Of a stretch of 64,000 nucleotides of DNA, positions 1 through 64,000 are shown piece by piece. The position numbers and the translations under genes were made by a program. Below the pieces are notes generated by a model. That model was not told the origin of the DNA, did no database searches, and saw only the letters and a list, made by a program, of their open reading frames with translations. The stretch spans positions 186,001 to 250,000 of the forward strand of contig JAQGEQ010000191.1 of the NCBI GenBank assembly GCA_034620365.1. Reading direction: 5' to 3'. Origin of the DNA: Pegea sp. RAD2-039. Its lineage: Eukaryota; Chordata; Thaliacea; Salpida; Salpidae. Each line of letters starts with the position of its first letter. Position 1 is the first letter of the stretch.

Positions 1-2288
1 TCCTGATCCACATGACTCTGATTTGAGTGCAAATTTTGCTCAATTGAGTATTCTTGTTGTGAATGCAAAATCTGATCGCTGAAGCCATCTTGTTGTTGTG
101 AATGAAGTCCTTGTTCTGGTTGATAGATTTGTTGAGAATGTAAATCTTGATCCATTACAAGTTGTTGTGAATGAAGATTTTGTTCAACTAAATAATCTTC
201 TTGTTGCTGAGAATGTAAATTATGATCCACAAAAGATTCCTGTTGTGAATGTAAGCTGTGTTCTCCATTTGATTCAGGTTGCTCTTGATCTACGTTGATG
301 TAATCAACATTCGGCTGATTAAAGTGACTTCCGCCGGCTCTTGCAGTTTCATTTCCCGCCTGCTAAAAAAAATAGTTGCCTTTATATTTCTTATTTTTAA
401 TCAATAACCTCTGATGACGCCAGATAGTGAGCTCTTTCTGGTGATGATGTCATTGGTTGCTCAGTAGCAGTGACGTGTGACGTCATTAGGATCTGGTCTG
501 GTAACTAGCTGTTGATGAACTGAAGAAGGGATTGAATCTGGATCAGGTGGTATTCGATCAAGATGTAAAGACTGCTGGTTGTCTGTAAATAAAAGATCAG
601 ATGAAGATTTGATAAAGATCAAGTAAAGATAAGTTAAAAATTAGATAAAATCAGTTGAAGATATAGGGTTAGATAAGCATCAGTTGAGGAAGATCTAAGA
701 TCAGATCTTCTTACCCATACTTGGCCAGTTGAATTGTTCATTTACTTCATCATTATAAGCAGATTGATGATTATAAAAAGCTGGTTGTTGGTTTGTTGAT
801 GTTGTTGGTTGACCAAAGTAATTATTATCAGGATCATATGATGACTGCCAGTTCATATTTCCACCACTGCAAAAAAATAGTTTGAAATATGATTCAGAAA
901 TTGTTTAATTAGATGAATCATTTAACATTAGAGACTAGAATCAAATTTGATCAAAAATGGTTTTAATAATGAAAAACACACATGGGTATTAGAAGCATAC
1001 AAATACATGCAGAAAGTAAGTTGTATCTGATTAAGATTACCTTTGAGGACCTGGAAGGGGGTTTTCTGAATGATGAGGACTATTTGGTCCTAGAAAAATA
1101 AAATATCACTTAATTTACAAGAAAAAACTTTATTTCAAATCATTTGTTTCATGTTGACCTATCACCACCATATATCTCAACTCTGTCACCTTCTCGCTTG
1201 CGTGTTTCACTTATTACAAAAGCTTTTAACAATTTTGCAAGTTGAAGAAGGATATCAGACCAAGAAACCTCTTCTAATGACATCAACCAAAGCTTAAATA
1301 AATTAACTCAATCTAAAAGCTCTCTACTATTATTCATACACTGCCATAGCAAAGACAAATGTTAATAGAAATTAATGAAAAGTAAAAAGAAACTTTATGA
1401 ATGTTAATAAATAAAGCATATTTATTTATGAAAGATTAGTTTAAAAGCTATTAATATACGAGAAAAATAATTAATTATAATAATAATCTAACTGTTAGTA
1501 AGTTAGTAGTGAAAGTTAATACATTTAGTTAGTAATAGAAGTATTTCATTGAACAATTATTTACATCAGATTATGAGTTGCATAATTCTCCATAGGAATT
1601 TACTAAATCAAGAAATTACTAGTATAACTAAAAAATTATAACCCATAAGGCTATGGATTGAACTATAAGACCTTAAATAAAATTAAGGAAATAAAATGTT
1701 AAACATTTAAAATATGAAAAGATATTTGCAAATTTATTTTATAAAAATTATAAAATTAAATCAAAGTATTATCACTTAAAAAGTTATGTTACTTCAAAAC
1801 TTTATAAAACCATAAGAAACATATGATAATAAATTTATGATTTATGTCGTTCTTAATTATTAAGATTAAATACTTTTAAATTATATAATCAAATACAAAA
1901 AAATATAAATTTGTCAAAAGTAATAATAAAAAATGAACAAATAAAGAATTAAGGTTAAGAAAAATATTAATCTTTATCACTTATTTACAAAAATAAATTT
2001 GTGTTAAATGATAAGGTATAAAATTTCCATGAAAAAAAGAAAATACATAAATATTTATTCATATAAATAAACATTTGTTAAATAACAAAAAGTATTTGAA
2101 ATGTAAAAAGAATTTTGAATGAACTATGAATAATTGGCATGCACTCTATGAAAACACAACATTTTTAATAGCTAGTTTTATGAGTAAATGATAAAAATAT
2201 AAGCAAGTATAAAACAAGGTTGCATACTACATTTCTAAATCCTAAAGGTAATAAACTTACCATCAAAATAATTTTGCCTGTCAGCCAT
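1..2288 (-). CDS. Gln/His-rich repetitive protein, 3' end outside the window
   Basis: I do not recognise this family. A chain of exons can be read on the minus strand. The ATG at 2288 opens MADRQNYFD and splices at about 2279 over a 1.2-kb AT-rich intron. Further exons lie at about 1091-1042, 866-715 (rich in Asn, Gln, Tyr and Trp) and about 590-480 (reads QQSLHLDRIPP). The last visible exon runs from 362 to the window edge. Splice phases fit for the first four exons. The donor near 480 is uncertain: a stop follows in frame, so a short exon around 420-450 may intervene. The last exon holds about seven imperfect copies of a 13-17 residue repeat with the core LHSQQ, separated by acidic and aromatic residues. 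The composition suggests a disordered scaffold or RNA-binding-type protein, but that is inference. One TGACGTCA copy lies at about 475. Confidence 0.55.
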
Positions 2289-5200
2289 AACAATAATAGA
2301 TCAGAAGAATATAGAACTTTCTTGTGCACAATATTTAAATAAAGCTTTTTGAAGTAACCTAAACCTGTGTAGAAATTAACACATTATAACATATTAATGA
2401 TAGATAACAGATAGAGGATTATTTGTTGTTAAAATTTACTATAAGATTTATATTTGTTTATTTATCTTTTAAAGATGTATAACTTGTATGCAATAAAAAA
2501 CTTTAAATTAAAATATAAAAGTTAAATAAGTTTTAAAAAATATTTCTAAAAATTTTTTTCAAAAAATTAAATTATTTGAATTAAACAAAATTATGAGTGT
2601 TTTTTTTTTTAATATTAAACAAATTAATGAACATAAACTTAAATTTAAAAAACAAGCTATAAAATAGAGAAAACTGGACAACAACAATAACAGTTGTTTT
2701 TATGTTATGATATTAAAGTAGAAGTTTGAACCATGAAATAGTTTTCTAACCCTCAAATTTTATTTACTGAAGAAATAAATTGAAGTATATAAAGTAATTT
2801 ATAAATTTTTCTTAACAACAAAATAGAAAAAGATAAAAAATTTAAAATCTAATTTTATAATATCCACGTAGACTTTAACAGTCACAGACTGGATTTTACG
2901 CTTGAGTGATTTTAATACTAAAAGCCAATATTGACAAAAAGTTGTTGATTATAATCGGAATCATTTAACTAAGTTAATCAAAGTAATAATAAGAAAATAA
3001 AAATTATGCGGTTATAAGTAATGAATGTAGATATTATTAAAAAATATTTTGTTTATTCAAAGAGATTAAAATTATCGCTTAGTCATTTATTTGTTTATAT
3101 TTCTAGTAAGTTTAGTTTGGCCAAATTGTTTTATAAGTAAAATTAATAATTTTGAGCAAAAACAAAAAAATTTAGCTGTAAGTTATTTTACAAAAGCAAA
3201 AAATTAAGACAGAATTATAATAAAACTTAAATATTGATTAAAAAATTGATTAAGTGGCTTTTATAGTGTTATGCTTTTATGTGTCTACAGTGAGCAGCAG
3301 TAGAAAATCGAATCATTTTTATAAACTTATAAGACAATTTTAAGTGAGAAATTGCTGCAACAAATCATTTTTTTGTCTCTTGAATTTCACATCTTCCAAA
3401 ATTTCAATGATATTTAAAACTTCTCTGAAAGATTTTTGTATATTTTGTTTCTCAGAACTTCACTACAAAATCGATGACTAATATCAAATTATATATCCTG
3501 TAGTTTCCTCAGACAACAAACTTCTTTCTAATAGTAATAATCTTGTAGTTTACTTTAAAAGAGTATTAACTCAAGTTTTTATTACCTTAAGTTTTAACAA
3601 ATGATAAAGATAGAAAGGGTATAGTTAAAAGTATTAAGCAGTATTTTTGAGCAGTAATACGCTTGTATCAAGTACTGTAACTTTCGTCATGAACCTCCAG
3701 AAATCTGTAAAGACATCGGGCCTTACTACTATAAAGTTTGTTACAACTAAAAAACTAAAAAAATGTTGAAAAAAGAGTTTTTTATCTATTATCTACAGTA
3801 TAATTTATGTTAACCTAAACTGAATGAAGTGCGCTCGTTCAAATTTTATGGGAAACTAATCAATCATGAAGAAGGATCTAGTAATTCGTCAACTACTCTG
3901 TAAAGCTTCTAAGACAGAAATCATCAACAAATAAATTTGTTTTGAATCATTATCTGTCAGAATCAACCCTGAAATACTAAAAATTAGTTTTGAAAAATTT
4001 CTAAAAAATTTGTTTGATGTTTTACTTCTGTGGAAAAAATCTTCTGAGAGATCAACAAATAGACGTTGTTATCTCAGTCCGTTTTTATTTTAGTCATCTC
4101 TTTGAAGTCTTCAAATAATCGATTTTCCTTTGTTCAGGGGTATGCGAAACCGGCTTTAAATTTCTATATTACTTTAGAGCTGCAGCGCTTAAAAAAAAGT
4201 TTATCTTCAGTTTTATTTATATCTAATTATATCAAAAAAATAATTTAAAAAGTCTTTTATGCATTTAAAAATTAACTTTAGATAGTAAAAACAGTTTAAA
4301 AGTTTGTATAAAATTTAATAAAATATTTTGAATTGTTAATTTTTATAGTGTTTATAATTAAGTGATCTTAATTTATAAATATTTATCAAGCTTATTCTAG
4401 AAGTCAAATAATCTTTAAAGTGAGTTGAATTATAATTTTTAAATAAATATTTGTCGAAACTCTTGAAATGCTTTTATACTATTCTTAAATTCATTCTAAA
4501 TGTATCATATTTATTTAATTTAATTTCTTATTAGATATTTTTTTTTTGAGAATTTTTTTTAATTCACAACAGTAGTCTTTCATAGTACTATGCTTGCTAA
4601 CAATTGTTAAAAACCAAATGAATTAATTAAGTTGTAAACTAAAAACCTCACTTATCAATTGCCCCACACATCATAAGGTTGAAGGGCGGTTCTTAATTTG
4701 AAGTAAGGTTGTTTTGAAAGTGTAGAGATTGAAACAAAAGGTTTCGAAAAACTTATTTAGCTTCCTGTTAGGTTTTGTAGGTGACTAAATTATCATTCTC
4801 CTAAAATCTTTCTTCTTATTTAAATTTCTGGTAAACAGACAAAGAAAATTGAAGAGCTTTAAGTAGGCTTCACTTAAACAAGTATCTGTCTTCCAATCGT
4901 TAATTAGCCCACAAAACTTTTCGTTTTCATTCGTGACTTTTGTATTAATGTTATTCATTTTAGAAAGCCTGCTACATAGTTGTCAATTTCAGTTTTTGCT
5001 TCTTAGCTGATTGTTTTTTGTTCAACAACTAAACTTGTTTTTGTTTTATGTTGTTGTTACCTTTAAATATTTAAAGATTATCAAAATTCAGTTTAATTTT
5101 TTTAGGAGTTGAAGACTAAATCAACTTTGATTAATTAGGTGTTGAATAAATTGAACAATTTTGAATTCATTTTTAAGGTTCAAATCTCTACTTTAAACAA

Positions 5201-5326
5201 AGCATAATAATTACTTCTTACTCAACTATTTTTTGTATTTCTTTGTTTCTAAAAGTTGGCAATTTGATTTTTAATGGAATCATTGTTGCAAAATTTAAAT
5301 CAAAATAAATGATTGAATTGTTTACA
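2289..5326. other. Intergenic, AT-rich
   Basis: About 3 kb between the divergently transcribed Gln/His-rich gene and the GPCR. It is very AT-rich with homopolymer A and T runs. The only open frame, about 60 codons at 4066-4248, has no recognisable domain. No RNA gene or repeat family was recognised. It should hold both promoters, but I could not place a TATA box with confidence. Confidence 0.6.
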
Positions 5327-8300
5327 ATGGAAATTTTTATGGTAAGAATGGATTTAATCATTATCATAATTTGAATCATTTGGATTTGTTTTTTTATGAT
5401 TGAAACAGATGATGATTTCAGCCTTTTTTATGCCTTCAGCTCAATGTTTAGAAGAAACAGTTTGCCCAAAGACTTCAGAGTGGACGTCGTATCAGGGAAC
5501 TTGTTTAAAACTTGATGTGGCTTCAGGTTTCCAGAATTTTTACATTCTTTGTTCATAACTATTTCTGATTTAATTGTTCTTCTAATCTCTAAATTTAGTT
5601 AGCAAAAATATTAAAAGAGAATTAAAACCTTACTTTCAATTGACACAAAGTGAAATTGTATAAGTTTTTCTGTCCATAATTCTTTCACTAATACCCTGAG
5701 ATAAATTAAAGTCTATCTTAAGAGATTCGTCTAAAGTCAAAACTTTATACTTCTCTTCATCTATACTGAATATCAATCATTTAATTTGACCGCAAGCTGA
5801 TTTGAGCAACTGTGGTTCAAATCCTAATAGTATAAACGAGCTAATAAAAGTAAGCTTGAATCAAGCAACCTTGATATAAAAATGTCCACCAGCAAACACA
5901 ACAGGCCAACAACACTTACAAAATACACTTTTCTTACAAATAAAACTTGCGCTTAATGGTTGGTGTACTTATGATTGGACTACTTTGAGCAATGCGTTAA
6001 CCAATGGAGTGGTTGTATTTCTACTTTAAAGTAAAAGTATAATTCAACAAATTTAATTGGTAAAAAACAATTGAATGTATGTAGAACTACATCTAAAGCT
6101 TAGTATCAGAATAAATCAAGTAATTTTTATTGATTACAGCTGAAATTGTTTCAATTTTTAAGAAAAGATAAAAACAAAGTTTATGAGATCAACAAATTTT
6201 AATGAAAGCTTAAAAAATAAAGAAGTTTAAAATTGAAAATATTTTTAAATTGTTCATTATTTCTTGAAGCAGTTCACAATTATAAAAAAAAAAGTTATTT
6301 TATAAAGTTTATTTATTTTTATCATTTACTTATCACGGTTTCTCACAAAACCTATTTCAATAATAACAAATCAACACTCGGATTTCAACTTCATTTTTAT
6401 TTCCCCCTTTGTAAACTTCAAGTATTTATGAGATATTTGTGAAATCTGTTCTTACTAGTAACAAATTTCATTGATCAAAAATCCTAACATGAAAATGTAA
6501 TTTGAGTTTAAACAAATCTAAAAATCTTTTGACTTGAAGTGGATTGGAGAAGAGCTTCTGGAAGTTGCTCTTCCTTTGAAGGACGTCTCATGAACATCAC
6601 CGAAAATCATTCTGAATTTTATAAGATCCTTCGCGAATCGAACGGAGGAGATAATCCCGACGCTGAAGGCGAGTTTTGGATCGGAGCTCATGTCCCACCA
6701 CTAGGTGATTCTCCCTTGTTCAGATGAATTGTTTTAAGATCAATTTTATTCAAAGTTCATTCTTCTTATTATGATCGATGCATTGATGGTTTTGTTTGGA
6801 AGAAATCAATTTGTTTCGAGTTTGTTGAGAGTCAATTGAGTTGGCATTTAGCTGGAAAACATTGCTCTCAACAAGGAGGAAATCTTGCCAGGATCCCTAG
6901 TAAAGATCTCTTATCTTTTGTGTTTGAGAAGCTGCAACTAAAGCTCTCAGATGATCTCAGGTTTTCAGATTTCTTCTTCAATCTTGAAATTATTTCATAT
7001 TTTAATTTTCAGTTCGAAATTTTGGGTTGATGGAATCTATCGAAGCTCGAAGCTTTTTGATCGAGATGGAAATCGAATCGAGTTCACTGAGATCGGTGAA
7101 ATGAACCAATCAACGAGCGACAAATGTCTCCTTGTAAGTCTTAACTTAAAAAAAATTTATCTAGAGAGTCGATAAAACCATTTTGATGACAGCTGCAAAA
7201 TGGAAGCGGGAAAAGTCGCGAAGCAATTGAGGACTGCTCCACAACTTCCTCTTTTATCTGTGAATATTCTCTTCTTTCAATAGCTTCACAACCTTCAGCA
7301 CCATCTTACGTTGGAAGTTGTGATGAAATCGCTGTTCTTTCGCTCCTAGCTTCTGAGATGCTCATTTCATCTCGCGATGTGATGACGTCATTAGAAAAGA
7401 ATCGATTGCAAGAAATCGCAAGTGTCGAAAATGGATTCTACATTTTACTACCTCTATCTGCAATCCTCTCAAACGGAGAGATCTCGTCTGAATCAAGAGA
7501 TGAATTGTATCGACTCGAATATTGTGATTACAAACGCGCTAACGCGATTCTTTCTGATGTCTCAAGACAAGAATTAGCTGATCTATACCTTCGGATGTAC
7601 AAGTAAGTTGATCATTTTGTTCCACGTCACTGATTTTCGCTTCTTCGTCTGCAGATGGATTGACTACGAAAATGGTACCGATGGTCAGTCGCTAGGCAAC
7701 GTCGCTTTGTATAACCAACTTCTTCCCGATCCTTGGAGCAATAACTTCACATTTCAAGGAGCCTGTATCCTCTCTGATCTTCAAGGAAAGTGGAAAGCTG
7801 CTCCTTGTTCGAGGAAGACAGCTTTTGTTTGTCAATTCCTCCCTCAGCAAGCTTGGGAAATTTTCAAGAAAACTTATCCCAATGATTTAGAGGTAAAAAA
7901 AATCAAAATTTCATTTTTCTATTCTCAGTTTTTTCTTCGCAGATTTTGAAAGCTTATTTAAATAATCAACTTTTGAGGTTAAATCAGATCCCGAATACGA
8001 ACTCTTTAGAAGTTCTTCTAGATTTAGTTGATACTCTAGAAGGATTTTGTCTATCAGCTACTAACAACCCAACAAAATGGAATAATTACAAATTTATTGA
8101 TTTGTATAAACTGTTGGTGATAGCGATGAAAATTATGGATGATGTTCAAGTTCTTGCTACATCTTATAATTCTACATTTCAACCTTGGTTAAAAACAAAG
8201 GTTGATATTTAAAAATAAGAACATCTTGGATATAAATAAGATTATTTTCAGGCTGTAGATCAGTTTCTGTTCATTGAAGCGATCTCAAAAATCTCAGAGA

Positions 8301-11300
8301 TTATTTCTGCTTCTTACATACGCGAAATGAATAAAAGTGAAAATGAAATCCTGCTTACATCAAAAACTTCATCAATTTATTTCAATTCTACAAAATATAA
8401 AGATAAAGTCACTTTTAATTTTATATCTAACACCAGTGGTAAGTAATTTAAACTGAATATTTAGAAATTTGAAATCATCATTTTTTGCAGAGATCAAGAT
8501 GTATTTTGCTCAAACAAAAAACATTTATTTGTATTTGGATGAAATCTCAAACTTTCAATCTCAAAAAATTGACTTAAGAGCAAAAATTTCAGTTAATATT
8601 GATGAAAAGAAGATAAATAAAAGTAAAAAATCCACTAAAACCAAACAGATTAAAGTTTTTTAGAAGAAAATTAATTTTTTTTTTCATTTCAGCTGAAGAT
8701 GAAATTATTGCTTTCTTGTATGCGGCTTATTCAACTTTCCAACTTTCATTTTCAAATACAAACTTAGAAGTAAATCCGCTGTTTAGATTTGAAAAGATGT
8801 TAAAAAAAACATATTTTTTGTGAAGAAAAAAGCTGAATAACTTAATTAACATCTTTTGATATTCAGAAATACTTTTGTTTTATTATTTGATAACTTGTAA
8901 ATATTTTGAGTAAAAGTTTTCAGCGTTTAGCTACAAGTGTACTTGAATTAGAACAAAATAATCTCAAAACTTGTTTCTCCTTGATAAACCTTTTAAACTA
9001 ATCAGTCATCATTAAAAGTGAACGTTTCCATTTCTAGTTTGACAAACAAAACTCATTTGATGAATTTCAACTGAAAAGAAAGCACATGAAAAATACTTGG
9101 TCTTACTTTGAAGAAGAACATTTCATGTGGAAACCAATAACTCCAATCATCTCAGCTACAACTTTTACATCCAATCTCGAAGACATTACATCCTCAGTGA
9201 ACTATGAACTTCCATTTGTAAATAAAAATCTCATTTTTATTCATACTTGAAGATAATTGTTATTTTAGAAATAATCTAATCAGTAAACAGAAATAATTTT
9301 TTTTATCCAATTAAATTTGTTTCAAAACTGATCAAAGACAGTTTAATTTATATGATAAAAACTTTTAAAGATTTAGAAATGTAAAGCCAGTAGTGTTAGT
9401 TTGGATCTTATCTCAGAAATTTATATTTTTGAACCTTAAAAACTTCAAAAGTTGGTTTGCTTCATCGGTAGAACCTCTTTATCTAACAAACATCGAGTCA
9501 AAAACATTGTTTAAAAACAAATCTTTCGCTTGGTGGCTCAGAGAGATGCTAGAAGTCCGTTTCTAGCCAGGCACCTTTGTAGTTTGTGCTCCTTAAAATC
9601 ACTTTCAATGAACATCAACTTTTGAAATTCTCAAAACTGGAATTGAAACTGGTTCAACCTCCTTTTTCAGTCAACCAGCAGCTTTGATTCGGATCTAGTT
9701 TCAGTATCCAACTCTCAGATGTGCTCCTTCCTCACATTTGAAGGATCACAACGATCTTGGTCAAGTAGAGGATGTCATTTGATCTCAAACACATCTCAAT
9801 CTTACATCTGTCAATGTAAACACACAACTGACTTCGCTGTACTCCTACTCTTTCGAAAAATGAACTTCTCAGTAAGTTATCTGAATATCGAAGCTTGAAT
9901 TCAACAAATTTATCGCAGTTTTCAAACAATCGTCAGATCCTTTTCTATCTCGGCCTTTTTGGTGAAGTTCTCAGTGTGACGTCACTACTCATCACCATCA
10001 CTGTTTACTGGATGTTGAAAAGGTGGCTTTTTGATGACCTCATCTATTGTCATGACGTCATTTGTAATGAGCAGAAAGTTACCTAATGATCGAATCGTCA
10101 TTCATCTCAACTTGATGACGTCATTGATGATTGCTCATGCGTTGCTATTAACAACACAACTCACATGGTTAGGATCAGAAGCTGGTTGCCATCCGCAAAT
10201 ATGTGACGTCATCGCGTTTTCGCTACACTGTGCACTACTCAGTTCGCTTTGTTGGATGCTGGTGGAAGGTGTCGTGCTATACAAGTGATGACGTCATAAA
10301 GAAGTGACCAGAAGCTTATTTAAAGTTGTTGATTTTGTAGAAAAATTGTAGTTGTGCTGTCACGTGATTTAGATGATGTAAAAAAGATCTACAGTTTTAT
10401 TGGTTGGATTCTTCCTGTTTTTATCTCCATAGCAACCCTCATCATCGTAAAATCGATGCAGTTTAGCTACAGCTCTTCACGGTTAGCTTCAAACAATTTG
10501 TGACGTCATTAATTTGAAAATTGATGTAGGTGCTGGTTGGCTATTGAAAATGGAGTAATCTGGTCGTTTGCTGGTCCAGTAGTTCTTATTTTGATGGTCA
10601 GTTAAGTAGTTGATGATGTAGTTGATGATATAGTCGATGATGTAGTTGATGACGTAGTTGATGATGTAGATGATGATGTAGTTGATGATGTAGTTGATGA
10701 AGTAGTTGATGATGTAATTGATGATGTAGTTGATGATGTAGTTGATGATGTAGTTGATGATGTAGTTGATGATGTAGTTGATGATGTAGATGATGAAGTA
10801 GTTGATGATGTAGTTGATGATGTAGTTGATGATGTAGTCGATGATGTAGTTGATGATGTAGTTGATGAAGTAGTTGATGATGTAGTTGATGATGTAGTTG
10901 ATGATGAAGTTGATGATGTAGATGATGATGTAGTTGATGATGTAGTTGATGAAGTAGTTGATGATGTAGTTGATGATGTAGTTGATGATGTAGTTGATGA
11001 TGTAGTTGATGATGTAGTTGATGATGTAGTTGATGATGTAGTTGATGATGTAGTTGATGATGTAGATGATGATGTAGTTGATGATGTAGTTGATGATGTA
11101 ATTGATGATGTAGTTGATGATGTAGTTGATGATGTAGTTGATGATGTAGTTGATGATGTAGTTGATGATGTAGTTGATGATGTAGTTGATGATGTAGTTG
11201 ATGGTGTAGTTGATGATGTAGTTGATGAAGTAGTTGATGATGTAGTTGATGATGTAGTTGATGATGTAGTTGATGATGTAGATGATGAAGTAGTTGATGA

Positions 11301-12744
11301 TGTAGTTGATGATGTAGTTGATGATGTAGTTGATGATGTAGTTGATGAAGTAGTTGATGATGTAGTTGATGATGTAATTGATGATGTAGTTGATGACGTA
11401 GTTGATGATGTAGTTGATGAAGTAGTTGATGATGTAGTTGATGATGTAGTTGATGAAGTAGTTGATGAAATAAACGATAACAAATTTGTTAAAATCATTT
11501 TTTTTCAGTTCAACTGCTTCATTGTAGTCAAAGTTCTTAGCGTAGTTTTGAAGACCCAAAAAAGGCGACTTGCTTCAGGATTTAATGTTCAAGATGAAAA
11601 TGAAAAAGATGAAATAAAAAGAAATATTTTTACTATTATTCGAGGAATTTCTGTTCTAACACCTCTATTGGGAATCCCTTGGTTATTAGGATTGATGGGT
11701 AACTTCAGTGTTACCGCTACTTATATCTTTGTGGCTTGTAGTTCATTTCAGGTGAATACTAAAGTTTTTTTTCAATTTCATCTCATTTTGATCTTCATCT
11801 TTTAGGGACTTCATATCATGATCGGTTATTTGTTATTAAATCCAGAGATCCGTGCTGCTTGGGGAGAAAACAGAAAGAAAAATGTTTTAAAAATCGACAT
11901 TGAAGTTGTTTATCTTCTTCATCTTGATCTTCATCTTGATCTTCTCTCTTTTATAGAATCCTTTCGAATCTTCAAAGTTACGTCACAATCCTTTTTGTCT
12001 TCGGATCTTTCGTTTTCGATGTTTCAGTCAATTCACCAAACGTAAAGTTCTCGGAGGTTCCGACATCACAGTGGATTCAAGTAACTATCTGCAGGTTACT
12101 ATCCGCGCACTTGATCCCAAATCTCTCAAAGATTAACTTTTGGTATCTTCCAGCAACTGAAGACTGTTTTTTCTGGAATTTCTCGAAGTCGGAAGTTACT
12201 GCAATTAATCACTCAACAAAACGCTATAAACCTTGTTCATCCTTCCACGCCACCTGTAATGACGTCACCGCCGCTATGTGACGTCATCGAGTGCCAAGCT
12301 GATGAACTTCCACAAATTGCACGTCACGTGCTTACAGTGACGTCATCATCAAATGAAGAAGTGCAACAAAGTGTTGATGACGTCATCAGTAGTGGTGACG
12401 TATCAGTGAAAGATGTAGCGTTGATACGCAACGGATCAGCAAGCACTGACGTCATTGAGCGAGTTAAGAAACATGATGACGTCAGAAGGGCTATGCACGC
12501 AGTGACGCATGAAAGACGACGTCGAAAAGATTTAAAGAGAAGAAAATGGAAAGTTGAAAGTCGCCCGATGCCGAAAAGACGAAGGTGATGACGTCATCAC
12601 ATCGAAAGATCTTATTAAATGAAATATGTTTACAGGAGAAGTGGAACGACGTTGTCAAGGAAATGGACGAAGCCAGCGGAAGTTGAAGAAACAAAAAGAC
12701 CGGAAAGCGTTGAATCACGTGATAGTGGAATCAGCTGTAGCTGA
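5327..12744 (+). CDS. Adhesion GPCR with C-type-lectin-like ectodomain
   Basis: A multi-exon adhesion-class receptor (GPCR family B2). Exon 1 (5327-5341) and exon 2 (5409-5526) encode a signal peptide and the first cysteines. Exons at about 6540-6705 and 6770-7310 carry C-type-lectin-like folds (FWIGAHVP; a W/C/GG/L pattern; SSFICEY), and 7655-7893 adds a third half (GACILSDL, AFVCQF). Exons from 7943 to 9217 form a GAIN-like region. The GPS lies at 9670-9870: Cys, Trp, GC, then YICQCKHTTDFAVLL, with HT/T as the predicted cleavage point. The seven-helix part runs from 9920 to 11870, with CWLAIENGVIWSF in loop 2, LTPLLGIPWLLGL in TM6 and SSFQGLHIMIGYLLLNPEIR in TM7. A basic cytoplasmic tail follows (11950-12744), ending SGISCS-stop after an intron at about 12586-12636. 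Poly(A) signal at 12820. All exon phases that I checked agree. The ligand is unknown. Confidence 0.88.
9970..12600. repeat. TGACGTCA palindrome island in the GPCR gene
   Basis: About 13 exact TGACGTCA copies by eye, many extended to TGATGACGTCATCA, in the exons and short introns of the transmembrane and tail region. The intron at 10023-10074 (52 nt) has one exact and one near copy. The donor at about 10287 reads AA|gtgatgacgtcat, so the palindrome abuts the splice site. In the tail exon (12259-12585) copies are read as MTS or DVI. The upstream 4.5 kb of the same gene has only one copy (7380). Confidence 0.9.
10612..11466. repeat. 12-bp minisatellite filling one GPCR intron
   Basis: Roughly 70 tandem copies of GTTGATGATGTA, with variants (GATGAAGTA, GATGACGTA, AGATGATGATGTA). 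The array begins about 12 nt after the donor at 10600 and ends about 40 nt before the acceptor near 11508. Long reading frames across it (Ile-Asn-Tyr or Ser-Thr repeats on the minus strand) are by-products of the 12-nt period. Some units keep GATGACGTA, so the array may derive from the TGATGACGTCA element. Confidence 0.95.
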
Positions 12745-12819
12745 GTTGCTAGGTGTTTGTTGCTAGGTATTTGTTGCTAGCTGTTGTTATCGTTTATTTT
12801 TATTTTTTGACCTTTGTAT

Positions 12820-12825
12820 AATAAA
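12820..12825 (+). terminator. Poly(A) signal AATAAA of the GPCR gene
   Basis: AATAAA about 75 bases past the stop codon at 12744. Confidence 0.7.
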
Positions 12826-13578
12826 TTAAAAACGACATTTTTTCCGCTATATTTAATTTTCAACTTTTTTATCAGATTCAGATTCAGAAATTTTAGGAGT
12901 TCATTCTTTAATGAGTCTATGAAAGATCAGATAAAATGATTCAGAATCTATCTAAGTTGAAATTTAGTTGTTTTGAAATTTCTAAGCAGTTGAAGATACA
13001 TTAGTAGCTGTTAGTTACTGTTTTAATTTTTTAATTAATTTTTTAATTGAGTTGAAATTTTGTTCATAAGACATGTAACCACTTTTAAAGATTTTTTTAC
13101 TTCTAACATAATGATGAAATTACGATAAATGTACTAAGATGCTTATGACGTCATGATTCAAGTTACAGCATTGATGACGTCATCATTTATGAATATGGTA
13201 ATGAACTGTATTCAAAATAGACCAATCTTAAAATTGGAAGTCAAAATAGTCAGTAAAAAAGTATTTTTTAAAAGCAGAATTTTACTTCTAATTACGTTAC
13301 ATAAACTAAAAATAAAACCTTGCCAAGGTTCAATTTGAAGATTAAAGTCTATTAAAAGATTAAAAAATATTAAACACTACTTCTAAATGTTTTTCTCAAG
13401 CTAAAGATCAAAGTTGAACTTTTATTTGCATTTAAATCTTACTTTTATTGGGGAATTAAACTTTAAGTAAGACTACTTACTTATCATGTTTTTATCATTT
13501 CATCAAATAATTGAACCATTTTTCCAAATCTAAAATTTCATTCACAATTGATAATTTATTTATTTATTTATTTCAATA

Positions 13579-13687
13579 AATGCGAAGGGGGTGCCTGAAG
13601 AGAGCACTTCCCGCTAACACACATTCTCACGAACAATATTCATAAAGTTATAAATATAGATAGAAAAAGATGTAACACATGGTATTT
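13579..13687 (-). repeat. LINE/SINE-type 3' tail fragment, copy 1
   Basis: Begins ATGCGAAGGGGGTGCCTGAA, continues with the CGCTAACACACATTCTCAC block and ends near GATGTAACACATGGTATT. The same two blocks in the same order occur at 46043-46150, and the first block also forms the tail of a tRNA-headed SINE at 37773-37940. An AT-rich (TTTA)n run flanks it on the tail side. It is read as a retroposon 3' end on the minus strand. Confidence 0.7.
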
Positions 13688-14355
13688 CGGTAGTCCTCAA
13701 AGCATGTAACAGTGAACGATTACATAGAATGTAAATAATATAAAAAAGGAAAAATTCACAGTTTAGAAATGAAAATGTTGGCAATATTATAAGGGTTCAA
13801 CTTCGTTATGTTTAACTTAGTTATCTGCAACTAATAAATTGTTAAAGAAATGAATTTTCACAACTATTTAAAACACTACAAACCGTTTAAAACTTGATTT
13901 AATCTTTAGTCAAAGCATAACAACAATTATTTGTAAAAATTGTCTTTATCTGAGTGTATTTTTTAACGATTTCACGATATTCAAAACTAAGTGATTAATT
14001 AAAATATTTATTAATTTTCATTGAATTTAACTCTTCATTTTAGTATTTGATATTTAGTTTAAGCAAAATATCATTTAAATTGAAGTTTTTATCAAAATCG
14101 AAGCAAAATTTGTTTTTCAAGAACTTTTTGATGTTTATTTTTCTTTTCAAGACTTCAATAAACTTTGAACTTTCATCATACGATACCTCCAGTATAAAAG
14201 AAGGCGCAAGAGATGCTATAAATAAGAGCTGATTTTAAATCACAAGAAGCAGTAAGAGGCAAAATTATATTTTTGATTTAATTTTTCTTAATAATAATTT
14301 TCAGTAATTTTTCTAATAAATATTATTATAGATTTACTTCTAATAAAATTTAAAA

Positions 14356-14795
14356 ATGAAACTGTCCATCTGTATTATGATTGCTTTGGCTTACTTTGCT
14401 TTAGCCATGCAAGTTACATCAAGTAAGTTGAATTTTGGAATAAAAAGTTGTGATTGACCTTCATGGTCGCCATCCTAACAAATTTTCTTCTTTTTAAGTC
14501 AACGCTGCGGGAATTGGTAATATCGAAGGTAAACCTATCTCAGAAAGTATTTCATGGAGCGAGTTTTATGAAAATGCCGTTCAATTTGCTGATGCAACAA
14601 TTGAAAACGTAAAACAAGTCTAGTAAGTTTTGAAGTCATCAATTTTAAATAATCATTTATTAATTTTTTTTCAATTTCTTCAGCGAAAATGTTGCTAGTA
14701 GAACTGCTCCCATTCAAGAAGCTGTTTCAACAACTTTCCATTCATTTTTCAATACAGTTCATGGAGTCATTCATAGAGCTACTCATGAAGAATAA
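14356..14795 (+). CDS. Small secreted peptide, family not recognised
   Basis: Three exons (14356-14422, 14499-14622, 14684-14795) with matching phases. The first encodes MKLSICIMIALAYFALAMQV, a clear signal peptide. The mature part, about 75 residues, has no cysteine; its last 30 residues are rich in His, Phe, Thr and Val (SFFNTVHGVIHRATHEE) and could form an amphipathic helix. An acceptor-like TTATTATAG lies 20 nt before the ATG, and AATAAA is at 14826. No family match comes to mind. An antimicrobial or signalling peptide would be a guess. The gene structure, signal peptide and poly(A) signal together make it a believable gene. Confidence 0.7.
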
Positions 14796-15557
14796 AGAAT
14801 TTCCTAATTGTAATTATGTATCCGAAATAAAAGTATCTTAACAATAAAATGTGTTCTTTTTGTAAAATAAGAATAGCAATTCAAGCATTTCAAAATGATT
14901 AGACAAATTTTCAAAAAGTTTTGAAACTAATTTTTTTTAATCACTTCAATGATAATAACTCGTTATATCGAGCTTTATTCAAATTAATAAGGCGACTAAT
15001 AACAGCGATAAGTATACTACCGATATACACCGCCTACTACGCAGCTTATTACCGAATGACAACGGTATATAGAATGATGTTTAACACACTTACATCAGCG
15101 GCAAAATACTTTACTATTTATACCACAATCACTTAAATAAATTTTCTTTCAAAGCAATTATCAAAGTTCAAAAAAGCTTTGATATGACTTTTGCTAGTAT
15201 CATCTAAAAAAGTGATTTATGTTTAGTCAAATCTATTTAATCTTCAATGCTAACTAAAAATGAGCTTGCCTTTTAATTACTGTCATTTCAAAAAACTTTA
15301 GTCATAGTATATTAAAAAATTTCTTTTAATTAAAATTTATTCCAGCAAAATTTATTTGAGCTGATTTTTTGAGCGATTTGAGCTCATTAAGCTGATTTTT
15401 TTTCTTCTTAATAGGAAACATTAAAAATTATTCAAAAAAAATAAAGAAGACTCCCAAAATGCTAAAAAATGTTGTAAAAAATCATCTTTATTGTTAAAAT
15501 TTACTTTTGTTTATTTAATAGTAGCTCCAAGAGACTTTAAAAATAAAGATTTTTTAC
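14796..15557. other. Convergent intergenic spacer
   Basis: Between the secreted-peptide gene and the 3' end of METTL23. It is AT-rich; the 71-codon frame at 14921 has no domain. Nothing else is seen beyond likely 3' UTRs. Confidence 0.5.
14826..14831 (+). terminator. Poly(A) signal AATAAA of the secreted-peptide gene
   Basis: AATAAA 31 bases past the stop codon. Confidence 0.65.
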
Positions 15558-16623
15558 TCAGTTTTTAAGAGTAATTTTAAACAATTCAATCAAATGATTG
15601 GCTGGCATTCCACTTTTAGCGATATTGACGTCATCAGCACCAAATGAATTCAGTGGAATAGATTTTGCTTGAAGTGACCAATCATCTAAAGAACCTTCTA
15701 TAGTCCATGAACGACACCTAACTTGATAAGTACATAAAAACATTGGTTCACTGTTTTTATCTTCTTCTTTTTTACTTTTTAATATAAAATATACAAAACC
15801 TAGAATCTCTTCAAACAAATTCTGATCATAAAAGCAATCAGCTGCCAGTGTAATATCTGGCAAACTTCCATCAGAATTACACAGAGACCTTGTAAGATCA
15901 AGAGATATATGTTGCCAGGACAAAGAGGTGATGTTTATATCAGCAGAAGAAGACAATCCATTTACTTCCAAGGATTTTTGAAGATTCATCAAATATCTAT
16001 GAAGATATACAAATTTTAGGATTATTTCATATTTTTATAAAATATAAAGTACTTTTACAAAATTAGATGATGAAAAGTGAATATTTGTTTTAATTTTCTT
16101 TTAAAAATTAAATAAAAAGAAAAAGACAAATTTTATAAAAAAAATTTAAGTTAAAAAAAGTTGTTTAAGATTAAATAAAATATTTAAAGTATCAAACAAC
16201 TTTAAATATATTAAGAAATATTTTTACATAAAGTTATAAAAATCAAAAAGATTTTCATTTAACTTTTGTGTTAAAAACAACAACATATTAAATGTAACAT
16301 TTTTAAAAAACTTTCAAAATATAATTTACAAACTTGTCACTTTGATGCTTATCTGTTATAGTAATTGATGAAAATTGTGTACATTTGGCAGCAACTAAAC
16401 TTGGTAATGCAGTACCAGCCCCAATTTCCAAAATTCTTTTATTTTTAAAAACATTTTTATTAATCCAAATATATTGAGCTAAGACAACAGAACAGGGCCA
16501 TAAGTATGAACTATATTCGCCTTCTATTGTTTCTATTAAAGTTATATCTAAATCAGAGTTTGTGTCCTCGCATGTGAATTTTAAATGTTTCTTCAAAACT
16601 AAACTTTTTTCTGTTGAATTCAT
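15558..16623 (-). CDS. METTL23: METTL23-like methyltransferase
   Basis: Two coding exons (16623-16334 and 15996-15558) joined in phase 2 (AA|A) across a 337-bp intron. The SAM-binding motif ILEIGAGTALPSLVAAKC lies in exon 1, preceded by YLWPCSVVLAQYIW as in human METTL23. Exon 2 gives SLSWQHISLDL, DITLAADCFYD (motif II region) and the C-terminal FGADDVNIAKSGMP block. About 240 residues in all. METTL23 belongs to the METTL21-type seven-beta-strand family and is reported to act on histone arginine; the substrate here is inferred from orthology. I start at ATG 16623, just after an acceptor-like AAAAACAG. One TGACGTCATCA copy (about 15627) encodes part of the last exon. The donor GTTTGT is non-consensus but is the only one that keeps frame and homology. 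Confidence 0.9.
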
Positions 16624-16639
16624 TTTGTTCAATTCATTC

Positions 16640-18084
16640 TGTTTTTAAAACATTTAAAACTGATGTTTAAAGGGGAATTCCCCTTTGCGGGATGAAATGT
16701 CTTTTATTTTATTATTTTTGAAATTAGATTAATTAATGTTTAGTTAAGGCTCTATAAAAAATTAAACAATTAAGATAAAAATTTTTTATAGTTTTTATTG
16801 AGCTGAGAATTTCCAAGCAGTTTCTAAAGTACCACTAATATAGCTGACTTTTAAAGAACTTAACAAATATATCAATAGAAAATAAAAAAATGTTTGTAAA
16901 ATAAAATTTATGTCTAAAAAGTCAAACGTAAATATTAAATAATGAAAAATATTAAACTTAGAAAAATTAAGCATGATATTGAAGCTTAAAGAATAATATT
17001 TTATTATAACTAAAGTTTGACTCTGTAATGACAGAGCAATTTTTCAGGTTAAGTTGAAAAATAAACTTGCTTTTGATCCTTATCTTAAGTTTTGTTTCTT
17101 ACGAATTGTGAAAAATAAATGACAACAAAAACTATAAAAAAAAACTGTTAACAAAATTTTAAAGTTTTAGCTTAACTTTGAAACATCAAAACTAAGAAAT
17201 GTAGAACTTAATTAAGCAGGATTGGAAAAAGTTTCTTTTAAACAAAACAGTCTGATTAAAACTTTATTGATCAATTTAGATAGGCAGAAAATATCAAATA
17301 AATAAAAAAATCAAATTTACAACAAACTATTCTGTTAATTTGATCGTATAATTATAAAATATAAATATGAAACGTTAAAATCTGTATAAAAAGTTAAAAA
17401 ATATTTCTAGGACCAAATTTGGTAAATATCTTAAGTTGGAATAATAGTTCTGAAAAAATGTAGTTTTTTAATTCCTAGAAACTAACTTTGTATAATCGTC
17501 TCAATCAAATAAAGTATTTGAAAGTTTTATGCTACATTCTAAACAGTTTTTACAATTCTTAAAATTAAAAAAATTACAATTCAAAATATATACTGAAAGC
17601 GTTTTGATTAAAGATATATTTTACAGAAATCCTTTCTTTTGTAAAATGATCATTCTGAGCGCAGTTTTTAATTTGAGCTTTTTCGTCTATCGCCGCTGGC
17701 TATGTGTCTCGTTTTTATGAATTTTATGAAATTATTTTACAGAAATTTGAATAAAATTTTACAGATTAAATGTTTTTATCAGATTAATTAATAAATTAAG
17801 TTTTATAATAACTGAAAAATCAGAAATAAAAATTGATTTTTAAGTTTTAGATAAACTTATTTTTCAGTTTTCCAAACTTTTAACTTATTTTTGAAATCAA
17901 AATTTTCTAATAAATAAGTTGTTAGAAAGTAAATTAAATAAATATTGCTGGAAACTTTTAAATATTTGACAATTTTTAACTTCTTTTTTACTAGCTTTTT
18001 ATTTTAATTTAATTTTTATTTCAAAGATTTAAAACTTTTTATTCTTTGATTTGAAGATCTTCTTTTTCTTTAAGATCTTTTCTG
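16640..18084. other. Divergent intergenic region METTL23/APMAP
   Basis: About 1.4 kb, very AT-rich. A short palindrome, GGGGAATTCCCC, lies at 16672-16683 just upstream of METTL23 and resembles an NF-kB/Rel-type site (inference). No supported genes; the 63-codon frame at 17529 is unsupported. Confidence 0.5.
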
Positions 18085-19546
18085 ATGGAACTTCGTCAAA
18101 GACGCCGGTTTGACGACGCTGATGACGTGACACCGCAACGTCATCTGCTACTCAATGATAAACCACGAATTGTAACATTCTTTCAGCTTCTCGTTCTCTT
18201 ACTTGGGTTTATCTCGATCATCTTCGGGATTTCAGTTCACCAAAGCCCGCTAAAAACTGTTAAAATCCCGAAGCCACTTCCTCTAGAAAATCGACTTAAA
18301 CCTAATTTTCGTTTAACCGAAGGCAAAAGGTGCTAATGACGTCATCATCGCTTCAATGATGTCAACTACTTCATTACAGCTTAAAGTTTAAAGGAGCTTC
18401 GAGCGTTGCTCAAGACAACGAAGGAAATATGTACAGTGGATTGGCTGATGGAAGAATCATTAAAATCGCGACAGGTCGCGATCATGAAGTTGCAGGTGGA
18501 AGAGTCGATACTATCTTCACATCGCGTTTTCCCGGTGCTTCGATGACGACAGATGCAAAACACGGCTGTCCAATCAGTAGGTAATCACCACAAATGACGT
18601 CATCATAATCAGTGATGTCATCAGGTGTTCGAATAAAAAACAAACAACTTTTTATACTTGATGCTGTCTATGGTTTGTACTCCATTGACGTCATCACTCG
18701 TCAAATGAAATTCTACGTCAAACCTGATGACGTCATTCCGCCACTTCGCGCGCCAACTGACTTTGTTGTCAGTAGCAACGGAAAAAATATTTATTTTTCT
18801 GATTCCAATTTAAAGTTTCCATTTCATTCACCTCTCTACTCTATTATTGGAGGTATGACGTCATCACCGCGTTTTCAATGACGTCATCAAAACTTTTAGG
18901 TTCTTGTACGGGTCGCGTTTTTCATTATGACGTCACAACGCGAAATGTTCATATTTTTCGCGATAAATTATGTCACGTGGGTGGATTGGAGTTAAATGCA
19001 AAAGAGAAGACGCTGGTTGTCGTGGAAACGAGCGCGCAACGCGTTCTCTACGTCGACACGAAGACACGAGTTATTAAATATCAGCTGGCATTAAAAAGTA
19101 CAAAAAAAATTTATTTTTGGAGTTTTTTTGAACTTATTTTTCAGCAATTCCATTTCACGTGAGATTAAATCGAAGAGGAAATTATTGGATCGCTTCTCAA
19201 GTCCATAAACCAAGCTGGTTGCTAAGCAACCAGTTAGTATGTAAATCATTGGCGAGTATTTTACCTTATTCAATGTTTGAGTAAGTTACTAGGTTCAAAA
19301 GGAAAACAAAATTTAATGAAAAATTTTTGTAGGAATCTTTTTTATGTTCGACATTCAGTTGTAGTTGAAGTAACTCCAGTCGGAAAGATTTTACAATCTC
19401 TTCATGATCCTGACAAAATGTTGATTGATCGGTCATCACATGCCAGTGATCTTTCAGATGGAAGAATCGCTCTTGGAAGCTTTACAGGGGATTATTTCGC
19501 CTTATGTGACTATAAAGATCCGCCAGCTTGGATGCTAGATATTTAA
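18085..19546 (+). CDS. APMAP: Adipocyte plasma membrane-associated protein (APMAP)
   Basis: Six exons. Exon 1 (18085-18329) starts MELRQRRRFDDADDV and has a single membrane anchor (FFQLLVLLLGFISIIFGISV), giving type II topology as in human APMAP. Exons 18380-18576, 18625-18852, 18900-about 19094, about 19145-19279 and about 19333-19546 form a strictosidine-synthase-like six-bladed propeller: NMYSGLADGRIIKI, LFILDAVYGLYSID, DFVVSSNGKNIYFSDS, GRVFHYDVTTR, LVVVETSAQRVLYV, LHDPDKM, and a final blade that includes IALGSF. Members have been described as arylesterases; activity here is inferred. An acceptor (TTTCTTTAAG) lies 10 nt before the ATG. Three introns of 44-50 nt each carry two TGACGTCA-like copies. 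The coding X-box-like sequence GGTTGCTAAGCAACC (about 19219) is read as LLSN. Confidence 0.92.
18120..18960. repeat. TGACGTCA palindrome island in APMAP
   Basis: Seven exact copies plus near copies (GATGACGTGAC, GATGTCATCAG) across the first four exons and three short introns. The intron at 18853-18899 (47 nt) has two exact copies 16 nt apart. The intron at 18577-18624 ends with the element (GTGATGTCATCAG), so the palindrome supplies the acceptor. The last two exons have none. Confidence 0.9.
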
Positions 19547-21334
19547 TTATTTTTTTATTCTTTTATGAAAATAATTAGTAGTTAAAAGGAATTAGGTTCT
19601 TAGTTTATCGTTTAGTTGAAAATTTATTAGTTCTTCTCAAACATTCTATTATTCATTAATTTTTCCTCATTAATCAAAAGTTGTTTAAAATGTTTTTAAA
19701 CGAAAATTTTTAATTTTAAAATATTGAAGTTTGAAGTTTTAAAAAAATATTTTCTGATTAAAAAGACTCTTAAAAAATATATTCTAAGTTTCATTAAAAG
19801 TTACGATTTTTAATTTATTATTTGAACATATTTGAAATTTGAACTGTTTTGTAACTTTTTTAGTTTTAGATAAAACTATTTTTAAAGTGATTGAAATATA
19901 TTTTTTCTAACACTATAAAACACTTTTGAAGGCTTTAATAATTTAATTAAAAAGGGTATTTTCATCTAATAATCAACTTGTATAAAAGCTAATCTCAAAA
20001 AAGTTAGCAAAGTTTTATAACTTTAAAAAACTTTATTTTTCAAAAATTTAGCTGAAATATAATTCGATTCCGCTAGGCGGCGCTCTACACGTTTTGTTAA
20101 ACTCATGAAACTGTTGTTTGATTCTAAACATCTCTTTTGTCAACTTTTTACAAATTTGCTACGATAAAAAAGTCTGCAAAATTGTGAAGTCAAGTTCAAG
20201 CGAATGTTTGCTAGAGGAAAAAAGAAACTTAAACAAACATAAAACTGTGATCTTCTTGTCACGTTCAAATCAGTGTATTTCAGTTCACCAATTTCTACTT
20301 TGAAAATAATTTAAATATAAAATGTTTTGAAACTTTTGAAAAAAGTTTATTTCAATTTTTGTGGAAATATTGCATTTTGAAATAGTAGAAAATAATTATA
20401 TAAGTTTGGAATAAAAAGCCTATTTATTGAACAAACAGAAACACTTAAGTATTTGTTTAATATTTTAACTCTAAAATTTAACAAGTTCACAGTCATTAAT
20501 TTTGAAATATTCAACTAAAAGTTGATAAATCATTGAGCTCAAGGTATCACATATTGATGTTATCTTTTGTAACGTCGATTTTCAAATAGGTAAAAATAAT
20601 TTTAAAACAAAATAACTAACAAAATCTCTAATTGTTTTTATTTGACTTAAATTTATTGGTGACGTCAGCAGATAAAGTTTCTTAATTGTTTACTCACTAC
20701 AGACAAAGCAAATTTGCTAAATGGGGAACAGAACTAGGTCGTGACCTAGAATAGACTTTGTTTCTCACTTTTATTATAGATAAAATTATTTCCAAAATGA
20801 TATATTTTGCTGACCAGAAAGTTTTAAACAATTTTTGTTTATACTTACAACAATTAAATAACTTCTGTTCAACTTTTAGAAATAATTTTAGTGTGTTTAA
20901 GTTTAATTTGCAATTTTTTTGTAATATTTGTTAATAGCCAAAATAAAATACTTGAAGTGTTTAAACTTTTATTCACTAAAATAATTTAGAAGGTACAACA
21001 TAAATAATTTATATATTATGCAATTTTAAAATAAGCAATTATATTTTCAAACTTAAAAATGATTTCAAATTTGGCGAAAAAAATGGATAATAAGTTGAAA
21101 GAATCAAGCACAAGAATGGATTTAGGTTAAATATCGATCAGAAAAATTGATAAATATCAAAATAAATTCAAAACATTTTAATCAAGTTGAAAATCTTTTA
21201 AAAACTCATTAATGATTAAAAACTATAAAATCTTCAACAGTAAATGAATGAATTTTATTTTAAATTTTTATATTAGTTTTTTATTCTAATCTCATAGACA
21301 CAATTGCTTTAAATTAAAAGTGAGACAAAATCAG
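19547..21334. other. Intergenic APMAP / zinc-finger gene
   Basis: AT-rich, convergent 3' ends. It contains an isolated CTCF-like site (20067-20085) and one TGACGTCA copy (20661). The open frame at 20118-20303 has no domain. Confidence 0.5.
20067..20085 (+). promoter_or_regulatory. CTCF-like motif, forward
   Basis: TTCCGCTAGGCGGCGCTCT matches the known bilaterian CTCF consensus (CCASYAGRKGGCRSY type) at most informative positions and is an isolated GC-rich island in AT-rich DNA. Binding is inference. Confidence 0.35.
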
Positions 21335-22231
21335 TTAAAAATAATTAAAAGGGCGAAAGTGCATTAAAGGGGAGATGTTTGTAAAAGTCTCAACATTAAA
21401 AGCATCATTTTGAATACTAGGCGAAAAACGATGATTTTGTGATTGTTGCCTAGCAACAACAGGATGAAAAGCGCTTCGTGGAGACATAAAACTTGAAAGA
21501 AGCTGCTTTTCATTCTTATATTTTTCATGACGAACAGTTATATGTTGAAGTAAATTATCTTTTCGTTTTGCTGCATAATTACATTGATTACATTTGAAGG
21601 GTCGCTCACCAGTATGTGTTCTAATATGTTCTATCATCTTGCTGATATTCTTCCCTTTATATCCACAACTGTTGCATCTAAGACATGAAAAGATGAAGAC
21701 GATCATCAAAAGAAGAACATCTTACTTGTAAAAATTGTCAACTTTGTGCTGATCATTTACATGAGATTGAAATTCCTTAAGGTCTGTACTTTTGAAGCTA
21801 CACAGGCGACATTCTCTTTCTTTCTTCAAAACTGATGACAACTGGCTATGTTTTGCGTTGATGACGTCACTGTCACCAGAAGAGCTTTTATGTTTTCTAC
21901 AATTCACAAAATAGAGATTTGAAAGATTATTTTTTTTTACAATGAACCTTAAACTGCTTTCCAAAAAGATTTGATGAGTCTTTAGATGACTTTTCAAATT
22001 ATCTTTTCTTATAGATCGATACCCACAAATTGAACAATGATGTATCTTCTCGCCTAAATGTGTCTGAAGATGTCGATGAAAGTGATGTTTACGTTTTATC
22101 TTCTTTTCACACAATCCACACTGGATGAGGACTTCTTCCTTCCTTGCTTGAGTCTTTTCGAAGTGTTGGATAAATTGTTTATGACGTAATAATCGCGGTT
22201 TAGGGTCTCTTGCAGAAACCTCTTTATTCAT
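21335..22231 (-). CDS. C2H2 zinc-finger protein, five fingers
   Basis: Starts at ATG 22231. Exon 1 (22231-about 21724) encodes two adjacent fingers (CGLC...H...H; CSICGYRSIRKDNLKSHLKTH without its last residue) and, further on, CRLC...H...QH. A 47-nt intron joins in phase 2 to the last exon (about 21676-21335), which has two more fingers: CNSCGYKG...HIRTH, then TGERPFKCNQCNYAAKRKDN...H. The linker TGERPFK is typical of DNA-binding C2H2 arrays. The C-x2-C-x-Y pattern resembles REST/ZNF-type fingers, but no orthologue can be named. The stretch around 21900-21955 may hide a further 50-nt intron (phase 2, GTTCATTG...TTGTAG), since the readable sequence there is unlike a finger linker. Role: probable sequence-specific transcription factor. 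One TGACGTCA copy lies at about 21860. Confidence 0.8.
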
Positions 22232-22475
22232 CGTGTTTATCTCTTCTTATTAAATTTTCAGAAAAATTTTTAAAAAATTAAAATAAATTTTTCATCAAAT
22301 TAAAAAATTAAAAAAAATCTTTCTCAATAACATTCAAAAAAACAATTTTTATAGAAAATAAGTTTTTGGAAACTCACAGTAACTAAAACCTGAAATTTTG
22401 AAGTAAATTTATAGACAGCTTGGTTTTAACTTATTAACTAATAATAGGTCAAAAATATGGATCAATGTTGCGTTA

Positions 22476-22492
22476 TAGCGCCAACTAGTGGC
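22476..22492 (-). promoter_or_regulatory. CTCF-like motif, reverse
   Basis: TAGCGCCAACTAGTGGC fits the reverse-complement form of the invertebrate CTCF consensus (TAGCGCCMYCTRGTGGC type) at nearly all positions. It faces the site at 20067. Binding is inference. Confidence 0.4.
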
Positions 22493-22779
22493 TACAATTT
22501 TAGTAATTGGGAAGAAAAATATATTCATTTTATTGGTCATAGTTGAGACCCAAAATTAAGTATAAAATCAGCAAAACTTTTTGGAATTTTATCATTTTAA
22601 TTTATATATTTTAATTTCAATAATTTAAAACTTTAATTGAGTTTTTTTGTAGTCAGCAAAATAAGATTGTATCAAAATAGAAAAATGTTGATCTAACTTT
22701 ATTTAATAAAAATATATTTTTCGGCCCGCCTCGTGCGAAAATGACCATGTACAAAACATTTGCAATATAAACCAGAGCA

Positions 22780-23080
22780 GAAGTTGTTAGCTATTCAATA
22801 AGATTCTATTCTCAACGCCACCAAGATTATACAGCGGAACAGACGGACTGATGCGTCATAGAAGCTTCCAGAACAACACTGACTACAACGACAAACTGAC
22901 TACTAGGCTCCAACTCCGACTTTAAATTCAGAGTTTTGCGTCTCTTAGAAGTGCAGTCATTAACCAGATTCACAGGACCTTCTACCCGGGTTTTCTCATG
23001 GAATTTTCCTTGTCGCAAATATATGTCTGTCCGGACTCGAACCCGGGACCTCCCGCGTGGTAGACAGGTGTGACTACATC
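22780..23080 (-). mobile_element. tRNA-derived SINE
   Basis: On the minus strand the head reads CACCTGTCTACCACGCGGGA followed by GGTCCCGGGTTCGAGTCC, a T-arm with perfect B box (23032-23042). The anticodon-like loop and the GC-rich arm point to a Gly/Val-type tRNA source. A body of about 230 bp of higher GC than its surroundings follows. The D-arm is poorly preserved, so this is a SINE head and not a functional tRNA. The 63-codon frame at 22827-23018 lies within it and is not a gene. Confidence 0.6.
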
Positions 23081-23476
23081 ATACAGATAGATGAAAGATA
23101 TATTTATTAGAAATAAGATTTCTGTAAATTTGTTCTAGAAGTCAAAACAATAGATTATTATCTTCTGAAAACATTTATGATTAAATTTTGTGTAATCTTT
23201 AACTTACGCAGAAATTAGATAAACTTTTAAATGAGTTTTATAAGATTTTCTTGAAAAATTATTCAACTGTTTAAATCAACGAAAGTATAAAAGTAACAAT
23301 TTCGCTTAAAATATTTTTTTTTTTCAAGATTTAAATCAAAAACTTTCAAGAAATTATTTTCAAGTCTTATTTTCAGCAACAATTTATTTATCGAAAAATT
23401 ATTAATAAATTCTCTGAATTGAACAATTGAATGGATTGAAAATTTTGAATTCTACTTAAAAAGTAGAAATCAAATG

Positions 23477-24818
23477 TCAAAATTCGGATTTAATATCTGA
23501 GATTCGTGGTCTTTTGCGTTCAGGCTCTTCGTTGACAGGTTGAAAAGTGTTGATGTAAGATTGTTGCTGTCTTACTTTACCACAGGGTTTCCAAACATCA
23601 TTTTCACTAAAATCGAAAAATTAATTCTTGAAATTATTGAAATGATGATCTTACCAAAGGTCTGCAAGATTCCAACTAGGAGCTGGAGTTGAAGAGCTAC
23701 TTGAAGATGGGATATCTTAACGAATAATAAGATTTAATATTTATCTTTGATCCGTTCCAACAAACCTGAGATTAATTGAGAACCAAATTTGGAATCTATG
23801 TTCAAAGCAGTCTTCACTAAATTTGAGTGCTTCTTGATGACATCCTTTTTATAGAAGTTTGCCAATTCTTGAATCCCATCAATATTGTTATCATGTAAAA
23901 GTTGGTCTATTGGGTCGTAAAAACCAGTTATCCCTGAAACACAAAGTTTAAATCGAATTTTTGAACTTTATGGATCTTCACCGGTCAATGCTTCGTTGTC
24001 AACAATCATTCTCAGCTTTGTACACATTTGCTTGATGTAACTTTTTGTTGCATCTTTTAAAATATCAAGAGCAGCAGATTGAGAATTCTCAAAACCTACT
24101 GAAAGACTTAATTGAAGAACAGACATTTGAATCAGATTGTCAATGTTAGCTTCATCATAAGAATTACATTCTATCACTTGAGACCTAAAAAAAAAGATTT
24201 AAAAATTTATAAAATGATGAAATGAAAAGTTACTTTTTAGTGAGAGGGTTCGAACTTTTAGATGGAAGTATTTTGTCACCAGCAGCTTTTTTGAGACCAA
24301 ATCGTTTAAGGCTTTTTGAAAATTCCAAATTTTTCACATTGCTGCTTTTACCAGATTTAATTAAACGATTTGACTGAAATTATATTTCATTAAAAACTGA
24401 AATATTAATACTGATATCACCTCTTTAATATAATGTTGTAAATGAATCATGTGTTGAACATAAGGACATTTTTCAATTGGTTTACTTTCATGCTGAAAAC
24501 TGCCAAATTGTGATGGACCATCCTGAGTAATCTAAATATATGAAAACTTACTTGAAAGAAAACTGTTTTCGAAAATTTATTATTAAAATAAACACATAAC
24601 TTAAATATATTAAGATAATAACATATTAAAAGTATATTCTTTTCTGTTAATACTTCTTAATTTTGATTTAAAATTTAAATAATCTATAATCATCTTAATT
24701 ATCTAACTGTGTATGGTTTTGGTGTCTTCATCTCAATCATTGATCTTGTAACTTGATTAGAAATTTCTCCTACTGAAGTATATTCACCCCAAAGTTGGTC
24801 AAGTTTTGAGTCTGACAT
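23477..24818 (-). CDS. SUPT7L: SUPT7L (STAF65-gamma), SAGA/STAGA subunit
   Basis: Seven exons on the minus strand, from ATG 24818 (MSDSKLDQLWGEYTSVGE; human SUPT7L has a related YWGEIP start) to TGA 23477. Next come a CPYVQHMIHLQHYIKE block (the human TIQLIQHN helix), a basic linker, then the histone fold in the exons at about 24190-23990 and 23935-23765. Its helix ALDILKDATKSYIKQMCTKL matches human VLETLTDVAHEYCLKFTKLL, followed by FYDPIDQLLHDNNIDGIQEL. The end reads APSWNLADLW, then a short basic tail (RKRPRI) like the human one. The product is a structural subunit pairing with TAF10-type histone folds in the STAGA co-activator. The in-frame stop in the track-length reading at 23968 is intronic (donor GTGAAG after ACCG). 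An acceptor TTTTTAG lies about 24 nt before the ATG. No palindromes are seen in this gene. Confidence 0.88.
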
Positions 24819-27542
24819 TTCTATAACTTTTATAAATAACCTAAAAATAAAATAATTAATTTTGTGTTTTCAAAGAGTTCCTTAATAAACTTGTTTATAA
24901 ACTATTCTAGTCAAAATTTAAATAATTTCAAATAATAATCAATCTTCAAAGCATAAGCTTAAGAAAATATTTTGTTAAATTTTAACCAAATACTAATTCA
25001 AATACTTTAAAACTAAATTATTCATTTTGAATGTACAGCTTGTTAATTAATTGCTCTGAACCAGCTGAAAATAGTTCTAAAGTATTTGTTATGATTTCAA
25101 CAAATTTTTTATTGAAATTTTAGTTCCAACATTTTACAACTAAAAGCTATCAGCAGGCTTAACTTAAACAACCAAGTACAAAACAATAACATAAAAAAAT
25201 AAATTGCTTAGTACAAATGGAAAAAAATCAATCTCAAACTAAATTTCTGTTCTGACCATAAAATCCCCTTTAGTAATACAAATTAGCTTTTTAATTTTAC
25301 TCTAATTGTATACATTTTGCTTGATCATAAAAATACTATAAATGGCCATTATTTGATATAAATAATTTTTTTTTATCCTAGCTATTATTAAAATGTAATC
25401 CTAAAATTTAGCTTATCAGTATGAAATATTGACAAATTAACAATTCAATTTAAAAAATAATTTCTTTTTAATTTCTAAATGTTAGAAGCTAGTTACTTAG
25501 CAACTTATTTTAAAATTTTCATCACATTTTTTCTAAGTAAATTAAAGCTTTGAATAAAAGTCAGTTTTATCTTTTTTATCCCGGCTTTATTTAATGAGTC
25601 GTCACAATACTTAAGAGATTACTAATTAAGTTTGAAAGGACATTTTAGGTTGTATCTATTTTACTGGTTTAAAAACCTAAACTTTTATTAAGTTTATCAA
25701 TTTTTGTTAATCAAGCTTATTGCTAGATGGTGTAATATTTTTGAAACATATTTTAGATGACGATATTAAAATACCTGTGATTCAACGAAAAAGTTTTAAA
25801 ACTTTTCATAAAAAACTACCGATTTAGTTTCTTGAAACTATTTTCTATCAGAGATTAGTTATAAATCAATAAAAATATATTAATATCTGTAATAATATCT
25901 GAATTAGTTGTTTTGTTCTGTTTGATATCATATTTTTCATTTATCTCTACTTTAATATTCTGGTAAAAAATTATAAATAAAAATTAGCTTAATTTACTTA
26001 ATTTATTAAATTTATAGTTAAAAAATATTAATTTTTTATAATATCATTTCTTATATCTTATTGGACAATATTTAAAAAATTTATTTTTGTTCAAGTTATA
26101 AACAGAAACCTACTAATTTTAAAATTAGATGTCTAATACTGAACATTAAATATTTCTGAATTTATATAATTAAATATTTAAAAAAATTTGTTGAAACAGG
26201 TGTGTAATCATTTTGACTATTAATTAATTTCTTTATGTTAATATTTAAATAATGATCAGTTATTAATAAATGATGTTGATATTTTAGTAACTTTTTTGTT
26301 TCTCCTATTAGTCTTTTATATATATTTCAAATTTGTAAATTGTTTTTGGCAATGTAACAATTAGTTTTTACATTAGTCTTTTATATATATTTCAAATTTG
26401 TAAATTGTTTTTGGCAATGTAACAATTAGTTTTTACATATTCTTATTACTTTTGAATGTTTCTTTATCATTTTTCTGATAATTTTGACTTTGTAACCTTT
26501 TAAAAAAGATTGGTTTTTATTTTTTCAAGAAATATTTATTTATAAATTGAATTTCATAATAAAATTTGTTCTTTTATCAAATGATGTTTTGTTTAATTTT
26601 AATAATTTTTTGATGATAATAATAGAAAAAGAATTATATTTTCAACAACATTATGGAAAACTTTATAAAATTTTAGAAAAACATTTTAAGACATTGTTTT
26701 GGTTTTATAAAGACTTCAATATTTTTTTATGAAGAAGTTTTCTTTTGTTGATAGCTTTTCTGAATACAAAAACTAGCTTGTATTAAATTTATGAATTTTG
26801 TGTTAAAGACTTTATTTGAGAGTTTTTATTCTCTTATCATCTTTTAACAAAATTATATGATTATTATAATAATATTTTTATATAAATGTTTATAATATTG
26901 AATTATATTTTATTGATAAATAGTAATTATTAATTGTTTTGATAATATTATAGTATTTAGAGTAATTTTTTGAAAAAGGAATTGAACTTAAAAATATTTT
27001 GTTTCTATAATTCTTAATATTACATAAAAGCTTTTATAATAAAGTTTTTTAGAACAATGTCATATTAATTTTATTGATTTATTTATAAAATTTTGATTAT
27101 TTAATTGTTTCAAAGAATAATTTTTATTCTTGTATTTAATTTTAAAATAATTCTATTTTTTAGATATTATTCTATAAAATTAAATAATTTTTGTATTGTG
27201 TTTTTAAAATTATTATATATTTTATTATTTATTAAATATTAAAACTATAAAGTAACATGTGGGTGAAATAATTTTTGAACTTTAAATTTCTGATTTTTTA
27301 AGAAACTTTTTTTGGCTAATTTCAAATTTTGTAAAATCTTATATTAGTTTTCATAAAACATTTAGAGTGTTGAAAATAGAAAGTTAGTTTCATTCAGTTA
27401 AGTTAAAAGTAGCTTATATTTCAAGTTTTTTGTCTATTAGAATCTTATATCTTTTTGAATTTGTTTAGAAATTAAATTAGTAAATTTTATTTAGTGCTTT
27501 TTAGATATTTTTGGTATATCTAAAAGATTACCCTAATCTAAA
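24819..27542. other. Divergent intergenic SUPT7L/DRAP1
   Basis: About 2.7 kb, extremely AT-rich, with no supported gene (the frame at 26547 is chance). Contains a perfect 65-bp tandem duplication at 26307-26436. A TTTTTAG acceptor near 27503 precedes the DRAP1 start. Confidence 0.55.
26307..26436. repeat. Perfect 65-bp tandem duplication
   Basis: Two identical head-to-tail copies (26307-26371 and 26372-26436), each beginning ATTAGTCTTTTATATATATT and ending TTAGTTTTTAC. The absence of any mismatch implies a very recent duplication, or an assembly artefact. Confidence 0.9.
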
Positions 27543-28838
27543 ATGCCTTCAAAAAAGAAGAAGTATAATTCTAGATTTCCACCAGTAAGTTGTCAATTCT
27601 AAAATTTCTTATTTCTCATAATATTCATCCCAGGCAAGAATCAAGAAGATCATGCAGACTGATGAGGAGATTGGAAAGGTTGCAGCAGCAGTCCCTGTTT
27701 TAATTTGTATCTTTTTTATTTTTGAGCTTCTGTCAAAACTATGTTTGCTTCAAATTTATTCCTTTTGATTGTAGTTCAAATTCCTTAGCAATTTTTTACA
27801 GCTAAATGTGTTGAGATGTTTTTAATTGGAATATTAAACCAAACAGAGAATGTAACAAATGCAAGAAAAGCAAAAACTATGTCTACATCACATCTGTGAG
27901 TAATTTTCTGATCTTCTTTCTGTAGGAGTCAAACGATGATCTTGTTTACAGGAAGGAATGTATCATGAAGCAAGAAAATTATGATTTTCTTAAAGATTTA
28001 GTTGTTAATGAACCTGATTGTGAACCCTTATCAGATGACTCTACTTCAAGTAATAAAGAAAAAATTTCTAGAAAAAGGTGAAAAAAAGAAGCATTTAATG
28101 ACGTCATCATCTGGCGTCATCAAATTCTCTCATTTTAGCCTTTTACTGATCTTACAAATGATCCTTATTTACAGATCATTATCTATGACGTCATCAACTG
28201 CTTCTAGCGAAAAAATTGTTCCAAAAAAAGTTCAAACTGTCGCTCAAGTGACCCTTGCAAGGGTAAGTAGTTGTGACGTCATCACTCAAATAACGTCATC
28301 ATCTCACTGACGTCATCATTGATGTTTTTAGCAAGCTGCTCCTCCATACAATCGCTTAAAAGCAAAACGACACAAAAGTTCTTCTTGTATTGCGTCATCA
28401 CCATCTGTGACGTCATCAACAACTGCTGGCTATTCAGGTGGCTCGGGATCTTTTGAGGAGTAAGCTAAATGATTGGTTGTCGCACTGAATGTTGATGATG
28501 ACGTCATAAATTCTCTAAACAGAAGTCATTGGTCAAGTGTGACGTCATCATCTACAAATGAAGATGAAGACGTCACAAGTGATGACGTATTACGAGTCAC
28601 TGAATCTCCAAAGCAATCACGTCATAATCGCTTGATGACGTCACAAGAAGGCGCTATCGATCTTACTGTCGCCAAATCCACCACCTCTCAACCAACGTCA
28701 TCAGAGACGACACGATCTGATGATGCCATCAACAGCAACACTGTCTCCACACAACCGATGACGTCACCTCTGCCAAACCTTCACCCGCTTATCATCAGAA
28801 AATTAGTTGATGATGAAGATGATGATTATGACGTATGA
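27543..28838 (+). CDS. DRAP1: DRAP1, NC2-alpha transcriptional repressor
   Basis: Starts [20 protein letters not shown], almost identical to human DRAP1. Exons: 27543-27584; about 27634-27708; about 27803-27896; about 27952-28078; about 28179-28261; about 28332-28459; about 28523-28838. The H2A-type histone fold runs through [39 protein letters not shown], then [17 protein letters not shown]. The protein pairs with DR1 (NC2-beta) to block TFIIA/TFIIB binding to TBP. The C-terminal half is low-complexity and ends [10 protein letters not shown], like the acidic human end. This tail is largely built from in-frame TGACGTCA copies (MTSS, VTSS, DDVI), an unusual lineage-specific expansion, while the histone fold has none. 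Three 3' introns also carry the palindromes. Confidence 0.93.
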
Positions 28839-28890
28839 TGAAGTAGTTATGACGCCATCGGCAACTTTAGATAGGTAGTGACGTCACCGG
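28095..28890. repeat. TGACGTCA palindrome island in DRAP1 tail
   Basis: Ten exact copies by eye plus several near copies (GGCGTCATCA, AACGTCATCA, GACGCCATC) over 0.8 kb, in introns and in coding exons alike. The intron at 28262-28331 has three (gtgacgtcatcac, ataacgtcatcatc, ctgacgtcatcat). Confidence 0.9.
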
Positions 28891-31019
28891 GTTTTGAAAT
28901 TTTTCCCTTGTTGTCATGGTGACAACTATCGCTTTTTTTCAATTTTGATAAATTCTGTTTTTGTGAAATAAAATTGAAAATTTTCAAAATTTTGAATCCA
29001 TTATTAAATCTTCTAAAGCTTCATCTTGATCTTAATCTTTTCCTGATCTTCTACATCTCTATCTTAGTCTTCTTCCTAATGTTTAAAATCCTTGATCTTT
29101 CTGAATAAAGTTTTTCAAAGAGAAATTTTACAAGTCATCCAGCTAAATTGATCAAAACTTCGCGTTTGGCTTCGGAGTAAAATTTGAAACAGTTTTTAAG
29201 CAGATTAGCTAAGCAACCAAATCACCAACAAATCAATTGTAGCAACTAAATCACCAACAAACCAATCGTAGCAACCAAATCACCAACAAACAATTGTAGC
29301 AACCAAATCACCAACAAACCAATTGTAGCAACTAAATCACCAACAAACCAATTGTAGCAACTAAATCACCAACAAACCAATTGTACAACCAAATCACCAA
29401 CAAACCAATTGTAGCAACCAAATCACCAACAAACCAATTGTAGCAACCAAATCACCAACCAATGGTTTCAGCAGTTTTAATCATCAATTATTCTATAAAA
29501 CAACCAAGCAAGTGTTAAATAACATTTACTTAAACAATTTGTTAGATAATATATATACTTGTTTTGTTAATATATTTTTACCAAAAAAAGATTGAATTTA
29601 TATTTTCAAAACTGTTTAATTTCGAGTAAATTATTTCCTTACACAATTAACTGCCGCATATGAGCAATGAGAATTTATTCCATCTAAAAACTTATTAGTT
29701 TCTAATCTTGGATCTATGACAAGTCTTATAATCAAAAACAAAATATTATTGTTTACTATTTCAAATGAGAAATAAGGTTAAAGACTACGCATGACTTGGC
29801 AGTGTATAGCTAATAGATTAATCTACTAAGAATTGTTTGCTTGACGGCTGCACAAAGAGCTTTGATACAATCTATTTATTTTTATATTTCTTCACTTTGA
29901 CATTTAATTATTTTTTCTTCATTTTATTTATAATTGGCATTAAATTTTACACAGTCATTGTTGTTAATTTAATGTTAATTGAAATTCTAGTGTATATGTA
30001 GCTGTTGTTAACAGGTGAAACTGAAAAAGACTTTTTAATTTAAGTAAGCTTTTAAAGTATTCAACCCTAAACGAAAAACACCATTTTAGAATTTTATTTA
30101 CACCTTGTAGCGATTTTCTCCTTTAAAAGGTCCTTTGCTGTGTAAGCTTTAAAGAGTTGCTTTTTAATAATCTACTATCGGTAAGTTATTTACGTTTTTA
30201 ATTATCAGGTCATTGATAAAACTTGTAAAGTAAATTTTGGTATTTTTTCATGTTAGTGATATAACTTTCATTATTTCTCTAATTTTTTATTACAACTTAA
30301 AAGAATTATTTCAAACTCAAATTTTCTTTATCGTTTACTAATTTTTATTTCACATGAGAATTTTTAAACGAAAGAAAATAGAATTTTTTATAACAGAAAA
30401 ACAATTTTTTTGGAAATTTTTAACTTAGAAGCGATTTAAACTCAACTTTCTACTACCAAATTGAAATAAGTTAATTTAACTTTCTAACTTTTATGTTTTA
30501 AGTTTGAAAGTATAAACAAATGATTCATTAAACGATTTGATTATTTTTTTTAGTAATAACTTGTCATAAATATCAGCCTATAACATTTTTTTTAAGTTAT
30601 AATAATAGCTATAATATTTTTTTGTTTTGTTTTATTTGAAATAATATAAAATTTTCATCTTAAATAGTATGAAAATTTATATATTTATCTATTAAAGTTT
30701 TCAGGCATAAAACATTTGAATAAAATGGTAATGAGTGTAAAATGCCTAAAAGTATTTCAAAATTTTAATTTTTTGGAAATTTATTCTTCTAACTTTATAC
30801 TAATTTCTGTTTCTTATGAATTTTGATTGTAAATTTTTGACCTATTGGTTTAATGGTTATATTTATTCTCTATTTACTGTTATATTTACTAAAGAATTCA
30901 ATGTGACCAGATATAAATAACTTTTTTTGAACAGATTTTTATCAAAGTTGATTTCAATCAAGTTCAAATTATTAGAATCTTTTAATAACATTTTATTTTT
31001 GGTCAAATTTTTTTGTAAA
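28839..31019. other. Intergenic DRAP1/GPD2
   Basis: AT-rich. Holds a perfect inverted repeat GTTGTCATGGTGACAAC (about 28909-28925, RFX X-box type), a minisatellite at 29213-29462, and otherwise nothing recognisable. No open frame of note. Confidence 0.55.
29213..29462. repeat. 29-bp minisatellite, intergenic
   Basis: About eight copies of TAGCAACCAAATCACCAACAAACCAATTG with small changes. On the minus strand each unit contains GGTTGCTA, the same core as the intronic arrays in GPD2 and TMEM237. Confidence 0.9.
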
Positions 31020-34000
31020 ATGTCTGCAAACCCAAAGGTTGGTATTTAAAGATTGATTTCAATTAAATATTAAACTTTTAAACAAACTTATTAAATAAAT
31101 ATTCAAAAAATATTTGATGGTAATGATAATTTCAAAAAGTTTTCATAATAATTTTAATTAAAGATAAATTTTCATAAGTAATAAATGATGTTAATAGTTT
31201 TTTATTTAGTTAATCCAGTTTTAATTGTTTTAAATTGAAAATTTCTAATTTTAATAATAAAACAAATATTGAAATAGCTTATATCTATAGAATATGATGA
31301 TTAAGCAAATATTGACCAATTAACAACTTTTTTCAATGTTTACAGTGTACAAACTCAAATAGTTGGAAGAATTCAACAAAATGGTTTAAAGCAGCAAAAA
31401 CTGTTGGAATATTTAGTGGTTCAGTGGCAGTGATTGGTTGTGGATGGTATTTATATCAAACAAAAGTAAATAAAACTTGATAGAAATGAAAAGAAATCAA
31501 TTTTTAAATTCAATTTTTTAGGTCAGAAGTTGTTTCAAAGTTGGACCAGTACCAGCCCCAGCCTGGACACAAAATCCAATACCATCAAGAGAGTCACAGA
31601 TGAAAGCTTTGAAGACAACATCAGAGTTTGATCTGTTAGTCATTGGAGGAGGAGCAACTGGATGCGGTGTAGCTCTTGATGCTGTTTCAAGAGGCTTGAA
31701 AGTTGCTTTAGTTGAAAAATATGACTTCTCTTCAGGAACTAGTAGCCGAAGCACAAAACTTATTCATGGTGGAGTTAGGTACGTCATCGCTCTATGACGT
31801 CATCAACTACTGACGTCATCAAACGCAGGTATCTTCAGAAAGCGATTATGTCTTTGGATTGGGAACAATTTAATCTGGTTCAAGAAGCTTTGAGTGAAAG
31901 AGCTAACTTACTTAATATTGCTCCTCACTTGTCGTTTCCTCTCCCAATCATGTTACCAGTTTACGAGTAAGTCTGCAAATGATCCACTCTTTCTTGTGAC
32001 CAGTTTTGTGGTCTGCAGGTGGTGGCAGGTGCCCTACTTTTGGGCTGGTATCAAAATGTATGACCAGGTCTCTGGTTCAAAGAAGCTCAAGTCAAGTTTT
32101 TTGCTCTCAAAGACAAGTGCTTTGGAAAAGTTTCCAATGTTGAAAGCTGATAAATTAAAAGCTGCAATTGTTTATTACGATGGTTAGTTGATGATGACGT
32201 CATGAGGGCTTAACTTCCTGCTTTCATCATAATTTTGATTTGAAATTATTTCAAAATCTTTGAATAATTTTCTCGAAAATAAAAGATAAAAAGTTTCACA
32301 AAGTTCGTTTCCGATCCTCATCTTCTTCTGATCTTTCAATTTTTATCTCATCTTCATCTAATTATCTTCTTAGGATCTCACAACGACTCCCGGATGAATC
32401 TCAGCATCGCAATCACAGCAGCGCGTCAAGGAGCTTGTGTCGCCAACTACTGCGAAGTAGTCGACTTGTTGCGTGGCAACGGAGACCTTCTCACAGGAGC
32501 TAAACTAGTAGATAGACAAACAGGTGAGTTGATGACGTCATCACATCACAACTTCAATGACGTCATCACAGGTGAGCAGTTTGAAGTGAAAGCAAAAGCG
32601 GTTGTGAACGCGACGGGACCTTTTACTGACGTCATCAGAAAAATGGATAATCAGAAAGTCGATGAAATTTGTCAACCAAGCGCTGGCGTACATGTGGTAT
32701 TGCCTGGTTACTACAGGTGACGTCATCATTGCGTCGATGACGTCATCTCATCGATTTGTATCTCAACAGCCCTGATGCAATGGGATTATTAGATCCTTCA
32801 ACTTCTGATGGTAGAGTGATCTTCTTCTTGCCTTGGCAAGGTCTCACTATCGCTGGTACTACTGATAGTCCTTGTGACGTCACATCGAAGCCAGCACCGC
32901 GAGAGTGTGACGTCACTTTCATCTTACAAGAGATTCGTAATTACCTCAATCCGGAAGTTAGAGGTAACGATTTCGTGACGTCATCGTCATCTAATTATGA
33001 CATCATCTTCAGTACGACGAGGAGATGTACAATCTGCTTGGAGCGGAATTCGGCCTTTAGTAACAAATCCAAACGCGCGCGATACACAATCGATTTCACG
33101 AAATCATGTTGTTGAAGTCAGCCCAAGTCACCTCATCACTATAGCAGGTTCGTTGGTGACGTCATCATCGCGTTCGTGACGTCATCATCATATAGGTGGT
33201 AAATGGACAACTTATCGTAAAATGGCTGAAGATTGTGTTGAAAGCGCGATTAAAATTTGTGGTTTAAAAGCGTCCAATGGGAGCACGACTTTAGGAATGA
33301 GATTAGAAGGAGGTCATAAATGGACTCCGAATCATTTCATCAAACTTGCACAAACCTATGGTGAGTTGTGACGTCATCAGACGTATTTGTGACGTCATCA
33401 TTTCAGGTCTCGATGCTTCCGTGGCCAAACATTTATCTGAGACTTATGGCGATCGTGCTGATGACGTAGCTAAGTTAGCATCGGTGACAGGAAAAAGACA
33501 TCCAATTGTAGGACGGAGACTAGCTGAAGACTTTCCTTACATCGAAGCTGAAGTCAGATACGCGATGAAGGAGTACGCGCGAAGCGTTTGTGACGTATTA
33601 GCGCTTCGTACAAGACTTGCGTTTCTGAGTGTTGATGCTGCTGAAGAAAGTCTTCCAAGGGTTCTGAAGATAATGAGTAAAGAGTTGAATTGGGATGAGA
33701 AGAGGATAAATGAAGAAAGGGAACAAGCTCTTCATATGATTCATTATGAAATGGGCAAAAAGGTCTTTAATTTGTTTAATGAAATTACTGGATGCTGATT
33801 GGTTGTTTAATAGATTCATCAAGTTCAACCGAATTCTATTCATCTCACTCCAGTTGATGTAGAAAGATGTACAAAGAAGTTTCGCGCTGTTGATCGAGAA
33901 AATAAAGGATTTGTTACCCGTGTTGATATCGAACACTTGATGAAGGTTGGTTGCTAAGTGGTTGTAGATGGTTGCTAAGTGGTTGTAGATGGTTGCTAAG

Positions 34001-36122
34001 TGGTTGTAAATGGTTGCTAAGTGGTTGTTAAGTGGATGTACATGGTTGTAGATGGCTGCTAAGTGGTTGTAGATGGTTGCTAAGTGGTCGTAGATGGTTG
34101 CTAAGTGGTTGTAGATGGTTTCTAAGTGGTTGTAGATGGTTGCTAAGTGGTCGTAGATGGTTGCTGAGTGGTTGTAGATGGTTGCTGAGTGGTTGTAGAT
34201 GGTTGCTAAGTGGTTGTAGATGGTTGCTAAGTGGTTGTAGATGGTTGCTAAGTGGTTGTAAATGGTTGCTAAGTGGTCGTAGATGGTTACTAAGTGGTCG
34301 TAGATGGTTGCTAAGTGGTTGTAGATGGTTTCTAAGTGGTCGTAGATGGTTTCTAAGTGGTCGTAAATGGTTGCTAAGTGGTTGTAGATGGTTGCTAAGT
34401 GGTCGTAGATGGTTGCTAAGTGGTTGTAGATGGTTGCTAAGTGGTTGTAAATGGTTGCTAAGTGGTTGTTAAGTGGATGTACATGGTTGTAGATGGCTGC
34501 TAAGTGGTTGTAGATGGTTGCTAAGTGGTCGTGGATGGTTGCTAAGTGGTTGTAGATGGTTTCTAAGTGGTTGTAGATGGTTGCTAAGTGGTTGTAGATG
34601 GTTGCTAAGTGGTCGTAGATGGTTGCTGAGTGGTTGTAGATGGTTGCTGAGTGGTTGTAGATGGTTGCTAAGTGGTTGTAGATGGTTGCTAAGTGGTTGT
34701 AGATGGTTGCTAAGTGGTTGTTAAGTGGATGTACATGGTTGCTGAGTGGTTGTAGATGGTTGCTAAGTGGTTGTAAATGGTTGCTAAGTGGTCGTAGATG
34801 GTTACTAAGTGGTCGTAGATGGTTGCTAAGTGGTTGTAGATGGTTTCTAAGTGGTCGTAGATGGTTTCTAAGTGGTCGTAAATGGTTGCTAAGTGGTTGT
34901 AGATGGTTGCTAAGTGGTCGTAGATGGTTGCTGAGTGGTTGTAGATGGTTGCTAAGTGGTTGTAGATGGTTGCTAAGTGGTTGTAGATGGTTGCTGAGTG
35001 GTTGTAGATGGTTGCTAAGTGGTTGTAGATGGTTGCTAAGTGGTCGTAAAAGGTTTGCTTAGTGGTTGTAGATGGTTGCTAAGTGGTCGTAGATGGTTTC
35101 TAAGTGGTCGTAGATGGTTTCTAAGTGGTCGTAGATGGTTGCTAAGTGGTTGTAGATGGTTGCTAAGTGGTTGTAGATGGTTGCTGAGTGGTTGTAGATG
35201 GTTGCTAAGTGGTTGTAGATGGTTGCTAAGTGGTTGTTAAGTGGATGTACATGGTTGCTGAGTGGTTGTAGATGGTTGCTAAGTGGTTGTAAATGGTTGC
35301 TAAGTGGTCGTAGATGCTTGCTAAGTGGTTGTAGATGGTTGCTAAGTTGTTAATGGTTTCGATTAGTTTCTATTTACAAGTTTGTAAAAAATTATGTTTT
35401 AGGAAATGGAAATCGATACTGATGAAGAATTTATTCAATCTCTGATAGATGCTGTTGATTTGAACAAAAATGGAAAGTTGGAATTAGATGAATTCCTTGT
35501 TGTGAGTAAAATTTTATTTAAAAAAATCGAATTGGTTTGCCATCACTGAAAGCTGAGTTTGAAACAAAATCAGGAATTTGAATCATTTGAAAGTGTTTTA
35601 ACGTTTTGTGTCTTATCCCAGTTACTTCAAAATACCAAACATCAAGTTGAAGCTGTTGAAAGATTGTAAGATTAATAGGAAGATCACATAAGACATGTAA
35701 GGTGCATTTAAAGGATCCCAAGTTGATCAGATCTTATAAGTGCATGATCATATCCTAGATGAAACCAACAACCAAACGCATGACTTGCACTTTTTTTCTG
35801 TTTGAAAACAACAATTAGTAACATCTAAAGAACAGAAAATTTGAATTTTTAACAAAACGTTTTTCACTTTTTGAAAGTTTGGTTTGGTTTTGAAACTGTT
35901 TTCATGAAATACAATTCGAGGTGTAAATAGATGAATTCAAGCATGCAATTCATAAGATCTCGATTAATTTGAAGAATTTGACGACAAATCTCTATTTTTT
36001 AGTTGATGAGCGATTTGAAGAATGGCAAAGTAGTCTCATCTCAGCTCAGTGCTCTTTTGCTCAATCGGGAACAAAATATTGGATGCGGGATTACTACAGA
36101 TCGCAGTGGAGGAGGAGTCTAG
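31020..36122 (+). CDS. GPD2: Mitochondrial glycerol-3-phosphate dehydrogenase (GPD2)
   Basis: FAD-linked enzyme of the inner mitochondrial membrane that oxidises glycerol-3-phosphate to dihydroxyacetone phosphate and feeds electrons to ubiquinone. About a dozen exons with consistent phases. Exons 1-2 (31020-31037, 31346-31465) give the anchor helix; 31522-about 31778 gives the Rossmann FAD site [14 protein letters not shown] and [15 protein letters not shown]. Catalytic-domain blocks follow in order: [85 protein letters not shown]-type motif, [19 protein letters not shown]. Two EF-hands close the protein ([12 protein letters not shown]; canonical [12 protein letters not shown], 35403-35501), implying calcium activation as in vertebrates. 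The last exon (36003-36122) ends DRSGGGV, like human DRSCGGL. The intron between the EF-hands is a 1.4-kb minisatellite. Confidence 0.95.
31780..33410. repeat. TGACGTCA palindrome island in GPD2
   Basis: About 15 exact copies by eye. Five consecutive introns of 45-55 nt carry two copies each (near 31800, 32540, 32730, 33170, 33380). Another (about 32963-33012) has one exact and one decayed copy (TGACATCAT). Exonic copies are read as DVI, DVT or similar. Confidence 0.9.
33946..35345. repeat. 21-bp minisatellite forming a GPD2 intron
   Basis: More than 60 copies of GGTTGCTAAGTGGTTGTAGAT, with T/C, GAG/AAG and GCT/TCT variants and a few higher-order insertions (GGTTGTTAAGTGGATGTACAT recurs four times, suggesting duplication of larger blocks). 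The array begins at the first intron base: the donor is part of the repeat (AAG|gttggttgctaag). The acceptor at 35402 follows a short unique AT-rich stretch. Long frames reading WLLSGCR are repeat artefacts. Confidence 0.95.
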
Positions 36123-37194
36123 GTGATGACGTCATCACTGATCTAGATGGGAATGTTTGCTCTTCACTTTTTTGCACATTTTATTTGACTTATGTTTCAA
36201 GACGTAATTTGTAGAGCTTTCTAATTTTCATCCTCACATCAGCTTTCAATTAATTTAATTAAAATATAAAAATTTATTTAAAAAGTTTTGAAAATTAAAA
36301 ATGATAAAAACTGAAAGTAATTATTAGATAAGTATTTTAGATGGTTCAATTTACAGCAGATAATATGACTTTAGTTTTATCCTATAAAAAAATATCAAAT
36401 TATTTACAACCTCTTTCAATTGATTTATAGCCTCGTGAATATCATAGAATATTGTGGGTTGAAAACACTAAAAACCTTAATAATAACAACCTTAGTTTGA
36501 ATGTAACTTAAAGTACGAGTTATTTTGAAGTATAAGAACCAAATTTTAAAAAGTTAGGAATCAGTTAACAAGCTCAAGAAATGCAAAATCAACTGATGAC
36601 TCACAAATTATATAAAAATATAAAGATGGGCTAAAATCATTTTAGAATCTCTGCGCCTCTTATTATTCGCAATAAAATTTGTATAATTTATCATCTGCAT
36701 TCATGCGTTGAATAAACAATAGACTGGAAAGGTACCGAAAAAAATAAGCTTTAAAGATGAATCCATATAATACTCAGCCTCAAGACCACTAAGATAAAAA
36801 AATAAGTTCACAACTTAATTGTATAGTTGACGCTATAGAAAAACTTTTTTTTTATTATAACTGTTTTTCCTCAGGTACCAAGGCAAAAAGTAATAAAATT
36901 TTGGTAAGGCGTTTGGTTTTGTGCCAAAAAAAGAAACTAAATATTGTTTTACAAAAATCAAAAAAGAACAGCTTTATCCCGCAAATATCTTCAGTCCAGG
37001 ACCTTGGTATCTGACTTTAAATGGCACATTTCTGTTTTTAAAATCATTGCAAAATCAATCGATCTTGTTCACCTTATTATGAAGACTTTAAAATCTATGA
37101 TTTTCTGTATAAATGTCCTCAAATTGTAAGTACGTAAAGTACTGTTATTTAATAATAACATAAGTAATAATAAAACTTATTATATAATTTACTT

Positions 37195-37420
37195 GACGAC
37201 CCCATTTTTGCACTGTTATATTGTACGAGTATCAGTCCTTCTGTTACGCTGCATACATTGTTGGCGTAGAGAGTGGAATCCTGCCACATAAGCAACAGCT
37301 AGATCTCTATTATTTCTGCCCCAGCCTATACTTCTCGGCTTATATAGCCGGTCTTTCATTCTCGGCTGAGGTAGGCCATAAAGGTATATATTGTAAAAAC
37401 CTCCCATATTTTACCTCTAA
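37195..37420 (-). mobile_element. Possible LTR-type retroelement fragment
   Basis: On the minus strand this compact, less AT-rich segment has TATATAAG followed by a start-like region and ends ATATAACA, then GTGCAAAAATGGGGTCGTC, which loosely resembles an LTR end plus primer-binding site. GGGGTCGTCAA recurs at about 38118-38128. There is no coding remnant beside it. It could equally be another SINE or MITE. Confidence 0.25.
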
Positions 37421-37772
37421 TTTTGTATATTTTCATGATGAAACAATATTTTTCTAAATTGACCAATAAATCATGTAGAAATGATTTGGCTCTCACAGTT
37501 TTACGTTAGAAACTAAATCAAATTTTAGAATAATTGAATAGTTAGATTTTAACTAAACAAGTTGGAGATAAAACCTGATTTTGTTTATTTATTTATCTTA
37601 TTCAAGGCATAGCTGCAAATGATGAGCTCTTATAGTAAAAAAAAAACATTATGACTGAAGAAAGATAAAAAAAATCTTGAACGAAATATAAACTGTGAAT
37701 CAAAAAATCGAAGTAACAAAAAAAATAAACTGAATATACTGGAAGCATTAATTTATATATATATATATATAA

Positions 37773-37940
37773 ATGCGAAGGAGGGTGCCTAAAGAGAGCA
37801 CACCTCGCTAACTCACATTCTCACGATTTTTTTATGGTTTTTCTCAGGAGTTTTTAAATATGCCTCAACCTGGGGTCGAACCCGGTACTTCCTAGCTAGA
37901 AGGTAGGTGTAGTAACCGCTTCGCCACCAAGCAGGACGTA
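37773..37940 (-). mobile_element. tRNA-derived SINE, nearly complete
   Basis: On the minus strand: a tRNA-like head with A box TGGTGGCGAAGCGG and B box GGTTCGACCCC (37872-37882 on the plus strand). A short body and a 3' tail identical in type to the fragments at 13579 and 46043 (GTGAGAATGTGAGTTAGCGA, GGCACCCTCCTTCGCAT) follow, ending in (TA)n. The shared tail suggests this SINE borrows the 3' end of a partner LINE. Confidence 0.75.
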
Positions 37941-39924
37941 TACATGTATATATATCTTATGTATCATTTATTAACAAATTTAAAGAACTAATGGAATTTG
38001 ATTTATTAATAAAGTTGGTAAGTAAATTCCGAAATGTGATTACCTTACTAGAAAGTTTTTATTCAGCTGTTATTATTAAAGCTTGTTATTATTGTTATTA
38101 TTAAACTTAACTATTAGGTTGACGACCCCCTGATACTTAGTGATTAATAACAGCCTTTGAACTACTCGTAGTGAGAATGTTGATATCAATCCCAGAGAAA
38201 CTGAAGTTGACACAAATGGGCCCAGGCTTCACGACCGAATCACTGATAATGGCAAATTAGTCACTACCTTTATTCACCAGGATAGCTTTTTGTAGTTATC
38301 CTGTTAATTTTTTGCGAATCTCATGTTTTTCGCTCAGTACAACTGTATTTAAATACAAATGGTTTAATCACAGAAATTGATGTTTTTTCGAATTTTGTTA
38401 GTTTACTTAGGATTAATTAATTGGATAGTATAATGATAATTAGTCTTTTATTAAAAGACCTTGACCCCCCTCGGTAAGACACTTTGATGCCATTTTTGCA
38501 AGAGAAACTTTTTCCTTCACTGAATTTAGAGAAATTTGAAAATCTTGCTTCGTACTGAAGATTGGATCATCCGTTTTAAATTCAGGGATGTTGAAGATTT
38601 AATTATAGTAGATTCAAGAATAGATTTAGAGTTCCTTGCAGAAATTTCAGGGATTAGTATATTTTTGATACTATTTGAGTACATTTTTGTGAATAGAATT
38701 TTTAAATTGTTGTCCGTTGAGAAAATAAATTTGGTGTAAAGAACAAAAGTTTGTTCAGGTTTGTAAAGGTTGTTCAACTAATTTTGTACTTTGTTTTCAA
38801 GTTATAGCAATTTTTGTTGGTCTATTTAAATTTGTAAACAATAAATTCGCATTTACTTTTTACCGTGTTTTTAAAAAAACCCTTTAAAAAACAGAAATTT
38901 AAATCAATTAAAAGATCACCCTTATTTAAATTGTATTAAAAATAATACATACCTAAAATGTCTTTTTAACAAATCTACAAAATTTTAGCGGATGAATAAT
39001 GTCTGCGTTTAAAAATGTTTGATTTATAATATAATGTTTCGTTTTCTATTCTTTATTGCTTTATTCTTTTCTGCCTAGCAGAAATATGGTTCAGTTTTTA
39101 TTAGTATTATATTTTTATCGTTGTCTTATATGTATTTATATATTTTATTCAATAAGTTTTTATTACGATTTAAGTTTTAATGATTATTGTTTTTTTTTGC
39201 ATTAATTTACTATTTTCTTTTAAAGTTTTACTTTTGTTATTCAATAATTGTGTAGGTAGTTTAGATTTTACTTTGTTCGTTAGCTTACATCTTAACATTT
39301 TTGTTCTATATCTAATTATTTTTTTAATATAAAATTTTGATTAATATGAATTATATATTTGATATATATTATGTTTATGCTTATTTGAAAACCTTAACAA
39401 TTTATATAATTTATTAAGAGATATTAAGTTATAAGTGAAATTTTGTTGCTTAATTTAATTTTTCAAACTATTTTCTGCTAATTTATTTTAAAAAAACTTT
39501 CCTAAATTTTATGTGTAAAATTTAATGAATTTTCTTTCACATTCAAAGTTTCTTATAAAAAAATAATTGTTTTTTGAACTTTAATCATTTTTTAAAGTTA
39601 CTAAAAATGTTTATCTTTATTAAACTGTTTTTTGTAAACATTTCTATTATTTTTAACTTTATCTTTTTTTCAGCTTATTAAGAAAGGTAGATTTATTTAA
39701 ATTAATTGTATTTCTCAAATTTAAAGTTAATAGGCAATAATACAGTCAGCTCTATAGTCGCTAATAAAAAAACTAATATATTACAAAAATCATAGTTTAT
39801 TTTTTTTTTTTAATTTTAGGATAATAATTTGAAAATTATTTAATTTGAATTAAAAAATTTTTTGGAAATATAAAATTTAACAAATTATTTATCTCTTTAG
39901 TTTTTGGAACCTTAATTTATCAAA

Positions 39925-40218
39925 ATGTCAAATGGTTTTACTCCTGCAAGCAGATCGCCTCTTGATGAAGCTCATATTTACCATATCTTGGAAAAAGCTC
40001 ATTTATTAGAATATTTTCCAGCTTTTCAAGCTAATGGTGTAGACAACATCCAACAACTGTTTGAAGCTAATGATGAAGAGTTCTTAGAAATCATGGCTAT
40101 TGTTGGAATGGCTTCTAAACCTCTTCATGTTAGAAGATTTCAGAAAGCTTTAAACAATTGGGTTGATTTACTAAACAAACAGATTTTAGAACAGAGCACA
40201 AATGAGGATACTCCTTAG
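39925..40218 (+). CDS. NAB-family protein with NCD1 domain only
   Basis: Single exon, 97 residues. From about residue 15 to 75 it matches the NCD1 domain of EGR co-repressors NAB1/NAB2: [38 protein letters not shown] and [18 protein letters not shown] are nearly the vertebrate sequence. NCD1 binds the R1 domain of EGR factors and mediates multimerisation. The NCD2 repression domain is absent: a stop follows 20 residues later, and AATAAA lies at 40375. An acceptor TCTCTTTAG stands 26 nt before the ATG. If expressed it could act as a natural competitor of a full-length NAB, or be a lineage-specific reduced NAB. Strong conservation of NCD1 argues against a pseudogene. Confidence 0.85.
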
Positions 40219-40568
40219 TAATATGTTCTGCTATAAGTTTAAAGTAGCTAATTTTAAGTTTTATAAATCATGTAAAAACTCATTTGCAAAATGATTTTGG
40301 TTAAGATATTATAAATTAAGAATTTTCTTGGTTTATTTTCTCTGATTTCTTTTGATATTTATTACATGGAAAATAATAAAATGCCCTTAAAAAACTATTT
40401 GAGTGAAACTTTATTGTTTTTTTGTGAGGGTTTTGATAACAATTAAAAAATGTTCAAATATCAATATCAAATATCAAGTATTTTGAAATGTTGTTTGTTA
40501 TATAGTTTAAAGAATTTTGTTTTCAAACCTAAAGAGAAATTCACACAACATGCATATAACAAAAAGAT
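40219..40568. other. Convergent 3' spacer
   Basis: 350 bp between the NCD1 gene and GTF3C6, holding the poly(A) signal at 40375 and nothing else recognised. Confidence 0.6.
40375..40380 (+). terminator. Poly(A) signal of the NCD1 gene
   Basis: AATAAA 157 bases after the stop, which limits the gene to the one short frame. Confidence 0.65.
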
Positions 40569-41030
40569 TTAATCTTTTTTTATAGAACTCAGAAAAGCTT
40601 GATGCATAATCAACTTTTTGTTGGTTTTTGTTTCATATTGAAGTTTATGATTAGTTTTCTTTGTGGCAGCTTCAACTTCATTAAATTCATCATCATCAGT
40701 ACTCCATTGTTCCCCATCATCTACCTCAAACACCACATTAGTTCCAACTATATTTTCTCGCTTCCCAACAAAGAGAAGGCGATCCAATTGAAGAAGAGGT
40801 TTATTTGAGTCCAAAAGACCAACAAATTTCACTTTAGAAGTTGGGACAGATGAAAAACTTTTTTCATCAACTAAACCAACAAACTCCACAATTATATCTT
40901 CCACTTCTACTTCATCCCACTCTGCAGGATCAGGAGGCTCTTCAAATTCATTGGTTATGTCTTCAGATTGGATCTTTGGCTTCTCATCTTCTTCTTCTGA
41001 GCTACTCAAATTTTCTAATGAATCAGACAT
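40569..41030 (-). CDS. GTF3C6: GTF3C6-like TFIIIC subunit
   Basis: Single exon, 153 residues. Acidic N-terminus (SSSEEEDEKP), then the Tau55/TFIIIC beta-barrel: VEDIIVEFVGLVDEKSF, SKVKFVGLLDSNKPLLQLDRLLFVGKRENIVGTNVVFE. Human GTF3C6 has the same order, LVLVELSGIIDSDF ... ILQVDSCVFAGEYEDTLGTCVIFE. C-terminal LQYETKTNKKLIMHQAFL corresponds to the human LKYKCHTMKKLSMTRTLL. It is a small subunit of RNA polymerase III factor TFIIIC. Only 98 bp separate its ATG from the upstream PTPA stop, without a clear AATAAA, and an acceptor (GATTTTGTAG) lies 7 nt before the ATG. This is an operon-like arrangement. Confidence 0.88.
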   Translation of the reverse strand: MSDSLENLSSSEEEDEKPKIQSEDITNEFEEPPDPAEWDEVEVEDIIVEFVGLVDEKSFSSVPTSKVKFVGLLDSNKPLLQLDRLLFVGKRENIVGTNVVFEVDDGEQWSTDDDEFNEVEAATKKTNHKLQYETKTNKKLIMHQAFLSSIKKD

Positions 41031-41128
41031 TTAAAAGCTACAAAATCAAAGAATGTTAAAGAAATGTTGTGATTATTATTTGTGACTAACAAATTAAATG
41101 AAAATAAAAGTATGTTGAAATAAATTCT

Positions 41129-42082
41129 TTAAACTTTAAATTGTTCAATATTAATCATTTTTCCAAATTTCAAATGTTGAACCACAGGAAATTTAGACAA
41201 AACTTCAGCTTTATACATTTTAATGAGGCCAGAATTGACTTTTGACCATCTAGGGACTCCACTTATGTTCCAAAGCTGATTAGAGTGCTCAGCAAAAGGG
41301 CCAGTTTTAGTTTCATTGATGTATTTGATGGCTTCAAGAAACATAAAATCTTTATGATATTTATTCACAATTTTTTCATCAACAAAGTCTTTTGGTTGAA
41401 TTGTTGGATGGCTGAAAAATTGAGATGAACCCCATAAAAATGGAAGAAATTGGAAATCATCTAATCCCCAAACACCATGACTACCAGCAGCTTCCATTCG
41501 ATATTTAATCTGAATCTTTCTGACAAGCTTTAAATATTGATCAAAAACTTTTAATATAATTGAAACCTGATCTTCCTCATTCAAGACTTTCAATTTAAAA
41601 TAACAACACAAGAAAGCAACAAATGATAATTCATGTCCAGTTCCATAATCAATTCTTACTTCATTACCAAATGAATAAACTAAATAATCAGCTACTTCAA
41701 CAGAAGCATCTTGTAGGTGTTCTGGTAAAGTAGCACCAACCAATTTTGGAGCAACTTCTTTTAGTTGACTATGCCATGTTGTGAAAGCTTTATTTCCGAA
41801 CCGTTGTGGTTGGTCTATAAGGGGAACTTCATCAACAGAATCAGACAGTTGATTTATTAGTGAAAGAAGTTTTGTAGTGGTTTCAGAAACTACACAATCT
41901 GTTGAAGAGTTCTTTCCTTTGATGGCAGTGTTGGCTGATAATATGAACCCATTTAAGTCAAAATAAGCAGCAGATTTTAACCATTTATCCATATCAGATT
42001 GTTGAAATATTTGCCTAGATGGCTCCATAAAGGTCCCATCAGAAGTTTCTTGATTAGAAATTGAATCTTGATTTTTACTCAT
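41129..42082 (-). CDS. PTPA: PTPA, PP2A phosphatase activator
   Basis: Single exon, about 317 residues, covering the whole family: DMDKWLKSAAYFDLNGFI, RFGNKAFTTWH, the conserved RIDYGTGHELSF (nucleotide/PP2A-contact loop), YRMEAAGSHGVWGLDDFQFL, GPFAEHSNQLWNISGVPRWS and the C-terminal MYKAEVLSKFPVVQHLKFG. PTPA is a peptidyl-prolyl isomerase-like activator that loads the metal ions of PP2A. I choose ATG 42082 because an acceptor-like TTTCTTTAG and a TTTCAAG lie just upstream and the extra 19 codons in the longer frame are poor and not ATG-initiated. It lies immediately upstream of GTF3C6 on the same strand. Confidence 0.95.
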   Translation of the reverse strand: MSKNQDSISNQETSDGTFMEPSRQIFQQSDMDKWLKSAAYFDLNGFILSANTAIKGKNSSTDCVVSETTTKLLSLINQLSDSVDEVPLIDQPQRFGNKAFTTWHSQLKEVAPKLVGATLPEHLQDASVEVADYLVYSFGNEVRIDYGTGHELSFVAFLCCYFKLKVLNEEDQVSIILKVFDQYLKLVRKIQIKYRMEAAGSHGVWGLDDFQFLPFLWGSSQFFSHPTIQPKDFVDEKIVNKYHKDFMFLEAIKYINETKTGPFAEHSNQLWNISGVPRWSKVNSGLIKMYKAEVLSKFPVVQHLKFGKMINIEQFKV

Positions 42083-42634
42083 TTTTACTTGAAATAAAAA
42101 TCTAAAGAAAAAATTAGAAGAAACATTAACTACCACCAAAAAAAGATTATTTTATCATTAAACCGAAATAATATTTATGATTTAAAATATAATTAGATAA
42201 AGTTGAAAATCTGATAATATATAATAAACATGATTATAATAATTTTACACATTTATTTATTATCCACATACTTAATAAAATAATTTTAAAAGTTAAATTT
42301 ATATTAGCTTCAAAGAATATATTTATAAGACATAAAAATATGATAACTGATATATATTTATATTTACAAATCATTTTTATAACTTCTATAATAGTTATTC
42401 TATTAATATTTTATGTATATAATCTTAATTGAAGTAACAAACATTATGAATAACAGGTTTATATAATATAAAAATCATTGCAAAAGTAAAATGAAACAAA
42501 AGTAATCAAATTAAAATAATAATCATTCAAACTAAAATTTCAGCATTTTATTTTTATCTATTTATAATTAACTGAAGCAATTTAAACACAGAAAGTTGAG
42601 ATTTTTCATGAGAAGTGATTAATAAATGAGGATG
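42083..42634. other. Spacer HINT/PTPA
   Basis: 550 bp of AT-rich DNA between two co-oriented minus-strand genes. Nothing else recognised. Confidence 0.5.
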
Positions 42635-43105
42635 TTAACCAGGAGGCCAATTCATTTGTCTGCCACCCAGAATATGAATATGCAAATGGTACACAGATTG
42701 AGCCCCATTAATTCCATCATTTATCACAACTCTATAACCTTCTTCTAACTCTAAACTTTGAGCGACTCTTCGAACTGTAGTTAATAAATGTCCCAATAAA
42801 TTAGAATCTTCATCAGAAGACTTGCTCAGTTGTGAAATAGGTTTCTTAGGGATCACTAAAACATGAACAGGTGCTTGAGGATTAACATCATGAAATGAAA
42901 GACATAAATCATCTTCATAAATGATTTTAGCTGGGATTTCTTTGTTGATGATTTTAGTAAAGATTGTTGTAGATGAAATGTTTGTTGCAGCTTGTTTTGC
43001 TTTTCCAACTTCATCACTCTTATAACAAACTTGAGATGAAAATTTAGGAGTTATTTGACTTTTCACTAAAACTTGAGTCAAATGACTCAATCTTCTTAAA
43101 GACAT
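42635..43105 (-). CDS. Mitochondrial HINT (histidine triad) hydrolase
   Basis: Single exon, 156 residues. The first 20 residues ([17 protein letters not shown]) are basic, lack acidic residues and look like a mitochondrial presequence. The HIT domain follows: [43 protein letters not shown], then the triad [18 protein letters not shown]. The family hydrolyses adenosine phosphoramidates. Presequence plus WPPG end resemble HINT2 (vertebrate HINT1 ends WPPG as well), so I leave the symbol open. Acceptor TTATCTTTAG lies 10 nt before the ATG. Confidence 0.9.
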
Positions 43106-44954
43106 TTTAAAGATCTAAAGATAAGAAGAATGAAAACAATCATGTGATATATATGATTATGTTATAATATTTCATTTAACCTTCTTATTTATTGGAACAA
43201 AAAAATTTGTAATTATAAATAAATGTACTGTTTGTCTCTAATAACTAATAAAAACAATATCATTTAATAATATAATAATTGAGGATACACAAATTAGACT
43301 TGAATTGAATATTATAACAAATAATTTCAAAGGTTAATTGCAAAATCTTTTGCCTCTACTATTTAGTATAATTTTATAAGAAATTAAATAATTATAATCA
43401 TTATTAAGGTTTATAAGTTTGTTTAAAATATATACTTTATAAATTCTTGAATAAAAAGCATAATATAAAATGGCAGATTTCATGCATTTCTCATAAACTA
43501 TTTATTGAACTTAAAAAAAAATATTTAACTAAAACTAAACTTTTTTCACCTATTTTTAGAGTATTTACTACATACTTTGCGATATTCGTCATTTTCATGG
43601 AAAAATTGAGTACTTTTAGGATACTCTATAAAAACTAGTGAAATATTTGATAAAAAAATTATGTCAGCAAAAAAATTTTACTTTGAAAGTTATTTGTTTA
43701 AAAATTTCAGTCGATGATATTTCTTTTAAATGATTAAATAATCAAGACTTTTTAGAAAAGTTGTTGTATTTTACAATGGAAAATTTTTCAAGCGGCAGAA
43801 AATTATTGCTCTCTGAGATCAACACAAACTAATTAAAATAACTATTTATTAAAGGGCTCCCTCCATTTCCATAGAAATTTTAATTTCAACTTTGAATCAG
43901 AAAATTCAGGCATCATTTTTTAAGCTTTTCTATTCCTAATTGGTCAAGCACTAACAAAAGGTTTTTAACTAGTCGCTAAGAGTTTTGTAAAAAAAATGAT
44001 CAATACAGTTATTGAAATATAAAAATAAATGCTTAAATTCTAGAATCAATAATTTATCATTTGTATACTTTTACTTATTTGTTTACGAAATAACACATGG
44101 CCGTAGATAACTAATCATGCAGCTTTTATAGCAAACTTAGCACAGTATGACTACCGAGAAGTAAAAGAAAAAAAATTAAAAAGTCACTACTTAATAAAAA
44201 TGTATTTTTTCACTTTCTATTGTTTCAAAACAAGAACATGATTATAAAACAATATTAGTTTATATGCTTAATATGTTTTGTGCGAAACTGAATAAAGCTA
44301 AAAACTTTAACTCAGTTTTTGATTACATCAAGGTCGCTTATAAAATATGTTTTAAATGGGCTTTTTATTTATAAAACATATAATCTATCATATTTTAATT
44401 TTATCTTATTTAATTTTGATGGAAAATTTTATTTTCAATTTAATACATTTTTTTATTACAACATTTAAAGTTAAATTTATTTGTAAGTATTTAAAATTTA
44501 ATAACCAAAAGTTTACTCTGATTCAATTGAAAATATTTTTTTTGTATTTAAATATAAAGTTTTTAACTTAAATCTAATTTTCAAAGAAACGTATCACATC
44601 ATACAAAATTCTCAATTCAATTTTTTTTCATATCATATTGATATCTATTTATACTTGTTTTCTGTTTGTTAATAAGTTTATTTGTTTTTTTTGTTAGTCT
44701 GTATTTATTTTTTGTTTAACTTTAAAAATATTCGGAGTACCATTAATCAATTTTAACATTATTTAAAAAGTTTTCTTTTTATATATTGTATAAAAATAAT
44801 TTTTTATTAAGAAACATATTTCTTTGTTAAAATGAAAGTTGATAAATAAATTTAGATAATTATTTTTATTAATTTTTTTCAGTTTTGTAATTAATTCAAC
44901 ATTTTGATATATTCAGCAGCTTCTGTAGATTATTTTTCTTGATTTTTAACAATC
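43106..44954. other. Divergent intergenic HINT/NDUFA8
   Basis: 1.8 kb, AT-rich. The short frames at 43447 and 44356 have no domain and follow the local base composition. An acceptor TTTTTTTCAG lies at about 44880, upstream of the NDUFA8 start. Confidence 0.5.
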
Positions 44955-45776
44955 ATGAATAAAATTCATGAAGCTATTAACCCTGGAAATGAAAATATTT
45001 ATGGGCAAAGAACTTCAAATTTTGAAGAATCTGAAGCAGTTCAGAGTAAATTAGATCCAAAATTAAATGAAATTTTTAATCAAATCAATAAAGGAGATGT
45101 GAGTTTATATCTTCTTTAATTTTATCAACTAAATTTTCAATTTGCTTTTAGTTGGGTATCCCTTTTCATGCTTTGAAGGCTGGAGCTTTTCAGTATGATA
45201 AAAAATGTGGAGAAATTAACAAAGAATTTATGTTGTGTAAGAGAGAAGAGGGTGACCCTAGAAAATGTTTGGAATATAATGTTAAAGTCACTGATTGTGC
45301 CACAGATTTCTATAAGTTAGTTCAAAATGATTCCTACAAATAACAAGTTGAAAATCATACATCATTTTATAGAACTGTTTCAGATGCATGTACAGAAACT
45401 TTCGTGGATTTTGCTCAATGTCTTGAACATAACATAAAACGAAGCTTTAAATCGTAAGTTTAAAGATTTTTATACAATTTTTTACAATGAATCAACTTAT
45501 GTCAGCTGTCGGATGGAACAATACGCATTTGATAATTGTTTGTTTACCAAATTGGGTTATGACAAATCTGGTCGAAGAACTGAAGAAAGTCTTTTGGTAA
45601 ATATTTTAAATTTGTTTTTTATCCTTTTTCTGAATTATTTTTTTCAGGTTGAAACTAATCGACCTGAACCTGAAAACCCTCTCAACCTGAAATCACGGGA
45701 TCCTCAGCCTTTGATGCCTGATTTCAACCGAAAACTTAATTTGAAAGACTTACAGTCTGAAAACTGCGAAAATTGA
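44955..45776 (+). CDS. NDUFA8: NDUFA8, complex I CHCHD subunit
   Basis: Five exons: 44955-45098, about 45152-45315, 45373-45453, about 45507-45595, about 45648-45776. The joins are in phase (AA|A and TC|C). Twin cysteine pairs typical of CHCH proteins are present: CGEINKEFMLC, CLEYNVKVTDC, CTETFVDFAQC and CRMEQYAFDNC. The C-terminal PEPENPLNLKSRDPQP matches human LPENPYHSRPRPDP. It is an accessory subunit of NADH dehydrogenase on the intermembrane-space side, imported by the MIA40 disulphide relay. The N-terminus is about 30 residues and poorly conserved. AATAAA at 45856. Confidence 0.93.
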
Positions 45777-45855
45777 CATTTTATTTTTAACAAACAAATT
45801 ATTGTTAAATTATTTGAATAGAATTTATTTGAATATTATGGTGAATATTTCGTTC

Positions 45856-45861
45856 AATAAA
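45856..45861 (+). terminator. Poly(A) signal of NDUFA8
   Basis: AATAAA 80 bases after the stop codon. Confidence 0.65.
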
Positions 45862-46042
45862 ATATTCTAAGAAATTAAAAAAAAAAAAGAATTTTGTGAT
45901 AAAGTAACAGAAGTAACAAAAAGAATATTTTTTAGAAATTGCTTTTAATTTTAAAATCGGTTTCTAGAACAACAAAATAATGATTTAAGTATTTACGAAT
46001 CTAACCCAAATTAAATAATGGTTTATTTATTCATTACAATTA

Positions 46043-46150
46043 ATGCGAAGAAGGGTGCCTGAAAAGAGAACCTCTCGCTAACACACATTCTCACAAATAA
46101 CATCTATTAAGTTAGAAATACAGAAAGCAAAAGATGTAACACATGGTATT
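46043..46150 (-). repeat. LINE/SINE-type 3' tail fragment, copy 2
   Basis: ATGCGAAGAAGGGTGCCTGA, the CGCTAACACACATTCTCAC block, then AAAAGATGTAACACATGGTAT. Collinear with 13579-13687 over about 105 bp with scattered differences. Confidence 0.7.
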
Positions 46151-47539
46151 ATATGAAAGAAGTATATATTTAATCAAGGAGTAACCAATAAGTGCAGACA
46201 ATTAAATATACCACTTAAATCGGAGACACAAAATGACTGCAGAGAACTGAACAAAAGAAGTCTGAAATACCTTTTAAGATGAAAACCCATCGAAGGCATT
46301 AAGTATAGTACAGCTAACAAAAAAATAAAATGGTACATATATCACTTGTTGAGTAAGTTACTCAAATCATAATTTTTAAACTCCTTTTTTGAGTTATGGA
46401 AAAAAGCCGAAAAAAAAGTTAATGAGTTTGAGTAAAAATACAAAAGCAGAGACAAAATTTCGATATTGCAAGAATTCAATATTAAACTCTGAGAGACGGT
46501 TCTTGTAAGTTAAAAGGTTATATCATATTTTAGAAAATCTTTCCATGTTTGCGATCTTTGTACGTTGGAATATCTATTCTAAATTAGAACTCTATAAAGA
46601 AAAGTTAAATTGTAAGTTGGGACAAATGTATGTAGTGCAAAGTTTTAAAATGCCTAAATAATGCTGCTGCTTAAAAACTAGAGATTTATAGGAACAAGTA
46701 GTTCATGTGGTGATCCCGCTTAACGTCAAGGGAGAATAAAATGACTGATTCTTAATCATTAATTCGGTAGGTTAGATGACCTAGTTAAAGCTTGATTTTT
46801 TTAATTTTGTTATATCAAAAACGGTTATAAAATAGTTCACAAGCTATGAAATATAAAAAAACTAATAAAATCCATTTTCATTTTTTTCCACCTTTTGTAT
46901 TTTTATATTTCTGATATACTACTAGATACTTTTTATGTAAAAACTTTTTAATAAAAAATATTATTACTCTTATGGCTTTTTAGTTATAAGACCTACAAAA
47001 GTTTGTAATTTCCTAAACAATTTTCATAGATTTGAGAATATTTAATTATTTCAGCAAAACAATAAATTGATTCTCTTTATAATAAACTTTAAAACAAGCT
47101 TTTCTTACCCATTTTAAATATTATAAATAAGTTAGTTATTATTTATTATTTCAAGATTTTTCAAAACTTATTGTCTAGTAATGTAAGTTTTTCAAACTAT
47201 TAGTTTTAAAAATTGTATATCAGATTAGGCTATGTATCTAATTTATATTTGATATATTTCATAAAAAGTTTTATTTGTTTTATTTTTCAGTATATAAATT
47301 TTACTTTCAATTCAATTTAAATAAAAATTGTTTCAAAATTGTATAAAAAGTTAAATAGTCAAAATGTAATATTTTTTCTAAATGAATTAATTTCTTTTTT
47401 ATTATGAATTATTTATTTTCAAAAATAGCTTAAACATAACCTCAAACAACTAAATTTATTAAAAATTTCAATAGTTTTTATATTTTTAGACTTTTAATTG
47501 TTTCTAATATGCTCATTTAGATAAAAAGTAAATACTAAA

Positions 47540-50048
47540 ATGGTGGAAGTTTACTGTATTTGTCGAACTTCTGATATTGATCGATTTATGATCATGTGTG
47601 ACAGTTGTGAAGAGTGGTAAGTCTATTTAAATAAATTAGTAGCTTCTGACTTAGTAAAAGATTGTTTTTTTAGTCTTAATTTTTAATATAAACTTTTTTA
47701 TTATAATTCTAATTAATTTTTTTTCATTAAAACATTTTTTTTAACTTTTGTATCTTATAAGTATATTATAAAATATTATTAATTTTCATTATTAATTCTT
47801 AAATTTTTTTTATTTAATGTATGACTGCATTACAAATTAAAATTATTTAATTAAACAAATTAAATAGCTCTTCAACCTAATAATATTGCAGATAAATAAT
47901 GAAAAGTTCTCAAGTATCACACTTTTAAAATATAATTTTATTCCCAAGTTTATAAAATTACTGAAAGCCATTTATTCATAATAAAAATTCTAATTTTATT
48001 TGTAATTTTCTAATTTTGATGTCAACTCACCAGGTTTCATGGAGATTGTATTAACATTTCTGAAAGAGCTGCTCGTCACATCAAGTTCTTTTATTGTAAA
48101 ACTTGTCGTCGAAAGAATCCAACTTTGAAGATCAAATACAGAAAATCAAAAAGGCAGAAAGAAGAATTAGAAAGAAAAAAGCAGAAAATAAAAAATCGTA
48201 AACTTCATGCTGGTAGGTGGTTGCCAAGAAGCTGTTGGTTGATTGCTAAGCGGCTTACTTATCTGGTAACTTAATGACAAACTTTTATTTTTAGAGAGCT
48301 CTTCATCTTTGAAATATGGTGATAAATCTCATAGAGAAGTGAAAAAGGAGTCCCTTTTTTTATCTTCTACTCAACCGGCTGATTTTAAATCCAGAAACAA
48401 TTTGAATTTGAGCAAAAAAACTGAATCAAAAAAAATCAAAAGAGCCTTGGTGATTTCAGATGAAGAGGAAATTAACGGTCTTTCATCTCATCTTCTATGT
48501 TTATCTTATAATCCTTATCTTCTGATCTTCATCTTCTGATCTTCATTTAAGATTTTCCTCTTACGATTTTTTCTAGTTCTTCAACCCGAATATATCAAAA
48601 CTGAAGTGATGACGTCACAACCACCATCTGTGCTATCAACAACGATAAAACGCGAAGCTTTCGATTTCATTGAAAAAAGTGACGTCATCAGCAGCAGTCA
48701 GATGCGACAAAACTTACCCGATGATGACCTCATCAAACCAAAACCACCGAAGCGACAAGTAGGTTGATGACGTCATCAACAACATTCCACTACGATTTCA
48801 TCAATTACAGAAACGCGAAAAACCGAAGAAAAAGTTTAAGCACGTGGGCACGATGACGTCACAACCGCGAGAAGGAAGCAATCAGTGTTCGGGTTATGCG
48901 TGTGTTCGCGCGGCGCGCTCTAACTCGAAGTAATATTGATGACGTCATCAGCAGTATCACATACCTTCTTTGTTTATAGATATTGCAGCGAGGCGTGTGG
49001 TCGACGAAGAGCACGTGACCGGTTGACACAGATACTGCCTTCGCGTATTAATGATTGGCATAATACAACTACAGTTTCTGATGAAATTGGAAGAGAAGAT
49101 TTAGAAAGAACTCGGTTGAGAATGGAAGTAGAAAAAGTTGAATTGAAAAGACTTGGTTGGTTGTTGATGTTGATTTAAGCTGTTGATGAACGTAGAGATT
49201 TGTTTCAGAGGAAAAGTTCCAGCGATTAGAAGAGATAATTTGGGCAGCAAAACGGATCCCAAAGTTAGAAGAGCAGAGATCAGATGAAGATGAATGGGAT
49301 GTTGAAGATCTTACTCTTCGTTGTGTAATTTGTGGTCAATCAATAACTTTAAAATCTGCTATCAAACATATGGATAGGTATTTGATGACGTCATCATCGC
49401 TGTTATCACCTCATCACTATGTTGTAGATGTTTCAACAAAATCGAAGCGATGACGTCATTCGGATCTGTTTATCCGACAAAGATTGAAGGATCAAAAAGA
49501 TTATTTTGTGATGAATTCAACGAACAGCAACAAACTTACTGCAAACGATTACAGGTGAAAGTTGTACATCATCTACTGTTTCAATGACGTCATCATGACG
49601 TCATCATGTAGGTTTTATGTCCGGAGCATACAAAAGAAATGAAGATTAGTGATGATGAGATCTGTGGGTGTCCTCTTGATTGCCAGAAAGTCTATTTAAA
49701 AGATTTCGATTTAAATGATTCAAATAATTTTTGCCGAATTCCAAGAAAGAAATGTAATCGACATTTCAAGTGAGTTGTGACGTCATCAGCTGTTGTGACG
49801 TCATCTTCTTCTTCTTTTCTAGATGGGAAACACTTTTTCGAGCTGAAGTTGATCTTCAACGAATTCGTCAATGGTTAAAAATTGATGAAATATTTGATGA
49901 TGATCGTCGAATCAGGAGCGCGATGTCGAACCGCGCCGGAGTAATTTCACTTCTTCTACATCAACGAATCCGACATGATGAGTCTTGTAATGATATGAGG
50001 ACTCGACCTACCATCAGCAAGAAACCTGCTTATCGTTTAATGATTTGA
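47540..50048 (+). CDS. CXXC1: CXXC1/CFP1-type Set1-complex subunit without a CXXC finger
   Basis: Exon 1 (47540-47616) and exon 2 (48034-48212) encode the PHD finger: VYCICRTSDIDRFMIMCDSCEEW, FHGDCINIS, IKFFYCKTCR. A basic stretch and a disordered linker (48295-48840) follow, then the whole C-terminal CFP1 domain: NQCSGYACVRAARSNSKYC, LTQILPSRINDW, LRCVICGQSI, MDRCFNKIEAMTSFGSVYPT, RLFCDEFNEQQQTYCKRLQV, EICGCPLD, KCNRHFKWETLFRAEVDLQR, SNRAGVISLLLHQRI. Human CXXC1 has the CpG-binding CXXC zinc finger between these parts; here no CGxCxxC cluster is found in any frame that I could read. The protein should recruit Set1/COMPASS for H3K4 methylation via PHD binding to H3K4me3. Acceptor CTCATTTAG is 19 nt before the ATG. 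3' introns are palindrome-rich. Confidence 0.93.
48600..49810. repeat. TGACGTCA palindrome island in CXXC1
   Basis: Eleven exact copies by eye. Introns near 48760, 48930, 49380, 49555-49610 (two copies) and 49770-49822 (two copies) carry them; coding copies read MTS or DVI. The PHD-encoding part and its long AT-rich intron have none. Confidence 0.9.
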
Positions 50049-51598
50049 ATTTTGTCATCAAAAGTTCTGTTTTTAAAGTTTTTCCGTTGAAAATAGTTCC
50101 GTTACTTCAACTTTCTATATTTTCAATATTAATAAAAGTATATATCCTAAAATCAATTTTACTCTAATTTGTAAAATGCAAATAGAGAATTATCAAACTG
50201 TTAAAGCTTGAAGGCACCATTTCAGTCTCAAAGGTACTTAAAGGGCTGTAGATTTTGTACAAAAATTAACTACTCATATAAAAGATGTCTCAAAAAGCTC
50301 AGGAAAAAGTAATTTTCTGAAAACTTTATTTTTATCACTGACAAATATATTAAAGCTAAATTCAGATGAGACAGAGTTAAAGACGTCCTTTCTCAGACTC
50401 AGTGCTTTTTCAGAATACTTAAACAAATTCAAAAAAATGTCGTGAGCATCTTTTGTAGCCTTTATTGAAACATTTGAAATTACAAATAAGAAGCCCATGT
50501 GAAAGATTATTATAGAGATTTTCATTTTACTAACGGAATGATACTAATGTCAAAAAAGGAGAAGTAATAACCTCTTCAAGCCATTTGTATCAGAAAACGG
50601 TTGCTACCATCAACTCTTTTTTCTATGTTTTTTAGCATCAAGGTAAACCATGAAAGTTGAAACTTACGAAGAGGTATTTTATGTAAGGTACTGCCATGAT
50701 CTAAAACCACAGAGTTTGTTAACTTCTTCTCGCTGCTTTGATGGATTACTTTGCGGAGGCAAATAAGAGTCTTCAAACTTAAAGTGAGATGTGAAAGAGA
50801 AGTTTTCTCAAATCATAAGAAAGTTGACAAAAGATTAAAAATGGCAAACAGAGTCTTTGGGTTAAACCCAGAAAAGAGCAAAAAGCTTATCGCCGATAAA
50901 GAGCCACCTGTTCTGACCACACTTCTGTACAAATTGAAGTATTCATAAATGAACACAAATCAACAAAAAATGTTTGAAATTTGGATTTATAGATCTTGTT
51001 GAAAAGATTGTATTTTCATCTAATTATAACATGTTTACTGCCAACAGTTGTCTTCTACCAGTTACCCTGACTTACCCACATCTTTTAAAATCAAGTTTTT
51101 ATCATTTGTAGAAAAAGACATCAGCGGTATAAGATTTTTGTTTGATGAAAAACTATTCAGTATTTTCGAAATTCTATTTCTTTTAAAAACTTATTGCTTT
51201 TAAGAAACCCTGATTTTCGAACATTGATGTAGCTTGTCAGCTAATAAATTGATCATAATTGAAGTATGCTTGAATTTATAGAAATTATGAGATTAATAAT
51301 AAGGTTTCGGTTTTAGGGAACAAAGTTCGAATACTACTGTAAGTTTGTGTACTATAGGAGATATCATAAAAAGCGTTGGGTCATTGAACCTTCTACTCTA
51401 AAAACTTAAAGTTGGTTCTCAGAAATATAGAAGATATTAAAAGCATCTTTCAATATTAGATGAAATTATTCTAGTTAGAAAATTTATTGATGAAAAAATA
51501 GAAATTTTGCGGCACTTAAAAACTTAGTTTAGTTTATCGCTTGTGACATGTTCTCTACTCCATTCAATCAAATTAAAAGTCTTCAAACGAAAACAAAT
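50049..51598. other. Convergent intergenic CXXC1/NUP42
   Basis: Contains AATAAA-type signals just after CXXC1 (about 50132) and the possible small secreted ORF at 50274-50525. The frames at 50576 and 50751 overlap on opposite strands and are not supported. Confidence 0.45.
50274..50525 (-). CDS. Possible small secreted protein
   Basis: 83 codons from ATG 50525. The first 20 residues, MKISIIIFHMGFLFVISNVS, look like a signal peptide; the rest is mixed charged and hydrophobic without cysteines. An acceptor-like CCGTTAG lies 4 nt before the ATG, as for several neighbouring genes. There is no homology that I recognise and no clear poly(A) signal close by. It may be a chance frame. Confidence 0.3.
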   Translation of the reverse strand: MKISIIIFHMGFLFVISNVSIKATKDAHDIFLNLFKYSEKALSLRKDVFNSVSSEFSFNIFVSDKNKVFRKLLFPELFETSFI

Positions 51599-53092
51599 TT
51601 ATTTGCAAAGTTCTATAGGAGGCAGACATTCGGGTATTTGATAAATTTCGAAATGAGTTTGAAGAAAAGCAGATTTATCTTTTTCATCCAGATCTTCTAG
51701 ACGAGAATAAATCTCTGAATTTACTTCAACTTTTGTATCCTTATTGCTTTTATGTTTATCATAATTTCCAACAACCGGTTGAATCATCGCGTTTGTAGTT
51801 GATGACGTCGCTTCATCTATTTCGACGTCATTCGTTTTACTGGAAGAGAAACCTGAAAAGTTTTCAAACATGTCAGATGATATGTCACGTGACTACTAGA
51901 TGAAGATTGTTTGTAAATATCTCACAAAAAAAAAATGAAAAACTGACTTTTACTGTTATACAATGAACTAATATTTAAAGACTCAGAAGGAGCATTTTTG
52001 TGATTCGAAGTAATTTGGGACAAAATAGTTGCCTTGGTAGAATCAGTCATGCGGAACAGTTCATCTTTCCTTCTGTAAATAAAATTTAAAAATTACATTT
52101 TTATTAATTCATTTGATTATATAAAAAATTTAAAACAAACTTTGACTTTCAAATATCAAACTAACTTGAAATATTAAGAATCAAATATATTCGAACCTGT
52201 TATAAGCAAAATCTAACTTATCAACAACATCTTTATATTTAGATAAACCATTCATTAAATATATCAATCTCATTTCTTCCATTTGAATATCAGGCAAACC
52301 TAAAAAAGAAATTGATTTCAAGGTGGTTGTTGTGGAACAATTTCATTTACAAGCCATCTGCTTCAAGAGAGTCTAGTTATGAACAAAGACATCTTCTCAC
52401 CTTCTAAATTCATCCCATCTGGGAGTAATTCCTGAGAGGTACAAGAATAAACAGAATATGGCCACATCCCACTTTCTGGCCATAGCTTTATATCACTTTT
52501 AATTACATCAATAATAATTTCTTGTTGAGATGTTTGTGATGAAGTTTCTAAAGCTGCAAATTTATTCTCCCATTTGTAAGGACTAAAAGAGATGAAATTT
52601 TGATCAGAAAACTTTTTAATTTTTTTACTTTAATATTTATTATAAGGTCTTTTAATAAATGATTATATCTTTATAAGAACTTAAATTCTAAATCAGTATT
52701 TTTTTCAAACAAATTATTTTATAGAAAGAGCAAATTTAATAAAATTATATAAATTAAAACTTAATAATTTCTTATTACTTGTGTTGAGGTTTATGCCTTC
52801 CTTGATTAAAAGGATTAGGGTTTTTAACAAATGAATTCCATCTATTATCATTTGTATTATTTACTTCTGGTGTTGCTTCAGAATTCCTCAGTAAAGGACT
52901 CTTAAATTGTCCTGATCCTAATAACATACTTTGATCAATTTCAATTTAACATTTAAAGAAAGATGATTTACGTATAGGTGACTTGATATTTGATTCATAT
53001 TGAGAAGAACTTCTTTCAGAATATGTATGTTCATTTCTGCATCTATCACCAAATTTACAAGTTCCTCTTAAGAAGAATTTACAAATTGCCAT
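51599..53092 (-). CDS. NUP42: NUP42 (NUPL2), CCCH-finger nucleoporin
   Basis: Six exons. Exon 1 starts MAICKFFLRGTCKFGDRC, closing the CCCH finger with RNEH; human NUP42 begins [22 protein letters not shown]. Exon 2 (about 52919-52785) gives NRWNSFVKNPNPF; exon 3 (about 52580-52400) gives PYKWENKFAALET, then IIIDVIKSDIKLWPESGMW, the part that resembles human IISMIKDDLTEWEKSKQW. Exons near 52290-52200 and 52080-51945 give MEEMRLIYLMN and a basic/serine-rich stretch. The last exon (about 51890-51599) ends IPECLPPIELCK, the GLE1-binding tail region. It is a cytoplasmic pore nucleoporin supporting DDX19/GLE1 in mRNA export. Human NUP42 has FG repeats in its middle; here the only FG dipeptide that I see is the one inside the zinc finger. 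The donor/acceptor between exons 1 and 2 (ATAC|gtaaat; TTATTAG|GA) restores the frame. Confidence 0.85.
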
Positions 53093-56000
53093 AATCTTTA
53101 AAAACACTTTTTAAAGTTTACCTTAACAAAGATAGAAAGAAAATTATAAAAATAAATATTTATGTTTATATATATTTATAGAAAATATTTTAAAAAGTTA
53201 TATAAGATTTAAACAATTTTTCTGACTAAACATAATAAATTTTCATTTATATATTATATTAAAAAATAAAACAAATAAATCATAGTATAAACTATAAATG
53301 TAAAAAGTAAATAAAAATTAAATTTTTTAAATAAATAAATCAGCAAAATTTCAATGAAAATGTCTTTATATTAAATTATATTATTGTTATTTTAATAATT
53401 GTTATGTAAAAAATTAAGTAATTGGAAAAAATTAATTCAATTTAAATATTTATTTGAAATAAAATTCCAAAAACTTTTATTGAATTTATTTCAAAAACAT
53501 TCCTAAATAAAATTAAGAAATTATTAAAGTAAACATGAAATTCGTGAAGAAATATTTTCAAAATAACCAAGTAAGACACAAAAACATATAGCTTGATACT
53601 TTTGTCCCAACTTTTTCCATCCAGAAATATTGTTGTTTTATTTAAACTTCATTCTATAATTTACTAAAAAGATCTTTAAAATAAAAGTTCGGTGTTTTTC
53701 TGAGCCTAAACCTTCGTCTTTTGAATATAAAATTAATCATTGTAAAAATCGTTTTTTCTTTGTAAAATAATTTAATAAAAATTTACCTAAATTACTTCAT
53801 TATGTTTTAGCATAAAATTAAAAGTGATTTTTTACATCCTTCACTTCCCTGGAAACAGCTGGTCTCACGACAGACCTTGAAGAATAGACTTCCAGTAGTA
53901 GAGGACGGTTTTAAATTGAACAAAAGATAACCTGCAAAAGCCCTTGAGTAATTAAAAAAAAGGGCTTTAAAACGATAATTATAATTATAAACATTGCAAG
54001 TTAAGAATATTTTTGAATCTATACAAAGTTTACTTTAAGATTAACATACAGTTAAAAAGTAGCTAAGGGCTTTAAAACTAGAAAACCAACTTCTTATGTA
54101 TATGCTGACGAAATTAGTTGCTGAACAAATAGTTAGATAAGATAGAAGTCAAGTAAAAGTAATATCAAGTTTCATGCATACTAATCTCGTAAATGTTGCC
54201 TGAACAGACTCGATTTTTTTGATATGGCATCCATGCACTGACATTGTATTCAAGAATTATACGTAGGTACAATTTGAAGAGGTTGATAAAAAGCATGAAT
54301 CCTTAGAGTTATAGGTCTTTATAATAAGGTAGACAAGGTGGATTGATTTTCCAAAGATTTTGGAGACATAAATGTGCTATTTAAAATCAGATGATAGAGT
54401 AATGCCAAGGTCTAGGACCGAAGATATTCGTTGAATAATAAATCCATTGATGAAATATTGGTTCAAGGAATTTGCTTTACGGGAGAAAGTTATAAGTTGT
54501 GGGCTGGATTCTGAGCTGCCAATTCATAAACCAGTTTTCTACAGTGTGTAGTGCAGTTTGAAGTTTTGAAGGATTACAAGATAATAGCTTGATATCATCT
54601 GCATACACAAACACACTGACATCATCTACTGCTACTAATCTTCTGATGAGGTCTTCAATGAAAATTAAAAAGAGAAGGGGACCCAGAACGGAACCCTGAG
54701 AGCATTACTGGTGATTTGACCAAGATTAGATGAAGATCTTTCTACACGAGTTTGTTGGGTTCTACTTGATAAGTAATCTTCAATCCACTGTAAGATACAG
54801 CTGCTAATTTTTAAGTTTTTCAATACAGTAACGAGCTTAGTGTGTGGGACAGAATCAAACGCTTCAGCAAAATCGACATGGATGATATCACAAGGAGTAT
54901 TACTTTCATAATGGGCTGTAAGGTCATTAAGGAAAGTGAGATGTTGAGTCAGGGAAGATCTCCGTTTCACAAAACCTGTACATCAGATATTAGATGGTGC
55001 TCCATCAAATGACTGGTCATATGATTGTGAATCATATGTTCTTAAGTTCTGCAAATAACTTAAGTTAGCGAAACTAGTCTGTAGTTAAGTACAGTGTTTC
55101 TGGGACCCTTTTTATGAATTGGAGTAATAATAGCTTTCTTCTAAATATAAGGATGAGCCTTAAAAGCTGAGGAGAAAGTTTTAGTAAGACCATTTTCAAA
55201 TTCAACTTTATGAGATGTGAATTCATGATGATTTATCATCTTCTAGTAACTAACTACTCTAATGGTTACGTCACTAGCTTTCAAGTAGTGAAGTAGTGTT
55301 CATAACAAATACTTTTGAGCTTAGCTCATTTAAACGGAAACTCTCTGCTTTTATTTACGAAGATTGATAAATGCCGAGCTAGGTAATTAGCAATATTCTT
55401 CAAAAAAGTATTTAACTTTAATTAACTGCGTATTTTAAAGAGAACTTTACCTAAGTACCTCTTGGCTCCATCTGGGCTGCGTTAGTCAGTATATTACTTT
55501 TCTATATGTGTTTCATGTGTGTGTGATTCTAACTTTAAATTTTTTAGTTAAATTGCATTTGTTATAAACGGCTTTACCATCTTGAGTTTGTTCTGTTGTT
55601 TTTTCAGAAACAACTAATTTAGATATTCAATGATAATCTTTTTGACAATCCACCATAAAATTTTTTGGCTGGTTTTAAAATTATCCAGAAAAAATAATAA
55701 TAAAAAGCTTCTTGTATACTAACAAGATAACTAAATAACCTTTCCTAAATAAACCTCCTTAAAATGACAAGTTCCTAAAGTAGACTAGGTACAAATAAAA
55801 CTATCTAAATTGTGTTTGATATAGTTTAAGATATGAAATTAAAAATATGTAGGTGTTCGGGTTAGATCATTTCTTAGTAAGAATTAAAAATTAAAATAAA
55901 AAAATAAAAAAAAAGCTAGATGTTTTAAAATTTTAAATATTTTATTGATGAATATTTTAATAAGCTCAAAATTGAAGTCTTCATTTTTTGCTTTTCAAAG

Positions 56001-56538
56001 GTAAAACTCAGATGCTAACTTTTAAGGAACTACCTCTTTTGCACTAAAAAGGTTCTGAAGAATCCTCAGACATAATCAGTTTGCTTCAAGCAAATTATGG
56101 ATTTCTTGGTATATTGTATGCATCCAACTGAACTTATTTCTTGTTAAGATGTCTCATATGTAAAAATCTTTAAAATAAATTAAAAAAATGTTTTAATTTC
56201 AATTAATCTAGTTTTGAGTAATTCTTAATTCTTACTTTCTACAATTTCTAATGAGAAGAAAATTAAAAAGAAAGTTATTAATTCTTATTGAGTCAAAGTT
56301 TTTAGTTTTCATGTAAAAGTTTTCTCATCTGATAATTTCTTAAAGATTTTAAATTTGGTAAATAATAAAATCATTACAATGAATTTATCTAAAACAACCT
56401 TTAATTTCTGATTAAAGTGAAAGTTTTTTATTACAAATATTTTAAAAGTGCGAAGCTGTATTTTCTTTTCAAAATATGAGTGACACATCAGTGTAGCTAA
56501 GTTTGATTTCTAAATCCACATTTAACGTGGGAGTAAGG
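53093..56538. other. Intergenic with LINE remnant
   Basis: AT-rich spacer of 3.4 kb upstream of both NUP42 and DNAJC10, mainly the decayed LINE at 54.1-55.2 kb. Nothing else recognised. Confidence 0.5.
54100..55240 (-). mobile_element. Decayed non-LTR retrotransposon (CR1/Jockey-like RT)
   Basis: Reading the minus strand from 55150 downward gives reverse-transcriptase blocks in order: PIHKKG with NYR-x-VSLT (about 55130-55075), then RRSSLTQHLTFLNDL, DIIHVDFAEAFDSVPHTKL (54960-54830), SSRTQQTRV, and YADDIK at 54588-54605, then a thumb-like W..N.L segment. Several stops and frameshifts interrupt it, so it is dead. The aspartates of the catalytic box are still present. It is 5'-truncated, as usual for LINEs. 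Confidence 0.85.
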
Positions 56539-59500
56539 ATGTGTTCTCCAAAAGTAGTTTTCCTGATCGGGATTACTCTGTTTTCCTTCGCTGTAGTTTC
56601 AGTTTCAGCTGATGAAAATTATTATGATATTTTAGGTATTTCTAAAGATGCTACAGTTAAAGAAATTAGAAAGGCATTTAAAAAAATTGCTTTAAAAATG
56701 CATCCTGATAAAAACACTGTAAGTTTCTGTTGTTTATTTTTTTTAATTCAGTGTTTATAAATCAAAGTTAAAAATGTTTTTCCTTTTAAGGATCACGAAA
56801 ATATTTATTTAAAAAAAAATACATTTTCATATTTTGTTTTGATGTAATTGATTTTTAATTCTAAACTTGAAATCTTTTATTTAATTTGATTCTTTAAAAT
56901 TGGATAAAATAAATTAATAAATTTGAATATAGAGAAAATGAAAAAAAAATATTTGGTGTTTTTGTTTTGAAAATGTAAACAAATTTTTTAGTTTTTTTTA
57001 CTGAATTTTTCTCTCAAAAAAACAAAATTCAAATTTGTCTTTTTCATTTCTGAAATTTTTATCTTTTTCATCTAAATGTAAAAATTGAAAAAAGGATTTT
57101 ATCAATTAAACTTTCTTCTGTGTTTCTCCTAATCGACTCTTGCAATCATCAGATTAAATAACTTCTTCCTCATCTGATTTTAAACTTCCTAAAAATTTTT
57201 TATAAATTTTTGTAATAATTTGAAAACTCTGTTCTTGATTTCTTCTAATCTTCTTCTAATCTTTTCCAGGGAGATCCAGAAGCTCATGAGAAGTTTGTTC
57301 GGATCAACGGGATCTACGAAGTCCTTAAAGATGAAGAAACGCGCGAAAAGTATGACAAATATGGAGAAGAGGGTCTCAAAGAAGGATTTAGAGGAAGATA
57401 CGAAAGTTACAGTTACTATAGAGACGAATTCGGAATCTATGACGATGATCCGGAAGTAATTACTCTTGATGGAGGAGATTTTGGTAAAAAGATCAACTTT
57501 CAGAGATCAATCTCTTAACTTGTTGTTTTCAGAGGCGGCCATCAATTCAGGGGAAGCTTGGTTCATCAACTTCTACTCTCCACGCTGTTCACATTGTCAT
57601 GATCTTGCTCCAACTGTAAGTTTCTTTCAATTTCTTGCTTCAATTTCATCTTTTTTCGATTAGTGGCGTAAATTTGCTGAAGAAATGAACGGCGTTGTCA
57701 ACATTGGCGCTGTTAATTGCTATGACAACCGATGGATTTGTCAAGAAAACGGAATATACAGTTATCCATCTCTGATCTTCTTCCTCAAAGGCCAGCGAGT
57801 TAGTTTCCATGACAACAAGCCGCATGACAACTGTTTCCATGACAACAAGCTGCATGACCACTGTTTCCATGACAACAAGCTGCATGACAACAAGCTGCAT
57901 GAGAACTGTTTCTATGGCAACAAGCTGCATAAAAACTGTTTCTATGGCAACAAGCTGCATAAAAACTGTTTCTATGGTAACAAACCGCATGACAACTGTT
58001 TCCATGGCAACAAACCGCATGAAAACTGTTTCTATGGCGATTGTTTTATGTTAACTTCTTTGCATGTTTTTGCGTGAATCAGTTTGTTTTTAATTCACTT
58101 TTTTCAGTGGAAGCAATTTGCTGCAAATATTTCTGGCTTTGTACACGTGGCTGCTGTTGAATGTTCAGGTTGATAAGCAAATTTTCAACTGATTTTGTCA
58201 ACTTTTATTTGATTTTTGTGCAGGCAGAAACAGAATTTTGTGTTTGAAGAATCGTATTCATTACTTTCCTAACCTGATTCTCTATCAATCTGGTCATGAG
58301 GTTGATTAGCTCTCAAATAGTCCTCATCAGATTTTCATCAGATCATTTGCTGATGAAAGCTATTTATTGTCTGTTTGTTCTCTTTCATCATTTGTTTTTT
58401 TTTGCATGAAATTTGTTGCTGCTTTTAATTTGCAAAATATTTTGTTTACTGCAATTGAAATCAAACAAAAAAGAAATTTTTCGATTTGGTGAAACTTGCA
58501 TGACTAGCTTTATGATTTATAACCATAGCAACCATTCTTACCATCATAGCAACTATTCTTACCATCATAGCAACTATTCTTACCACCATAGCAACCATTC
58601 TTACCACCATAGCGACTATTCTTACCACCATAGCGACTATTCTTACCACCATAGCGACTATTCTTACCACCATAGCGACTATTCTTACCATCATAGCAAC
58701 CATTCATACCACCATAGCAACCATTCATACCCCCATAACAACTATTCTTACCACCATAGCAATTATCATTAACATTTTACAGCCAATCAAATTCAGTTCT
58801 GAACGCACCAAGAAACAACTGATCAATTTTGTGATGAGTCATGTCACTGTACACGTAAGTGACGTCATCAATTATCACAATCACACACGCAAAGTGATGA
58901 TCATGTAATTGCAGCTCTTTGAAATGTGGGATAAAAATTGGAAAGATGAAATGTCGAAAGGAAAACTCGAATTACCCTGGATTGTTTCATTCTGCCTCAG
59001 TGACGATTCTGATGACGACACAGATGACGATTCTGATGACGACACAGATGACGTCACTGATTGCCCATCTGATATAAGTCAGCGTAAATTATCTGGACTA
59101 ATGGTATGTACGATGATGACGTCATCAGTTCACGATTAATGATGACGTCATTACAGAATGCAGTTGCTAACGTTGCAACTGTGGATTGTGACGACTCACC
59201 GAAGCTGTGTGCTCGTGCGGCTGTGACGTCATCAGGATTTCACTATTTTGCAGCTGGGGATTTCCCTGAGAAGAAAGGAGAACGATTAAAAGCGATAGAA
59301 GCGCGCGAAGTGGCTGATTACTTTATGAATCACTTGATGCCTTCAATTAAATATTTCTCTATCGATAAATTCAAGGTACTGATGACGTCATGTACTGATG
59401 ATGTCATGTACTGATGACGTCATTTTTCTACAGACTCTTGTCAACCGGCGCGCGATGTTAGTTTTTATGCAAATGACGTCATCAGAAGTTGATAAAACTG

Positions 59501-61405
59501 AACCTCAATTAAAGAAGCTTCCAGGGTTGCTAGGCAAAGAGGTTTGTGTGACGTCATTATCGATGCAGTGACGTCATCACTCAATAATAGGGAATTGAAG
59601 TTGTGAAACTGAAATGTGATGATTGGTGTTCACGAGAATTGCTGATGACGTCAGATGCGACAATTTTGTTTCGAGGCGGAGGAATTCGTGATTTTGAAGT
59701 TTTTCACGGTTTGTTGATGACGTCATTGATTTGTGATACTGATGACGTCACTAACAGGACGATTGAAGACTTCTGAATTATCAGCATTTGCTGTTGAGAG
59801 TCGAGATAGTCGAGTGGCAACACTTCGTCCTTCTGACTTTGATGGTCGTCAACTTGTTGATGATAATTCACCGATTTTCGTCGATTTCTTCGCTCCAGTG
59901 AGCACCTGATGACGTCACAAAACTCTGATGACGTCATATTTTCTCTACAGTGGTGTCCTCCATGTAAAGCACTTCTTCCTGAGCTTCGAAAAGTTTCAGT
60001 TTTGGTTTCTGATGTCAAATTTGCAACTATGGATTGCGTGGCTTTCTCGGAGTTCTGCGGAAACGTGAGAAGCTTAAGACTCTAAAGACTCCTTCCACTT
60101 CTTATACAAAGATCTCGAAACTTCTGAAAAATAAAAATTTTTAATCTAAAAACCAATTTCAAATTTTGAGCTTTTTTCAAATTCTTCGAATCTTCATCTT
60201 TTCTCATCAGATCCTAAAATGTCTTTTTCAGTTTGGAATCGAGTCTTATCCTTCAACTTACCTTTTTAACGGATCAAGTCTTACTCCTTTCAACGGTCAT
60301 CATCATCATCAAGCAATTCGGACTTTCATTCAGGTGCTCCACTTCATATACAACTATCATGTCATCATCGCGTATTTTAGGACCAAATCAACCCGCCTTA
60401 CATCAAACTGACCGCCAAAACCCTTCAAAGTCTGGTCCATGACCGACAACCCGGACTTACATGGGTTGTGGACTTTTATGCAAATTGGTGTGGACCTTGT
60501 CGTGCCCTTCTTCCAGAATGGCGTAAAATGGCAAAAGTCAGTTTGTGGTAGATGACATTACAACAAATGATGACGTCATCACTAGATGCTAGATGGAGTA
60601 GTGAAAATAGGAGCGATTGATTGTGCTGCAAATGATGAAGATCACGCGGCCTGTCGACGTCAACTAGTCGACGCTTTTCCAGAAATCCGAATTTTTCCAT
60701 CAAAAAAATCCCCAACTTCGAAACCGTTGTACATTCCATTCAACGGGCATCAACGTCACGCTCATCATCTCGCCTCCTGGGTGCTCCAGTAAGTCTCTGC
60801 TGATGATGTAATTACAATACTGACGTCATCCATCGACAGGCACGTATCTGATGAAGTGACAACGATGCAGAAACGCGATTTCGATCGTGGCGTGGTGAAG
60901 CACCCTGAGGCGTGGGTCATAGACTTTTACGCATCCTGGTGTGGCCCCTGCCGTGCTTTCATGCCCAAATTTCAACTGGTTGCTATGGTGAGTGATCATG
61001 TGATGATGACGTCATTTAATGACGTCATAATTTCGAGTAGAAATTGAAGAATTTAGGAGTGAAATTTGGGAAGATTGATTGTCAGCAGCTTCCTTCTGTC
61101 TGCAGTGTGTCTTCAGTTCGAGCTTACCCTACTCTCATCTTTTTCCCTCCTGGTGACGTCACTTTTAAACAAACTAATCGACGGGTCATCGATAGCCAGG
61201 TGCTGTTGATGACGTCATCATTACACGTCATCAATGTTGATATTTTTTGTGGTTTCAGGAACCTGATGTAATAATTGAAGCTGTCAAAAAGTTCTTCGCT
61301 CAATTCAAACCCAAAAAGGTGATAAAGTCCTTCGTGTGCTAATGACGTCATCAATTTAGGTGTTTATGACGTCACTAACTTGCTTTTTTTCAGGATGAAT
61401 TATAA
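56539..61405 (+). CDS. DNAJC10: DNAJC10/ERdj5, ER co-chaperone disulphide reductase
   Basis: ER-lumenal protein that reduces disulphides in misfolded clients for ER-associated degradation, working with BiP. From ATG 56539: signal peptide ([20 protein letters not shown]), J domain with HPD (56635-56718 and exon at about 57270), [12 protein letters not shown], then Trx1 with CSHC ([16 protein letters not shown], to 57615). Trx1 continues in either exon A (57664-57798) or exons B1+B2 (58108-58168, 58224-58300), both joining in phase 0 to 58783-58854. Two redox-inactive Trx-like domains follow (58915-59900), the first with an acidic DDSDDDTDD insert. Then come Trx2 (FFAP|WCPPC, about 59951), Trx3 (WCGPC, about 60490; human has CHPC) and Trx4 (WCGPC, about 60940). 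The C-terminus is KKDEL, split by an intron, with DEL-stop alone at 61394-61405. Confidence 0.93.
57803..58045. repeat. 30-bp X-box minisatellite between alternative exons
   Basis: About eight units of CAACAAGCTGCATGAMAACTGTTTCYATGR. Unit junctions read GTTTCCATGGCAAC or GTTTCTATGGCAAC, the palindromic RFX X-box form. The array starts about 5 nt after the donor of exon A (CGA|gttag) and fills most of the intron up to exon B1. Open frames on both strands are repeat artefacts. Confidence 0.9.
58515..58768. repeat. 21-bp minisatellite in DNAJC10 intron
   Basis: About twelve copies of CATAGCAACCATTCTTACCAC with A/G and ACC/ATC variants, ending about 14 nt before the acceptor at 58782. The minus-strand unit contains GGTTGCTATGG. 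The HSNYSYH-type frames through it are not genes. Confidence 0.93.
58860..61370. repeat. TGACGTCA palindrome island in DNAJC10
   Basis: The densest island: about 23 exact copies by eye, in nearly every intron from 58855 onward. Introns near 59104-59156, 59530-59590, 59710-59757, 59900-59950, 60990-61040 and 61319-61393 each carry two; the one near 59378-59430 has two exact and one decayed copy. The first 2.3 kb of the gene has none. Confidence 0.92.
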
Positions 61406-61898
61406 GCAATTGTGGATCAATTAGATGTTTATTTATTCGATATTTACACAATTTTGAAGAATTTTTTTTCATTTTTGACGATTTATTCGTAAAATCGTTA
61501 AAAATTCAGCATTCAAAATTTCTTCTTTTATATTATATACTTTTTTCTGTTTTCAACAAAACTGACTTAAAAGAAGCAACAAGTTTATATTTCAGATATT
61601 TTTGAAGCAACATTTAAATTTCACTTTTCTCTTCTATTAAAACTGAATTTTCAAAAACGTTATTTTCATTTTTGAAATAATTTAAATATTCGCATATTGA
61701 CAAATAAAACGTGAATACTTTCATTTCATCAATTTATTGAAAAATTGTCAATTAGGTTAATTTGCAAAAGTTATTCAAAAACATTTCAAAAAAAAAACAG
61801 GAAGTATCTAGAAGACTTCCTTGACAATTCATAACAGACTTCTTCTAATCGTGAAGTTCAGGAAGTTTGTTCGATTTGAAATCTAATGTTTTAATTAA
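61406..61898. other. Convergent spacer DNAJC10/TMEM237
   Basis: AT-rich 3' region of both genes, with a plus-strand AATAAA at about 61703 and a minus-strand AATAAA (TTTATT) near 61732. No other feature. Confidence 0.55.
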
Positions 61899-63603
61899 TC
61901 AGTTTGTAATCAAACTTATCTTCGATTCATCGCCATAAATATCTACAAAAAATTTTTATTGAAATATAAAAAGATGAAAAATTTGAAACTAACTTTTGAT
62001 GGTGTTGTTACCAATAGGATCAGATGATAATAGCAACCAACCACAAACTATAAATGACATTCTAAGTGTGTTTAAAACTTGCCAAGTTTGATAATTTGCT
62101 TGTGGGTCTTCATTTAAGTAATCTGATGTAAGTGTGGAGTTTGTAGTAGAAGGTTCAGGGTTCAAACTAAAAGGACTATTTGTGCCAATCCATACATCAA
62201 AACCAATCATACAATAATTAGTAATTAAAGCACCAAAATAAGCTGAAAAACGAAAATTGAAAAAAGAAAAAAGTTGAACAAAGTTCAATCACCAAGTGTC
62301 ATCCAAGCTTTTGCATCTACTTTACATAATCTTGAGAAGATCTTCAATCCGAAATGATTTAAATCAAACCGATCTAAGGAAGAAATGAAACAGAAAATGA
62401 GAGAAATTTGAAATAGGAGTTGAACAGGAAGAGCCAAATCTTCATATTGTTCGAAAAAATTGGAGTTTCCTTTTGAATGTAGAACCATTGTTGTCACCAC
62501 CTGATCACAATCAAATATTATGACCTAGCAACCAGTCACCTAGCAACCAACCTGCCAAACAGCTAAACCAGCCAACAATGAATGAATAAAGAATGTAAAT
62601 TTATCAGTGAAAGCCAAAAGATTAAGAGCAATCTGAGAAGTTCTCTCTTTAGATGAAGATGGGAGATCATGCCATCTGGAAGCACCTCTATTAGTTTGTT
62701 CCAGTTGTTTCGATTTATACCAATCAGTTGTTCGACCTTTAAATCCAGCTGTTGAAAAAAATATCGAAAATATTAAAAGAAATTATTAGAAAAATAAACA
62801 AAAAACAATCAGCAACCAGCTATCAACAAATCAGCAACCAGCTATCAACAAATCAGCAACCAGCTATCAACAAATCAGCAACCAGCTATCAACCAATCAG
62901 CAACCAGCTATCAACCAATCAGCAACCAACTATCAACCAATCAGCAACCAATTATCAACTAATCAGCAACCAGCTATCAACCAATCAGCAACCAACTATC
63001 AACCAATCAGCAACCAGCTATCAACCAATCAGCAACCAGCTATCGACTAATCATCTAACTTGTGGTTTGAACAAATATTTTGTCTTCTTTTCGACTCGCA
63101 GCTTCAGGAAGCCGTTGAGTGGTTCTAACTTCCCGTGGCTTCTTTGACGTCATGATGACGTCATCACCAGCCATTGGCAAGAGTGCAAACGAGTTCTCGA
63201 TGACATCATGACTCTCTACAGCTCTCGCACTCGCATCCGGATTTCTTGCAGTTCTACAACAGCACTGATGACGTCAACACTTCTGATGACGTCAAACTTA
63301 CTTCCGCTTACGACGTCGATGTCTTGCTGATGCTTCTGGATTCATGGATTTTTGATCTTCATCTTCTGATTGTTGATGATTTGATGCTTTATGTCGATCT
63401 CTTCTTCTTTTTTCTCGTCTGGAACTTTCTACTTCTTTTATTTCACTTAAATCTCCTAAATTTGAAGTCTGAAGCTGAAGTGGTTCCAACCTGGAATTTT
63501 CAGATTCAATTTTTCTACTTTTGATTAATTTTTTTTACTTTTGAGTTGAAGTGAAAACTGGGAGTGATGGAAGAGGTCTTCGAGGACTTTCTGGATTAGT
63601 CAT
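61899..63603 (-). CDS. TMEM237: TMEM237, ciliary transition-zone membrane protein
   Basis: From ATG 63603 (MTNPESPRRPLPSLP; human has RPLPPVP). The next exon (about 63515-63302) is Lys/Arg-rich (RREKRRRDRHK), like the human N-terminal half. Exons between 63264 and 63070 are not fully resolved; the one near 63140-63053 reads KEDKIFVQTT, as human GKVFVEK. The membrane part is clear: exon about 62750-62555 gives FIHSLLAGLAVWQ (human FSHGFLAGCAVW); exon about 62509-62290 gives QYEDLALPVQLLFQISLI and ISSLDRFDLNHF (human QYKTLAYPFQSLLYLLLA, ISAFDRIDF). The exon down to 61989 gives NYQTWQVLNTLRMSFIVCGWLL, with the last at about 61935-61899. Four membrane helices are expected. It acts at the ciliary transition zone (MKS/JBTS module), so this animal has cilia. 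A 37-nt intron at 63265-63301 is composed almost wholly of two palindromes. Confidence 0.85.
62808..63052. repeat. 22-bp minisatellite in a TMEM237 intron
   Basis: About eleven copies of CAACCAGCTATCAACAAATCAG. In the sense of the gene the unit is GCTGGTTGCTGATTGGTTGATA, close to the GPD2 unit GGTTGCTAAGTGGTTGTAGAT. The array starts about 12 nt after the donor near 63053. The frame at 62752-63147 is an artefact. Confidence 0.93.
63140..63300. repeat. TGACGTCA palindrome island in TMEM237
   Basis: Four exact copies plus TGACATCATG within 160 bp, in the 5' half of the gene. Two of them form almost the whole of a 37-nt intron. Confidence 0.85.
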
Positions 63604-64000
63604 TTTGTAAATTTGATCAGTTCAATTTAAAATATCAAATCATTTTATCTTAATTAGAACTCGTAAATTTTTATTTTTAACTTTTATTAAAAAATTAAAG
63701 ATCTTAGAATAAAACCTTTCGAAAGAAGCTAAAAGCTAAAAAAATTGAAAAGTAAGATTTTGATATTTAAAATTTCTTCAAAACCTTACAACTTCAGTAA
63801 TTTCAAAATAACTTGTAAAATCTTCAGTTTTTAACCTAAAAATTACAACAAAATGATTCAAGTTTAAGTAAATGAAAAATTTTAATTCTTCTTTTTTTCT
63901 CAACAAGAATATATCAAATAATTTGTTGGAATTTTTGATTATTCAGTTCTATAAGTGAAAATAAAAACTCAAATTTATCGGAAGCAAAACTAATTCTAGC
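63604..64000. other. Upstream region of TMEM237
   Basis: About 400 bp of AT-rich sequence to the window edge. No X-box motif was recognised here despite the ciliary role of the gene. Confidence 0.4.

Follow-up and report, generated by a model that had tools for sequence, protein, structure and literature searches.

Exact copies of the CRE word TGACGTCA are packed within some gene bodies of Pegea sp. RAD2-039

Genes and TGACGTCA copies in the window

We analyzed a 64,000-nucleotide stretch of the Pegea sp. RAD2-039 genome (contig JAQGEQ010000191.1, positions 186,001 to 250,000), termed the window, in which the palindrome TGACGTCA recurs within predicted genes. A DNAJC10 (ERdj5)-type gene on the forward strand (56539–61405) carries 23 copies confined to 58860–61374, with at least one in 11 of its 15 hand-mapped introns. 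When this stretch was searched for an allelic copy in the genome, it matched only itself and one 46-bp piece elsewhere. The hand-mapped coding span of Glycerol-3-phosphate dehydrogenase (FAD) (31522–33797, forward) has eight introns and 15 copies, 12 intronic and 3 coding. Two copies each are found in its introns of 50 nt (31779–31828), 48 nt (32524–32571), 53 nt (32717–32769, the first copy overlapping the 5' splice site), 48 nt (33148–33195) and 46 nt (33361–33406). Also on the forward strand are predicted genes resembling, by eye, an adhesion GPCR (6489–12744; 14 copies, in clusters at 9977–10508 and 12260–12596 with a single copy at 7383) and CXXC1 (47540–50048; 11 copies at 48610–49803; CpG_bind_C match below Pfam's cut-off). 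A third has an N-terminal strictosidine-synthase-like match (18085–19546; 7 copies at 18337–18935) and a fourth lies at 27543–28838 (9 copies at 28099–28766). A predicted gene on the reverse strand (61899–63603) holds 4 copies (63145–63294). We define genes with at least four copies as rich; in the window, six of seven rich genes lie on the forward strand and 10 of 13 other genes on the reverse.

Altogether the window contains 91 copies, in agreement with the original prediction of about 90 against roughly one expected, and 12 of TGATGACGTCATCA. For TGACGTCA, 100 dinucleotide shuffles gave a mean of 0.50 and a maximum of 3. Most copies fall in the range first proposed, 9970 to 63300, with those at 478 and 7383 lying beyond it. 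Predicted genes contain 86 of the 91, as had been anticipated: 33 copies are coding, 49 sit in introns of up to 75 nt and 4 in introns longer than that. Of the remaining five, two lie in the 300 nt downstream of a gene and three elsewhere. The three copies originally called intergenic also lie outside our gene models, two of them (13146 and 13175, spanning 13146–13182) about 400 bp downstream of the adhesion-GPCR-like gene, whose end is at 12744, and one at 20660–20667 (previously 20661). These assignments use our own gene finder, trained on 27 hand-mapped introns (22 with the motif) and a few genes, which scored motif-overlapping codons as neutral. It called 59215–59253 an intron where homology shows coding sequence, the model at 31020–36122 has stops at splice junctions, and some models take minisatellites as coding (33948–35351, and 10606–11468, a 12-bp array for which coding is doubtful). 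An Rfam scan of the window gave no match at gathering score, nor did ARAGORN with the bacterial code find a match.

Among other 8-mer palindromes in the window, A/T-only words are next commonest, with at most 43 copies, and the commonest other word bearing G/C is CAAATTTG, with 11. The 105.7-Mb genome holds 27,792 copies of TGACGTCA against 969 of the reversed word, far from chance level, 11,048 of ATGACGTCAT against 121, and 1,972 of the 14-mer against 0. Copies are denser in the window, at 1,422 per Mb, than in the genome, which averages 263 per Mb; a set of 18 arbitrary 10-kb pieces yielded 16, with 10 of these from a single gene. On contig C1, the first 100 listed copies of ATGACGTCAT are unevenly spread: a stretch of 1.97 Mb has 36, and the 149 kb that follow have 64. 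This confirms that the excess of TGACGTCA is real, genome-wide and patchy.

Position relative to genes and origin of the copies

We determined the position of 212 copies over 294 kb from 24 sources. Five of these (L023–L027) were picked for motif density and the 18 arbitrary pieces were tallied separately; L001–L004 and L028–L042 are left out of the counts. Density per kb is highest, at 4.87, in introns of up to 75 nt; coding sequence has 0.90, longer introns 0.78, the DNA immediately upstream of predicted genes 0.065 and the remainder 0.041, so that DNA outside genes, rather than equaling the genic density, has about 1/100 of the short-intron value. Genes contain 194 copies, 77 of them in predicted coding sequence; of the copies outside genes, 11–12 are downstream and 5–6 elsewhere (class borders shift by one copy). 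In the arbitrary pieces all 16 copies are within genes and none lies in 104 kb of non-genic DNA.

Twelve genes carry 178 of the 194 genic copies. The contrast in density between rich and other genes arises partly by construction, because rich genes are defined by at least four copies, but this does not apply to the correlation of coding with intron density gene by gene (rho 0.73; 44 of 60 genes, within size limits). Motif density is thus a gene-level property, coding and intron densities rising together, and with 77 of 212 copies coding, the suggested intron-associated element is not supported in a purely intronic form. A common function of the rich genes was considered and set aside, as by eye their functions appear unrelated.

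The spacing of copies shows no 10.5-bp helical phasing (R 0.029 at 10.5 bp, 0.098 at 10 bp and 0.01 at 10.4 bp; 0.044 expected), and this candidate was set aside. At 147–180 bp R is raised (0.118 to 0.151 versus 0.044), but we do not claim nucleosome spacing because the way distances are distributed may by itself account for this rise.

We next consider how the copies arose. Of the 212, 207 have no similar flank in common with any copy at least 90 bp away, and five share one. Six coding copies could be aligned to solved homologues, and in each the motif replaces homologous residues with no motif-sized gap. The copy at 32627–32634 of the glycerol-3-phosphate dehydrogenase aligns gap-free to 3da1, and the two at 32875 and 32908 (32875–32915, Asp-Val frame) show one single-residue gap beside the first. 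The DNAJC10-type copies at 59224, 59474 and 59646 (59224–59653), aligned to 3apo, show a single-residue gap near the second. Some tandem multiplication is apparent (59376–59423; 6334–6424 of L026), and 6 of 42 close neighbor pairs look duplicated. The checkable copies evolved in place, not by insertion. This makes the originally suggested selfish palindrome, inserted alone or as an introner-like element, very improbable: high copy number and the tandem pairs favor it, but it would predict sequence in common beyond the motif and added length at the site, and copies in non-genic DNA of the arbitrary pieces. A dispersed repeat was set aside on the same flanks.

A functionless drive, in which site-specific mutation or conversion in transcribed DNA turns near-matches into TGACGTCA, would account for separate origins with unique flanks, in-place replacement in coding sequence, confinement to predicted genes and the scarcity of one-mismatch words. 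We nevertheless judge it improbable, since the strong differences between genes do not suit it and the flank preference described below would be a coincidence. We know of no mutation or conversion process that generates TGACGTCA.

Exactness, flank symmetry and local composition

Compared with 212 exact copies, one-mismatch sites number 121 against 79 for reversed words, an excess of about 42, of which 30 are TGATGTCA or TGACATCA; this excess is mostly CpG decay. In coding sequence both stop-free frames are occupied (43 and 34 copies) and the TGA frame is empty. Thr-Ser pairs are written ACG TCA in 35 of 90 cases in rich genes and 2 of 105 in others.

The copies prefer RTGACGTCAY flanks, which we take to be the half-site preference of bZIP dimers. 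Flanks of coding copies are mirror-symmetric (p 0.93, 0.46 and 0.25 at positions 1–3), but the two sides vary independently: position 1 is self-complementary in 31 of 77 coding copies (34.7 expected) and 96 of 194 genic copies (101.9 expected). The 14-nt perfect palindrome is thus not the unit. Because coding flanks mirror each other yet vary independently, they point to reading of the DNA duplex by a dimer and away from RNA self-pairing, which was set aside. Intron copies are strand-asymmetric (p below 0.0001 at intron position 1), with sense TGACGTCATCA exceeding TGATGACGTCA by 67 to 34 (p 0.0013).

This asymmetry is consistent with an RNA-level element, in which UGACGUCA in the pre-mRNA would aid splicing of very short introns through a two-copy stem, or bind an RNA-binding protein. 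Density does peak in introns of up to 75 nt, where 22 of 342 have two copies and 43 have one, but the other 277 have none and pairing would produce the covariation that coding copies lack. The effect is also word-specific, since other non-A/T palindromes are not similarly enriched (TCACGTGA occurs 26 times in the same 294 kb). Nor do coding copies gather at splice sites: their median distance is 55 nt, against 52 nt for random positions, and 13% versus 22% fall within 20 nt. An exonic splicing enhancer was set aside accordingly. We consider the RNA-level explanation distinctly unlikely.

Around copies, out to about 250 bp, both GC and CpG are elevated. Within coding sequence, CpG is locally preserved, with an observed/expected ratio of 1.18 to 0.95 up to 250 bp from copies and 0.61–0.74 farther out. 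Whole-CDS GC is 0.386 in rich and 0.369 in other genes (p 0.024). A CpG-bearing word might just be retained more readily where DNA is CpG-rich, and although methylation should leave more TpG/CpA in other genes, the rise there falls short of significance (p 0.20). We also compared the copies with minisatellites, dropping arrays with the motif inside the repeat unit. At least two copies lie within 1 kb of 16 of 21 arrays (9.3 expected; 1 of 500 placements as high). Arrays lie in or next to 7 of 12 rich genes, compared with 5 of 48 others.

These features would be expected of a meiotic hotspot motif, in which intragenic CREs and an ATF/CREB dimer open chromatin and attract nearby double-strand breaks, as at fission-yeast ade6-M26, and biased repair raises GC and CpG and breeds minisatellites. 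The domain-scale clustering on contig C1 also fits. However, a hotspot word is expected to disappear through conversion rather than multiply. Biased gene conversion, suggested originally, is a candidate that the local rise in GC and CpG would suit, but third-position GC is nearly the same in rich and other genes (p 0.14). The minisatellite link weakens at 500 bp (11 of 21 arrays, 7.0 expected, 23 of 500 placements). M26 itself (ATGACGT, Atf1-Pcr1) is a CRE-like word in an ORF that acts from inside the gene, depends on that gene's promoter and shows breaks alongside, according to PMC9775316. ATGACGT likewise lies inside transcribed genes here, although the same source reports that full TGACGTCA in the ade6 ORF was unbound by Atf1-Pcr1 and did not promote recombination, and copies here run to thousands. 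We regard a hotspot role, which with the functionless drive is the chief alternative to the reading favored below, as unlikely.

A CRE reading of the intragenic arrays

The core TGACGTCA is that of the CRE/ATF site, as the original prediction noted, and the preferred flanks match dimer half-sites, with mirror symmetry in coding copies and not in intron copies. The genome contains bZIP exons that we named by eye as CREB-, JUN- and FOS-type, with L030 read as CREB. No clear ATF2/ATF7-type basic region was recognized among 12 bZIP hits of an exon-by-exon search, which can miss one. TGATGTCA, the main one-mismatch word here, is described as a CpG-decay variant of the CRE in PMC1796609. According to the same paper, mammalian CREs crowd 1–150 bp upstream of start sites and Ciona lacks such a bias; we therefore do not take promoter proximity, which is not general, as defining a CRE. 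Unlike in mammals, the copies fill introns and coding sequence, and the 300 nt upstream of predicted genes hold 1 of 212, so promoter-type use does not fit, in keeping with the original remark that this does not look like ordinary enhancer use.

Several observations sit awkwardly with a CRE. Regulatory CREs are expected near promoters, yet copies are scarce in upstream DNA and in the initial third of rich genes. The apparent unrelatedness of rich genes, the asymmetry of intron copies, the nonsignificant rise of TpG/CpA, the possible survival of the word simply through CpG-rich surroundings and the lack of a clear ATF2/ATF7-type basic region among the bZIP hits are further such points.

Other systems offer partial parallels. 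The ctenophore loop-anchor motif (CTEP1/CTEP2) also bears CpG, and according to PMC12221973 ctenophore anchors are unmethylated and 69% of loop enhancers are intronic. By contrast, that motif is GC-rich and is bound at the ends of chromatin loops by C2H2 tethering proteins. In C. elegans, PATCs (periodic An/Tn clusters) are A/T runs of about 10-bp period that are abundant in introns of germline genes. As non-coding DNA, they can prevent transgene silencing (PMC7725773), but here the word is an exact palindrome rather than an A/T cluster phased at about 10 bp (R as above). Among the matches listed in the open-access literature, judged by title and the start of the abstract, none describes intragenic TGACGTCA arrays of such density.

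We tentatively favor the interpretation that these are intragenic arrays of CRE sites bound by a bZIP dimer, kept by selection and marking open gene bodies. Each TGACGTCA would be a full CRE site, read in duplex by a dyad-symmetric dimer, most likely of the ATF/CREB class. Sites would accumulate by point substitution and some local tandem duplication in a subset of genes, across introns, coding sequence and 3' ends, with selection keeping them exact. Binding in the germline, among other cells, would leave short stretches of gene body open and unmethylated, and the arrays may serve as intragenic enhancers, internal promoters or contact anchors. A bolder and more doubtful possibility is a gene-body identity code, in which a bZIP dimer reads dense CRE arrays in the introns and coding sequence of particular genes or chromosome domains, protecting them against methylation or silencing, or else directing recombination to them, with many codons shaped by the DNA signal.

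Provided that the sites are both bound and under selection, substitution has placed a transcription-factor site in many introns and codons of unrelated-looking genes. Coding sequence constrained by DNA-level signals would then have an extreme example, open to direct testing, and the arrays would offer a clue to the way in which a compact genome labels its gene bodies or positions recombination.

Abundance and location of the CRE palindrome

The palindrome TGACGTCA, the textbook CRE, occurs 91 times by exact word count in the 64 kb of the window, alongside 12 copies of TGATGACGTCATCA. Dinucleotide shuffling of the window gave a mean of 0.50 copies and a maximum of 3 (100 shuffles), in agreement with the original prediction of about 90 core copies against roughly one expected. 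The excess extends beyond the window, and the whole assembly (105.7 Mb, 387 contigs) contains 27,792 copies, compared with 969 for the reversed control word ACTGCAGT, 11,048 of ATGACGTCAT against 121 of its reversed control, and 1,972 of the 14-nt palindromic extension against 0 of its control. The excess is genome-wide yet patchy. Eighteen arbitrary 10-kb pieces of the assembly held 16 copies in total, 10 from a single gene, and the first 100 ATGACGTCAT on contig C1, among the matches listed, fell 36 within the first 1.97 Mb and 64 within the following 149 kb.

Genes were modelled with a gene finder trained on 27 hand-mapped introns, taken from two genes of the window and from a partly mapped third gene in locus L026, and run on the window and 23 further loci (294 kb, 60 genes). 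The window is eukaryotic DNA, probably that of an animal, and its encoded proteins match an FAD glycerol-3-phosphate dehydrogenase, a DNAJC10-type protein and PTPA, with weaker matches to a CXXC1-type domain (under Pfam's cut-off) and a strictosidine-synthase-like start. Splicing out eight introns from the dehydrogenase gene yields an unbroken protein homologous to 3da1. Seven of these eight introns carry at least one copy and five carry two, while six are GT-AG introns of 46–53 nt with a copy. The DNAJC10-type gene has a copy in 11 of its 15 hand-mapped introns. The window also holds an array of about 72 copies of a 12-bp unit, GTAGTTGATGAT (10606–11468), within an adhesion-GPCR-like gene model, with several frames open, and, by eye from translation, a LINE-type reverse transcriptase remnant (54477–55020, minus strand). 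Among its 20 predicted genes, those with four or more copies (rich genes) lie on the plus strand in 6 of 7 cases and the others on the minus strand in 10 of 13, although these numbers are small.

A census of 212 copies over the 294 kb, using predicted gene classes, located 87 in introns up to 75 nt (4.87 per kb; 65 of 342 such introns have at least one), 77 in coding sequence (0.90 per kb), 30 in longer introns (0.78 per kb), 12 in the 300 nt downstream of genes (0.77 per kb), one in the 300 nt upstream (0.065 per kb) and five in the remaining DNA (0.041 per kb), so that the predicted confinement to genes is borne out. In the 18 arbitrary pieces alone, all 16 copies lie within predicted genes, with 0 across the other 104 kb. 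Twelve of the 44 genes large enough for a density test are rich and carry 178 of the 194 genic copies, at 2.28 per kb in coding sequence and 10.65 per kb in short introns, versus 0.10 and 0.70 in the other 32. Coding and intron densities are correlated over the 44 genes (rho 0.73). The first third of rich genes is poor in copies (counts by decile: 1, 7, 6, 15, 18, 37, 28, 15, 19, 32). Genes also show mild enrichment of TCACGTGA, another palindrome with an ACGT core, with 26 sites in the same 294 kb and 22 versus 1.47 expected, both strands counted, when rich genes are excluded.

Origin and symmetry of the copies

The enrichment is a feature of the DNA word, neither of protein nor of a repeat. 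Coding copies use both stop-free frames (xxT GAC GTC A, 43; xTG ACG TCA, 34) and never the TGA frame, and Thr-Ser pairs are encoded ACG TCA in 35 of 90 cases in rich genes versus 2 of 105 in other genes. Six coding copies, three each in the dehydrogenase and DNAJC10-type genes, lie in regions alignable to solved homologues; none coincides with a motif-sized gap, and two have a one-residue gap nearby. Flank similarity to a copy at least 90 bp distant is seen in 5 of 212 copies, and 6 of 42 close neighbour pairs resemble tandem duplicates. Since flanks shared at a distance are few and motif-sized gaps are absent from the six aligned copies, most copies apparently originated independently, through substitution, which argues against the selfish inserted palindrome suggested originally.

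The word is exact: its one-mismatch forms together number 121 sites versus 79 for reversed controls. The net excess of 42 comprises 30 TGATGTCA/TGACATCA, the CpG deamination product of TGACGTCA, and 11 TGACGTAA/TTACGTCA, with near-cancelling gains and losses for the remainder. By our inference, steady neutral gain and decay would make one-mismatch forms about as frequent as exact copies.

The motif is preferentially preceded by A or G and followed by T or C, with TGA/TCA further out. In coding copies the left and right preferences are mirror-symmetric (positions 1–3, p 0.93, 0.46, 0.25), yet position 1 is self-complementary in 31 of 77 copies against 34.7 expected, so the two sides are independent and the 14-mer does not behave as a unit. 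Such flanks are the trace expected from a DNA-binding dimer with two half-sites. RNA or cruciform pairing would be expected to give covarying flanks, and RNA self-pairing was set aside on this independence; an RNA role of some kind is possible but less likely than recombination or functionless drive. Two findings count against the symmetric reading: the two flanks of intron copies differ (p below 0.0001 at position 1), and in the sense orientation TGACGTCATCA outnumbers TGATGACGTCA (67 vs 34, p 0.0013). The T-richness of rich-gene short introns (T 0.383, A 0.285, C 0.168, G 0.164) may partly explain this asymmetry; a strand-specific role is possible.

CpG content, minisatellites and a possible role in recombination

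With motifs and tandem arrays masked, coding CpG o/e is 1.18 to 30 bp from a copy, 0.95–1.02 to 250 bp and 0.61–0.74 farther; in introns it is 1.03, 0.77 and 0.84 out to 120 bp and 0.51–0.75 farther. GC and third-position GC are slightly raised near copies. At gene level, rich genes exceed others in coding CpG o/e (0.91 vs 0.64, p 0.00016) and coding GC (0.386 vs 0.369, p 0.024), with no significant difference in TpG/CpA (1.17 vs 1.22, p 0.20) or third-position GC (p 0.14). The simplest reading of this CpG pattern is local hypomethylation around copies, with causality possible either way because the motif itself contains CpG. The assembly has 11 cytosine-5 methylase matches. Eight lie in long open frames (603–873 aa; contigs C57, C249, C32, C52, C262), with two forming an inverted pair on C57, and the eight are possibly carried by mobile elements.

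Minisatellites are found near copies more often than expected. Of 21 minisatellites, 16 have at least two copies inside a 1-kb distance versus 9.3 expected (1 of 500 placements as high), and at 500 bp the figure is 11 of 21 versus 7.0 (23 of 500). Minisatellites with GTTGCTA/TAGCAAC-type words in their units occur in or adjoining rich genes at window 29212–29459, 33948–35351 and 58522–58766, in looser form at 62806–63053, and at 3225–3348 of L026 and 8778–9144 of locus L025. The GTTGCTA word reaches higher densities in short introns and in coding sequence than in the remaining DNA.

A role in recombination, a main rival reading, would explain the GC, the minisatellites and the domains. However, the third-position GC effect is weak and hotspot words are expected to be lost. 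In fission yeast, according to a review, a CRE-like site within the ade6 ORF acts via Atf1-Pcr1, opens chromatin and depends on the promoter of that gene, with breaks falling next to the site and not at it, but TGACGTCA in that ORF is neither bound nor active (PMC9775316). Functionless drive stands about level with recombination.

A known site in an intragenic setting

In mammals, CREs cluster 1–150 bp upstream of start sites, and TGATGTCA is their decay product (PMC1796609), whereas here 1 of 212 copies lies in the 300 nt upstream and most lie in introns and coding sequence. Among the open-access matches listed, judged by title and abstract start, no paper described CRE sites densely arrayed across introns and coding sequence. 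A parallel is the unmethylated CpG motif of ctenophore loop anchors, located at mostly intronic enhancers (PMC12221973), which differs in motif and protein class. We rate this as a known site in a deployment not previously known.

Twelve genomic bZIP matches, typed by eye, comprise JUN, FOS, CREB, CREB3, C/EBP, HLF, CNC and ATF6/XBP1 types, with one unclear and none clearly of ATF2/ATF7 type. As the favoured reading, we tentatively propose that an ATF/CREB-class dimer would occupy CRE sites inside genes, that selection would maintain these intragenic arrays, and that the bound arrays would mark gene bodies as open.
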